NCBI GenBank assembly: GCA_943737045.1
Contig: CALSFV010000213.1
Span: 309,001-373,000 of the forward strand
DNA: 64,000 bases
Direction: 5' to 3'
Origin: Parapristionchus giblindavisi
Taxonomy: Eukaryota; Nematoda; Chromadorea; Rhabditida; Diplogasteridae
The translations under genes were made by a program, and so were the position numbers. The notes beneath the pieces were generated by a model. That model saw only the letters and a list, made by a program, of their open reading frames with translations. It searched no databases and was not told the DNA's origin. Below, in pieces: positions 1-64,000 of this stretch (the stretch's first letter is position 1; every line of letters starts with the position of its first letter).

Positions 1-361
1 ACACCATGGGTGTTGCTGAAAATCTATCTTGTCATGAATTATTTTGAGCCAAAATGTACACTTCGGTCTATGTAGCAGGTGTGAAAGCTAATGGGTCGAG
101 GTGAACTGAGATCTCTCTTATTCAGATTTTTTTGCTCTTTCAAATGATATATAACACCATGGGTGGTTCTGAAAATCTATCTTGTCATGAATTATTTTGA
201 GCCAAAATGTACACTTCGGTCTATGTAGCAGGTGTGAAAGCTAATGGGTCGAGGTGAACTGAGATCTATCTTATTCAGATTTTTTTGCTCTTTCAAATGA
301 CATATAACACCATGGGTGTTGCTGAAAATCTATCTTGTCATGAATTGTTTTGAACCAAAAT
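1..361 (+). repeat. 153-bp satellite, 2.3 monomers at the window edge
   Basis: Three successive starts of the motif ACACCATGGGTG lie at 1, 154 and 307, giving a period of 153 bp. The last monomer is of the edge type (GAATTGTTTTGAACC in place of GAATTATTTTGAGCC) and breaks off at about 361, where module M begins abruptly. The array presumably continues to the left of the window. Confidence 0.95.
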
Positions 362-372
362 AGAGAAATAGT

Positions 373-753
373 GTGCGCAATGAAGAAGCCATTGAGTCAC
401 ATTCTCACTTTAGCATGTACAGGAACAGAGTGGCATCTTTCATCGGCTCGGGGTTCACGAGTCGGTTGCATGCGATACCGGTATCAGGTACCAAGATCTT
501 GGTACTGATGAGGAACATCCGGGAAGAGGTAGACCAATCTCTGTTTCCACCGCTACCAACCGAAAAAGCATCCGAAAGAAGGTGTTTCGAAACCGCGAGC
601 ATCAGGAGACTCGATATCTCGAACACACCCGTTCGTCGTCTCCTCAAGTTTCAGCTGACTCTTCTCCCTTACGTGTACCGTAAACTGTACGAAGCGAATG
701 AGCGACAGATCAAGCTGAGAACGGCACCCTCAACTGTTTCTTCATTGCGATAG
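373..753 (+). pseudogene. Unrecognised ORF, 126 codons, 5'-truncated copy
   Basis: This is an open frame of 126 codons ending in TAG at 751-753. The same frame is 148 codons long in the other two copies (17379-17825 minus, 49799-50245 plus), where the 5' part is not deleted. The protein is rich in Arg and Ser and shows no motif I recognise. The frame stays open past the TAG to 1356, so the TAG may interrupt what was once a longer coding region. A minus-strand frame also exists at 405-647, and I cannot say which strand, if either, was coding. Confidence 0.3.
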
Positions 754-876
754 GTCTGCGCACTTCAGCACGATGTTCAGCGACGAGAATATTTTACCTT
801 CGAAGGCAACCTGAATATCGAGATCAACAGAGTCATCGCCTCTGATCCTGAAGAAACCTACAACAGAGCTGGAGTC

Positions 877-1356
877 ATGGGTCACATCAGTCATCCACAC
901 TGCGCCAAAGTTTTAGCTGTTTTTTGCCCAACTGGAACACCCCTCTCGTTTTTGCCACTCTATGTGTCTAGATCAATAAGGCGTATTATACCAAGCATAT
1001 TAATATTCATGGATATTAATATTAAACAACATGATGGTACAGCCATTACAGAGCTTTATAACAAAACGGACGATTATAATTTTGTTGTGATCAGATATCC
1101 TCACTATCTCTCCAGTATTCCAACATATATTGGTGTTAACACATTTACCTGTGAAGTACTTCGAATTTATATAAATTCTACTCGGTTTGATAGTTTTGTA
1201 GAACGAGTGAAATCTCTAATAGCATATAATAAGAAAATACAATATCCCGAAACATTAATTAAAAGTAGCCTATTCAGGCTACTCAATAAACATCCTATAA
1301 TTAGCTTGAGATATAACAAAACCAACGCCGAAATTTGCTTATATATCTTAGACTAA
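877..1356 (+). pseudogene. RT thumb-like fragment, possibly Penelope-type
   Basis: The 159-codon frame contains FMDINIK, then TELYNKTDDYNF, IRYPHYLSSIP and VLRIYINSTRFDSF, and later YPETLIKSS. This order resembles the region after the catalytic palm in Penelope-like reverse transcriptases (FLDI.I, Y.KPTD, HP...IP, RI.R, F....L, YP). The resemblance is from memory and unverified. The catalytic YADD region is not seen, so at most it is a C-terminal remnant. The frame is open from 754, directly after the TAG that ends the preceding ORF. A T6 run near 917-923 (T5 in the other copies) keeps it in frame with that upstream part here only. Confidence 0.35.
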
Positions 1357-1527
1357 AATTCATTTCAAAAATACTTTAATTGAAAGAGCAAAGATCAATT
1401 TTAAAAGAAATATTCTCGAGAAATTGCTACATAGAACTACAATCAATATCAGACTATACATATAGGTAGATCAAACGCCACTCTCTCGTCTCTGCGCACT
1501 ATCTAACTTTACAACCTGCACTCTCTC

Positions 1528-1869
1528 ATGTCTACACACTCTATCATCCTTGCTCTCGCGCCAATTGAACATATTCCGTTCCGATCGAATCAATTAGTAA
1601 GTTCATATGCAAATTGTTCCCATTCATTCATCGACGCGACAACAAAGCGATTTACATATGAGGAGCATTCATTTATCATTTCATCGGTGTTTTCACTCAT
1701 TGACCAGTCGTCCTCTCACCATGAACTTCGTCTTCATCAACTACAACAACGGCCTGTTTACTTTTCATTATGCGCTTATCTTTCACTGATTGCGACACTA
1801 TTGGGCTTATTCAGTGGGCAATTCTTAGATCGTTTCATGTCATGTCTTTTTCAAAGTAGCGCGAACTAG
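1528..1869 (+). CDS. Hypothetical small protein, 113 aa
   Basis: This ATG-to-TAG frame is identical in predicted protein to 51019-51360 and is truncated in the inverted copy at 16348-16605. It is rich in Ser, His and Leu, with a hydrophobic stretch near the C-terminus (about residues 80-105, YFSLCAYLSLIATLLGLFSG) that could be one membrane segment. There is no family match I can name. Identity between copies reflects recent duplication and does not prove selection. The start is the first ATG in a pyrimidine-rich stretch. It may well be non-coding. Confidence 0.2.
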   Translation: MSTHSIILALAPIEHIPFRSNQLVSSYANCSHSFIDATTKRFTYEEHSFIISSVFSLIDQSSSHHELRLHQLQQRPVYFSLCAYLSLIATLLGLFSGQFLDRFMSCLFQSSAN

Positions 1870-1881
1870 TATTACATTAGT

Positions 1882-2054
1882 ATCTTGGTATGCAGCTACA
1901 GTGCGGCCTGAGTGAGTCATTCGTTTATCGATTGACGCGATTCTCAGGTTAGGTCGATGATCATCCCTTGTTCCTCCGGCTTGGGAGCTAAACGTGCCTC
2001 TTGTACGTCAATGCACTGTAGTGTTCGGCCAGAGACAGCATACCAGGGTAGCGT
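1882..2054 (+). repeat. Diverged direct repeat, copy 1
   Basis: The segment starting ATCTTGGTATGCAGC and ending near AGACAGCATACCAGGG recurs at 2234-2420 with substitutions and indels. The best conserved part is about 85 bp, around TTGTTCCTCCGGCTTGGGAG and GTGTTCGGCCAGAGACAGCA. It is non-coding as far as can be seen. In the right module the matching copy 1 is at 51373-51545. Confidence 0.8.
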
Positions 2055-2233
2055 AAAATAGATAATATTAATAACATTATAATAATTTAGTCATGTCAAG
2101 CGATCATCGCTAGTTATATGTAGTATAGATAGGTGATACAAAGTTAGGGAGAAACTTTCATTGGCGAAGTGTGCTATAGCTTCATTTCTTATCATTTTAG
2201 TCTATGTACGGCGCAGATTAGAATTAGGTTGCA
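2055..2233. other. AT-rich spacer between direct repeats
   Basis: Nothing gene-like is seen. The stretch is AT-rich, near identical to about 51546-51724, and contains no tandem repeat or dyad of note. Confidence 0.6.
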
Positions 2234-2420
2234 ATCTTGGTATGCAGCCACAGTACCACTTGAGTCATTCTTGATTTTGGAGTTTGAATGCTCTCGTGTT
2301 TATGCAGGTCCGGCTATCTGCCCGATCATCCCTTGTTCCTCCGGCTTGGGAGCTTAACGTGCCTCTTGTACGTCAGCATGTACTGTGGTGTTCGGCCAGA
2401 GACAGCATATCAAGGTTGCA
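2234..2420 (+). repeat. Diverged direct repeat, copy 2
   Basis: This is the second copy of the 1882-2054 element, about 352 bp downstream. In the right module the homology stops inside this copy, at about 2258 (right 51752), where an unrelated 768-bp segment begins. The full second copy is therefore present only here. Confidence 0.75.
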
Positions 2421-2718
2421 TAGCTGGGAGTGAATAGAAAAGTGATGCATAGGGAACAAGCATATAAGAAGGACCTGAAAAAACTTAGGCAGTTTCACTT
2501 CTTGATTAGTTGAGAAGTTTCTTAGAAAATATTTTTCCAAAACTATTCATGAACAGATTGTACTTTTTCTTTACAGACAAACTTTCATCCGTCGTCATGG
2601 AGAAAAGAAGAGCTATTGCGATAGATTTTAATTAATACATTTTTTTAAAGCTCGTCAAAACGTATTTTCTTTTTTTCTTTCTTTTATTGAGTTCACTCTT
2701 TCCCACTTTCTTGTATTC
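2421..2718 (+). promoter_or_regulatory. Left-copy-specific segment with promoter-like signals
   Basis: A TATAAG box at 2463 is followed 28 bp later by GCAGTTTCACTT (about 2490), resembling an initiator. At about 2565-2577 there is a pyrimidine tract ending TTTACAG like a 3' splice acceptor, and an ATG at 2597 opens a frame of only 12 codons. The rest is T-rich. Core-promoter-like spacing is seen, but such motifs occur by chance in AT-rich DNA and no gene follows. Treat this as a weak candidate for a captured promoter and first exon. Confidence 0.2.
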
Positions 2719-2751
2719 AGTATCGTTTCTTCCTTCACTCTTGTTGCTTCC

Positions 2752-3000
2752 TTGTTTCTTGATATTTTCATTTTATCTTTGCTTTTACTCGGATTGATTA
2801 TTGATATCTGGACTTGGTTTGGGTTCCTAGCAATCAATGGCCAAAAATTGTTTCTTTTTGATACTTCTTTTCTCTCCTTGCTAATACCTATTCTTTTGAT
2901 CTTTGATATCTGGACTGGGTGTGATTGCGAAATGGAATGCTATGCTGTTTTTAAAATATGCAAATTCAAGGGGTTCCGTCGACGGATTCCAAATATGTAA
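2752..3000 (+). other. T-rich hydrophobic ORF, probably non-coding
   Basis: This 82-codon frame is rich in Leu, Ile and Phe with internally repeated text (IIDIWTWFGF, then LIFDIWTG about 33 residues later). It reflects a DNA duplication about 100 bp apart around GATATCTGGACT. The counterpart at 52556-52804 differs by several bases, and nearly all of the differences change the amino acid, which argues against protein-level selection. Its end overlaps the flank repeat at 2893-3117. Confidence 0.2.
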
Positions 3001-3117
3001 ATTTAATTGAAATGAAACTAGTGCGGTTGGCTCCTTCGAGATATGCAAATGCAATTAGCTGTCTGAAAAGCGGTTCTAAAATTTTAAAACAAAAAAAGCG
3101 TTGCGCTCTTCCCCCTT
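2893..3117 (+). repeat. Upstream flank repeat (F1) of the 139-bp array
   Basis: F1 aligns with 5428-5667 downstream of the array. Shared landmarks in the same order are GATCTTTGAT, CTGGACTGGGT, GGA(A/C)TGCTATGCTG, the dyad TCCGTCGACGGAT, CAAAT(A/G)TG(T/C)AAATT, AAAATGAA or GAAATGAA, GTGCGG or ATGCGGCTG, ATATGCAAAT, and GCGTTGC followed by a C-run. The pair is clearly diverged, much older than the module duplication. Octamer-like ATGCAAAT elements appear here at about 2957 and 3042. Confidence 0.75.
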
Positions 3118-3325
3118 AAAAATAGGGGCTTGGTAAGTGGGTATTCCAGAAAGAAATGGCTAAAATTATATACCATATCCCATATGTACGTAAATGTTTT
3201 TCGCTTATCGATTGAACGACAATGAACGACTAATGATCTATCTTACCAGTTATAATTTTAATGACAATTTTGCGACAACCATTAGTTGCAAATACCACAT
3301 CACAGTCCACCGGGAGCACGGCAAA
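3118..3325. other. Unique AT-rich spacer before the 139-bp array
   Basis: This 208-bp stretch has no ORF, tandem repeat or recognised motif. Its counterpart in the right module is 52923-53130. Confidence 0.5.
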
Positions 3326-5136
3326 GAAAATCGATAATCATCATTTAGATTAGGTATTGATTGATTGATCTACCGATATTCATGCACTAATTGATATCTG
3401 AAGATGATTACCGTAATCTTCAGGAGGAGGACGTATCGAGACGAGGACGACTACGAAATGTAAGGAAATCGATAATCACAATTTACAGAAGGTATTGATT
3501 GATTGATCTATCGATATTCATGCACTAATTGATATCTGAAGCTGATTACCGTAATCTTCAGGAGGAGGACGTATCGAGACGAGGACGACTACGAAATGTA
3601 AGGAAATCGATAATCACAATTTACAGAAGGTACATATTGATTGATTGATCTATCGATATTCATGCACTAATTGATATCTGAAGATGATTACCGTAATTTT
3701 CAGGAGGAAGACGCGCCGAGACGAGGACGACAACGAAATGTGAGGAAATCGATAATCACAATTTACAGAAGGTATTGATTGATTGATCTATCGATATTCA
3801 TGCACTAATTGATATCTGAAGCTGATTATAGTAATCTTCAGGAGGAAGACGCGCCGAGAAGGGAAGGACGACAACGAAATGTGAGGAAATCGATAATCAC
3901 AATTTACAGAAGGTATTGATTGATTGATCTATCGATATTCATGCACTAATTGATATCTGAAGCTGATTATAGTAATCTTCAGGAGGAAGACGCGCCGATA
4001 AGGGAAGGACGACAACGAAATGTGAGGAAATCGATAATCACAATTTACAGAAGGTATTGATTGATTGATCTATCGATATTCATGCACTAATTGATATCTG
4101 AAGCTGATTATAGTAATCTTCAGGAGGAAGACGCGCCGATAAGGGAAGGACGACAACGAAATGTGAGGAAATCGATAATCACAATTTACAGAAGGTATTG
4201 ATTGATTGATCTATCGATATTCATACACTAATTGATATCTGAAGCTGATTACCGTAATCTTCAGGAGGAAGACGCGCCGAGAAGGGAAGGACGACAACGA
4301 AATGTGAGGAAATCGATAATCACAATTTACAGAAGGTATTGATTGATTGATCTATCGATATTCATGCACTAATTGATATCTGAAGCTGATTATAGTAATC
4401 TTCAGGAGGAAGACGCGCCGATAAGGGAAGGACGACAACGAAATGTGAGGAAATCGATAATCACAATTTACAGAAGGTATTGATTGATTGATCTATCGAT
4501 ATTCATGCACTAATTGATATCTGAAGCTGATTATAGTAATCTTCAGGAGGAAGACGCGCCGAGAAGGGAAGGACGACAACGAAATGTGAGGAAATCGATA
4601 ATCACAATTTACAGAAGGTATTGATTGATTGATCTATCGATATTCATGCACTAATTGATATCTGAAACTGATTACCGTAATCTTCAGGAGGAAGACGCGC
4701 CGAGACGAGGACGACAACGAAATGTGAGGAAATCGATAATCACAATTTACAGAAGGTATTGATTGATTGATCTATCGATATTCATACACTAATTGATATC
4801 TGAAGATGATTACCGTAATCTTCAGGAGGAGGACGTGCCGAGACGAGGACGACTACGAAATGTGAGGAAATCGATAATCACAATTTACAGAAGGTATTGA
4901 TTGATTGATCTATCGATATTCATGCACTAATTGATATCTGAAGCTGATTATAGTAATCTTCAGGAGGAAGACGCGCCGATAAGGGAAGGACGACAACGAA
5001 ATGTGAGGAAATCGATAATCACAATTTACAGAAGGTATTGATTGATTGATCTATCGATATTCATGCAATAATTGATATCTGAAGATGATTACCGTAATCT
5101 TCAGGATGAGGACGCGCCGAGACGAGGACGACAACG
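3326..5136 (+). repeat. 139-bp tandem array, about 13 copies
   Basis: The unit is 138-142 bp. It contains AAATCGATAATCACAATTTA, a TGATTGATTGATCTATCGAT stretch, TTCATGCACTAATTGATATC, a hairpin-forming segment CTGAAGATGATTACCGTAAT followed by CTTCAG, and a purine-rich GGAGGAGGACG part. Two subtypes alternate: GAGACGAGGACG and a 3-bp longer GAGAAGGGAAGGACG. No open frame runs through the array. The last unit carries GGATGAGGACGCG and leaves the repeat at ACAACGCTGAGGG. Confidence 0.95.
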
Positions 5137-5427
5137 CTGAGGGTAATGGAATGTGTTAAAGGGAAGCCTGCTTATTTAAATATTCTTTTAAATATTTTTA
5201 CCATTATCCTTTAATCGATATATTTTCACGTTTAGCACATCGTCTCAGGTTGGAATGGACTAAATTGGGGGGGGGGGGGGCAAGTGTGAACTAATTTAGT
5301 AGCGCTGATTCTTGCGTTGGACTTATTGTCGTCTTTCTTGTACTTGTATCCATTATTATTTCTTTCATTGCTCCTTTTCTCCTTCTTTATTCCGTACTCT
5401 TTCTTTGTGCTTGCATATTTATATTTT
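5137..5427. other. Spacer with G-run and pyrimidine-rich DNA
   Basis: A run of 14 G lies at 5267-5280 (8 G in the right copy). It is followed by a T- and C-rich stretch that probably corresponds to the T-rich DNA upstream of F1. No gene is seen. Confidence 0.6.
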
Positions 5428-5667
5428 TCTTGATCTTTGATCTGTGGACTGGGTTTGGACTGCTGCGCATTGGACTGCTATGCTGAAAATGAAAAAAAAA
5501 AGAAAAATGAACTGGATCCGTCGACGGATCCCAAATGTGCAAATTAAATTAAAATGAAGTGATGCGGCTGATAGCAGGGAAATATGCAAATATAATTGGT
5601 TGTCATGAATGCAAAGTGCCCGGCCGGGCCAAAAATTAAAAATGCTCTGCGTTGCCCCCCCCCTCCC
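5428..5667 (+). repeat. Downstream flank repeat (F2) of the 139-bp array
   Basis: F2 is a diverged direct copy of F1 (2893-3117). It contains the perfect 18-bp palindrome GGATCCGTCGACGGATCC at 5514-5531; in F1 the outer bases have changed and only the core is symmetrical. ATGTGCAAATT and ATATGCAAAT follow at positions equivalent to those in F1. It ends in a run of 9 C after GCGTTG. Confidence 0.75.
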
Positions 5668-6505
5668 TATTGTGTAAGGTCATAAGCAGCGATGATATGT
5701 TTAATTAAATTATTAATGTGGTATTCGTTGATATTGTATCACATATACTAATATGTGTTTGAATATCGATTTTCCATTGGAAGAGATTCGAGATATTCGT
5801 ACAGTATCTCGTATCTCTTGCTTTGTTCATGAAAGATTAATGATATATCATATCAGGTTTATATTCTAATGATATTTTCGAGCAGTTGTACAATGTTAAA
5901 AAATATATGAAGAAAGAAGATTGCTAGCAGGTTAGTTTAGAATATTAATGTACCTAAGTTTATACAATTCTATAAGTTTTAAAATTTAGGGACGGATGGA
6001 GTAATATTTTCGCTGATTTCACACGAATACTGTATTGTTCTTTCATTAGTGAGGTGAGCTATTTTTTGAAAAATTGATTATTTTTAAATACAATTATTTG
6101 AGTCTTATTCAATGTTTATTCATTCCAGATATCAAGGAATCGCAATCACCAATATACTGAAGTATTGATTGAATGAAAATCTACTATTGATCTCGTTGGC
6201 GACCCCGGGGAGATCAATATTGTGGATTAATCATCATTTTCCTTCCTCGCAAAAGCTTACAAGCTTGGAAGACGACCATATTATGCATAAATGTTAAAAA
6301 TCACATTTCACTTATATCACATTGTATGGGATCTTTCAAACTCACAAGGAGTCTCTTTTGCCTTAAGGTGGCGAAAACCGATGGTTATTTCCAGAATTTC
6401 TAGTTCCAACAAGGCAGTTCCAGAATGGGGTAGCACCGAAATCAAATGTTTCCTTGGTATATCTGTTTTAAAATATTGCAATATATATACCAAAAGGATG
6501 CACGT
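5668..6505. other. AT-rich end of module M without a gene
   Basis: No convincing gene is seen. A 78-codon frame at 6291-6527 runs into satellite and is identical in the right copy, but it has no recognisable features. At 5984-6003 is ATTTAGGGACGGATGGAGTA, whose complement reads like a plant Stowaway MITE end (TACTCC.TCCGTCCC). At 6185-6194 and 6210-6219 lie perfect 10-bp inverted repeats (TATTGATCTC) around a GC-rich 15-bp loop. The module ends at GGATGCAC before the satellite resumes. Confidence 0.5.
6185..6219. repeat. 10-bp dyad with GC-rich loop
   Basis: TATTGATCTC (6185-6194) and GAGATCAATA (6210-6219) are perfect inverted repeats enclosing 15 bp that include GGCGACCCC. It is a GC-rich island in AT-rich DNA, conserved unchanged at 60071-60105. 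Function is unknown. Confidence 0.6.
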
Positions 6506-7024
6506 GAAAGCTTATGGATCGACGTAAACTAAGAGGGACCTTATTCAGAATTTTTTTCTCTTTCAAATGGTATATAACAAGATGGGTGTTGCTGAAAATC
6601 TCTCTTGTCATGAATTGTTTTGAACCAAAATGTACAAAGTAATGAAAAATAATTTTCTAGTTCGGCCAGTTTAGCGACTTTCTGCATGGGAACATACTTA
6701 TATTATTTAGATTTTTTTCTCTGTCACCGAGTATATTACATGATAGGCATCAAATGATATATAACACCATGGGTGTTGCTAAAATTCTTTCTTGTCATGA
6801 ATTGTTTTGAGCCAAAATGTACACTTCGGTCAATGTAGCATGTGTGAAAGCTTATGGATCGACTTGAACTGAGATCTATCTTATTCAGAATTTTTTGCTC
6901 TTTCAAATGATATATAACACCATGGGTGTTGCTAAAATCTATCTTGTCCAGAATTATTTTGAGCCAAAATGTACACTTCGGTCAATGTAGCAGGTGTGAA
7001 AGCTTATGGATCGACGTGAACTGA
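6506..7024 (+). repeat. Satellite, edge monomers
   Basis: These are diverged 153-bp monomers directly after module M. The first starts with GAAAGCTTATGGATCGACGT, the same stretch found immediately before module M at 49657-49678. The second carries a truncated copy (about 6635-6750) of the 177-bp insertion described at 7915-8091. Confidence 0.85.
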
Positions 7025-7655
7025 CAAGGGAATGGTCTCAATTCGGCCTGGCCTTATGAGATGTCAATAGTGTGACTAAAATTAGTTATATATGCTGATC
7101 GCAAAACCGTTTTTAGACAGTGCCTAATCGACCTGAGCTTCGAGAAAATCGATATTGAAATTTGTCTTTCTGGGCTGATTCGAAAGTTTATGCTGTCTCC
7201 TACACTAAAATATCCCGATGAGTGCGTTAACTCATCTATCAACTATCGAGACAACGAACTGCTTTCCTATTTTCTTTTCTGGTTTTCATAATAACTGCAA
7301 AATATTTCAATCTTTCGGCAAGAAAAAAATCAGCAAAAGAAAATTGCATCAAAGGGATCGAACCCGTGGCAATCAAAAAAGAACGTGGACACCTTATCCA
7401 CTACACTGCGTAAGACAACGTCTTGATAGCTTTTAGGGGGGCTAATGAACCCATCGGGATAGTTTAGTGTAGGAGACCATGCGAACTTTCGAATCGACCA
7501 GCCGGCCAAGAAAGGCAAATTTCAAGATCGATTTTCTCGAAGCTCAGCTCGATTAGGCACTGTCTAAAAACGGATTTGCGAACGGCATATATAACCAATT
7601 TTAGTCACACTATTGACATCTCATAAGGTCAGGCCGAATTGAGACCATTCCCTTG
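7025..7655. mobile_element. Fold-back (MITE-like) DNA element, 631 bp
   Basis: The ends are long terminal inverted repeats of about 200 bp and roughly 90 percent identity, starting CAAGGGAATGGTCTCAATTC and ending with its complement. The element sits in a satellite monomer between copies of TGA (7022-7024 and 7656-7658), consistent with a 3-bp target duplication, because the uninterrupted monomer reads GAACTGAGATC. There is no transposase ORF, so it is non-autonomous. The centre (about 7240-7440) holds a tRNA-like sequence on the minus strand. The superfamily cannot be assigned from the ends alone. Confidence 0.85.
7346..7418 (-). pseudogene. tRNA-like sequence inside the fold-back element
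   Basis: On the minus strand a B-box-like GGGTTCGATCCC (7354-7365 on the plus strand) follows an A-box-like AGTGTAGTGGATAAGG at about 7392-7410. No acceptor stem can be formed, so it is a decayed tRNA or the head of a tRNA-derived SINE. Downstream in the sense direction comes TTTTCTTTTGCT, a tail shared with the tRNA-like sequence at 52224-52297. Confidence 0.5.
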
Positions 7656-10600
7656 TGAGATATATCTTATTCAGATTTTTTTGCTCTTTCAAATGATATA
7701 TAACACTATGGGTGTTGCTGAAAATCTATCTTGTCATGAATTATTTTGAGCCAAAATGTACACATCGGTAAATGTAGCATGTGTGAAAGCTTATGGATCG
7801 ACTTGAACTGAGATCTATCTTATTCAGAATTTTTTGCTCTTTCAAATGATATATAACAACATGGGTGTTGCTGAAAATCTATCTTGTCATGAATTGTTTT
7901 GAACCAAAATATACAAAGTAATGAAAGATAATTTTCTAGTTCGGCCAGTTTGGCGACTTTCTGCATGGGAAAATACTTATATTATTCAGAATTTTTTATC
8001 TGTCACCGAGTATATTACATGATAGGCATCGTTGAAATTTTGGCATCTGATAAGCTGTTTTGATCTTATCAGAGTGAAAGTTACTTTCGTGCTTCGGTCA
8101 ATGTAGCAGGTGCGAAAGCTTATGGATCGACGTGATCTGAGATCTATCTTATTCAGAATTTTTTGCTCTTTCCAATGATATATAACAACACGGGTGTTGC
8201 TGAAAATCTATCTTGTCCAGAATTATTTTGAGCCAAAATGTACACTTCGGTCAATGTAGCAGGTGTGAAAGCTTATGGATCGACGTGAACTGAGATCTAT
8301 CTTATTCAGAATTTTTTGCTCTTTTAAATGATATATAACACCATGGGTGTTGCTGAAAATCTATCTTGTCATGAATTATTATGAGCCAAAATGTACACTT
8401 CGGTCTATGTAGCAGGTGTGAAAGCTTATGGATCTTCGTGATCTGAGATCTATCTTATTCAGAATTTTTTGCTCTTTCCAATGATATATAACAACACGGG
8501 TGTTGCTGAAAATCTATCTTGTCCAGAATTATTTTGAGCCAAAATGTACACTTCGGTCAATGTAGCAGGTGCGAAAGCTTATGGATCGAAGTGATCTGAG
8601 ATCTATCTTATTCGGAATTTTTTGCTCTTTCAAATGATATATAACACCATGGGTGTTGCTGAAAATCTATATTGTCATGAATTATTTTGAGCCAAAATGT
8701 GCACTTCGGTCAATGTAGCAGGTGTGAAAGTTTATGGATCGACTTGAACTGAGATCTATCTTATTCAGAATTTTTTGCTCTTTCAAATGATATATAACAC
8801 TATGGGTGTTGCTGAAAATCTATCTTGTCATGAATTATTTTGATCCAAAATGTACACATCGGTCAATGTAGCATGTGTGAAAGCTTATGGGTCGAGGTGA
8901 ACTGAGATCTATCTTATTCAGAATTTGTTGCTCTTTCAAATGACATATAACACCATGGGTGTTGCTGAAAATCTATCTTGTCATGAATTATTTTGAGCCA
9001 AAATGTACACTTCAGTCTATGTAGCAGGTGTGAAAGCTAATGGGTCGAGGTGAACTGAGATCTATCTTATTCAGATTTTTTTTGCTCTTTCAAATGATAT
9101 ATAACACCATGGGTGGTTCTGAAAATCTATCTTGTCATGAATTATTTTGTGCCAAAATGTACACTTCGGTCTATGTAGCAGGTGTGAAAGCTTATGGGTC
9201 GAGGTGAACTGAGATCTATCTTATTCAGATTTTTTTGCTCTTTCAAATGATATATAACACCATGGGTGGTTCTGAAAATCTATCTTGTCATGAATTATTT
9301 TGTGCCAAAATGTACACTTCGGTCTATGTAGCAGGTGTGAAAGCTAATGGGTCGAGGAGAACTGAGATCTATCTTATTCAGAATTTTTTGCTCTTTCCAA
9401 TGATATATAACAACACGGGTGTTGCTGAAAATCTATCTTGTCCAGAATTATTTTGAGCCAAAATGTACACTTCGGTCAATGTAGCAGGTGCGAAAGCTTA
9501 TGGATCGAAGTGATCTGAGATCTATCTTATTCAGAATTTTTTGCTCTTTCAAATGATATATAACACCATGGGTGTTGCTGAAAATCTATATTGTCATGAA
9601 TTATTTTGAGCCAAAATGTGCACTTCGGTCAATGTAGCAGGTGTGAAAGTTTATGGATCGACTTGAACTGAGATCTATCTTATTCAGAATTTTTTGCTCT
9701 TTCAAATGATATATAACACTATGGGTGTTGCTGAAAATCTATCTTGTCATGAATTATTTTGATCCAAAATGTACACATCGGTCAATGTAGAATGTGTGAA
9801 AGCTTATGGGTCGAGGTGAACTGAGATCTATCTTATTCAGAATTTGTTGCTCTTTCAAATGACATATAACACCATGGGTGTTGCTGAAAATCTATCTTGT
9901 CATGAATTATTTTGAGCCAAAATGTACACTTCAGTCTATGTAGCAGGTGTGAAAGCTAATGGGTCGAGGTGAACTGAGATCTATCTTATTCAGATTTTTT
10001 TTGCTCTTTCAAATGATATATAACACCATGGGTGGTTCTGAAAATCTATCTTGTCATGAATTATTTTGTGCCAAAATGTACACTTCGGTCTATGTAGCAG
10101 GTGTGAAAGCTTATGGGTCGAGGTGAACTGAGATCTATCTTATTCAGATTTTTTTGCTCTTTCAAATGATATATAACACCATGGGTGGTTCTGAAAATCT
10201 ATCTTGTCATGAATTATTTTGTGCCAAAATGTACACTTCGGTCTATGTAGCAGGTGTGAAAGCTAATGGGTCGAGGTGAACTGAGATCTATCTTATTCAG
10301 AATTTTGTCCTCTTTCAAATGATATATAACAACACGGGTGTTGCTGAAAATCTATCTTGTCATGAATTATTTTGAGCCAAAATGTACACTTCAGTCTATG
10401 TAGCAGGTGTTAAAGCTAATGGGTCGAGGTGAACTGAGATCTATCTTATTCAGATTTTTTTGCTCTTTCAAATGATATATAACACCATGGGTGGTTCTGA
10501 AAATCTATCTTGTCATGAATTATTTTGAGCGAAAACGTACACTTCGGTCTATGTAGCAGGTGTGAAAGCTTATGGGTCGAGGTGAACTGAGATCTATCTT

Positions 10601-13600
10601 ATTCAGATTTTTTTGCTCTTTCAAATGATATATAACACCATGGGTGGTTCTGAAAATCTATCTTGTCATGAAATATTTTGAGCCAAAATGTACACTTCGG
10701 TCTATGTAGCAGGTGTGAAAGCTAATGGGTCGAGGTGAACTGAGATCTATCTTATTCAGAATTTTTTGCTCTTTCCAATGATATATAACAACACGGGTGT
10801 TGCTGAAAATCTACCTTGTCCAGAATTATTTTGAGCCAAAATGTACACTTCGGTCAATGTAGCAGGTGCGAAAGCTTATGGATCGAAGTGATCTGAGATC
10901 TATCTTATTCGGAATTTTTTGCTCTTTCCAATGATATATAACAACACGGGTGTTGCTGAAAATCTATCTTGTCCAGAATTATTTTGAGCCAAAATGTACA
11001 CTTCGGTCAATGTAGCAGGTGCGAAAGCTTATGGATCGAAGTGATCTGAGATCTATCTTATTCAGATTTTTTTGCTCTTTCAAATGATATATAACACCAT
11101 GGGTGTTGCTGAAAATCTATATTGTCATGAATTATTTTGAGCCAAAATGTACACTTCGTTCTGTGTAGCAGGTGTGAAAGCTTATGGGTCGAGGTGAACT
11201 GAGATCTATCTTATTCAGAATTTGTTGCTCTTTCAAATGACATATAACACCATGGGTGTTGCTGAAAATCTATCTTGTCATGAATTATTTTGAGCCAAAA
11301 TGTACACTTCAGTCTATGTAGCAGGTGTGAAAGCTAATGGGTCGAGGTGAACTGAGATCTATCTTATTCAGATTTTTTTTGCTCTTTCAAATGATATATA
11401 ACACCATGGGTGGTTCTGAAAATCTATCTTGTCATGAATTATTTTGAGCCAAAATGTACACTTCGTTCTGTGTAGCAGGTGTGAAAGCTTATGGGTCGAG
11501 GTGAACTGAGATCTATCTTATTCAGAATTTGTTGCTCTTTCAAATGACATATAACACCATGGGTGTTGCTGAAAATCTATCTTGTCATGAATTATTTTGA
11601 GCCAAAATGTACACTTCAGTCTATGTAGCAGGTGTGAAAGCTTATGGATCGACTTGAACTGAGATCTATCTTATTCAGATTTTTTTTTGCTCTTTCAAAT
11701 GATATATAACACCATTGGTGGTTCTGAAAATCTATCTTGTCATGAAATATTTTGAGCCAAAATGTACACTTCGGTCTATGTAGCAGGTGTGAAAGCTAAT
11801 GGGTCGAGGTGAACTGAGATCTATCTTATTCAGAATTTTGTCCTCTTTCAAATGATATATAACACCATGGGTGTTGCTGAAAATCTATCTTGTCATGAAT
11901 TATTTTGAGCCAAAATGTACACTTCGTTCTGTGTAGCAGGTGTGAAAGCTTATGGGTCGAAGTGATCTGAGATCTATCTTATTCAGAATTTTTTGCTCTT
12001 TCAAATGATATATAACACCATGGGTGTTGCTGAAAATCTATATTGTCATGAATTATTTTGAGCCAAAATGTACACTTCGTTCTGTGTAGCAGGTGTGAAA
12101 GCTTATGGGTCGAGGTGAACTGAGATCTATCTTATTCAGAATTTGTTGCTCTTTCAAATGACATATAACACCATGGGTGTTGCTGAAAATCTATCTTGTC
12201 ATGAATTATTTTGAGCCAAAATGTACACTTCAGTCTATGTAGCAGGTGTGAAAGCTAATGGGTTGAGGTGAACTGAGATCTATCTTATTCAGATTTTTTT
12301 TGCTCTTTCAAATGATATATAACACCATGGGTGGTTCTGAAAATCTATCTTGTCATGAATTATTTTGTGCCAAAATGTACACTTCGGTCTATGTAGCAGG
12401 TGTGAAAGCTTATGGGTCGAGGTGAACTGAGATCTATCTTATTCAGATTTTTTTGCTCTTTCAAATGATATATAACACCATGGGTGGTTCTGAAAATCTA
12501 TCTTGTCATGAATTATTTTGTGCCAAAATGTACACTTCGGTCTATGTAGCAGGTGTGAAAGCTAATGGGTCGAGGTGAACTGAGATCTATCTTATTCAGA
12601 TTTTTTTGCTCTTTCAAATGATATATAACACCATGGGTGGTTCTGAAAATCTATCTTGTAATGAATTATTTTGTGCCAAAATGTACACTTCGGTCTATGT
12701 AGCAGGTGTGAAAGCTAATGGGTCGAGGTGAACTGAGATCTATCTTATTCAGAATTTTGTCCTCTTTCAAATGATATATAACACCATGGGTGTTGCTGAA
12801 AATCTATCTTGTCATGAATTATTTTGAGCCAAAATGTACACTTCAGTCTATGTAGCAGGTGTTAAAGCTAATGGGTCGAGGTGAACTGAGATCTATCTTA
12901 TTCAGATTTTTTTGCTCTTTCAAATGATATATAACACCATGGGTGGTTCTGAAAATCTATCTTGTCATGAATTATTTTGAGCGAAAACGTACACTTCGGT
13001 CTATGTAGCAGGTGTGAAAGCTTATGGGTCGAGGTGAACTGAGATCTATCTTATTCAGATTTTTTTTGCTCTTTCAAATGATATATAACACCATGGGTGG
13101 TTCTGAAAATCTATCTTGTCATGAAATATTTTGAGCCAAAATGTACACTTCGGTCTATGTAGCAGGTGTGAAAGCTAATGGGTCGAGGTGAACTGAGATC
13201 TATCTTATTCAGAATTTTGTCCTCTTTCAAATGATATATAACACCATGGGTGTTGCTGAAAATCTATCTTCTCATGAATTATTTTGAGCCAAAATGTACA
13301 CTTCAGTCTATGTAGCAGGTGTGAAAGCTAATGGGTTGAGGTGAACTGAGATCTATCTTATTCAGATTTTTTTTGCTCTTTCAAATGATATATAACACCA
13401 TGGGTGGTTCTGAAAATCTATCTTGTCATGAATTATTTTGTGCCAAAATGTACACTTCGGTCTATGTAGCAGGTGTGAAAGCTTATGGGTCGAGGTGAAC
13501 TGAGATCTATCTTATTCAGATTTTTTTGCTCTTTCAAATGATATATAACACCATGGGTGGTTCTGAAAATCTATCTTGTCATGAATTATTTTGTGCCAAA

Positions 13601-16345
13601 ATGTACACTTCGGTCTATGTAGCAGGTGTGAAAGCTAATGGGTCGAGGTGAACTGAGATCTATCTTATTCAGATTTTTTTTGCTCTTTCAAATGATATAT
13701 AACACCATGGGTGGTTCTGAAAATCTATCTTGTCATGAATTATTTTGTGCCAAAATGTACACTTCGGTCTATGTAGCAGGTGTGAAAGCTTATGGGTCGA
13801 GGTGAACTGAGATCTATCTTATTCAGATTTTTTTGCTCTTTCAAATGATATATAACACCATGGGTGGTTCTGAAAATCTATCTTGTCATGAATTATTTTG
13901 TGCCAAAATGTACACTTCGGTCTATGTAGCAGGTGTGAAAGCTAATGGGTCGAGGTGAACTGAGATCTATCTTATTCAGAATTTTGTCCTCTTTCAAATG
14001 ATATATAACACCATGGGTGGTTCTGAAAATCTATCTTGTCATGAATTATTTTGAGCCAAAATGTACACTTCGGTCTATGTAGCAGGTGTGAAAGCTAATG
14101 GGTCGAGGTGAACTGAGATCTATCTTATTCAGAATTTTGTCCTCTTTCAAATGATATATAACACCATGGGTGTTGCTGAAAATCTATCTTGTCATGAATT
14201 ATTTTGAGCCAAAATGTACACTTCGTTCTGTGTAGCAGGTGTGAAAGCTTGTGGGTCGAGGTGAACTGAGATCTATCTTATTCAGAATTTGTTGCTCTTT
14301 CAAATGACATATAACACCATGGGTGTTGCTGAAAATCTATCTTGTCATGAATTATTTTGAGCCAAAATGTACACTTCAGTCTATGTAGCAGGTGTTAAAG
14401 CTAATGGGTCGAGGTGAACTGAGATCTATCTTATTCAGATTTTTTTGCTCTTTCAAATGATATATAACACCATGGGTGGTTCTGAAAATCTATCTTGTCA
14501 TGAATTATTTTGAGCGAAAACGTACACTTCGGTCTATGTAGCAGGTGTGAAAGCTTATGGGTCGAGGTGAACTGAGATCTATCTTATTCAGATTTTTTTT
14601 GCTCTTTCAAATGATATATAACACCATGGGTGGTTCTAAAAATCTATCTTGTCATGAATTATTTTGAGCCAAAATGTACACTTCGGTCTATGTAGCAGGT
14701 GTGAAAGCTAATGGGTCGAGGTGAACTGAGATCTATCTTATTCAGATTTTTTTTGCTCTTTCAAATGATATATAACACCATGGGTGGTTCTGAAAATCTA
14801 TCTTGTCATGAATTATTTTGAGCCAAAATGTACACTTCGGTCTATGTAGCAGGTGCGAAAGCTTGTGGGTCGAGGTGAAGCTTGTGGGTCTGAACTGAGA
14901 TCTATCTTATTCAGATTTTTTTGCTCTTTCAAATGATATATAACACCATGGGTGGTTCTGAAAATCTATCTTGTCATGAATTATTTTGAGCCAAAATGTA
15001 CACTTCGTTCTGTGTAGCAGGTGTGAAAGCTTATGGGTCGAGGTGAACTGAGATCTATCTTATTCAGATTTTTTTGCTCTTTCAAATGATATATAACACC
15101 ATGGGTGGTTCTGAAAATCTATCTTGTCATGAATTATTTTGAGCCAAAATGTACACTTCGGTCTATGTAGCAGGTGTGAAAGCTAATGGGTCGAGGTGAA
15201 CTGAGATCTATCTTATTCAGATTTTTTTGCTCTTTCAAATGATATATAACACCATGGGTGGTTCTGAAAATCTATCTTGTCATGAATTATTTTGAGCCAA
15301 AATGTACACTTCGGTCTATGTAGCAGGTGTGAAAGCTAATGGGTCGAGGTGAACTGAGATCTATCTTATTCAGATTTTTTTTGCTCTTTCAAATGATATA
15401 TAACACCATGGGTGTTGCTGAAAATCTATCTTGTCATGAATTATTTTGAGCCAAAATGTACACTTCGTTCTGTGTAGCAGGTGTGAAAGCTTATGGGTCG
15501 AGGTGAACTGAGATCTATCTTATTCAGAATTTGTTGCTCTTTCAAATGACATATAACACCATGGGTGTTGCTGAAAATCTATCTTGTCATGAATTTTTTT
15601 GAGCCAAAATGTACACTTCGTTCTGTGTAGCAGGTGTTAAAGCTAATGGGTCGAGGTGAACTGAGATCTATCTTATTCAGATTTTTTTGCTCTTTCAAAT
15701 GATATATAACACCATGGGTGGTTCTGAAAATCTATCTTGTCATGAATTATTTTGAGCCAAAATGTACACTTCGTTCTGTGTAGCAGGTGTGAAAGCTTAT
15801 GGGTCGAGGTGAACTGAGATCTATCTTATTCAGAATTTGTTGCTCTTTCAAATGACATATAACACCATGGTGTTAATTATTTTGAGCCAAAATGTACACT
15901 TCGTTCTGTGTAGCAGGTGTTAAAGCTAACGGGTCGAGGTGAACTGAGATCTATCTTATTCAGATTTTTTTTGCTCTTTCAAATGATATATAACACCATG
16001 GGTGGTTCTGAAAATCTATCTTGTCATGAATTATTTTGAGCCAAAATGTACACTTCGGTCTATGTAGCAGGTGTGAAAGCTAATGGGTCGAGGTGAACTG
16101 AGATCTATCTTATTCAGATTTTTTTGCTCTTTCAAATGATATATAACACCATGAGTGTTGCTGAAAATCTATCTTGTCATGAATTATTTTGAGCCAAAAT
16201 GTACACTTCGTTCTGTGTAGCAGGTGTGAAAGCTAATGGGTCGAGGTGAACTGAGATCTATCTTATTCAGATTTTTTTTGCTCTTTCAAATGATATATAA
16301 CACCATGGGTGGTTCTGAAAATCTATCTTGTCATGAATTATTTTG
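7656..16345 (+). repeat. 153-bp satellite array, plus orientation
   Basis: The array holds about 57 monomers of 152-154 bp with recurring variants: GGTGTTGCTG or GGTGGTTCTG after the ATG; TTCGGTCTATG, TTCGTTCTGTG or TTCGGTCAATG; AGCTAATGGG or AGCTTATGGG; TTTGCTC, TTGTCCTC or TTGTTGCTC. A six-monomer higher-order unit is visible: the variant GAAAGTTTATGG recurs 919 bp apart (8726 and 9645). Irregular monomers occur at about 14867-14895 (short duplication) and 15867-15880 (deletion). ORFs crossing it, such as 9235-9456, exist only because the monomer stop TGA has become TGT. Confidence 0.95.
7915..8091 (+). repeat. 177-bp insertion in a satellite monomer (long monomer)
   Basis: Inside the monomer, between CCAAAATATAC and CTTCGGTCAATG, lies a 177-bp sequence found only near array edges (also 17988-18167 inverted, about 49456-49636, 61801-61977, and truncated at 6635 and 60521). 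It contains an 8-bp inverted repeat CTGATAAG/CTTATCAG at 8047-8072. It could be an insertion or the ancestral monomer part lost from the short type. Confidence 0.75.
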
Positions 16346-16347
16346 AG

Positions 16348-16605
16348 TGAAAGATAAGCGCATAATGAAAAGTAAACAGGCCGTTGTTGTAGTTGATGAA
16401 GACGAAGTTCATGGTGAGAGGACGACTGGTCAATGAGTGAAAACACCGATGAAATGATAAATGAATGCTCCTCATATGTAAATCGCTTTGTTGTCGCGTC
16501 GATGAATGAATGGGAACAATTTGCATATGAACTTACTAATTGATTCGATCGGAACGGAATATGTTCAATTGGCGCGAGAGCAAGGATGATAGAGTGTGTA
16601 GACAT
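16348..16605 (-). pseudogene. Hypothetical 113-aa ORF, truncated at the palindrome border
   Basis: This holds the first 86 codons of the frame at 1528-1869 and 51019-51360. The 3' part is replaced by satellite, so translation would run into repeat sequence to a stop at 16267. It marks the outer breakpoint of the inverted repeat. Confidence 0.5.
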
Positions 16606-16776
16606 GAGAGAGTGCAGGTTGTAAAGTCAGATAGTGCGCAGAGACGAGAGAGTGGCGTTTGATCTACCTATATGTATAGTCTGATATTGATTGTAGTTCT
16701 ATGTAGCAATTTCTCGAGAATATTTCTTTTAAAATTGATCTTTGCTCTTTCAATTAAAGTTTTTTTGAAATGAATT

Positions 16777-17181
16777 TTAGTCTAAGATATATAAGCAAAT
16801 TTCGGCGTTGGTTTTGTTATATCTCAAGCTAATTATAGGATGTTTATTGAGTAGCCTGAATAGGCTACTTTTAATTAATGTTTCGGGATATTGTATTTTC
16901 TTATTATATGCTATTAGAGATTTCACTCGTTCTACAAAACTATCAAACCGAGTAGAATTTCTATAAATTCGAAGTACTTCACCGGTAAATGTGTTAACAC
17001 CAATATATGTTGGAATACTGGAGAGATAGTGAGGATATCTGATCACAACAAAATTATAATCGTCCGTTTTGTTATAAAGCTCTGTAATGGCTGTACCATC
17101 ATGTAGTTTAATATTAATATCCATGAATATTAATATGCTTGGTATAATACGCCTTATTGATCTAGACACATAGAGTGGCAA
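16777..17181 (-). pseudogene. RT thumb-like fragment, inverted copy
   Basis: The 134-codon frame is identical in protein to 50443-50847. It has the FMDINIK, YNKTDDYNF, HYLSSIP and RIYRNS landmarks described for 877-1356, with RIYRNS here where the left copy has RIYINS. The Arg here fits the usual R.RR/R-rich pattern after RI better than the Ile of the left copy. One T fewer at the upstream T-run puts it in a different frame from the preceding ORF. No catalytic palm motif is seen. Confidence 0.35.
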
Positions 17182-17378
17182 AAACGAGAGGGGTGTTCCA
17201 GTTGGGCAAAAACAGCTAAAACTTTGGCGCAGTGTGGATGACTGATGTGACCCATGACTCCAGCTCTGTTGTAGGTTTCTTCAGGATCAGAGGCGATGAC
17301 TCTGTTGATCTCGATATTCAGGTTGCCTTCGAAGGTAAAATATTCTCGTCGCTGAACATCGTGCTGAAGTGCGCGGAC

Positions 17379-17825
17379 CTATCGCAATGAAGAAACAGTT
17401 GAGGGTGCCGTTCTCAGCTTGATCTGTCGCTCATTCGGTTCGTACAGTTTACGGTACACGTAAGGGAGAAGAGTCAGCTGAAACTTGAGGAGACGACGAA
17501 CGGGTGTGTTCGAGATATCGAGTCTCCTGATGCTCGCGGTTTCGAAACACTTTCTTTCGGATGCTCTTTCGGTTGGTAGCGGTGGAAACAGAGATTGGTC
17601 TACCTCTTCCCGGATGTTCCTCGTCAGTACCAAGATCTTGGTACCTGATACCGGTATCGCATGTAACCGACTCGTGAACCCCGAGCCGATGAAAGATGCC
17701 ACTCTGTTCCTGTACATGCTAAAGTGAGAGTGTGACTCAATGGCTTCTTCATTGCGCACACTATTTCTCTGTTCTCTAACAACGAGGGAGCACAGACCGA
17801 TGAAGAGGCCATTGAGCGAGGTCAC
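17379..17825 (-). pseudogene. Unrecognised ORF, 148 codons, inverted copy
   Basis: The protein is identical to that of 49799-50245 and differs at a few residues from the truncated left copy at 373-753. No domain is recognised. In the same frame after the TAG, about 72 further codons are open before a stop. An opposite-strand frame at 17485-17727 is also open, so coding is uncertain. Confidence 0.3.
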
Positions 17826-17945
17826 TCTCCCTTTAAAATGAGGGGATTGACTTCATCATTACTAGAAGACGTGATTAACTGACTTGAAATCTTGAATATG
17901 GAGTGGCCAATGATCACTCGTCATGATCCTACAATTGGGGTTTTT

Positions 17946-18167
17946 TCACGTCGATACATAAGCTTTCGCCGCTGCCATATTGACCGAAGTACGAAAGTAG
18001 CTTTCACTCTGATAAGATCAAAACAGCTTATCAGATACAAAACATACAACGATGCCTATCGCGTGATATACTCGGTGACAGACAAAACATTCTGAATAAT
18101 ATATGTATTTTCCCATGCTGAAAGTCGCCAAACTGGCCGAACTAGAAAATTATCTTTTATTACTTTG
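17946..18167 (-). repeat. Satellite edge with long monomer, inverted
   Basis: This is the module border stretch TCACGTCGATACATAAGCTT (17946 onward) followed by the long-monomer insertion in reverse orientation. The 8-bp inverted repeat CTGATAAG/CTTATCAG is at 18009-18034. Confidence 0.8.
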
Positions 18168-21100
18168 TACATTTTGGTTCAAAACAATTCATGACAAGAG
18201 AGCTTTTCAGCAACACCCATATTGTTATATAACATTTGAAAAAGCAAACAATTCTGAATAAGGCACATCTCAGTTCACCTCGACCCATAAGCTTTCACAC
18301 CGCTACATAGACCGAAGTGTACATTTTGGCTCAAAATAATTCATGACAAGATAGATTTTCAGCAACACCCATGGTGTTATATGTCATTTGAAAGAGCAAA
18401 AAAATAAGAATAAGATAGATCTCAGTTAACCTCGACCCATTAGCTTTCACACCTGCTACATAGACCGAAGTGTACATTTTGGCTCAAAATAATTCATGAC
18501 AAGATAGATTTTCAGAACCACCCATGGTGTTATATATCATTTGAAAGAGCAAAAAATTCTGAATAAGATAGATCTCAGTTCACCTCGACCCATTAGCTTT
18601 CACACCTGCTACATAGACCGAAGTGTACATTTTGGCTCAAAATAATTCATGACAAGATAGATTTTCAGCAACACCCATGGTGTTATATATCATTTGAAAG
18701 AGGACAAAATTCTGAATAAGACAGATCTCAGTTCACCTCGACCTATTAGCTTTCACACCTGCTACATAGACCGAAGTGTACATTTTGGCTCAAAATAATT
18801 CATGACAAGATAGATTTTCTGCAACACCCATGGTGTTATATGTCATTTGAAAGAGCAAAAAATTCTGAATAAGATAGATCTCAGTTCTCCTCGACCCATT
18901 AGCTTTCACACCTGCTACATAGACCGAAGTGTACATTTTGGCTCAAAATAATTCATGACAAGATAGATTTTCAGCAACACCCATGATGTTATATGTCATT
19001 TGAAAGAGCAACAAATTCTGAATAAGATAGATCTCAGTTCACCTCGACCCATAAGCTTTCACACCTGCTACACAGAACGAAGTGTACATTTTGGCTCAAA
19101 ATAATTCATGACAAGATAGATTTTCAGCAACACCCATGGTGTTATATATCATTTGAAAGAGGACAAAATTCTGAATAAGACAGATCTCAGTTCACCTCGA
19201 CCTATTAGCTTTCACACCTGCTACATAGACCGAAGTGTACATTTTGGCTCAAAATAATTCATGACAAGATAGATTTTCTGCAACACCCATGGTGTTATAT
19301 GTCATTTGAAAGAGCAAAAAATTCTGAATAAGATAGATCTCAGTTCTCCTCGACCCATAAGCTTTCACACCTGCTACATAGACCGAAGTGTACGTTTTCG
19401 CTCAAAATAATTCATGACAAGATAGATTTTCAGCAACACCCATGGTGTTATATGTCATTTGAAAGAGCAAAAAAATAAGAATAAGATAGATCTCAGTTAA
19501 CCTCGACCCATTAGCTTTCACACCTGCTACATAGACCGAAGTGTACATTTTGGCTCAAAATAATTCATGACAAGATAGATTTTCAGAACCACCCATGGTG
19601 TTATATATCATTTGAAAGAGCAAAAAATTCTGAATAAGATAGATCTCAGTTCACCTCGACCCATTAGCTTTCACACCTGCTACATAGACCGAAGTGTACA
19701 TTTTGGCTCAAAATAATTCATGACAAGATAGATTTTCAGCAACACCCATGGTGTTATATATCATTTGAAAGAGGACAAAATTCTGAATAAGACAGATCTC
19801 AGTTCACCTCGACCTATTAGCTTTCACACCTGCTACATAGACCGAAGTGTACATTTTGGCTCAAAATAATTCATGACAAGATAGATTTTCTGCAACACCC
19901 ATGGTGTTATATGTCATTTGAAAGAGCAAAAAATTCTGAATAAGATAGATCTCAGTTCTCCTCGACCCATTAGCTTTCACACCTGCTACATAGACCGAAG
20001 TGTACATTTTGGCTCAAAATAATTCATGACAAGATAGATTTTCAGCAACACCCATGGTGTTATATATCATTTGAAAGAGCAAAAAATTCTGAATAAGATA
20101 GATCTCAGTTCACCTCGACCCATTAGCTTTCACACCTGCTACATAGACCGAAGTGTACATTTTGGCTCAAAATAATTCATGACAAGATAGATTTTCAGCA
20201 ACACCCATGGTGTTATATATCATTTGAAAGAGGACAAAATTCTGAATAAGACAGATCTCAGTTCACCTCGACCTATTAGCTTTCACACCTGCTACATAGA
20301 CCGAAGTGTACATTTTGGCTCAAAATAATTCATGACAAGATAGATTTTCTGCAACACCCATGGTGTTATATGTCATTTGAAAGAGCAAAAAATTCTGAAT
20401 AAGATAGATCTCAGTTCTCCTCGACCCATTAGCTTTCACACCTGCTACATAGACCGAAGTGTACATTTTGGCTCAAAATAATTCATGACAAGATAGATTT
20501 TCAGCAACACCCATGATGTTATATGTCATTTGAAAGAGCAACAAATTCTGAATAAGATAGATCTCAGTTCACCACGACCCATATGCTTTCACACCTGCTA
20601 CACAGAACGAAGTGTACATTTTGGCTCAAAATAATTCATGACAAGATAGATTTTCAGCAACACCCATGGTGTTATATATCATTTGAAAGAGGACAAAATT
20701 CTGAATAAGACAGATCTCAGTTCACCTCGACCTATTAGCTTTCACACCTGCTACATAGACCGAAGTGTACATTTTGGCTCAAAATAATTCATGACAAGAT
20801 AGATTTTCTGCAACACCCATGGTGTTATATGTCATTTGAAAGAGCAAAAAATTCTGAATAAGATAGATCTCAGTTCTCCTCGACCCATAAGCTTTCACAC
20901 CTGCTACATAGACCGAAGTGTACGTTTTCGCTCAAAATAATTCATGACAAGATAGATTTTCAGCAACACCCATGGTGTTATATGTCATTTGAAAGAGCAA
21001 AAAATTCTGAATAAGATAGATCTCAGTTCTCCTCGACCCATAAGCTTTCACACCTGCTACATAGACCGAAGTGTACGTTTTCGCTCAAAATAATTCATGA

Positions 21101-24100
21101 CAAGATAGATTTTCAGAACCACCCATGGTGTTATATATCATTTGAAAGAGCAAAAAAATCTGAATAAGATAGATCTCAGTTCACCTCGACCCATTAGCTT
21201 TCACACCTGCTACATAGACCGAAGTGTACATTTTGGCTCAAAATAATTCATGACAAGATAGATTTTCAGCAACACCCATGGTGTTATATATCATTTGAAA
21301 GAGGACAAAATTCTGAATAAGACAGATCTCAGTTCACCTCGACCTATTAGCTTTCACACCTGCTACATAGACCGAAGTGTACATTTTGGCTCAAAATAAT
21401 TCATGACAAGATAGATTTTCAGCAACACCCATGGTGTTATATATCATTTGAAAGAGGACAAAATTCTGAATAAGACAGATCTCAGTTCACCTCGACCTAT
21501 TAGCTTTCACACCTGCTACATAGACCGAAGTGTACATTTTGGCTCAAAATAATTCATGACAAGATAGATTTTCTGCAACACCCATGGTGTTATATGTCAT
21601 TTGAAAGAGCAAAAAATTCTGAATAAGATAGATCTCAGTTCTCCTCGACCCATTAGCTTTCACACCTGCTACATAGACCGAAGTGTACATTTTGGCTCAA
21701 AATAATTCATGACAAGATAGATTTTCAGCAACACCCATGATGTTATATGTCATTTGAAAGAGCAACAAATTCTGAATAAGATAGATCTCAGTTCACCTCG
21801 ACCCATAAGCTTTCACACCTGCTACACAGAACGAAGTGTACATTTTGGCTCAAAATAATTCATGACAAGATAGATTTTCAGCAACACCCATGGTGTTATA
21901 TATCATTTGAAAGAGGACAAAATTCTGAATAAGACAGATCTCAGTTCACCTCGACCTATTAGCTTTCACACCTGCTACATAGACCGAAGTGTACATTTTG
22001 GCTCAAAATAATTCATGACAAGATAGATTTTCTGCAACACCCATGGTGTTATATGTCATTTGAAAGAGCAAAAAATTCTGAATAAGATAGATCTCAGTTC
22101 TCCTCGACCCATAAGCTTTCACACCTGCTACATAGACCGAAGTGTACGTTTTCGCTCAAAATAATTCATGACAAGATAGATTTTCAGCAACACCCATGGT
22201 GTTATATGTCATTTGAAAGAGCAAAAAATTCTGAATAAGATAGATCTCAGTTCTCCTCGACCCATAAGCTTTCACACCTGCTACATAGACCGAAGTGTAC
22301 GTTTTCGCTCAAAATAATTCATGACAAGATAGATTTTCAGAACCACCCATGGTGTTATATATCATTTGAAAGAGCAAAAAAATCTGAATAAGATAGATCT
22401 CAGTTCACCTCGACCCATTAGCTTTCACACCTGCTACATAGACCGAAGTGTACATTTTGGCTCAAAATAATTCATGACAAGATGGATTTTCAGCAACACC
22501 CATGGTGTTGTTATATATCATTTGAATGAGGACAAAATTCTGAATAAGATAGATCTCTGTTCACCTCGACCCATTAGCTTTCACACCTGCTACATAGACC
22601 GAAGTGCACATTTTGGCTCAAAATAATTCATGACAAGATATATTTTCAGCAACACCCATGGTGTTATATCTCATTCGAAAGAGCAACAAATTCTGAATAA
22701 GATAGATCTCAGTTCACCTCGACCTATTAGCTTTCACACCTGCTACATAGACCGAAGTGTACATTTTGGCTCAAAATAATTCATGACAAGATAGATTTTC
22801 TGCAACACCCATGGTGTTATATGTCATTTGAAAGAGCAAAAAATTCTGAATAAGATAGATCTCAGTTCTCCTCGACCCATAAGCTTTCACACCTGCTACA
22901 TAGACCGAAGTGTACGTTTTCGCTCAAAATAATTCATGACAAGATAGATTTTCAGCAACACCCATGGTGTTATATGTCATTTGAAAGAGCAAAAAATTCT
23001 GAATAAGATAGATCTCAGTTCTCCTCGACCCATAAGCTTTCACACCTGCTACATAGACCGAAGTGTACGTTTTCGCTCAAAATAATTCATGACAAGATAG
23101 ATTTTCAGAACCACCCATGGTGTTATATATCATTTGAAAGAGCAAAAAAATCTGAATAAGATAGATCTCAGTTCACCTCGACCCATAAGCTTTCACACCT
23201 GCTACATAGACCGAAGTGTACGTTTTCGCTCAAAATAATTCATGACAAGATAGATTTTCAGAACCACCCATGGTGTTATATATCATTTGAAAGAGCAAAA
23301 AAATCTGAATAAGATAGATCTCAGTTCACCTCGACCCATTAGCTTTCACACCTGCTACATAGACCGAAGTGTACATTTTGGCTCAAAATAATTCATGACA
23401 AGATGGATTTTCAGCAACACCCATGGTGTTGTTATATATCATTTGAATGAGGACAAAATTCTGAATAAGATAGATCTCTGTTCACCTCGACCCATTAGCT
23501 TTCACACCTGCTACATAGACCGAAGTGCACATTTTGGCTCAAAATAATTCATGACAAGATATATTTTCAGCAACACCCATGGTGTTATATCTCATTCGAA
23601 AGATCAACAAATTCTGAATAAGATAGATCTCAGTTCACCTCGACCTATTAGCTTTCACACCTGCTACATAGACCGAAGTGTACATTTTGGCTCAAATAAT
23701 TCATGACAAGATAGATTTTCAGCAACACCCATGGTGTTATATGTCATTTGAAAGAGCAACAAATTCTGAATAAGATAGATCTCAGTTCACCTCGACCCAT
23801 AAGTTTTCACACCTGCTACACAGAACGAAGTGTACATTTTGGCTCAAAATAATTCATGACAAGATAGATTTTCAGCAACACCCATGGTGTTATATGTCAT
23901 TTGAAAGAGCAACAAATTCTGAATAAGATAGATCTCAGTTCACCTCGACCCATAAGCTTTCACACCTGCTACACAGAACGAAGTGTACATTTTGGCTCAA
24001 AATAATTCATGACAAGATAGATTTTCAGCAACACCCATGGTGTTATATGTCATTTGAAAGAGGACAAAATTCTGAATAAGACAGATCTCAGTTCACCTCG

Positions 24101-27100
24101 ACCTATTAGGTTTCACACCTGCTACATAGACCGAAGTGTACATTTTGGCTCAAAATAATTCATGACAAGATAGATTTTCAGCAACACCCATGGTGTTATA
24201 TGTCATTTGAAAGAGCAAAAAATTCTGAATAAGATAGATCTCAGTTCACCTCGACCCATAAGCTTTCACACCTGCTACATAGACCGAAGTGTACGTTTTC
24301 GCTCAAAATAATTCATGACAAGATAGATTTTCAGAACCACCCATGGTGTTATATATCATTTGAAAGAGCAAAAAATCTGAATAAGATAGATCTCAGTTCA
24401 CCTCGACCCATAAGCTTTCACACCTGCTACACAGAACGAAGTGTACATTTTGGCTCAAAATAATTCATGACAAGATAGATTTTCAGCAACACCCATGGTG
24501 TTATATGTCATTTGAAAGAGGACAAAATTCTGAATAAGACAGATCTCAGTTCACCTCGACCTATTAGGTTTCACACCTGCTACATAGACCGAAGTGTACA
24601 TTTTGGCTCAAAATAATTCATGACAAGATAGATTTTCAGCAACACCCATGGTGTTATATGTCATTTGAAAGAGCAAAAAATTCTGAATAAGATAGATCTC
24701 AGTTCACCTCGACCCATAAGCTTTCACACCTGCTACATAGACCGAAGTGTACGTTTTCGCTCAAAATAATTCATGACAAGATAGATTTTCAGAACCACCC
24801 ATGGTGTTATATATCATTTGAAAGAGCAAAAAATCTGAATAAGATAGATCTCAGTTCACCTCGACCCATAAGCTTTCACACCTGCTACACAGAACGAAGT
24901 GTACATTTTGGCTCAAAATAATTCATGACAAGATAGATTTTCAGCAACACCCATGGTGTTATATATCATTTGAAAGAGGACAAAATTCTGAATAAGATAG
25001 ATCTCAGTTCACCTCGACCCATTAGCTTTCACACCTGCTACATAGACCGAAGTGTACTTTTTGGCTCAAAATAATTCATGACAAGATAGATTTTCAGCAA
25101 CACCCATGGTGTTATATGTCATTTGAAAGAGCAACAAATTCTGAATAAGATAGATCTCAGTTCACCTCGACCCATAAGCTTTCACACCTGCTACACAGAA
25201 CGAAGTGTACATTTTGGCTCAAAATAATTCATGACAAGATAGATTTTCAGCAACACCCATGGTGTTATATGTCATTTGAAAGAGGACAAAATTCTGAATA
25301 AGACAGATCTCAGTTCACCTCGACCTATTAGGTTTCACACCTGCTACATAGACCGAAGTGTACATTTTGGCTCAAAATAATTCATGACAAGATAGATTTT
25401 CAGCAACACCCATGGTGTTATATGTCATTTGAAAGAGCAAAAAATTCTGAATAAGATAGATCTCAGTTCACCTCGACCCATAAGCTTTCACACCTGCTAC
25501 ATAGACCGAAGTGTACGTTTTCGCTCAAAATAATTCATGACAAGATAGATTGTCAGCAACACCCATGGTGTTATATGTCATTTGAAAGAGCAAAAAAATC
25601 TGAATAAGATAGATCTCAGTTCACCTCGACCCATTAGCTTTCACACCTACTACATAGACCGAAGTGTACATTTTGGCTCAAAATAATTCATGACAAGATA
25701 GATTTTCAGCAACACCCATGGTGCTATATATCATTTGAAAGAGCAAAAAATTCTGAATAAGATAGATCTCAGTTCACCTCAACCCATTAGCTTTCACACC
25801 TGCTACATAGACCGAAGTGTACATTTTGGCTCAAAATAATTCATGACAAGATAGATTTTCAGCAACACCCATGGTGTTATATATCATTTGAAAGAGGACA
25901 AAATTCTGAATAAGATAGATCTCAGTTCACCTCGACCCATTAGCTTTCACACCTGCTACATAGACCGAAGTGTACATTTTGGCTCAAAATAATTCATGAC
26001 AAGATAGATTTTCAGCAACACCCATGGTGTTATATATCATTTGAAAGAGCAAAAAAAATCTGAATAAGATAGATCTCAGTTCTCCTCGACCCATAAGCTT
26101 TCACACCTGCTACACAGAACGAAGTGTACATTTTGGCTCAAAATAATTCATGACAAGATAGATTTTCAGCAACACCCATGGTGTTATATGTCATTTGAAA
26201 GAGCAAAAAAATAAGAATAAGATAGATCTCAGTTAACCTCGACCCATTAGCTTTCACACCTGCTACATAGACCGAAGTGTACATTTTGGCTCAAAATAAT
26301 TCATGACAAGATAGATTTTCAGAACCACCCATGGTGTTATATATCATTTGAAAGAGCAAAAAATTCTGAATAAGATAGATCTCAGTTCACCTCGACCCAT
26401 TAGCTTTCACACCTGCTACATAGACCGAAGTGTACATTTTGGCTCAAAATAATTCATGACAAGATAGATTTTCAGCAACACCCATGGTGTTATATATCAT
26501 TTGAAAGAGGACAAAATTCTGAATAAGACAGATCTCAGTTCACCTCGACCTATTAGCTTTCACACCTGCTACATAGACCGAAGTGTACATTTTGGCTCAA
26601 AATAATTCATGACAAGATAGATTTTCTGCAACACCCATGGTGTTATATGTCATTTGAAAGAGCAAAAAATTCTGAATAAGATTGATCTCAGTTCTCCTCG
26701 ACCCATTAGCTTTCACACCTGCTACATAGACCGAAGTGTACATTTTGGCTCAAAACAATTCATGACAAGATAGATTTTCAGCAACACCCATGATGTTATA
26801 TGTCATTTGAAAGAGCAACAAATTCTGAATAAGATAGATCTCAGTTCACCTCGACCCATAAGCTTTCACACCTGCTACACAGAACGAAGTGTACATTTTG
26901 GCTCAAAATAATTCATGACAAGATAGATTTTCAGCAACACCCATGGTGTTATATATCATTTGAAAGAGGACAAAATTCTGAATAAGACAGATCTCAGTTC
27001 ACCTCGACCTATTAGCTTTCACACCTGCTACATAGACCGAAGTGTACATTTTGGCTCAAAATAATTCATGACAAGATAGATTTTCTGCAACACCCATGGT

Positions 27101-30100
27101 GTTATATGTCATTTGAAAGAGCAAAAAATTCTGAATAAGATAGATCTCAGTTCTCCTCGACCCATAAGCTTTCACACCTGCTACATAGACCGAAGTGTAC
27201 GTTTTCGCTCAAAATAATTCATGACAAGATAGATTTTCAGCAACACCCATGGTGTTATATGTCATTTGAAAGAGCAAAAAATTCTGAATAAGATAGATCT
27301 CAGTTCTCCTCGACCCATAAGCTTTCACACCTGCTACATAGACCGAAGTGTACGTTTTCGCTCAAAATAATTCATGACAAGATAGATTTTCAGAACCACC
27401 CATGGTGTTATATATCATTTGAAAGAGCAAAAAAATCTGAATAAGATAGATCTCAGTTCACCTCGACCCATAAGCTTTCACACCTGCTACATAGACCGAA
27501 GTGTACGTTTTCGCTCAAAATAATTCATGACAAGATAGATTTTCAGAACCACCCATGGTGTTATATATCATTTGAAAGAGCAAAAAAATCTGAATAAGAT
27601 AGATCTCAGTTCACCTCGACCCATTAGCTTTCACACCTGCTACATAGACCGAAGTGTACATTTTGGCTCAAAATAATTCATGACAAGATGGATTTTCAGC
27701 AACACCCATGGTGTTGTTATATATCATTTGAATGAGGACAAAATTCTGAATAAGATAGATCTCTGTTCACCTCGACCCATTAGCTTTCACACCTGCTACA
27801 TAGACCGAAGTGCACATTTTGGCTCAAAATAATTCATGACAAGATATATTTTCAGCAACACCCATGGTGTTATATCTCATTCGAAAGAGCAACAAATTCT
27901 GAATAAGATAGATCTCAGTTCACCTCGACCTATTAGCTTTCACACCTGCTACATAGACCGAAGTGTACATTTTGGCCCAAATAATTCATGACAAGATAGA
28001 TTTTCAGCAACACCCATGGTGTTATATGTCATTTGAAAGAGCAACAAATTCTGAATAAGATAGATCTCAGTTCACCTCGACCCATAAGTTTTCACACCTG
28101 CTACACAGAACGAAGTGTACATTTTGGCTCAAAATAATTCATGACAAGATAGATTTTCAGCAACACCCATGGTGTTATATGTCATTTGAAAGAGCAACAA
28201 ATTCTGAATAAGATAGATCTCAGTTCACCTCGACCCATAAGCTTTCACACCTGCTACACAGAACGAAGTGTACATTTTGGCTCAAAATAATTCATGACAA
28301 GATAGATTTTCAGCAACACCCATGGTGTTATATGTCATTTGAAAGAGGACAAAATTCTGAATAAGACAGATCTCAGTTCACCTCGACCTATTAGGTTTCA
28401 CACCTGCTACATAGACCGAAGTGTACATTTTGGCTCAAAATAATTCATGACAAGATAGATTTTCAGCAACACCCATGGTGTTATATGTCATTTGAAAGAG
28501 CAAAAAATTCTGAATAAGATAGATCTCAGTTCACCTCGACCCATAAGCTTTCACACCTGCTACATAGACCGAAGTGTACGTTTTCGCTCAAAATAATTCA
28601 TGACAAGATAGATTTTCAGAACCACCCATGGTGTTATATATCATTTGAAAGAGCAAAAAATCTGAATAAGATAGATCTCAGTTCACCTCGACCCATAAGC
28701 TTTCACACCTGCTACACAGAACGAAGTGTACATTTTGGCTCAAAATAATTCATGACAAGATAGATTTTCAGCAACACCCATGGTGTTATATATCATTTGA
28801 AAGAGGACAAAATTCTGAATAAGATAGATCTCAGTTCACCTCGACCCATTAGCTTTCACACCTGCTACATAGACCGAAGTGTACTTTTTGGCTCAAAATA
28901 ATTCATGACAAGATAGATTTTCAGCAACACCCATGGTGTTATATGTCATTTGAAAGAGCAACAAATTCTGAATAAGATAGATCTCAGTTCACCTCGACCC
29001 ATAAGCTTTCACACCTGCTACACAGAACGAAGTGTACATTTTGGCTCAAAATAATTCATGACAAGATAGATTTTCAGCAACACCCATGGTGTTATATGTC
29101 ATTTGAAAGAGGACAAAATTCTGAATAAGACAGATCTCAGTTCACCTCGACCTATTAGGTTTCACACCTGCTACATAGACCGAAGTGTACATTTTGGCTC
29201 AAAATAATTCATGACAAGATAGATTTTCAGCAACACCCATGGTGTTATATGTCATTTGAAAGAGCAAAAAATTCTGAATAAGATAGATCTCAGTTCACCT
29301 CGACCCATAAGCTTTCACACCTGCTACATAGACCGAAGTGTACGTTTTCGCTCAAAATAATTCATGACAAGATAGATTGTCAGCAACACCCATGGTGTTA
29401 TATGTCATTTGAAAGAGCAAAAAAATCTGAATAAGATAGATCTCAGTTCACCTCGACCCATTAGCTTTCACACCTACTACATAGACCGAAGTGTACATTT
29501 TGGCTCAAAATAATTCATGACAAGATAGATTTTCAGCAACACCCATGGTGCTATATATCATTTGAAAGAGCAAAAAATTCTGAATAAGATAGATCTCAGT
29601 TCACCTCAACCCATTAGCTTTCACACCTGCTACATAGACCGAAGTGTACATTTTGGCTCAAAATAATTCATGACAAGATAGATTTTCAGCAACACCCATG
29701 GTGTTATATATCATTTGAAAGAGGACAAAATTCTGAATAAGATAGATCTCAGTTCACCTCGACCCATTAGCTTTCACACCTGCTACATAGACCGAAGTGT
29801 ACATTTTGGCTCAAAATAATTCATGACAAGATAGATTTTCAGCAACACCCATGGTGTTATATATCATTTGAAAGAGCAAAAAAAATCTGAATAAGATAGA
29901 TCTCAGTTCACCTCGACCCATAAGCTTTCACACCTGCTACACAGAACGAAGTGTACATTTTGGCTCAAAATAATTCATGACAAGATAGATTTTCAGCAAC
30001 ACCCATGGTGTTATATATCATTTGAAAGAGGACAAAATTCTGAATAAGATAGATCTCAGTTCACCTCGACCCATTAGCTTTCACACCTGCTACATAGACC

Positions 30101-31839
30101 GAAGTGTACTTTTTGGCTCAAAATAATTCATGACAAGATAGATTTTCAGCAACACCCATGGTGTTATATGTCATTTGAAAGAGCAACAAATTCTGAATAA
30201 GATAGATCTCAGTTCACCTCGACCCATAAGCTTTCACACCTGCTACACAGAACGAAGTGTACATTTTGGCTCAAAATAATTCATGACAAGATAGATTTTC
30301 AGCAACACCCATGGTGTTATATGTCATTTGAAAGAGGACAAAATTCTGAATAAGACAGATCTCAGTTCACCTCGACCTATTAGGTTTCACACCTGCTACA
30401 TAGACCGAAGTGTACATTTTGGCTCAAAATAATTCATGACAAGATAGATTTTCAGCAACACCCATGGTGTTATATGTCATTTGAAAGAGCAAAAAATTCT
30501 GAATAAGATAGATCTCAGTTCACCTCGACCCATAAGCTTTCACACCTGCTACATAGACCGAAGTGTACGTTTTCGCTCAAAATAATTCATGACAAGATAG
30601 ATTGTCAGCAACACCCATGGTGTTATATGTCATTTGAAAGAGCAAAAAAATCTGAATAAGATAGATCTCAGTTCACCTCGACCCATTAGCTTTCACACCT
30701 ACTACATAGACCGAAGTGTACATTTTGGCTCAAAATAATTCATGACAAGATAGATTTTCAGCAACACCCATGGTGCTATATATCATTTGAAAGAGCAAAA
30801 AATTCTGAATAAGATAGATCTCAGTTCACCTCAACCCATTAGCTTTCACACCTGCTACATAGACCGAAGTGTACATTTTGGCTCAAAATAATTCATGACA
30901 AGATAGATTTTCAGCAACACCCATGGTGTTATATATCATTTGAAAGAGGACAAAATTCTGAATAAGATAGATCTCAGTTCACCTCGACCCATTAGCTTTC
31001 ACACCTGCTACATAGACCGAAGTGTACATTTTGGCTCAAAATAATTCATGACAAGATAGATTTTCAGCAACACCCATGGTGTTATATATCATTTGAAAGA
31101 GCAAAAAAAATCTGAATAAGATAGATCTCAGTTCACCTCGACCCATTAGCTTTCACACCTGCTACATAGACCGAAGTGTACATTTTGGCTCAAAATAATT
31201 CATGACAAGATAGATTTTCAGCAACACCCATGGTGTTATATGTCATTTGAAAGAGCAACAAATTCTGAATAAGATAGCTCAAAATAATTCATGACAAGAT
31301 AGATTTTCAGCAACACCCTCTGAATAAGATAGATCTCAGTTCACCTCGACCCATAAGCTTTCACACCTGCTACACAGAACGAAGTGTACATTTTGGCTCA
31401 AAATAATTCATGACAAGATAGATTTTCAGCAACACCCATGGTGTTATATATCATTTGAAAGAGGACAAAATTCTGAATAAGATAGATCTCAGTTCACCTC
31501 GACCCATTAGCTTTCACACCTGCTACATAGACCGAAGTGTACTTTTTGGCTCAAAATAATTCATGACAAGATAGATTTTCAGCAACACCCATGGTGTTAT
31601 ATGTCATTTGAAAGAGCAACAAATTCTGAATAAGATAGATCTCAGTTCACCTCGACCCATAAGCTTTCACACCTGCTACACAGAACGAAGTGTACATTTT
31701 GGCTCAAAATAATTCATGACAAGATAGATTTTCAGCAACACCCATGGTGTTATATGTCATTTGAAAGAGGACAAAATTCTGAATAAGACAGATCTCAGTT
31801 CACCTCGACCTATTAGGTTTCACACCTGCTACATAGACC

Positions 31840-32206
31840 ATTTGCCAACCTGTATCAAATATGTTTCAAGGAGCTGACCCAGCTATGACTAGGGTATCAC
31901 TCAGATTCAATTCAATCTGTACAATTCTGTCTCTCTCTTAATTCTGGTTATGAGAAGATGTTCTCGCCAGGGCGTTAATTGATTGTTATCAGTAGCGTGA
32001 GTTGAGACTAAGGGGCTTGTCCCATAACAAAGAATTGGAAGGCAATGATCGGTGCACAGGTAGCTTAATGGTAGAGCAATGCCCCGGATAGGCAGAGGTC
32101 GTGGGTTCGACTCCCTCCTTGTGCCAATCATTTGCCAACCTGTATCAAATATGTTTCAAGGAGCTGACCCAGCTATGACTAGGGTATCACTCAGATTCAA
32201 TTCAAT
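31840..32206 (-). mobile_element. Miniature LTR-like (TRIM/SMART-like) element, 367 bp
   Basis: Two identical 77-bp direct repeats (31840-31916 and 32130-32206) bracket 213 bp, and the whole is flanked by AGACC on both sides (31835-31839 and 32207-32211). The uninterrupted satellite has ATAGACCGAAG once, so this is a 5-bp target duplication as made by LTR integrases. On the minus strand, 3 nt after the 5' repeat, TGG starts a complete antisense tRNA-like sequence (primer-binding-site position), and a purine tract lies 8 nt before the 3' repeat. No coding capacity. A 1.27-copy tandem SINE is the alternative reading. Confidence 0.7.
32054..32125 (+). tRNA. tRNA-like cloverleaf with unusual anticodon loop
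   Basis: The 72 nt fold as a tRNA. Acceptor GCACAGG pairs with CTTGTGC (one G-U). The D arm is GCTTAATGGTAGAGC. The anticodon stem ATGCC/GGCAG has one mismatch. The T arm GTGGGTTCGACTCCCTC has a canonical TTCGACT loop and one mismatch. The B box GGTTCGACTCC is perfect. The anticodon loop CCGGATA would give GGA (Ser), but it has C at position 33 and the short variable arm is wrong for tRNA-Ser, so it is probably not a functional decoding tRNA. It lies antisense within the LTR-like element. Confidence 0.55.
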
Positions 32207-34263
32207 AGACCGAAGTGTACATTTTGGCTCAAAATAATTCATGACAAGATAGATTTTCAGCAACACCCATGGTGTTATATGTCATTTGAAAGAGCAAAAA
32301 ATTCTGAATAAGATAGATCTCAGTTCACCTCGACCCATAAGCTTTCACACCTGCTACATAGACCGAAGTGTACGTTTTCGCTCAAAATAATTCATGACAA
32401 GATAGATTGTCAGCAACACCCATGGTGTTATATGTCATTTGAAAGAGCAAAAAATTCTGAATAAGATAGATCTCAGTTCACCTCAACCCATTAGCTTTCA
32501 CACCTGCTACATAGACCGAAGTGTACATTTTGGCTCAAAATAATTCATGACAAGATAGATTTTCAGCAACACCCATGGTGTTATATATCATTTGAAAGAG
32601 GACAAAATTCTGAATAAAATAGATCTCAGTTCACCTCGACCCATTAGCTTTCACACCTGCTACATAGACCGAAGTGTACATTTTGGCTCAAAATAATTCA
32701 TGACAAGATAGATTTTCAGAACCACCCATGGTGTTATATATCATTTGAAAGAGCAAAAAAAATCTGAATAAGATAGATCTCAGTTCACCTCGACCCATAA
32801 GCTTTCACACCTGCTACACAGAACGAAGTGTACATTTTGGCTCAAAATAATTCATGACAAGATAGATTTTCAGCAACACCCATGGTGTTATATGTCATTT
32901 GAAAGAGCAACAAATTCTGAATAAGATAGATCTCTGTTCACCTCGACCCATAAGCTTTCACACCTGCTACACAGAACGAAGTGTACATTTTGGCTCAAAA
33001 TAATTCATGACAAGATAGATTTTCAGCAACACCCATGGTGTTATATATCATTTGAAAGAAGACAAAATTCTGAATAAGACAGATCTCAGTTCACCTCGAC
33101 CTATTAGCTTTCACACCTGCTACATAGACCGAAGTGTACATTTTGGCTCAAAATAATTCATGACAAGATAGATTTTCAGCAACACCCATGGTGTTATATA
33201 TCATTTGAAAGAGGACAAAATTCTGAATAAGACAGATCTCAGTTCACCTCGACCTATTAGCTTTCACACCTGCTACATAGACCGAAGTGTACATTTTGGC
33301 TCAAAATAATTCATGACAAGATAGATTTTCAGCAACACCCATGGTGTTATATATCATTTGAAAGAGCAAAAAAAATCTGAATAAGATCGATCTCAGTTCA
33401 CCTCGACCCATTAGCTTTCACACCTGCTACATAGACCGAAGTGTACATTTTGGCTCAAAATAATTCATGACAAGATAGATTTTCAGCAACACCCATGGTG
33501 TTATATGTCATTTGAAAGAGCAACAAATTCTGAATAAGATAGATCTCAGTTCACCTCGACCCATAAGCTTTCACACCTGCTACACAGAACGAAGTGTACA
33601 TTTTGTCTCAAAATAATTCATGACAAGATAGATTTTCAGCAACACCCATGGTGTTATATATCATTTGAAAGAGGGCAAAATTCTGAATAAAATAGATCTC
33701 AGTTCACCTCGACCCATTAGCTTTCACACCTGCTACATAGACCGAAGTGTACATTTTGGCTCAAAATAATTCATGACAAGATAGATTTTCAGAACCACCC
33801 ATGGTGTTATATATCATTTGAAAGAGCAAAAAAAATCTGAATAAGATAGATCTCAGTTCACCTCGACCCATAAGCTTTCACACCTGCTACACAGAACGAA
33901 GTGTACATTTTGGCTCAAAATAATTCATGACAAGATAGATTTTCAGCAACACCCATGGTGTTATATGTCATTTGAAAGAGCAACAAATTCTGAATAAGAA
34001 AGATCTCTGTTCACCTCGACCCATAAGCTTTCACACCTGCTACACAGAACGAAGTGTACATTTTGGCTCAAAATAATTCATGACAAGATAGATTTTCAGC
34101 AACACCCATGGTGTTATATATCATTTGAAAGAGCAAAAAAATCTGAATAAGATAGATCTCAGTTCACCTCGACCCATTAGCTTTCACACCTGCTACATAG
34201 ACCGAAGTGTACATTTTGGCTCAAAATAATTCATGACAAGATAGATTTTCAGCAACACCCATG

Positions 34264-34284
34264 ACATAAAATGACATATAACAC
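34264..34284. other. 21-bp spacer at the palindrome centre
   Basis: CAGCAACACCCATG ends the left arm at 34263 and CATGGGTGTTGCTG starts the right arm at 34285. The junction contains a direct 8-bp repeat ATGACATA at 34261-34268 and 34271-34278. The spacer is partly satellite sequence in the right-arm orientation, so the turn happened within one monomer. Confidence 0.85.
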
Positions 34285-35881
34285 CATGGGTGTTGCTGAA
34301 AATCTATCTTGTCATGAATTATTTTGAGCCAAAATGTACACTTCGGTCTATGTAGCAGGTGTGAAAGCTAATGGGTCGAGGTGAACTGAGATCGATCTTA
34401 TTCAGATTTTTTTTGCTCTTTCAAATGATATATAACACCATGGGTGTTGCTGAAAATCTATCTTGTCATGAATTATTTTGAGCCAAAATGTACACTTCGG
34501 TCTATGTAGCAGGTGTGAAAGCTAATAGGTCGAGGTGAACTGAGATCTGTCTTATTCAGAATTTTGTCCTCTTTCAAATGATATATAACACCATGGGTGT
34601 TGCTGAAAATCTATCTTGTCATGAATTATTTTGAGCCAAAATGTACACTTCGGTCTATGTAGCAGGTGTGAAAGCTAATAGGTCGAGGTGAACTGAGATC
34701 TGTCTTATTCAGAATTTTGTCCTCTTTCAAATGATATATAACACCATGGGTGTTGCTGAAAATCTATCTTGTCATGAATTATTTTGAGCCAAAATGTACA
34801 CTTCGGTCTATGTAGCAGGTGTGAAAGCTAATGGCTCGAGGTGAACTGAGATCTATCTTATTCAGATTTTTTTGCTCTTTCAAATGATATATAACACCAT
34901 GGGTGTTGCTGAAAATCTATCTTGTCATGAATTATTTTGAGCCAAAATGTACACTTCGGTCTATGTAGCAGGTGTGAAAGCTAATAGGTCGAGGTGAACT
35001 GAGATCTGTCTTATTCAGAATTTTGTCTTCTTTCAAATGATATATAACACCATGGGTGTTGCTGAAAATCTATCTTGTCATGAATTATTTTGAGCCAAAA
35101 TGTACACTTCGTTCTGTGTAGCAGGTGTGAAAGCTTATGGGTCGAGGTGAACAGAGATCTATCTTATTCAGAATTTGTTGCTCTTTCAAATGACATATAA
35201 CACCATGGGTGTTGCTGAAAATCTATCTTGTCATGAATTATTTTGAGCCAAAATGTACACTTCGTTCTGTGTAGCAGGTGTGAAAGCTTATGGGTCGAGG
35301 TGAACTGAGATCTATCTTATTCAGATTTTTTTTGCTCTTTCAAATGATATATAACACCATGGGTGGTTCTGAAAATCTATCTTGTCATGAATTATTTTGA
35401 GCCAAAATGTACACTTCGGTCTATGTAGCAGGTGTGAAAGCTAATGGGTCGAGGTGAACTGAGATCTATTTTATTCAGAATTTTGTCCTCTTTCAAATGA
35501 TATATAACACCATGGGTGTTGCTGAAAATCTATCTTGTCATGAATTATTTTGAGCCAAAATGTACACTTCGGTCTATGTAGCAGGTGTGAAAGCTAATGG
35601 GTTGAGGTGAACTGAGATCTATCTTATTCAGAATTTTTTGCTCTTTCAAATGACATATAACACCATGGGTGTTGCTGACAATCTATCTTGTCATGAATTA
35701 TTTTGAGCGAAAACGTACACTTCGGTCTATGTAGCAGGTGTGAAAGCTTATGGGTCGAGGTGAACTGAGATCTATCTTATTCAGAATTTTTTGCTCTTTC
35801 AAATGACATATAACACCATGGGTGTTGCTGAAAATCTATCTTGTCATGAATTATTTTGAGCCAAAATGTACACTTCGGTCT

Positions 35882-36248
35882 ATTGAATTGAATCTGAGTG
35901 ATACCCTAGTCATAGCTGGGTCAGCTCCTTGAAACATATTTGATACAGGTTGGCAAATGATTGGCACAAGGAGGGAGTCGAACCCACGACCTCTGCCTAT
36001 CCGGGGCATTGCTCTACCATTAAGCTACCTGTGCACCGATCATTGCCTTCCAATTCTTTGTTATGGGACAAGCCCCTTAGTCTCAACTCACGCTACTGAT
36101 AACAATCAATTAACGCCCTGGCGAGAACATCTTCTCATAACCAGAATTAAGAGAGAGACAGAATTGTACAGATTGAATTGAATCTGAGTGATACCCTAGT
36201 CATAGCTGGGTCAGCTCCTTGAAACATATTTGATACAGGTTGGCAAAT
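35882..36248 (+). mobile_element. Miniature LTR-like element, second copy
   Basis: This is an exact mirror of 31840-32206. Direct repeats are at 35882-35958 and 36172-36248, with target duplication GGTCT at 35877-35881 and 36249-36253. Read on this strand the order is LTR-like repeat, GAT, TGGCACAAGG (primer-binding-site-like, complement of the tRNA 3' end), antisense tRNA body, unrelated 110 bp, purine tract AAGAGAGAGACAGAA at 36149-36163, and LTR-like repeat. Both copies descend from one insertion that predates the inverted duplication, as they sit at the same monomer position. Confidence 0.7.
35963..36034 (-). tRNA. tRNA-like cloverleaf, mirror copy
   Basis: Identical to the tRNA-like sequence at 32054-32125 but on the opposite strand. 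The encoded end reads GTGCCA, which mimics a CCA tail by overlap of the last acceptor base, the discriminator and the next base. Confidence 0.55.
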
Positions 36249-39200
36249 GGTCTATGTAGCAGGTGTGAAACCTAATAGGTCGAGGTGAACTGAGATCTGT
36301 CTTATTCAGAATTTTGTCCTCTTTCAAATGACATATAACACCATGGGTGTTGCTGAAAATCTATCTTGTCATGAATTATTTTGAGCCAAAATGTACACTT
36401 CGTTCTGTGTAGCAGGTGTGAAAGCTTATGGGTCGAGGTGAACTGAGATCTATCTTATTCAGAATTTGTTGCTCTTTCAAATGACATATAACACCATGGG
36501 TGTTGCTGAAAATCTATCTTGTCATGAATTATTTTGAGCCAAAAAGTACACTTCGGTCTATGTAGCAGGTGTGAAAGCTAATGGGTCGAGGTGAACTGAG
36601 ATCTATCTTATTCAGAATTTTGTCCTCTTTCAAATGATATATAACACCATGGGTGTTGCTGAAAATCTATCTTGTCATGAATTATTTTGAGCCAAAATGT
36701 ACACTTCGTTCTGTGTAGCAGGTGTGAAAGCTTATGGGTCGAGGTGAACTGAGATCTATCTTATTCAGAATTTGTTGCTCTTTCAAATGACATATAACAC
36801 CATGGGTGTTGCTGAAAATCTATCTTGTCATGAATTATTTTGAGCCAAAATGTACACTTCGGTCTATGTAGCAGGTGTGAAAGCTAATGGGTCGAGGTGA
36901 ACTGAGATCTATCTTATTCAGATTTTTTTTGCTCTTTCAAATGATATATAACACCATGGGTGTTGCTGAAAATCTATCTTGTCATGAATTATTTTGAGCC
37001 AAAATGTACACTTCGGTCTATGTAGCAGGTGTGAAAGCTAATGGGTCGAGGTGAACTGAGATCTATCTTATTCAGAATTTTGTCCTCTTTCAAATGATAT
37101 ATAACACCATGGGTGTTGCTGAAAATCTATCTTGTCATGAATTATTTTGAGCCAAAATGTACACTTCGGTCTATGTAGCAGGTGTGAAAGCTAATGGGTT
37201 GAGGTGAACTGAGATCTATCTTATTCAGAATTTTTTGCTCTTTCAAATGATATATAGCACCATGGGTGTTGCTGAAAATCTATCTTGTCATGAATTATTT
37301 TGAGCCAAAATGTACACTTCGGTCTATGTAGTAGGTGTGAAAGCTAATGGGTCGAGGTGAACTGAGATCTATCTTATTCAGATCTTATTCAGAATTTTTT
37401 GCTCTTTCAATCTGTCTTTTTTTTGCTCTTTCAAATGACATATAACACCATGACATATAACACCATGGGTGTTGCTGAAAATCTATCTTGTCATGAATTA
37501 TTTTGAGCCAAAATGTACACTTCGGTCTATGTAGCAGGTGTGAAACCTAATAGGTCGAGGTGAACTGAGATCTGTCTTATTCAGAATTTTGTCCTCTTTC
37601 AAATGACATATAACACCATGGGTGTTGCTGAAAATCTATCTTGTCATGAATTATTTTGAGCCAAAATGTACACTTCGTTCTGTGTAGCAGGTGTGAAAGC
37701 TTATGGGTCGAGGTGAACTGAGATCTATCTTATTCAGAATTTGTTGCTCTTTCAAATGACATATAACACCATGGGTGTTGCTGAAAATCTATCTTGTCAT
37801 GAATTATTTTGAGCCAAAAAGTACACTTCGGTCTATGTAGCAGGTGTGAAAGCTAATGGGTCGAGGTGAACTGAGATCTATCTTATTCAGAATTTTGTCC
37901 TCTTTCAAATGATATATAACACCATGGGTGTTGCTGAAAATCTATCTTGTCATGAATTATTTTGAGCCAAAATGTACACTTCGTTCTGTGTAGCAGGTGT
38001 GAAAGCTTATGGGTCGAGGTGAACTGAGATCTATCTTATTCAGATTTTTTGCTCTTTCAAATGATATATAACACCATGGGTGGTTCTGAAAATCTATCTT
38101 GTCATGAATTATTTTGAGCGAAAACGTACACTTCGGTCTATGTAGCAGGTGTGAAAGCTTATGGGTCGAGGTGAACTGAGATCTATCTTATTCAGAATTT
38201 TTTGCTCTTTCAAATGACATATAACACCATGGGTGTTGCTGAAAATCTATCTTGTCATGAATTATTTTGAGCCAAAATGTACACTTCGGTCTATGTAGCA
38301 GGTGTGAAACCTAATAGGTCGAGGTGAACTGAGATCTGTCTTATTCAGAATTTTGTCCTCTTTCAAATGACATATAACACCATGGGTGTTGCTGAAAATC
38401 TATCTTGTCATGAATTATTTTGAGCCAAAATGTACACTTCGTTCTGTGTAGCAGGTGTGAAAGCTTATGGGTCGAGGTGAACTGAGATCTATCTTATTCA
38501 GAATTTGTTGCTCTTTCAAATGACATATAACACCATGGGTGTTGCTGAAAATCTATCTTGTCATGAATTATTTTGAGCCAAAATGTACACTTCGTTCTGT
38601 GTAGCAGGTGTGAAAACTTATGGGTCGAGGTGAACTGAGATCTATCTTATTCAGAATTTGTTGCTCTTTCAAATGACATATAACACCATGGGTGTTGCTG
38701 AAAATCTATCTTGTCATGAATTATTTGGGCCAAAATGTACACTTCGGTCTATGTAGCAGGTGTGAAAGCTAATAGGTCGAGGTGAACTGAGATCTATCTT
38801 ATTCAGAATTTGTTGCTCTTTCGAATGAGATATAACACCATGGGTGTTGCTGAAAATATATCTTGTCATGAATTATTTTGAGCCAAAATGTGCACTTCGG
38901 TCTATGTAGCAGGTGTGAAAGCTAATGGGTCGAGGTGAACAGAGATCTATCTTATTCAGAATTTTGTCCTCATTCAAATGATATATAACAACACCATGGG
39001 TGTTGCTGAAAATCCATCTTGTCATGAATTATTTTGAGCCAAAATGTACACTTCGGTCTATGTAGCAGGTGTGAAAGCTAATGGGTCGAGGTGAACTGAG
39101 ATCTATCTTATTCAGATTTTTTTGCTCTTTCAAATGATATATAACACCATGGGTGGTTCTGAAAATCTATCTTGTCATGAATTATTTTGAGCGAAAACGT

Positions 39201-42200
39201 ACACTTCGGTCTATGTAGCAGGTGTGAAAGCTTATGGGTCGAGGTGAACTGAGATCTATCTTATTCAGATTTTTTTGCTCTTTCAAATGATATATAACAC
39301 CATGGGTGGTTCTGAAAATCTATCTTGTCATGAATTATTTTGAGCGAAAACGTACACTTCGGTCTATGTAGCAGGTGTGAAAGCTTATGGGTCGAGGAGA
39401 ACTGAGATCTATCTTATTCAGAATTTTTTGCTCTTTCAAATGACATATAACACCATGGGTGTTGCTGAAAATCTATCTTGTCATGAATTATTTTGAGCGA
39501 AAACGTACACTTCGGTCTATGTAGCAGGTGTGAAAGCTTATGGGTCGAGGAGAACTGAGATCTATCTTATTCAGAATTTTTTGCTCTTTCAAATGACATA
39601 TAACACCATGGGTGTTGCAGAAAATCTATCTTGTCATGAATTATTTTGAGCCAAAATGTACACTTCGGTCTATGTAGCAGGTGTGAAAGCTAATAGGTCG
39701 AGGTGAACTGAGATCTGTCTTATTCAGAATTTTGTCCTCTTTCAAATGATATATAACACCATGGGTGTTGCTGAAAATCTATCTTGTCATGAATTATTTT
39801 GAGCCAAAATGTACACTTCGTTCTGTGTAGCAGGTGTGAAAGCTTATGGGTCGAGGTGAACTGAGATCTATCTTATTCAGAATTTGTTGCTCTTTCAAAT
39901 GACATATAACATCATGGGTGTTGCTGAAAATCTATCTTGTCATGAATTATTTTGAGCCAAAATGTACACTTCGGTCTATGTAGCAGGTGTGAAAGCTAAT
40001 GGGTCGAGGAGAACTGAGATCAATCTTATTCAGAATTTTTTGCTCTTTCAAATGACATATAACACCATGGGTGTTGCAGAAAATCTATCTTGTCATGAAT
40101 TATTTTGAGCCAAAATGTACACTTCGGTCTATGTAGCAGGTGTGAAAGCTAATAGGTCGAGGTGAACTGAGATCTGTCTTATTCAGAATTTTGTCCTCTT
40201 TCAAATGATATATAACACCATGGGTGTTGCTGAAAATCTATCTTGTCATGAATTATTTTGAGCCAAAATGTACACTTCGGTCTATGTAGCAGGTGTGAAA
40301 GCTAATGGGTCGAGGTGAACTGAGATCTATCTTATTCAGAATTTTTTGCTCTTTCAAATGATATATAACACCATGGGTGGTTCTGAAAATCTATCTTGTC
40401 ATGAATTATTTTGAGCCAAAATGTACACTTCGGTCTATGTAGCAGGTGTGAAAGCTAATGGGTCGAGGTTAACTGAGATCTATCTTATTCTTATTTTTTT
40501 GCTCTTTCAAATGACATATAACACCATGGGTGTTGCTGAAAATCTATCTTGTCATGAATTATTTTGAGCCAAAATGTACACTTCGTTCTGTGTAGCAGGT
40601 GTGAAAGCTTATGGGTCGAGGAGAACTGAGATCTATCTTATTCAGATTTTTTTTGCTCTTTCAAATGATATATAACACCATGGGTGTTGCTGAAAATCTA
40701 TCTTGTCATGAATTATTTTGAGCCAAAATGTACACTTCGGTCTATGTAGCAGGTGTGAAAGCTAATGGGTCGAGGTGAACTGAGATCTATCTTATTCAGA
40801 ATTTTGTCCTCTTTCAAATGATATATAACACCATGGGTGTTGCTGAAAATCTATCTTGTCATGAATTATTTTGAGCCAAAATGTACACTTCGGTCTATGT
40901 AGCAGGTGTGAAAGCTAATGGGTTGAGGTGAACTGAGATCTATCTTATTCAGAATTTTTTGCTCTTTCAAATGATATATAGCACCATGGGTGTTGCTGAA
41001 AATCTATCTTGTCATGAATTATTTTGAGCCAAAATGTACACTTCGGTCTATGTAGTAGGTGTGAAAGCTAATGGGTCGAGGTGAACTGAGATCTATCTTA
41101 TTCAGAATTTTTTGCTCTTTCAAATGACATATAACACCATGGGTGTTGCAGAAAATCTATCTTGTCATGAATTATTTTGAGCCAAAATGTACACTTCGGT
41201 CTATGTAGCAGGTGTGAAAGCTAATAGGTCGAGGTGAACTGAGATCTGTCTTATTCAGAATTTTGTCCTCTTTCAAATGATATATAACACCATGGGTGTT
41301 GCTGAAAATCTATCTTGTCATGAATTATTTTGAGCCAAAATGTACACTTCGTTCTGTGTAGCAGGTGTGAAAGCTTATGGGTCGAGGTGAACTGAGATCT
41401 ATCTTATTCAGAATTTGTTGCTCTTTCAAATGACATATAACATCATGGGTGTTGCTGAAAATCTATCTTGTCATGAATTATTTTGAGCCAAAATGTACAC
41501 TTCGGTCTATGTAGCAGGTGTGAAAGCTAATGGGTCGAGGAGAACTGAGATCAATCTTATTCAGAATTTTTTGCTCTTTCAAATGACATATAACACCATG
41601 GGTGTTGCAGAAAATCTATCTTGTCATGAATTATTTTGAGCCAAAATGTACACTTCGGTCTATGTAGCAGGTGTGAAAGCTAATAGGTCGAGGTGAACTG
41701 AGATCTGTCTTATTCAGAATTTTGTCCTCTTTCAAATGATATATAACACCATGGGTGTTGCTGAAAATCTATCTTGTCATGAATTATTTTGAGCCAAAAT
41801 GTACACTTCGGTCTATGTAGCAGGTGTGAAAGCTAATGGGTCGAGGTGAACTGAGATCTATCTTATTCAGAATTTTTTGCTCTTTCAAATGATATATAAC
41901 ACCATGGGTGGTTCTGAAAATCTATCTTGTCATGAATTATTTTGAGCCAAAATGTACACTTCGGTCTATGTAGCAGGTGTGAAAGCTAATGGGTCGAGGT
42001 TAACTGAGATCTATCTTATTCTTATTTTTTTGCTCTTTCAAATGACATATAACACCATGGGTGTTGCTGAAAATCTATCTTGTCATGAATTATTTTGAGC
42101 CAAAATGTACACTTCGTTCTGTGTAGCAGGTGTGAAAGCTTATGGGTCGAGGAGAACTGAGATCTATCTTATTCAGATTTTTTTTGCTCTTTCAAATGAT

Positions 42201-45200
42201 ATATAACACCATGGGTGTTGCTGAAAATCTATCTTGTCATGAATTATTTTGAGCCAAAATGTACACTTCGGTCTATGTAGCAGGTGTGAAAGCTAATGGG
42301 TCGAGGTGAACTGAGATCTATCTTATTCAGAATTTTGTCCTCTTTCAAATGATATATAACACCATGGGTGTTGCTGAAAATCTATCTTGTCATGAATTAT
42401 TTTGAGCCAAAATGTACACTTCGGTCTATGTAGCAGGTGTGAAAGCTAATGGGTTGAGGTGAACTGAGATCTATCTTATTCAGAATTTTTTGCTCTTTCA
42501 AATGATATATAGCACCATGGGTGTTGCTGAAAATCTATCTTGTCATGAATTATTTTGAGCCAAAATGTACACTTCGGTCTATGTAGTAGGTGTGAAAGCT
42601 AATGGGTCGAGGTGAACTGAGATCTATCTTATTCAGATTTTTTTGCTCTTTCAAATGACATATAACACCATGGGTGTTGCTGACAATCTATCTTGTCATG
42701 AATTATTTTGAGCGAAAACGTACACTTCGGTCTATGTAGCAGGTGTGAAAGCTTATGGGTCGAGGTGAACTGAGATCTATCTTATTCAGAATTTTTTGCT
42801 CTTTCAAATGACATATAACACCATGGGTGTTGCTGAAAATCTATCTTGTCATGAATTATTTTGAGCCAAAATGTACACTTCGGTCTATGTAGCAGGTGTG
42901 AAACCTAATAGGTCGAGGTGAACTGAGATCTGTCTTATTCAGAATTTTGTCCTCTTTCAAATGACATATAACACCATGGGTGTTGCTGAAAATCTATCTT
43001 GTCATGAATTATTTTGAGCCAAAATGTACACTTCGTTCTGTGTAGCAGGTGTGAAAGCTTATGGGTCGAGGTGAACTGAGATCTATCTTATTCAGAATTT
43101 GTTGCTCTTTCAAATGACATATAACACCATGGGTGTTGCTGAAAATCTATCTTGTCATGAATTATTTTGAGCCAAAAAGTACACTTCGGTCTATGTAGCA
43201 GGTGTGAAAGCTAATGGGTCGAGGTGAACTGAGATCTATCTTATTCAGAATTTTGTCCTCTTTCAAATGATATATAACACCATGGGTGTTGCTGAAAATC
43301 TATCTTGTCATGAATTATTTTGAGCCAAAATGTACACTTCGTTCTGTGTAGCAGGTGTGAAAGCTTATGGGTCGAGGTGAACTGAGATCTATCTTATTCA
43401 GATTTTTTGCTCTTTCAAATGATATATAACACCATGGGTGGTTCTGAAAATCTATCTTGTCATGAATTATTTTGAGCGAAAACGTACACTTCGGTCTATG
43501 TAGCAGGTGTGAAAGCTTATGGGTCGAGGTGAACTGAGATCTATCTTATTCAGAATTTTTTGCTCTTTCAAATGACATATAACACCATGGGTGTTGCTGA
43601 AAATCTATCTTGTCATGAATTATTTTGAGCCAAAATGTACACTTCGGTCTATGTAGCAGGTGTGAAACCTAATAGGTCGAGGTGAACTGAGATCTGTCTT
43701 ATTCAGAATTTTGTCCTCTTTCAAATGACATATAACACCATGGGTGTTGCTGAAAATCTATCTTGTCATGAATTATTTTGAGCCAAAATGTACACTTCGG
43801 TCTATGTAGCAGGTGTGAAAGCTAATGGGTCGAGGTGAACAGAGATCTATCTTATTCAGAATTTTGTCCTCATTCAAATGATATATAACAACACCATGGG
43901 TGTTGCTGAAAATCCATCTTGTCATGAATTATTTTGAGCCAAAATGTACACTTCGGTCTATGTAGCAGGTGTGAAAGCTAATGGGTCGAGGTGAACTGAG
44001 ATCTATCTTATTCAGATTTTTTTGCTCTTTCAAATGATATATAACACCATGGGTGGTTCTGAAAATCTATCTTGTCATGAATTATTTTGAGCGAAAACGT
44101 ACACTTCGGTCTATGTAGCAGGTGTGAAAGCTTATGGGTCGAGGTGAACTGAGATCTATCTTATTCAGATTTTTTTGCTCTTTCAAATGATATATAACAC
44201 CATGGGTGGTTCTGAAAATCTATCTTGTCATGAATTATTTTGTGCCAAAATGTACACTTCGGTCTATGTAGCAGGTGTGAAAGCTTATGGGTCGAGGAGA
44301 ACTGAGATCTATCTTATTCAGAATTTTTTGCTCTTTCAAATGACATATAACACCATGGGTGTTGCTGAAAATCTATCTTGTCATGAATTATTTTGAGCGA
44401 AAACGTACACTTCGGTCTATGTAGCAGGTGTGAAAGCTTATGGGTCGAGGAGAACTGAGATCTATCTTATTCAGAATTTTTTGCTCTTTCAAATGACATA
44501 TAACACCATGGGTGTTGCAGAAAATCTATCTTGTCATGAATTATTTTGAGCCAAAATGTACACTTCGGTCTATGTAGCAGGTGTGAAAGCTAATAGGTCG
44601 AGGTGAACTGAGATCTGTCTTATTCAGAATTTTGTCCTCTTTCAAATGATATATAACACCATGGGTGTTGCTGAAAATCTATCTTGTCATGAATTATTTT
44701 GAGCCAAAATGTACACTTCGTTCTGTGTAGCAGGTGTGAAAGCTTATGGGTCGAGGTGAACTGAGATCTATCTTATTCAGAATTTGTTGCTCTTTCAAAT
44801 GACATATAACATCATGGGTGTTGCTGAAAATCTATCTTGTCATGAATTATTTTGAGCCAAAATGTACACTTCGGTCTATGTAGCAGGTGTGAAAGCTAAT
44901 GGGTCGAGGAGAACTGAGATCTATCTTATTCAGAATTTTTTGCTCTTTCAAATGACATATAACACCATGGGTGTTGCAGAAAATCTATCTTGTCATGAAT
45001 TATTTTGAGCCAAAATGTACACTTCGGTCTATGTAGCAGGTGTGAAAGCTAATAGGTCGAGGTGAACTGAGATCTGTCTTATTCAGAATTTTGTCCTCTT
45101 TCAAATGATATATAACACCATGGGTGTTGCTGAAAATCTATCTTGTCATGAATTATTTTGAGCCAAAATGTACACTTCGGTCTATGTAGCAGGTGTGAAA

Positions 45201-48200
45201 GCTAATAGGTCGAGGTGAACTGAGATCTGTCTTATTCAGAATTTTGTCCTCTTTCAAATGATATATAACACCATGGGTGTTGCTGAAAATCTATCTTGTC
45301 ATGAATTATTTTGAGCCAAAATGTACACTTCGGTCTATGTAGCAGGTGTGAAAGCTAATGGGTCGAGGTGAACTGAGATCTATCTTATTCAGATTTTTTT
45401 GCTCTTTCAAATGATATATAACACCATGGGTGGTTCTGAAAATCTATCTTGTCATGAATTATTTTGAGCGAAAACGTACACTTCGGTCTATGTAGCAGGT
45501 GTGAAAGCTTATGGGTCGAGGAGAACTGAGATCTATCTTATTCAGAATTTTTTGCTCTTTCAAATGACATATAACACCATGGGTGTTGCTGAAAATCTAT
45601 CTTGTCATGAATTATTTTGAGCGAAAACGTACACTTCGGTCTATGTAGCAGGTGTGAAAGCTTATGGGTCGAGGAGAACTGAGATCTATCTTATTCAGAA
45701 TTTTTTGCTCTTTCAAATGACATATAACACCATGGGTGTTGCAGAAAATCTATCTTGTCATGAATTATTTTGAGCCAAAATGTACACTTCGGTCTATGTA
45801 GCAGGTGTGAAAGCTAATAGGTCGAGGTGAACTGAGATCTGTCTTATTCAGAATTTTGTCCTCTTTCAAATGATATATAACACCATGGGTGTTGCTGAAA
45901 ATCTATCTTGTCATGAATTATTTTGAGCCAAAATGTACACTTCGTTCTGTGTAGCAGGTGTGAAAGCTTATGGGTCGAGGTGAACTGAGATCTATCTTAT
46001 TCAGAATTTGTTGCTCTTTCAAATGACATATAACATCATGGGTGTTGCTGAAAATCTATCTTGTCATGAATTATTTTGAGCCAAAATGTACACTTCGGTC
46101 TATGTAGCAGGTGTGAAAGCTAATGGGTCGAGGAGAACTGAGATCTATCTTATTCAGAATTTTTTGCTCTTTCAAATGACATATAACACCATGGGTGTTG
46201 CAGAAAATCTATCTTGTCATGAATTATTTTGAGCCAAAATGTACACTTCGGTCTATGTAGCAGGTGTGAAAGCTAATAGGTCGAGGTGAACTGAGATCTG
46301 TCTTATTCAGAATTTTGTCCTCTTTCAAATGATATATAACACCATGGGTGTTGCTGAAAATCTATCTTGTCATGAATTATTTTGAGCCAAAATGTACACT
46401 TCGGTCTATGTAGCAGGTGTGAAAGCTAATGGGTCGAGGTGAACTGAGATCTATCTTATTCAGAATTTTTTGCTCTTTCAAATGATATATAACACCATGG
46501 GTGGTTCTGAAAATCTATCTTGTCATGAATTATTTTGAGCCAAAATGTACACTTCGGTCTATGTAGCAGGTGTGAAAGCTAATGGGTCGAGGTTAACTGA
46601 GATCTATCTTATTCTTATTTTTTTGCTCTTTCAAATGACATATAACACCATGGGTGTTGCTGAAAATCTATCTTGTCATGAATTATTTTGAGCCAAAATG
46701 TACACTTCGTTCTGTGTAGCAGGTGTGAAAGCTTATGGGTCGAGGAGAACTGAGATCTATCTTATTCAGAATTTTTTGCTCTTTCAAATGACATATAACA
46801 CCATGGGTGTTGCTGAAAATCTATCTTGTCATGAATTATTTTGAGCGAAAACGTACACTTCGGTCTATGTAGCAGGTGTGAAAGCTTATGGGTCGAGGAG
46901 AACTGAGATCTATCTTATTCAGAATTTTTTGCTCTTTCAAATGACATATAACACCATGGGTGTTGCAGAAAATCTATCTTGTCATGAATTATTTTGAGCC
47001 AAAATGTACACTTCGGTCTATGTAGCAGGTGTGAAAGCTAATAGGTCGAGGTGAACTGAGATCTGTCTTATTCAGAATTTTGTCCTCTTTCAAATGATAT
47101 ATAACACCATGGGTGTTGCTGAAAATCTATCTTGTCATGAATTATTTTGAGCCAAAATGTACACTTCGTTCTGTGTAGCAGGTGTGAAAGCTTATGGGTC
47201 GAGGTGAACTGAGATCTATCTTATTCAGAATTTGTTGCTCTTTCAAATGACATATAACATCATGGGTGTTGCTGAAAATCTATCTTGTCATGAATTATTT
47301 TGAGCCAAAATGTACACTTCGGTCTATGTAGCAGGTGTGAAAGCTAATGGGTCGAGGTGAACTGAGATCTATCTTATTCAGAATTTTTTGCTCTTTCAAA
47401 TGATATATAACACCATGGGTGGTTCTGAAAATCTATCTTGTCATGAATTATTTTGAGCCAAAATGTACACTTCGGTCTATGTAGCAGGTGTGAAAGCTAA
47501 TGGGTCGAGGTTAACTGAGATCTATCTTATTCTTATTTTTTTGCTCTTTCAAATGACATATAACACCATGGGTGTTGCTGAAAATCTATCTTGTCATGAA
47601 TTATTTTGAGCCAAAATGTACACTTCGTTCTGTGTAGCAGGTGTGAAAGCTTATGGGTCGAGGAGAACTGAGATCTATCTTATTCAGAATTTTTTGCTCT
47701 TTCAAATGACATATAACACCATGGGTGTTGCTGAAAATCTATCTTGTCATGAATTATTTTGAGCGAAAACGTACACTTCGGTCTATGTAGCAGGTGTGAA
47801 AGCTTATGGGTCGAGGAGAACTGAGATCTATCTTATTCAGAATTTTTTGCTCTTTCAAATGACATATAACACCATGGGTGTTGCAGAAAATCTATCTTGT
47901 CATGAATTATTTTGAGCCAAAATGTACACTTCGGTCTATGTAGCAGGTGTGAAAGCTAATAGGTCGAGGTGAACTGAGATCTGTCTTATTCAGAATTTTG
48001 TCCTCTTTCAAATGATATATAACACCATGGGTGTTGCTGAAAATCTATCTTGTCATGAATTATTTTGAGCCAAAATGTACACTTCGTTCTGTGTAGCAGG
48101 TGTGAAAGCTTATGGGTCGAGGTGAACTGAGATCTATCTTATTCAGAATTTGTTGCTCTTTCAAATGACATATAACATCATGGGTGTTGCTGAAAATCTA

Positions 48201-49656
48201 TCTTGTCATGAATTATTTTGAGCCAAAATGTACACTTCGGTCTATGTAGCAGGTGTGAAAGCTTATGGGTCGAGGAGAACTGAGATCTATCTTATTCAGA
48301 ATTTTTTGCTCTTTCAAATGACATATAACACCATGGGTGTTGCAGAAAATCTATCTTGTCATGAATTATTTTGAGCCAAAATGTACACTTCGGTCTATGT
48401 AGCAGGTGTGAAAGCTAATAGGTCGAGGTGAACTGAGATCTGTCTTATTCAGAATTTTGTCCTCTTTCAAATGATATATAACACCATGGGTGTTGCTGAA
48501 AATCTATCTTGTCATGAATTATTTTGAGCCAAAATGTACACTTCGTTCTGTGTAGCAGGTGTGAAAGCTTATGGGTCGAGGTGAACTGAGATCTATCTTA
48601 TTCAGAATTTGTTGCTCTTTCAAATGACATATAACATCATGGGTGTTGCTGAAAATCTATCTTGTCATGAATTATTTTGAGCCAAAATGTACACTTCGGT
48701 CTATGTAGCAGGTGTGAAAGCTAATGGGTCGAGGAGAACTGAGATCTATCTTATTCAGAATTTTTTGCTCTTTCAAATGACATATAACACCATGGGTGTT
48801 GCAGAAAATCTATCTTGTCATGAATTATTTTGAGCCAAAATGTACACTTCGGTCTATGTAGCAGGTGTGAAAGCTAATAGGTCGAGGTGAACTGAGATCT
48901 GTCTTATTCAGAATTTTGTCCTCTTTCAAATGATATATAACACCATGGGTGTTGCTGAAAATCTATCTTGTCATGAATTATTTTGAGCCAAAATGTACAC
49001 TTCGGTCTATGTAGCAGGTGTGAAAGCTAATGGGTCGAGGTGAACTGAGATCTATCTTATTCAGAATTTTTTGCTCTTTCAAATGATATATAACACCATG
49101 GGTGGTTCTGAAAATCTATCTTGTCATGAATTATTTTGAGCCAAAATGTACACTTCGGTCTATGTAGCAGGTGTGAAAGCTAATGGGTCGAGGTTAACTG
49201 AGATCTATCTTATTCTTATTTTTTTGCTCTTTCAAATGACATATAACACCATGGGTGTTGCTGAAAATCTATCTTGTCATGAATTATTTTGAGCCAAAAT
49301 GTACACTTCGGTCTATGTAGCAGGTGTGAAAGCTAATAGGTCGAGGTGAACTGAGATCTGTCTTATTCAGAATTTTGTCCTCTTTCAAATGATATATAAC
49401 ACCATGGGTGTTGCTGAAAAGCTCTCTTGTCATGAATTGTTTTGAACCAAAATGTACAAAGTAATAAAAGATAATTTTCTAGTTCGGCCAGTTTGGCGAC
49501 TTTCAGCATGGGAAAATACATATATTATTCAGAATGTTTTGTCTGTCACCGAGTATATCACGCGATAGGCATCGTTGTATGTTTTGTATCTGATAAGCTG
49601 TTTTGATCTTATCAGAGTGAAAGCTACTTTCGTACTTCGGTCAATATGGCAGCGGC

Positions 49657-49678
49657 GAAAGCTTATGTATCGACGTGA
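49657..49678 (+). repeat. 22-bp satellite stretch repeated on both sides of module M
   Basis: GAAAGCTTATGTATCGACGT plus GA sits directly before module M. A copy differing by two bases (TATGGATCG, GTAA) sits directly after it at 60392-60413 and 6506-6527. It could be a target duplication or a recombination footprint in the satellite. Confidence 0.6.
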
Positions 49679-49798
49679 AAAAACCCCAATTGTAGGATCA
49701 TGACGAGTGATCATTGGCCACTCCATATTCAAGATTTCAAGTCAGTTAATCACGTCTTCTAGTAATGATGAAGTCAATCCCCTCATTTTAAAGGGAGA

Positions 49799-50245
49799 GT
49801 GACCTCGCTCAATGGCCTCTTCATCGGTCTGTGCTCCCTCGTTGTTAGAGAACAGAGAAATAGTGTGCGCAATGAAGAAGCCATTGAGTCACACTCTCAC
49901 TTTAGCATGTACAGGAACAGAGTGGCATCTTTCATCGGCTCGGGGTTCACGAGTCGGTTACATGCGATACCGGTATCAGGTACCAAGATCTTGGTACTGA
50001 CGAGGAACATCCGGGAAGAGGTAGACCAATCTCTGTTTCCACCGCTACCAACCGAAAGAGCATCCGAAAGAAAGTGTTTCGAAACCGCGAGCATCAGGAG
50101 ACTCGATATCTCGAACACACCCGTTCGTCGTCTCCTCAAGTTTCAGCTGACTCTTCTCCCTTACGTGTACCGTAAACTGTACGAACCGAATGAGCGACAG
50201 ATCAAGCTGAGAACGGCACCCTCAACTGTTTCTTCATTGCGATAG
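49799..50245 (+). pseudogene. Unrecognised ORF, 148 codons
   Basis: ATG-to-TAG frame identical in protein to 17379-17825. It begins in the duplicated text 'CAATGGCCTCTTCATCGGT' and 'CAATGAAGAAGCCATTGAGT', which resemble each other. Arg-rich, no recognised domain. The frame continues open for about 72 codons after the TAG (to about 50470). Codon choice looks less AT-rich than the surroundings (many CGA, GAG, ACC), which suggests a once-coding stretch of other origin. Overlapping frames at 49812-50000 and 49897-50139 (minus) are probably shadows. Confidence 0.3.
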
Positions 50246-50442
50246 GTCCGCGCACTTCAGCACGATGTTCAGCGACGAGAATATTTTACCTTCGAAGGCA
50301 ACCTGAATATCGAGATCAACAGAGTCATCGCCTCTGATCCTGAAGAAACCTACAACAGAGCTGGAGTCATGGGTCACATCAGTCATCCACACTGCGCCAA
50401 AGTTTTAGCTGTTTTTGCCCAACTGGAACACCCCTCTCGTTT

Positions 50443-50847
50443 TTGCCACTCTATGTGTCTAGATCAATAAGGCGTATTATACCAAGCATATTAATATTCA
50501 TGGATATTAATATTAAACTACATGATGGTACAGCCATTACAGAGCTTTATAACAAAACGGACGATTATAATTTTGTTGTGATCAGATATCCTCACTATCT
50601 CTCCAGTATTCCAACATATATTGGTGTTAACACATTTACCGGTGAAGTACTTCGAATTTATAGAAATTCTACTCGGTTTGATAGTTTTGTAGAACGAGTG
50701 AAATCTCTAATAGCATATAATAAGAAAATACAATATCCCGAAACATTAATTAAAAGTAGCCTATTCAGGCTACTCAATAAACATCCTATAATTAGCTTGA
50801 GATATAACAAAACCAACGCCGAAATTTGCTTATATATCTTAGACTAA
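50443..50847 (+). pseudogene. RT thumb-like fragment, right copy
   Basis: 134 codons with FMDINIK (about residues 19-25), TELYNKTDDYNF (33-44), HYLSSIP, VLRIYRNS, FVERVKSLI and YPETLIKSS. The pattern is like the post-palm region of Penelope-like reverse transcriptases. The upstream palm is absent or too decayed to see. A T5 run (T6 in the left copy) separates it from the open frame that precedes it. It ends TTAGACTAA. Codon use turns strongly AT-rich here, unlike the preceding ORF, so the two parts may have different origins. Confidence 0.35.
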
Positions 50848-51018
50848 AATTCATTTCAAAAAAACTTTAATTGAAAGAGCAAAGATCAATTTTAAAAGAA
50901 ATATTCTCGAGAAATTGCTACATAGAACTACAATCAATATCAGACTATACATATAGGTAGATCAAACGCCACTCTCTCGTCTCTGCGCACTATCTGACTT
51001 TACAACCTGCACTCTCTC

Positions 51019-51360
51019 ATGTCTACACACTCTATCATCCTTGCTCTCGCGCCAATTGAACATATTCCGTTCCGATCGAATCAATTAGTAAGTTCATATG
51101 CAAATTGTTCCCATTCATTCATCGACGCGACAACAAAGCGATTTACATATGAGGAGCATTCATTTATCATTTCATCGGTGTTTTCACTCATTGACCAGTC
51201 GTCCTCTCACCATGAACTTCGTCTTCATCAACTACAACAACGGCCTGTTTACTTTTCATTATGCGCTTATCTTTCACTGATTGCGACACTATTGGGCTTA
51301 TTCAGTGGGCAATTCTTAGATCGTTTCATGTCATGTCTTTTCCAAAGTAGCGCGAACTAG
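51019..51360 (+). CDS. Hypothetical small protein, 113 aa, right copy
   Basis: Same predicted protein as 1528-1869, with one possible C-terminal membrane segment. The palindrome border falls inside it (51278). A shorter frame in another register at 51098-51280 is probably a shadow. Coding is doubtful. Confidence 0.2.
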   Translation: MSTHSIILALAPIEHIPFRSNQLVSSYANCSHSFIDATTKRFTYEEHSFIISSVFSLIDQSSSHHELRLHQLQQRPVYFSLCAYLSLIATLLGLFSGQFLDRFMSCLFQSSAN

Positions 51361-51372
51361 TATTACATTAGT

Positions 51373-51545
51373 ATCTTGGTAGGCAGCTACAGTGCGGCCT
51401 GAGTGAGTCATTCGTTTATCGATTGACGCGATTCTCAGGTTAGGTCGATGATCATCCCTTGTTCCTCCGGCTTGGGAGCTAAACGTGCCTCTTGTACGTC
51501 AATGCACTGTAGTGTTCGGCCAGAGACAGCATACCAGGGTAGCGT
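51373..51545 (+). repeat. Diverged direct repeat, copy 1, right module
   Basis: Counterpart of 1882-2054. The second copy begins about 350 bp downstream but is cut off at 51752 after ACAGTACCACTT, where TATATATATTTTATCG begins. Confidence 0.75.
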
Positions 51546-51752
51546 AGAATAGATAATATTAATAACATTATAATAATTTAGTCATGTCAAGCGATCATCG
51601 CTAGTTATATGTAGTATAGATAGGTGATACAAAGTTAGGGAGAAACTTTCATTGGTGAAGTGTGCTATAGCTTCATTTCTTATCATTTTAGTCTATATAC
51701 GGCGCAGATTAGAATTAGGTTGCAATCTTGGTATGCAGCCACAGTACCACTT

Positions 51753-52520
51753 ATATATATATTTTATCGACATGCTCAGCATGAAACAATACATGTGGGT
51801 GAAGCAAAAATAAATAAATAATTCACAGAAATACTCTCGATAGGGATTGAAATTGAAGAGGGTACGAAGGGTAGAAATTGGGTATCATAGAAGAAAGTGA
51901 TAGAATGGGAGTGGAAGGGGGGAATCTCTCTCTGTTGGGACCATCCCTCTCACGTATCAGACGTATTGCAATAAGGCGAAGTTATGGCCACAGGTTTATT
52001 GATAGGTTTGGATTCACCTTTGAGACTCCACCGATATCCCCTTGCAAAACTCTCCCAAAATTAAATAATCACTATGCTGGTAATCGAAATGTTGCTTTAT
52101 TTTTTGTTTTCCTAAATGATTAAATTCAAGTTCAACAGCTACATAAAATTGTGAAAAAGATTTTAAATTTTTTTCTGATCAGAATTACGAGTCCGGAACG
52201 TTTTATAAATTAGCAAAAGAAAAATGTCCATAGGTGTATTCGAACCACCCACATAGTGATCAAGAAGAGAACACGCTACCACTACACCACGTCGCCATGT
52301 TCTCACTGCTCTGTCAAGGGCTCTATCAGGGGTGTCTTATTTCATAGCCTAAACAGAATGAAAACAGCGCGTTCGAATGTACAAAATTTGATTAATTATA
52401 TAAAATCGGAAAGTGCATGCCAGCCGCTGATTTTTTGGTTCCGACCTTATATTGCCTATAGCTATCGAGGAAAAATACTCTCGTCAATAGGTCTAAAAGA
52501 TATTACTTTCACTTCCCTTG
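51753..52520. other. 768-bp segment specific to the right module
   Basis: It replaces 2259-2718 of the left copy. It starts with a short TA run and contains an 81-codon frame (51878-52123) without recognised features, and a tRNA-like sequence at 52224-52297 on the minus strand. Homology with the left copy resumes at CAGTATCGTTTCTTCC. It may be a SINE-bearing insertion or the older state, deleted and replaced in the left copy. Confidence 0.6.
52224..52297 (-). pseudogene. tRNA-like sequence, probable SINE head
   Basis: Minus strand: A-box-like GGTGTAGTGGTAGC (complement of 52275-52290), B-box-like GGTTCGAATAC (complement of 52236-52246), followed by TTTTT (52220-52224), which would stop RNA polymerase III. 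The acceptor arms do not pair well, so it is not an intact tRNA. After it comes TTTTCTTTTGCTA, shared with the tRNA-like sequence in the fold-back elements, so both probably belong to one SINE family. Confidence 0.5.
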
Positions 52521-52804
52521 TCAGTATCGTTTCTTCCTTCACTCTTGTGGCTTCCTTGTTTCTTGATATTTTCATTTTATCTTTGCTTTTACTCGGATTG
52601 TTTATTGATATCTGGACTTGGTTTGGGTTCCTAGAAATCAATGGCAAAAAATTGTTTCTTTTTGATACTTCTTTTCTCTCCTTGCTAATACCTATTCTTT
52701 TGATCTTTGATCTCTGGACTGGGTGTGATTGCGCAATGGAATGCTATGCTGTTTTTAAAATATGCAAATTCAAGGGGCTCCGTCGACGGATTCCAAATAT
52801 GTAA
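52256..52804 (+). other. 182-codon ORF, probably fortuitous
   Basis: The frame begins inside the antisense of the tRNA-like sequence, crosses the unique segment and continues through T-rich DNA giving Leu/Ile/Phe-rich text (two hydrophobic stretches at about residues 99-125 and 135-155), ending in F1. The left copy keeps the last third (2752-3000) with mainly amino-acid-changing differences. The origin of its pieces argues against a real gene, though membrane-protein-like text is seen. Confidence 0.15.
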
Positions 52805-52922
52805 ATTTAATTGAAATGAAACTAGTGCGGTTGGCTCCTTCGAGATATGCAAATGCAATTAGCTGTCTGAAAAGCGGTTCTGAAATTTTAAAAACAAAAA
52901 AAGCGTTGCGCTCTTCCCCCTT
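52697..52922 (+). repeat. Flank repeat F1, right module
   Basis: Near-identical counterpart of 2893-3117, a diverged direct repeat of 59301-59545. It keeps the TCCGTCGACGGA core and the octamer-like ATGCAAAT elements. Confidence 0.75.
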
Positions 52923-53130
52923 AAAAAGAGGGGCTTGGTAAGAGGGTATTCCAGAAAGAAATCGCTAAAATTATATACCATATCCCATATGTACGTAAAT
53001 GTTTTTCGCTTATCGATTGAACGACAATGAACGACTAATGATCTATCTTACCAGGTATAATATTAATGACAATTTTGCGACAACCATTAGTTGCAAATAC
53101 CACATCACAGTCCACCGGGAGCACGGCAAA
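52923..53130. other. Unique spacer before the 139-bp array, right module
   Basis: Counterpart of 3118-3325. No ORF or repeat is seen. Confidence 0.5.
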
Positions 53131-56100
53131 GAAAATCGATAATCATCATTTAGATTAGGTATTGATTGATTGATCTATCGATATTCATGCACTAATTGAT
53201 ATCTGAAGATGATTACCGTAATCTTCAGGAGGAGGACGTGCCGAGACGAGGACGACAACGAAATGTGAGGAAATCGATAATCACAATTTACAGAAGGTAT
53301 TGATTGATTGATCTATCGATATTCATGCACTAATTGATATCTGAAGATGATTACCGTAATTTTCAGGAGGAGGACGTGCCGAGACGAGGACGACTACGAA
53401 ATGTAAGGAAATCGATAATCACAATTTACAGAAGGTATTTATTGATTGATCTATCGATATTCATGCACTAATTGATATCTGAAACTGATTACCGTAATCT
53501 TCAGGAGGAGGGCGTGCCGAGACGAGGACGACAACGAAATGTGAGGAAATCGATAATCACAATTTACAGAAGGTATTGATTGATTGATCTATCGATATTC
53601 ATACACTAATTGATATCTGAAGATGATTACCGTAATTTTCAGGAGGAAGACGCGCCGAGAAGGGAAGGACGACAACTAAATGTGAGGAAATCGATAATCA
53701 CAATTTACAGAAGGTATTGATTGATTGATCTATCGATATTCATGCACTAATTGATATCTGAAGATGATTACCGTAATTTTCAGGAGGAGGACGTGCCGAG
53801 ACGAGGACGACAACGAAATGTGAGGAAATCGATAATCACAATTTACAGAAGGTATTGATTGATTGATCTATCGATATTCATGCACTAATTGATATCTGAA
53901 GATGATTACCGTAATTTTCAGGAGGAGGACGTGCCGAGACGAGGACGACAACGAAATGTGAGGAAATCGATAATCACAATTTACAGAAGGTATTGATTGA
54001 TTGATCTATCGATATTCATGCACTAATTGATATCTGAAGATGATTACCGTAATTTTCAGGAGGAGGACGTGCCGAGACGAGGACGACTACGAAATGTAAG
54101 GAAATCGATAATCACAATTTACAGAAGGTATTTATTGATTGATCTATCGATATTCATGCACTAATTGATATCTGAAACTGATTACCGTAATCTTCAGGAG
54201 GAGGGCGTGCCGAGACGAGGACGACAACGAAATGTGAGGAAATCGATAATCACAATTTACAGAAGGTATTGATTGATTGATCTATCGATATTCATACACT
54301 AATTGATATCTGAAGATGATTACCGTAATTTTCAGGAGGAAGACGCGCCGAGAAGGGAAGGACGACAACTAAATGTGAGGAAATCGATAATCACAATTTA
54401 CAGAAGGTATTGATTGATTGATCTATCGATATTCATGCACTAATTGATATCTGAAGATGATTACCGTAATTTTCAGGAGGAGGACGTGCCGAGACGAGGA
54501 CGACAACGAAATGTGAGGAAATCGATAATCACAATTTACAGAAGGTATTGATTGATTGATCTATCGATATTCATGCACTAATTGATATCTGAAGATGATT
54601 ACCGTAATTTTCAGGAGGAGGACGTGCCGAGACGAGGACGACAACGAAATGTGAGGAAATCGATAATCACAATTTACAGAAGGTATTGATTGATTGATCT
54701 ATCGATATTCATGCACTAATTGATATCTGAAGATGATTACCGTAATTTTCAGGAGGAGGACGTGCCGAGACGAGGACGACAACGAAATGTGAGGAAATCG
54801 ATAATCACAATTTACAGAAGGTATTGATTGATTGATCTATCGATATTCATACACTAATTGATATCTGATGTGAGATGATAATCACAATTTACAGAAGGTA
54901 TTGATTGTAATCTTACACTAAGATATCTGAGGAAGACGCGCCGAGAAGGGAAGGACGAAAACGAAATGTGAGGAAATCGATAATCACAATTTACAGAAGG
55001 TATTGATTGATTGATCTATCGATATTCATGCACTAATTGATATCTGAAGCTGATTACCGTAATCTTCAGGAGGAGGACGTGCCGAGACGAGGACGACAAC
55101 GAAATGTGAGGAAATCGATAATCACAATTTACAGAAGGTATTGATTGATTGATCTATCGATATTCATGCACTAATTGATATCTGAAGATGATTACCGTAA
55201 TCTTCAGGAGGAGGACGTGCCGAGACGAGGACGACAACGAAATGTGAGGAAATCGATAATCACAATTTACAGAAGGTATTGATTGGTTGATCTATCGATA
55301 TTCATGCACTAATTGATATCTGAAGATGATTACCGTAATTTTCAGGAGGAGGACGTGCCGAGACGAGGACGACAACGAAATGTGAGGAAATCGATAATCA
55401 CAATTTACAGAAGGTATTGATTGATTGATCTATCGATATTCATGCACTAATTGATATCTGAAGCTGATTACCGTAATCTTCAGGAGGAGGACGTGCCGAG
55501 AAGGGAAGGACGACAACGAAATGTGAGGAAATCGATAATCACAATTTACAGAAGGTATTGATTGATTGATCTATCGATATTCATGCACTAATCGATATCT
55601 GAAGCTGATTACCGTAATCTTCAGGAGGAGGACGTGCCGAGACGAGGACGACAACGAAATGTGAGGAAATCGATAATCACAATTTACAGAAGGTATTGAT
55701 TGATTGATCTATCGATATTCATGCACTAATTGATATCTGAAGCTGATTACCGTAATCTTCAGGAAGAAGACGCGCCGAGAAGGGAAGGACGACAACGAAA
55801 TGTGAGGAAATCGATAATCACAATTTACAGAAGGTATTGATTGATTGATCTATCGATATTCATGCACTAATTGATATCTGAAGCTGATTACCGTAATCTT
55901 CAGGAGGAGGACGTGCCGAGAAGGGAAGGACGACAACGAAATGTGAGGAAATCGATAATCACAATTTACAGAAGGTATTGATTGATTGATCTATCGATAT
56001 TCATGCACTAATTGATATCTGAAGATGATTACCGTAATCTTCAGGAGGAGGACGTGCCGAGACGAGGACGACAACGAAATGTGAGGAAATCGATAATCAC

Positions 56101-59015
56101 AATTTACAGAAGGTATTGATTGATTGATCTATCGATATTCATGCACTAATTGATATCTGAAGATGATTACCGTAATTTTCAGGAGGAGGACGTGCCGAGA
56201 CGAGGACGACAACGAAATGTGAGGAAATCGATAATCACAATTTACAGAAGGTATTGATTGATTGATCTATCGATATTCATGCACTAATTGATATCTGAAG
56301 ATGATTACCGTAATTTTCAGGAGGAGGACGTGCCGAGACGAGGACGACAACGAAATGTGAGGAAATCGATAATCACAATTTACAGAAGGTATTGATTGAT
56401 TGATCTATCGATATTCATGCACTAATTGATATCTGAAGATGATTACCGTAATTTTCAGGAGGAGGACGTGCCGAGACGAGGACGACTACGAAATGTAAGG
56501 AAATCGATAATCACAATTTACAGAAGGTATTTATTGATTGATCTATCGATATTCATGCACTAATTGATATCTGAAACTGATTACCGTAATCTTCAGGAGG
56601 AGGGCGTGCCGAGACGAGGACGACAACGAAATGTGAGGAAATCGATAATCACAATTTACAGAAGGTATTGATTGATTGATCTATCGATATTCATACACTA
56701 ATTGATATCTGAAGATGATTACCGTAATTTTCAGGAGGAAGACGCGCCGAGAAGGGAAGGACGACAACTAAATGTGAGGAAATCGATAATCACAATTTAC
56801 AGAAGGTATTGATTGATTGATCTATCGATATTCATGCACTAATTGATATCTGAAGATGATTACCGTAATTTTCAGGAGGAGGACGTGCCGAGACGAGGAC
56901 GACAACGAAATGTGAGGAAATCGATAATCACAATTTACAGAAGGTATTGATTGATTGATCTATCGATATTCATGCACTAATTGATATCTGAAGATGATTA
57001 CCGTAATTTTCAGGAGGAGGACGTGCCGAGACGAGGACGACAACGAAATGTGAGGAAATCGATAATCACAATTTACAGAAGGTATTGATTGATTGATCTA
57101 TCGATATTCATGCACTAATTGATATCTGAAGATGATTACCGTAATTTTCAGGAGGAGGACGTGCCGAGACGAGGACGACAACGAAATGTGAGGAAATCGA
57201 TAATCACAATTTACAGAAGGTATTGATTGATTGATCTATCGATATTCATACACTAATTGATATCTGAAGATGATTACCGTAATCTTCAGGAGGAAGACGC
57301 GCCGAGAAGGGAAGGACGAAAACGAAATGTGAGGAAATCGATAATCACAATTTACAGAAGGTATTGATTGATTGATCTATCGATATTCATGCACTAATTG
57401 ATATCTGAAGCTGATTACCGTAATCTTCAGGAGGAGGACGTGCCGAGACGAGGACGACAACGAAATGTGAGGAAATCGATAATCACAATTTACAGAAGGT
57501 ATTGATTGATTGATCTATCGATATTCATGCACTAATTGATATCTGAAGATGATTACCGTAATCTTCAGGAGGAGGACGTGCCGAGACGAGGACGACAACG
57601 AAATGTGAGGAAATCGATAATCACAATTTACAGAAGGTATTGATTGGTTGATCTATCGATATTCATGCACTAATTGATATCTGAAGATGATTACCGTAAT
57701 TTTCAGGAGGAGGACGTGCCGAGACGAGGACGACAACGAAATGTGAGGAAATCGATAATCACAATTTACAGAAGGTATTGATTGATTGATCTATCGATAT
57801 TCATGCACTAATTGATATCTGAAGCTGATTACCGTAATCTTCAGGAGGAGGACGTGCCGAGAAGGGAAGGACGACAACGAAATGTGAGGAAATCGATAAT
57901 CACAATTTACAGAAGGTATTGATTGATTGATCTATCGATATTCATGCACTAATCGATATCTGAAGCTGATTACCGTAATCTTCAGGAGGAGGACGTGCCG
58001 AGACGAGGACGACAACGAAATGTGAGGAAATCGATAATCACAATTTACAGAAGGTATTGATTGATTGATCTATCGATATTCATGCACTAATTGATATCTG
58101 AAGCTGATTACCGTAATCTTCAGGAAGAAGACGCGCCGAGAAGGGAAGGACGACAACGAAATGTGAGGAAATCGATAATCACAATTTACAGAAGGTATTG
58201 ATTGATTGATCTATCGATATTCATGCACTAATTGATATCTGAAGCTGATTACCGTAATCTTCAGGAGGAGGACGTGCCGAGAAGGGAAGGACGACAACGA
58301 AATGTGAGGAAATCGATAATCACAATTTACAGAAGAAATCGATAATCACAATTTACAGAAGGTATTGATTGATTGATCTATCGATATTCATGCACTAATT
58401 GATATCTGAAGATGATTACCGTAATCTTCAGGAGGAGGACGTGCCGAGACGAGGACGACTACGAAATGTGAGGAAATCGATAATCACAATTTACAGAAGG
58501 TATTGATTTATTGATCAATCGATATTCATGCACTAATTGATATCTGAAGATGATTACCGTAATCTTCAGGAGGAGGACGTGCCGAGACGAGGACGACTAC
58601 GAAATGTGAGGAAATCGATAATCACAATTTACAGAAGGTATTGATTGATTGATCTATCGATATTCATGCACTAATTGATATCTGAAGATGATTACCGTAA
58701 TTTTCAGGAGGAGGACGTGCCGAGACGATGACGACTACGAAATGTAAGGAAATCGATAATCACAATTTACAGAAGGTATTGATTGATTGATCTATCGATA
58801 TTCATGCATTAATTGATATCTGAAGATGATTACCGTAATCTTCAGGAGGAGGACGTGCCGAGACGAGGACGACTACGAAATGTGAGGAAATCGATAATCA
58901 CAATTTACAGAAGGTATTGATTGATTGATCTATCGATATTCATGCACTAATTGATATCTGAAGATGATTACCGTAATCTTCAGGATGAGGACGCGCCGAG
59001 ACGAGGACGACAACG
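53131..59015 (+). repeat. 139-bp tandem array, about 42 copies
   Basis: Same unit as 3326-5136, about three times more copies. Higher-order structure: the variant GGGCGTGCC recurs at 53510, 54203 and 56602. Four markers (GACGAAAACG, GATTGGTTG, ATCGATATCT, AGGAAGAAG) each recur exactly 2361 bp apart, showing a segmental duplication of about 17 units. One scrambled unit lies at about 54863-54930, and a 25-bp duplication (AAATCGATAATCACAATTTA and on) at about 58310-58360. Confidence 0.95.
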
Positions 59016-59300
59016 CTGAGGGTAATGGAATGTGTTAAAGGGAAGCCTGCTTATTTAAATATTCTTTTAAATATTTTTACCATTATCCTTTAATCGATAT
59101 ATTTTCACGTTTAGCACATCGTCTCAGGTTGGAATGGACTAAATTGGGGGGGGCAAGTGTGAACTAATTTAGTAGCGCTGATTCTTGCGTTGGACTTATT
59201 GTCGTCTTTCTTGTACTTGTATCCATTATTATTTCTTTCATTGCTCCTTTTCTCCTTCTTTATTCCGTACTCTTTCTTTGTGCTTGCATATTTATATTTT
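59016..59300. other. Spacer after the 139-bp array, right module
   Basis: Counterpart of 5137-5427. The G-run is 8 long here against 14 in the left copy. No gene is seen. Confidence 0.6.
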
Positions 59301-59545
59301 TCTTGATCTTTGATCTGTGGACTGGGTTTGGACTGCTGCGCATTGGACTGCTATGCTGAAAATGAAAAAAAAAGAAAAATGAACTGGATCCGTCGACGGA
59401 TCCCAAATGTGCAAATTAAATTAAAATGAAGTGATGCGGCTGATAGCAGGGAAATATGCAAATATAATTGGTTGTCATGCATGCAAAGTGCCCGGCCGGG
59501 CCAAAAATTAAAAATGCTCTGCGTTGCCCCCCCCCCCCCCCTCCC
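59301..59545 (+). repeat. Flank repeat F2, right module
   Basis: Counterpart of 5428-5667, with the perfect 18-bp palindrome GGATCCGTCGACGGATCC at 59386-59403 and a C-run of 15 (9 in the left copy). Confidence 0.75.
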
Positions 59546-60391
59546 TATTGTGTAAGGTCATAAGCAGCGATGATATGTTTAATTAAATTATTAATGTGGT
59601 ATTCGTTGATATTGTATCACATATACTAATATGTGTTTGAATATCGATTTTCCATTGGAAGAGATTCGAGATATTCGTACAGTATCTCGTATCTCTTGCT
59701 TTGTTCATGAAAGATTAATGATATATCATATCAGGTTTATATTCTAATGATATTTTCGAGCAGTTGTACGATGTTAAGTGCACAGAACATATATGAAGAA
59801 AGAAGATTGCTAGCAGGTTAGTTTAGAATATTAATGTATCTAAGTTTATGCAATTCTATAAGTTTTAAAATTTAGGGACGGATGGAGTAATATTTTCGCT
59901 GATTTCACACGAATACTGTATTGTTCTTTCATTAGTGAGGTGAGCTATTTTTTGAAAAATTGATTATTTTTAAATACAATTATTTGAGTCTTATTCAATG
60001 TTTATTCATTCCAGATATCAAGGAATCGCAATCACCAATATACTGAAGTATTGATTGAATGAAAATCTACTATTGATCTCGTTGGCGACCCCGGGGAGAT
60101 CAATATTGTGGATTAATCATCATTTTCCTTCCTCGCAAAAGCTTACAAGCTTGGAAGACGACCATATTATGCATAAATGTTAAAAATCACATTTCACTTA
60201 TATCACATTGTATGGGATCTTTCAAACTCACAAGGAGTCTCTTTTGCCTTAAGGTGGCGAAAACCGATGGTTATTTCCAGAATTTCTAGTTCCAACAAGG
60301 CAGTTCCAGAATGGGGTAGCACCGAAATCAAATGTTTCCTTGGTATATCTGTTTTAAAATATTGCAATATATATACCAAAAGGATGCACGT
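59546..60391. other. AT-rich end of module M, right copy
   Basis: Colinear with 5668-6505 (offset 53886 over the last part), with a small indel near 59775. It holds the Stowaway-like motif at 59870-59889 and the 10-bp dyad at 60071-60080 and 60096-60105. No convincing gene. Confidence 0.5.
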
Positions 60392-60910
60392 GAAAGCTTA
60401 TGGATCGACGTAAACTAAGAGGGACCTTATTCAGAATTTTTTTCTCTTTCAAATGGTATATAACAAGATGGGTGTTGCTGAAAATCTCTCTTGTCATGAA
60501 TTGTTTTGAACCAAAATGTACAAAGTAATGAAAAATAATTTTCTAGTTCGGCCAGTTTAGCGACTTTCTGCATGGGAACATACTTATATTATTTAGATTT
60601 TTTTCTCTGTCACCGAGTATATTACATGATAGGCATCAAATGATATATAACACCATGGGTGTTGCTAAAATTCTTTCTTGTCATGAATTGTTTTGAGCCA
60701 AAATGTACACTTCGGTCAATGTAGCATGTGTGAAAGCTTATGGATCGACTTGAACTGAGATCTATCTTATTCAGAATTTTTTGCTCTTTCAAATGATATA
60801 TAACACCATGGGTGTTGCTAAAATCTATCTTGTCCAGAATTATTTTGAGCCAAAATGTACACTTCGGTCAATGTAGCAGGTGTGAAAGCTTATGGATCGA
60901 CGTGAACTGA
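60392..60910 (+). repeat. Satellite edge monomers, right side
   Basis: Same as 6506-7024 at constant offset, including the truncated 177-bp insertion. Confidence 0.9.
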
Positions 60911-61541
60911 CAAGGGAATGGTCTCAATTCGGCCTGGCCTTATGAGATGTCAATAGTGTGACTAAAATTAGTTATATATGCTGATCGCAAAACCGTTTTT
61001 AGACAGTGCCTAATCGACCTGAGCTTCGAGAAAATCGATATTGAAATTTGTCTTTCTGGGCTGATTCGAAAGTTTATGCTGTCTCCTACACTAAAATATC
61101 CCGATGAGTGCGTTAACTCATCTATCAACTATCGAGACAACGAACTGCTTTCCTATTTTCTTTTCTGGTTTTCATAATAACTGCAAAATATTTCAATCTT
61201 TCGGCAAGAAAAAAATCAGCAAAAGAAAATTGCATCAAAGGGATCGAACCCGTGGCAATCAAAAAAGAACGTGGACACCTTATCCACTACACTGCGTAAG
61301 ACAACGTCTTGATAGCTTTTAGGGGGGCTAATGAACCCATCGGGATAGTTTAGTGTAGGAGACCATGCGAACTTTCGAATCGACCAGCCGGCCAAGAAAG
61401 GCAAATTTCAAGATCGATTTTCTCGAAGCTCAGCTCGATTAGGCACTGTCTAAAAACGGATTTGCGAACGGCATATATAACCAATTTTAGTCACACTATT
61501 GACATCTCATAAGGTCAGGCCGAATTGAGACCATTCCCTTG
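60911..61541. mobile_element. Fold-back (MITE-like) element, second copy
   Basis: Identical placement to 7025-7655: ends CAAGGGAATGG and CCATTCCCTTG, target triplet TGA on both sides (60908-60910 and 61542-61544). It was duplicated together with its satellite surroundings, so it is not an independent insertion. Confidence 0.85.
61232..61304 (-). pseudogene. tRNA-like sequence in the second fold-back element
   Basis: Counterpart of 7346-7418, with the same A- and B-box-like motifs and no acceptor stem. Confidence 0.5.
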
Positions 61542-64000
61542 TGAGATATATCTTATTCAGATTTTTTTGCTCTTTCAAATGATATATAACACTATGGGTG
61601 TTGCTGAAAATCTATCTTGTCATGAATTATTTTGAGCCAAAATGTACACATCGGTAAATGTAGCATGTGTGAAAGCTTATGGATCGACTTGAACTGAGAT
61701 CTATCTTATTCAGAATTTTTTGCTCTTTCAAATGATATATAACAACATGGGTGTTGCTGAAAATCTATCTTGTCATGAATTGTTTTGAACCAAAATATAC
61801 AAAGTAATGAAAGATAATTTTCTAGTTCGGCCAGTTTGGCGACTTTCTGCATGGGAAAATACTTATATTATTCAGAATTTTTTATCTGTCACCGAGTATA
61901 TTACATGATAGGCATCGTTGAAATTTTGGCATCTGATAAGCTGTTTTGATCTTATCAGAGTGAAAGTTACTTTCGTGCTTCGGTCAATGTAGCAGGTGCG
62001 AAAGCTTATGGATCGACGTGATCTGAGATCTATCTTATTCAGAATTTTTTGCTCTTTCCAATGATATATAACAACACGGGTGTTGCTGAAAATCTATCTT
62101 GTCCAGAATTATTTTGAGCCAAAATGTACACTTCGGTCAATGTAGCAGGTGTGAAAGCTTATGGATCGACGTGAACTGAGATCTATCTTATTCAGAATTT
62201 TTTGCTCTTTTAAATGATATATAACACCATGGGTGTTGCTGAAAATCTATCTTGTCATGAATTATTATGAGCCAAAATGTACACTTCGGTCTATGTAGCA
62301 GGTGTGAAAGCTTATGGATCTTCGTGATCTGAGATCTATCTTATTCAGAATTTTTTGCTCTTTCCAATGATATATAACAACACGGGTGTTGCTGAAAATC
62401 TATCTTGTCCAGAATTATTTTGAGCCAAAATGTACACTTCGGTCAATGTAGCAGGTGCGAAAGCTTATGGATCGAAGTGATCTGAGATCTATCTTATTCA
62501 GAATTTTTTGCTCTTTCAAATGATATATAACACCATGGGTGTTGCTGAAAATCTATATTGTCATGAATTATTTTGAGCCAAAATGTGCACTTCGGTCAAT
62601 GTAGCAGGTGTGAAAGTTTATGGATCGACTTGAACTGAGATCTATCTTATTCAGAATTTTTTGCTCTTTCAAATGATATATAACACTATGGGTGTTGCTG
62701 AAAATCTATCTTGTCATGAATTATTTTGATCCAAAATGTACACATCGGTCAATGTAGCATGTGTGAAAGCTTATGGGTCGAGGTGAACTGAGATCTATCT
62801 TATTCAGAATTTGTTGCTCTTTCAAATGACATATAACACCATGGGTGTTGCTGAAAATCTATCTTGTCATGAATTATTTTGAGCCAAAATGTACACTTCA
62901 GTCTATGTAGCAGGTGTGAAAGCTAATGGGTCGAGGTGAACTGAGATCTATCTTATTCAGATTTTTTTTGCTCTTTCAAATGATATATAACACCATGGGT
63001 GGTTCTGAAAATCTATCTTGTCATGAATTATTTTGTGCCAAAATGTACACTTCGGTCTATGTAGCAGGTGTGAAAGCTTATGGGTCGAGGTGAACTGAGA
63101 TCTATCTTATTCAGATTTTTTTGCTCTTTCAAATGATATATAACACCATGGGTGGTTCTGAAAATCTATCTTGTCATGAATTATTTTGTGCCAAAATGTA
63201 CACTTCGGTCTATGTAGCAGGTGTGAAAGCTAATGGGTCGAGGTGAACTGAGATCTATCTTATTCAGAATTTTGTCCTCTTTCAAATGATATATAACAAC
63301 ACGGGTGTTGCTGAAAATCTATCTTGTCATGAATTATTATGAGCCAAAATGTACACTTCAGTCTATGTAGCAGGTGTGAAAGCTAATGGGTCGAGGTGAA
63401 CTGAGATCTATCTTATTCAGATTTTTTTTGCTCTTTCAAATGATATATAACACCATGGGTGGTTCTGAAAATCTATCTTGTCATGAATTATTTTGTGCCA
63501 AAATGTACACTTCGGTCTATGTAGCAGGTGTGAAAGCTTATGGGTCGAGGTGAACTGAGATCTATCTTATTCAGATTTTTTTGCTCTTTCAAATGATATA
63601 TAACACCATGGGTGGTTCTGAAAATCTATCTTGTCATGAATTATTTTGTGCCAAAATGTACACTTCGGTCTATGTAGCAGGTGTGAAAGCTAATGGGTCG
63701 AGGTGAACTGAGATCTATCTTATTCAGAATTTTGTCCTCTTTCAAATGATATATAACAACACGGGTGTTGCTGAAAATCTATCTTGTCATGAATTATTAT
63801 GAGCCAAAATGTACACTTCGGTCTATGTAGCAGGTGTGAAAGCTTATGGATCGACGTGATCTGAGATCTATCTTATTCAGAATTTTTTGCTCTTTCCAAT
63901 GATATATAACAACACGGGTGTTGCTGAAAATCTATCTTGTCCAGAATTATTTTGAGCCAAAATGTACACTTCGGTCAATGTAGCAGGTGCGAAAGCTTAT
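61542..64000 (+). repeat. 153-bp satellite array to the window end
   Basis: Follows 7656 onward at offset 53886 as far as about 63240, then matches about 10273 onward, so this array lacks a 920-bp (six-monomer) block present in the left array. The long monomer is at 61801-61977 with its hairpin at 61933-61958. The array runs out of the window. Confidence 0.95.

What the first reader, a model, noticed from the sequence alone, without database searches (positions are those of the whole stretch)
16346..51278. Near-perfect inverted repeat with arms of 17-18 kb made of satellite and a module fragment
The two arms carry the same elements in mirror order and share base changes against the third module copy, so the inversion-duplication is recent or homogenised. 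The arms differ by whole satellite monomers (about three on each side of the LTR-like element) and by higher-order arrangement: marker spacing is 4285 bp in one arm and 4900 bp in the other. A folded long read would not give this. Long palindromes are known on sex chromosomes, in amplified regions and after fold-back repair.
Basis: partly seen in the sequence, partly recalled or inferred. Interest (0 to 1): 0.75.

Follow-up and report, generated by a model that had tools for sequence, protein, structure and literature searches.

The report
Inverted duplication inside nematode satellite array
In a worm chromosome, a 17-18 kb piece of repetitive DNA lies copied backwards next to itself, apparently from repair of a break in the repeat array; such mirror copies are known elsewhere, and this one keeps enough detail to suggest how it arose.

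Summary
Window 16346-34274 is an inverted copy of 34275-51278: the module fragment (1,818 bp) and the 365-bp element match exactly, and 14,245 aligned bases differ at 20, while whole-monomer blocks differ (eight gap runs). The host is a rhabditine nematode. Outside the window, an uninterrupted sister array shows that the array left of the palindrome and the right arm are consecutive pieces of one former array, about 0.25 kb apart, or 2.7 kb at a competing position. Without the inverted segment the order is the regular A-T-B-S. Best reading: a break or stalled fork in the S array, filled with about 18 kb copied backwards from the neighbouring array and module, with 2-3-nt microhomologies and a 5-nt filler. 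The locus changes strand seven times in 166 kb, two of these being this palindrome's own junctions. An assembly or amplification artefact is not excluded without reads. New member of a known kind.

The parts
8092..16347 (+). S satellite array (153-bp monomer, ~460-bp higher-order period), called S_1: left remnant of the interrupted array
16346..16347 (.). Left junction: S array joined to inverted module A with 2-bp microhomology (AG), at the loop of a predicted ATTTTG-AGC-CAAAAT hairpin; one match in the genome
16346..34274 (-). Left arm: inverted copy
16348..18165 (-). Module A fragment, 1,818 bp, identical to 49459-51276
18166..34263 (-). S satellite array, left arm (101 units by the split used)
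31840..32204 (-). 365-bp element with 75-bp terminal direct repeats and a tRNA-like gene (Ser-GGA call at 32054-32125 +); 7-bp target duplication GGTCTAT
34264..34284 (.). Centre: 21-nt unpaired stretch with 5-nt filler ACATA; left exit at an AACACC-CAT-GGTGTT hairpin; one match in the genome
34275..51278 (+). Right arm: direct copy, continuous with module A at 51279
35884..36248 (+). Same 365-bp element, identical, same insertion site
36249..49458 (+). S satellite array, outer part of the right arm
49459..53131 (+). Module A, copy A2 (the arm match ends inside it at 51278)
53132..59015 (+). T satellite array (138-141 bp)
59016..61977 (+). Module B
362..3326 (+). Module A, copy A1

Best explanation
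A regular macro-array (module A - T satellite - module B - S satellite, head to tail) was interrupted in one S array. The two sides of the break are now the end of the S array at 16347 and the start of the right arm at about 34270. The gap was filled by about 17.9 kb of new DNA copied in the reverse direction from the neighbouring stretch (S array plus about 1.8 kb of module A), probably from the sister chromatid or homologue. Synthesis started in module A with 2-bp microhomology, ran back through the array to beside the break, and was joined to the other side through a 3-nt microhomology and a 5-nt, apparently templated filler (microhomology-mediated break-induced replication, or fork template switching). 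Afterwards the arms exchanged or slipped whole monomer blocks while gaining almost no point changes. Shown: the anatomy, the matching flanks, the junction letters, one genome match per junction, further strand switches nearby. Inferred: the break, the template, the order of steps, the later block exchange, and any role of hairpins.
For: Removing 16346 to about 34269 restores the order A-T-B-S-A-T-B-S. On the uninterrupted sister array S_3, the last 1,200 bp of S_1 map best with their end at offset 25,169 (96.9%), and the first 612 bp of the right arm map equally well (99.67%) to 25,420 and 27,870. Monomers whose type has a single position in S_3 (of 244): S_1 0-140 (8 monomers), left arm 207-225 (26), right arm 207-225 (16), A4 side 207-225 (21). 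The arms share one transposon insertion with the same target duplication and nine monomer types absent from the other three arrays compared. Of 72 aligned unit pairs 65 are identical. Junction letters; one genome match each with up to two mismatches. Both S-side exits lie at predicted hairpins with 6-bp stems and 3-nt loops (placed by eye).
Against: No reads were seen; both junctions rest on one assembly. With 1,200 bp the right arm's best S_3 position is 27,870 (99.67%) and 25,420 comes second (99.00%), so the loss at the break may be about 2.7 kb; the last 612 bp of S_1 have nearly equal S_3 positions spread over about 4 kb. The A4-side array is also close to the left arm (37 substitutions in 10,183 bp), so low divergence is partly a property of the locus. 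The unit next to the module differs between the arms by 3 edits (43 versus 51). The hairpin placement is post hoc and covers two of three S-side breakpoints; a strand switch in S on C18 is not at a hairpin loop.
Confidence: 0.48

Rival explanations
1. Fold-back or sister-chromatid fusion: the right-hand broken end folded back on itself (or fused with its sister), giving a large palindromic chromosome; a second break inside the mirror copy of module A was then healed to the left-hand end S_1.
For: The inverted arm carries about five monomers (~0.77 kb) at the turn that the direct arm lacks, like the single-copy spacer of human fold-back inverted duplications (766-70,466 bp; passages of PMC3907307). 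Inverted microhomology of 2-8 bp was found at 13 of 21 junctions there. Chromosome fusions segregate in holocentric nematodes (passages of PMC9071541).
Against: It needs a second break and a join back to the very array neighbour that was lost. In a simple local fold-back the extra monomers should lie on the direct arm, not the inverted one (my reasoning, no call).
Confidence: 0.2
2. Artefact: palindromic chimeric reads (for example from whole-genome amplification of single worms) or a wrong path through near-identical satellite created the inverted segment.
For: Amplification makes many palindromic reads (11.8% and 45.8% of reads in two data sets, passages of PMC6218980; about one third of mitochondrial reads in tardigrades, passages of PMC13265396). 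The same contig holds other very similar palindromes (8.8-kb arms, 99.97%). Both junctions were found once in the assembly, and no second haplotype copy of module A showed among the 40 of 2,471 candidates scored. How this assembly was made is unknown to me.
Against: A single folded read gives arms equal except for errors, whereas these differ by monomer blocks. An overlap error would not be expected to make the join at 16346, where the two sides share 2 bp (inference). The left flank and right arm are consecutive parts of one array, which random chimeras would not give. One passage says palindromic nuclear reads of nematodes can be corrected (PMC13265396).
Confidence: 0.25
3. An old palindrome kept near-identical by arm-to-arm gene conversion, as in sex-chromosome palindromes.
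For: Almost no point differences beside many block differences could come from conversion plus unequal exchange.
Against: Module copies A3 and A4, outside the arms, are also nearly identical to A2 (4 substitutions each in about 3.3-3.5 kb), so no special conversion between the arms is needed. No gene content was seen.
Confidence: 0.07

Closest known systems
Macro-dyad symmetries of Tribolium madens satellites TmSat1/TmSat2 (PMC13081366; passages read)
   Different: There, a few inversion-site types recur thousands of times and are conserved (2,044 INV_1a and 3,486 INV_1b sequences). Here the two junctions of this palindrome were each found once, and the arms also contain module and transposon sequence. 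Nematode, not beetle.
Human fold-back inverted duplications (PMC3907307; abstract and passages read)
   Same: Inverted duplication with a short stretch present on one side only at the turn (~0.77 kb here; 766-70,466 bp there), short microhomology, inserted sequence at some junctions.
   Different: Those named in the passages are large, next to terminal deletions, translocations or in rings. This is an 18-kb insert within a tandem array.
ODIRA, template switching between leading and lagging strands in yeast (PMC10766183; abstract and section list only)
   Different: ODIRA gives inverted interstitial triplications; here one inverted and one direct copy are seen, and no origin was tested.
Sex-chromosome palindromes (PMC11168930, search listing with start of abstract only; features recalled)
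   Same: Long, highly similar inverted arms.
   Different: Those are gene-bearing and conversion-maintained (recalled); here satellite, no gene seen, and arms with many block differences.

Membership tests
Inverted duplication (palindrome) | Two long arms in opposite orientation with near-identical sequence | tested here: met
Inverted duplication (palindrome) | Arms descend from one copy rather than being independent arrays of the same satellite | tested here: met
   Same element insertion with same target duplication; nine private monomer types
Satellite macro-dyad (Tribolium type) | Array of one satellite that changes orientation, kb-scale subarrays | tested here: met
Satellite macro-dyad (Tribolium type) | Conserved inversion site repeated across arrays | tested here: not met
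   Centre and left junction each found once in 251 Mb with up to 2 mismatches. The other five switches of the locus were not searched genome-wide; junction letters read at 412, 425.9 and 452.98 kb and on C18 differ from this centre
Fold-back inverted duplication | Single-copy spacer at the turn | tested here: met
   Monomers 1-5 at the turn on the inverted side only
Fold-back inverted duplication | Inverted microhomology at the junction | tested here: met
   ATG plus 5-nt filler, read by eye
Fold-back inverted duplication | Copy number and inheritance of the rearrangement | not testable with these tools
   No reads or individuals
Amplification or assembly artefact | Arms equal except for read errors | tested here: not met
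   Eight gap runs of 1-12 units, one of them at the turn
Amplification or assembly artefact | No read with unique flanks across the centre | not testable with these tools
   No reads held
Sex-chromosome palindrome | Gene content and sex linkage | tested here: inconclusive
   Two ORFs of 150 aa or more in the window, neither over a Pfam cut-off; no wider gene search; linkage not testable

The most novel reading that the evidence does not exclude
Short hairpins built into the S monomers make the array a repeated site of inverted templated repair, so that macro-dyad satellite domains of a holocentric nematode arise one break at a time and are then reshaped by block exchange; the seven strand switches in 166 kb would be successive events of this kind.
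Probability: 0.2. Interest if true: 0.62.

Novelty: new member of a known kind. Interest (0 to 1): 0.4.

Why it matters
The origin of strand switches in satellite arrays is usually erased. Here the donor, the recipient array, an uninterrupted sister array, a transposon marker and both junctions are in one contig, so the event can be read at single-monomer resolution. If reads confirm it, the locus is a usable case for how macro-dyad satellite domains begin, and for comparing block exchange with point mutation (eight gap runs, beside 20 substitutions in 14,245 aligned bases).

Tried and rejected
Chance similarity: rejected (exact inverted matches of 1,875, 1,895, 2,319 and 2,499 bp). A simple 96% palindrome, as BLAST first suggested: rejected, because most mismatches come from wrong register; with register changes allowed, aligned bases differ at 0.14%. 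Two independent arrays of the same satellite: rejected (shared element insertion and private monomers). Shared base changes as proof of recency: rejected. A repeated conserved inversion site: not found for this palindrome's two junctions. Exact mirror symmetry at the turn: not present; on the axis 34274 the first 153 bp outwards match at 87% and then the match is lost, and the left arm carries monomers 1-5 beyond the start of the right arm. Rfam at gathering thresholds and ARAGORN found only the two tRNA-like genes. Pfam gave nothing over cut-off for the two longest ORFs. Paper searches: none holds '153 bp satellite' with 'nematode'; four hold nematode, palindrome, inverted duplication and genome, none on such a locus by title and abstract start; nothing on such a nematode locus was seen by title and abstract start in the listings. 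The species was not identified beyond rhabditine nematode: the best cox1 hits are 95% to a Litoditis cluster and 95% to a Rhabditida cluster (120 of 2,083 hits listed); a Litoditis search listing and passages of a Pelodera review gave no matching assembly.

Limits: the genome was searched only with selected sequences, and lists of repeats are lower bounds by the tool's own statement. The gap-run count depends on my alignment scores. In one search the S_3 control was only its last part (C213:393000-410329). The hairpin coincidence was judged by eye after the fact, with no probability computed.
Full report
What is there. The window (G000:C213:309001-373000; genome 251.4 Mb in 703 contigs; contig 1.76 Mb) is built of two satellites and two modules. 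S is a 153-bp satellite with a roughly 460-bp higher-order period. T is a 138-141-bp satellite. Modules A and B are mostly non-satellite. The order is S, A1, T, B, S (to 16347), inverted A fragment, inverted S (to 34263), turn, S, A2, T, B, S. The host is a rhabditine nematode: the 14.2-kb contig C644 carries cox1 read with the invertebrate mitochondrial code, 95% identical to clusters named Litoditis and Rhabditida. Genus and species are not resolved.

The arms. Arm 16346-34274 mirrors 34275-51278. The 1,818-bp module fragment and the 365-bp element are identical in both. Exact matches reach 1,875 bp at the outer end, 1,895 bp around the element, and 2,319 and 2,499 bp in the array. A register-aware chain aligns 14,245 bp with 20 substitutions (0.14%) and 10 register changes. 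With the same method the left arm gave 37 substitutions in 10,183 bp against the A4-side array, 353 in 13,954 against the end of S_3, and 56 in 4,682 against S_1. As strings of units, 65 of 72 aligned pairs are identical and there are eight gap runs of 1 to 12 units, one of them at the turn. Of 43 and 40 unit types in the left and right arm, 32 are shared; nine of these, including the element-bearing unit, occur in none of the other three arrays compared. The element sits at the same point of the same monomer, with the same 7-bp target duplication in both arms.

Over the fragment, module copy A1 differs at 13 of 1,428 aligned bases. Only three columns within the fragment vary among the fragment, A2, A3 and A4, and at all three the fragment and A2 carry A1's letter. 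So the 13 differences from A1 are common to the four other copies and say nothing about this palindrome. The fragment equals A2 (0 of 1,600), against 3 of 1,600 for A3 and 2 of 1,599 for A4.

The surroundings. I read 264 kb of the contig. The macro-array goes on to about 408.7 kb (C213 coordinates) with a long S array of 244 units (S_3). From 307 to 473 kb the sequence changes strand at about 325.35, 343.27, 412.0-412.3, 425.8-426.0, 445.9-446.6, 452.98 and 461.0-461.8 kb: seven switches in 166 kb, the first two being this palindrome's junctions. One of the others is a second inverted copy of the S-A boundary (A3 and A4; one BLAST register gives arms of 11.4 kb at 96.9%), and another turns inside T with about 9-kb arms. 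Outside the satellite domain lies a palindrome centred at 256.49 kb: arms of 8.8 kb, 99.97%, spacer 607 bp. Of the module B matches listed, four are 98-100% identical, all on this contig; the other matches longer than 300 bp are 87% or less (40 of 177 candidates scored).

The reconstruction. Units whose type has a single position in S_3 place S_1 (left of the palindrome) at 0-140 and both arms at 207-225 of 244. The last 1,200 bp of S_1 map best to S_3 offset 23,948-25,169; the last 612 bp have several nearly equal positions. The first 612 bp of the right arm map equally well to 25,420 and 27,870; the first 1,200 bp map best to 27,870 (99.67%) with 25,420 second (99.00%). The inner end of the inverted arm maps to 22,675 or 26,660. 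I read this as S_1 and the right arm having been neighbours, with the inverted arm put between them. The inverted arm runs about five units further at the turn than the direct arm.

The junctions. Left: S satellite ...TTATTTTGAG meets module TGAAAGATAAG..., with the two bases AG common to both parents. Centre...AACACCCATG, then ACATA, then AAATGACATATAACACC. ATGACATA recurs just downstream, so the filler looks templated. Each junction has one match in the genome with up to two mismatches. DNA folding of monomer pieces gives two hairpins with 6-bp stems and 3-nt loops, AACACC-ATG-GGTGTT and ATTTTG-AGC-CAAAAT, and the S-side exits at the centre and at the left junction lie at their loops. The first, exact 15-base hairpin string occurs 74 times in the right-arm array and 17 times in S_1, where a variant with an extra G occurs 26 times, so it is not in every monomer. 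This is suggestive only: the re-entry into S at the centre and a strand switch on C18 are not at loops, and the folding z-scores are modest (-2.16 and -0.88; 0.50 for the piece left of the turn).

Mechanism. I prefer a break or stalled fork in the S array repaired by copying about 18 kb backwards from the neighbouring array and module (microhomology-mediated break-induced replication or template switching; recalled, with human fold-back duplications and yeast ODIRA seen). By my reasoning a local fold-back of the right end should leave the extra units on the direct arm; they are on the inverted arm. The fold-back route then needs a full palindromic chromosome and a second break. Holocentric chromosomes could tolerate that, but it is the longer path. 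Later block exchange is inferred from tandemly duplicated blocks of 8 units in the left arm and 10 in the right.

Real or artefact. The block differences, the left junction and the fitting flanks speak for a real structure. The density of palindromes in this contig, the known abundance of palindromic reads after whole-genome amplification and the lack of any second copy of the junctions speak for caution. I put the artefact at about one in four.

What is known. Satellite arrays with kilobase inverted subarrays are described for Tribolium madens with conserved recurrent inversion sites (passages of PMC13081366). The present locus shares the macro-dyad form but its two junctions do not recur. 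It is a new member of a known kind. Age: 0 differences in 2,183 base pairs of module fragment and element means recent or homogenised; I give no date.

Noticed in passing
window 31840-32204 and 35884-36248; G000 C220:735716-740179: 365-bp element: 75-bp terminal direct repeats around a tRNA-like gene, 7-bp target duplication. On C220 it forms arrays at 290-bp spacing that change strand, and among the 79 listed matches several other contigs (such as C338, C204, C2, C61, C28) carry back-to-back inverted pieces that turn at or near the tRNA-like gene.
   Followed up: partly
C213:240376-265640 (outside the window): Two adjoining palindromes in non-satellite DNA: arms of about 3.3 kb centred near 243.85 kb, and arms of 8.8 kb (99.97%, 607-bp spacer) centred at 256.49 kb.
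   Followed up: partly
C213:412042-412319 (outside the window): A 278-bp stretch that ends with AATAAA and a run of A lies at the turn of the A3/A4 palindrome, like a retro-copied 3' end captured at a break (read by eye).
   Followed up: no
C213:450558-455202 (outside the window): T satellite turns round at about 452.977 kb with a few bases of filler; arms reach about 9 kb, and 728-bp turn regions flank it near 446.3 and 461.4 kb; the first of these carries a dispersed ~309-bp repeat.
   Followed up: partly
window about 51965-52525 (module A): A dispersed fold-back family: copies on many contigs appear as opposed pairs a few hundred bases apart. A second family of about 700-bp opposed arms, with spacers near 190 bp in several pairs, matches C213:249140-249838.
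   Followed up: no
window 877-1356, and about 50370-50847 in copy A2: Module A holds a frame (159 aa in copy A1) that looks by eye like the end of a reverse transcriptase (recalled, no Pfam support); a stretch of about 580 bp overlapping it recurs at 92% on C671, C117, C293 and C5.
   Followed up: no
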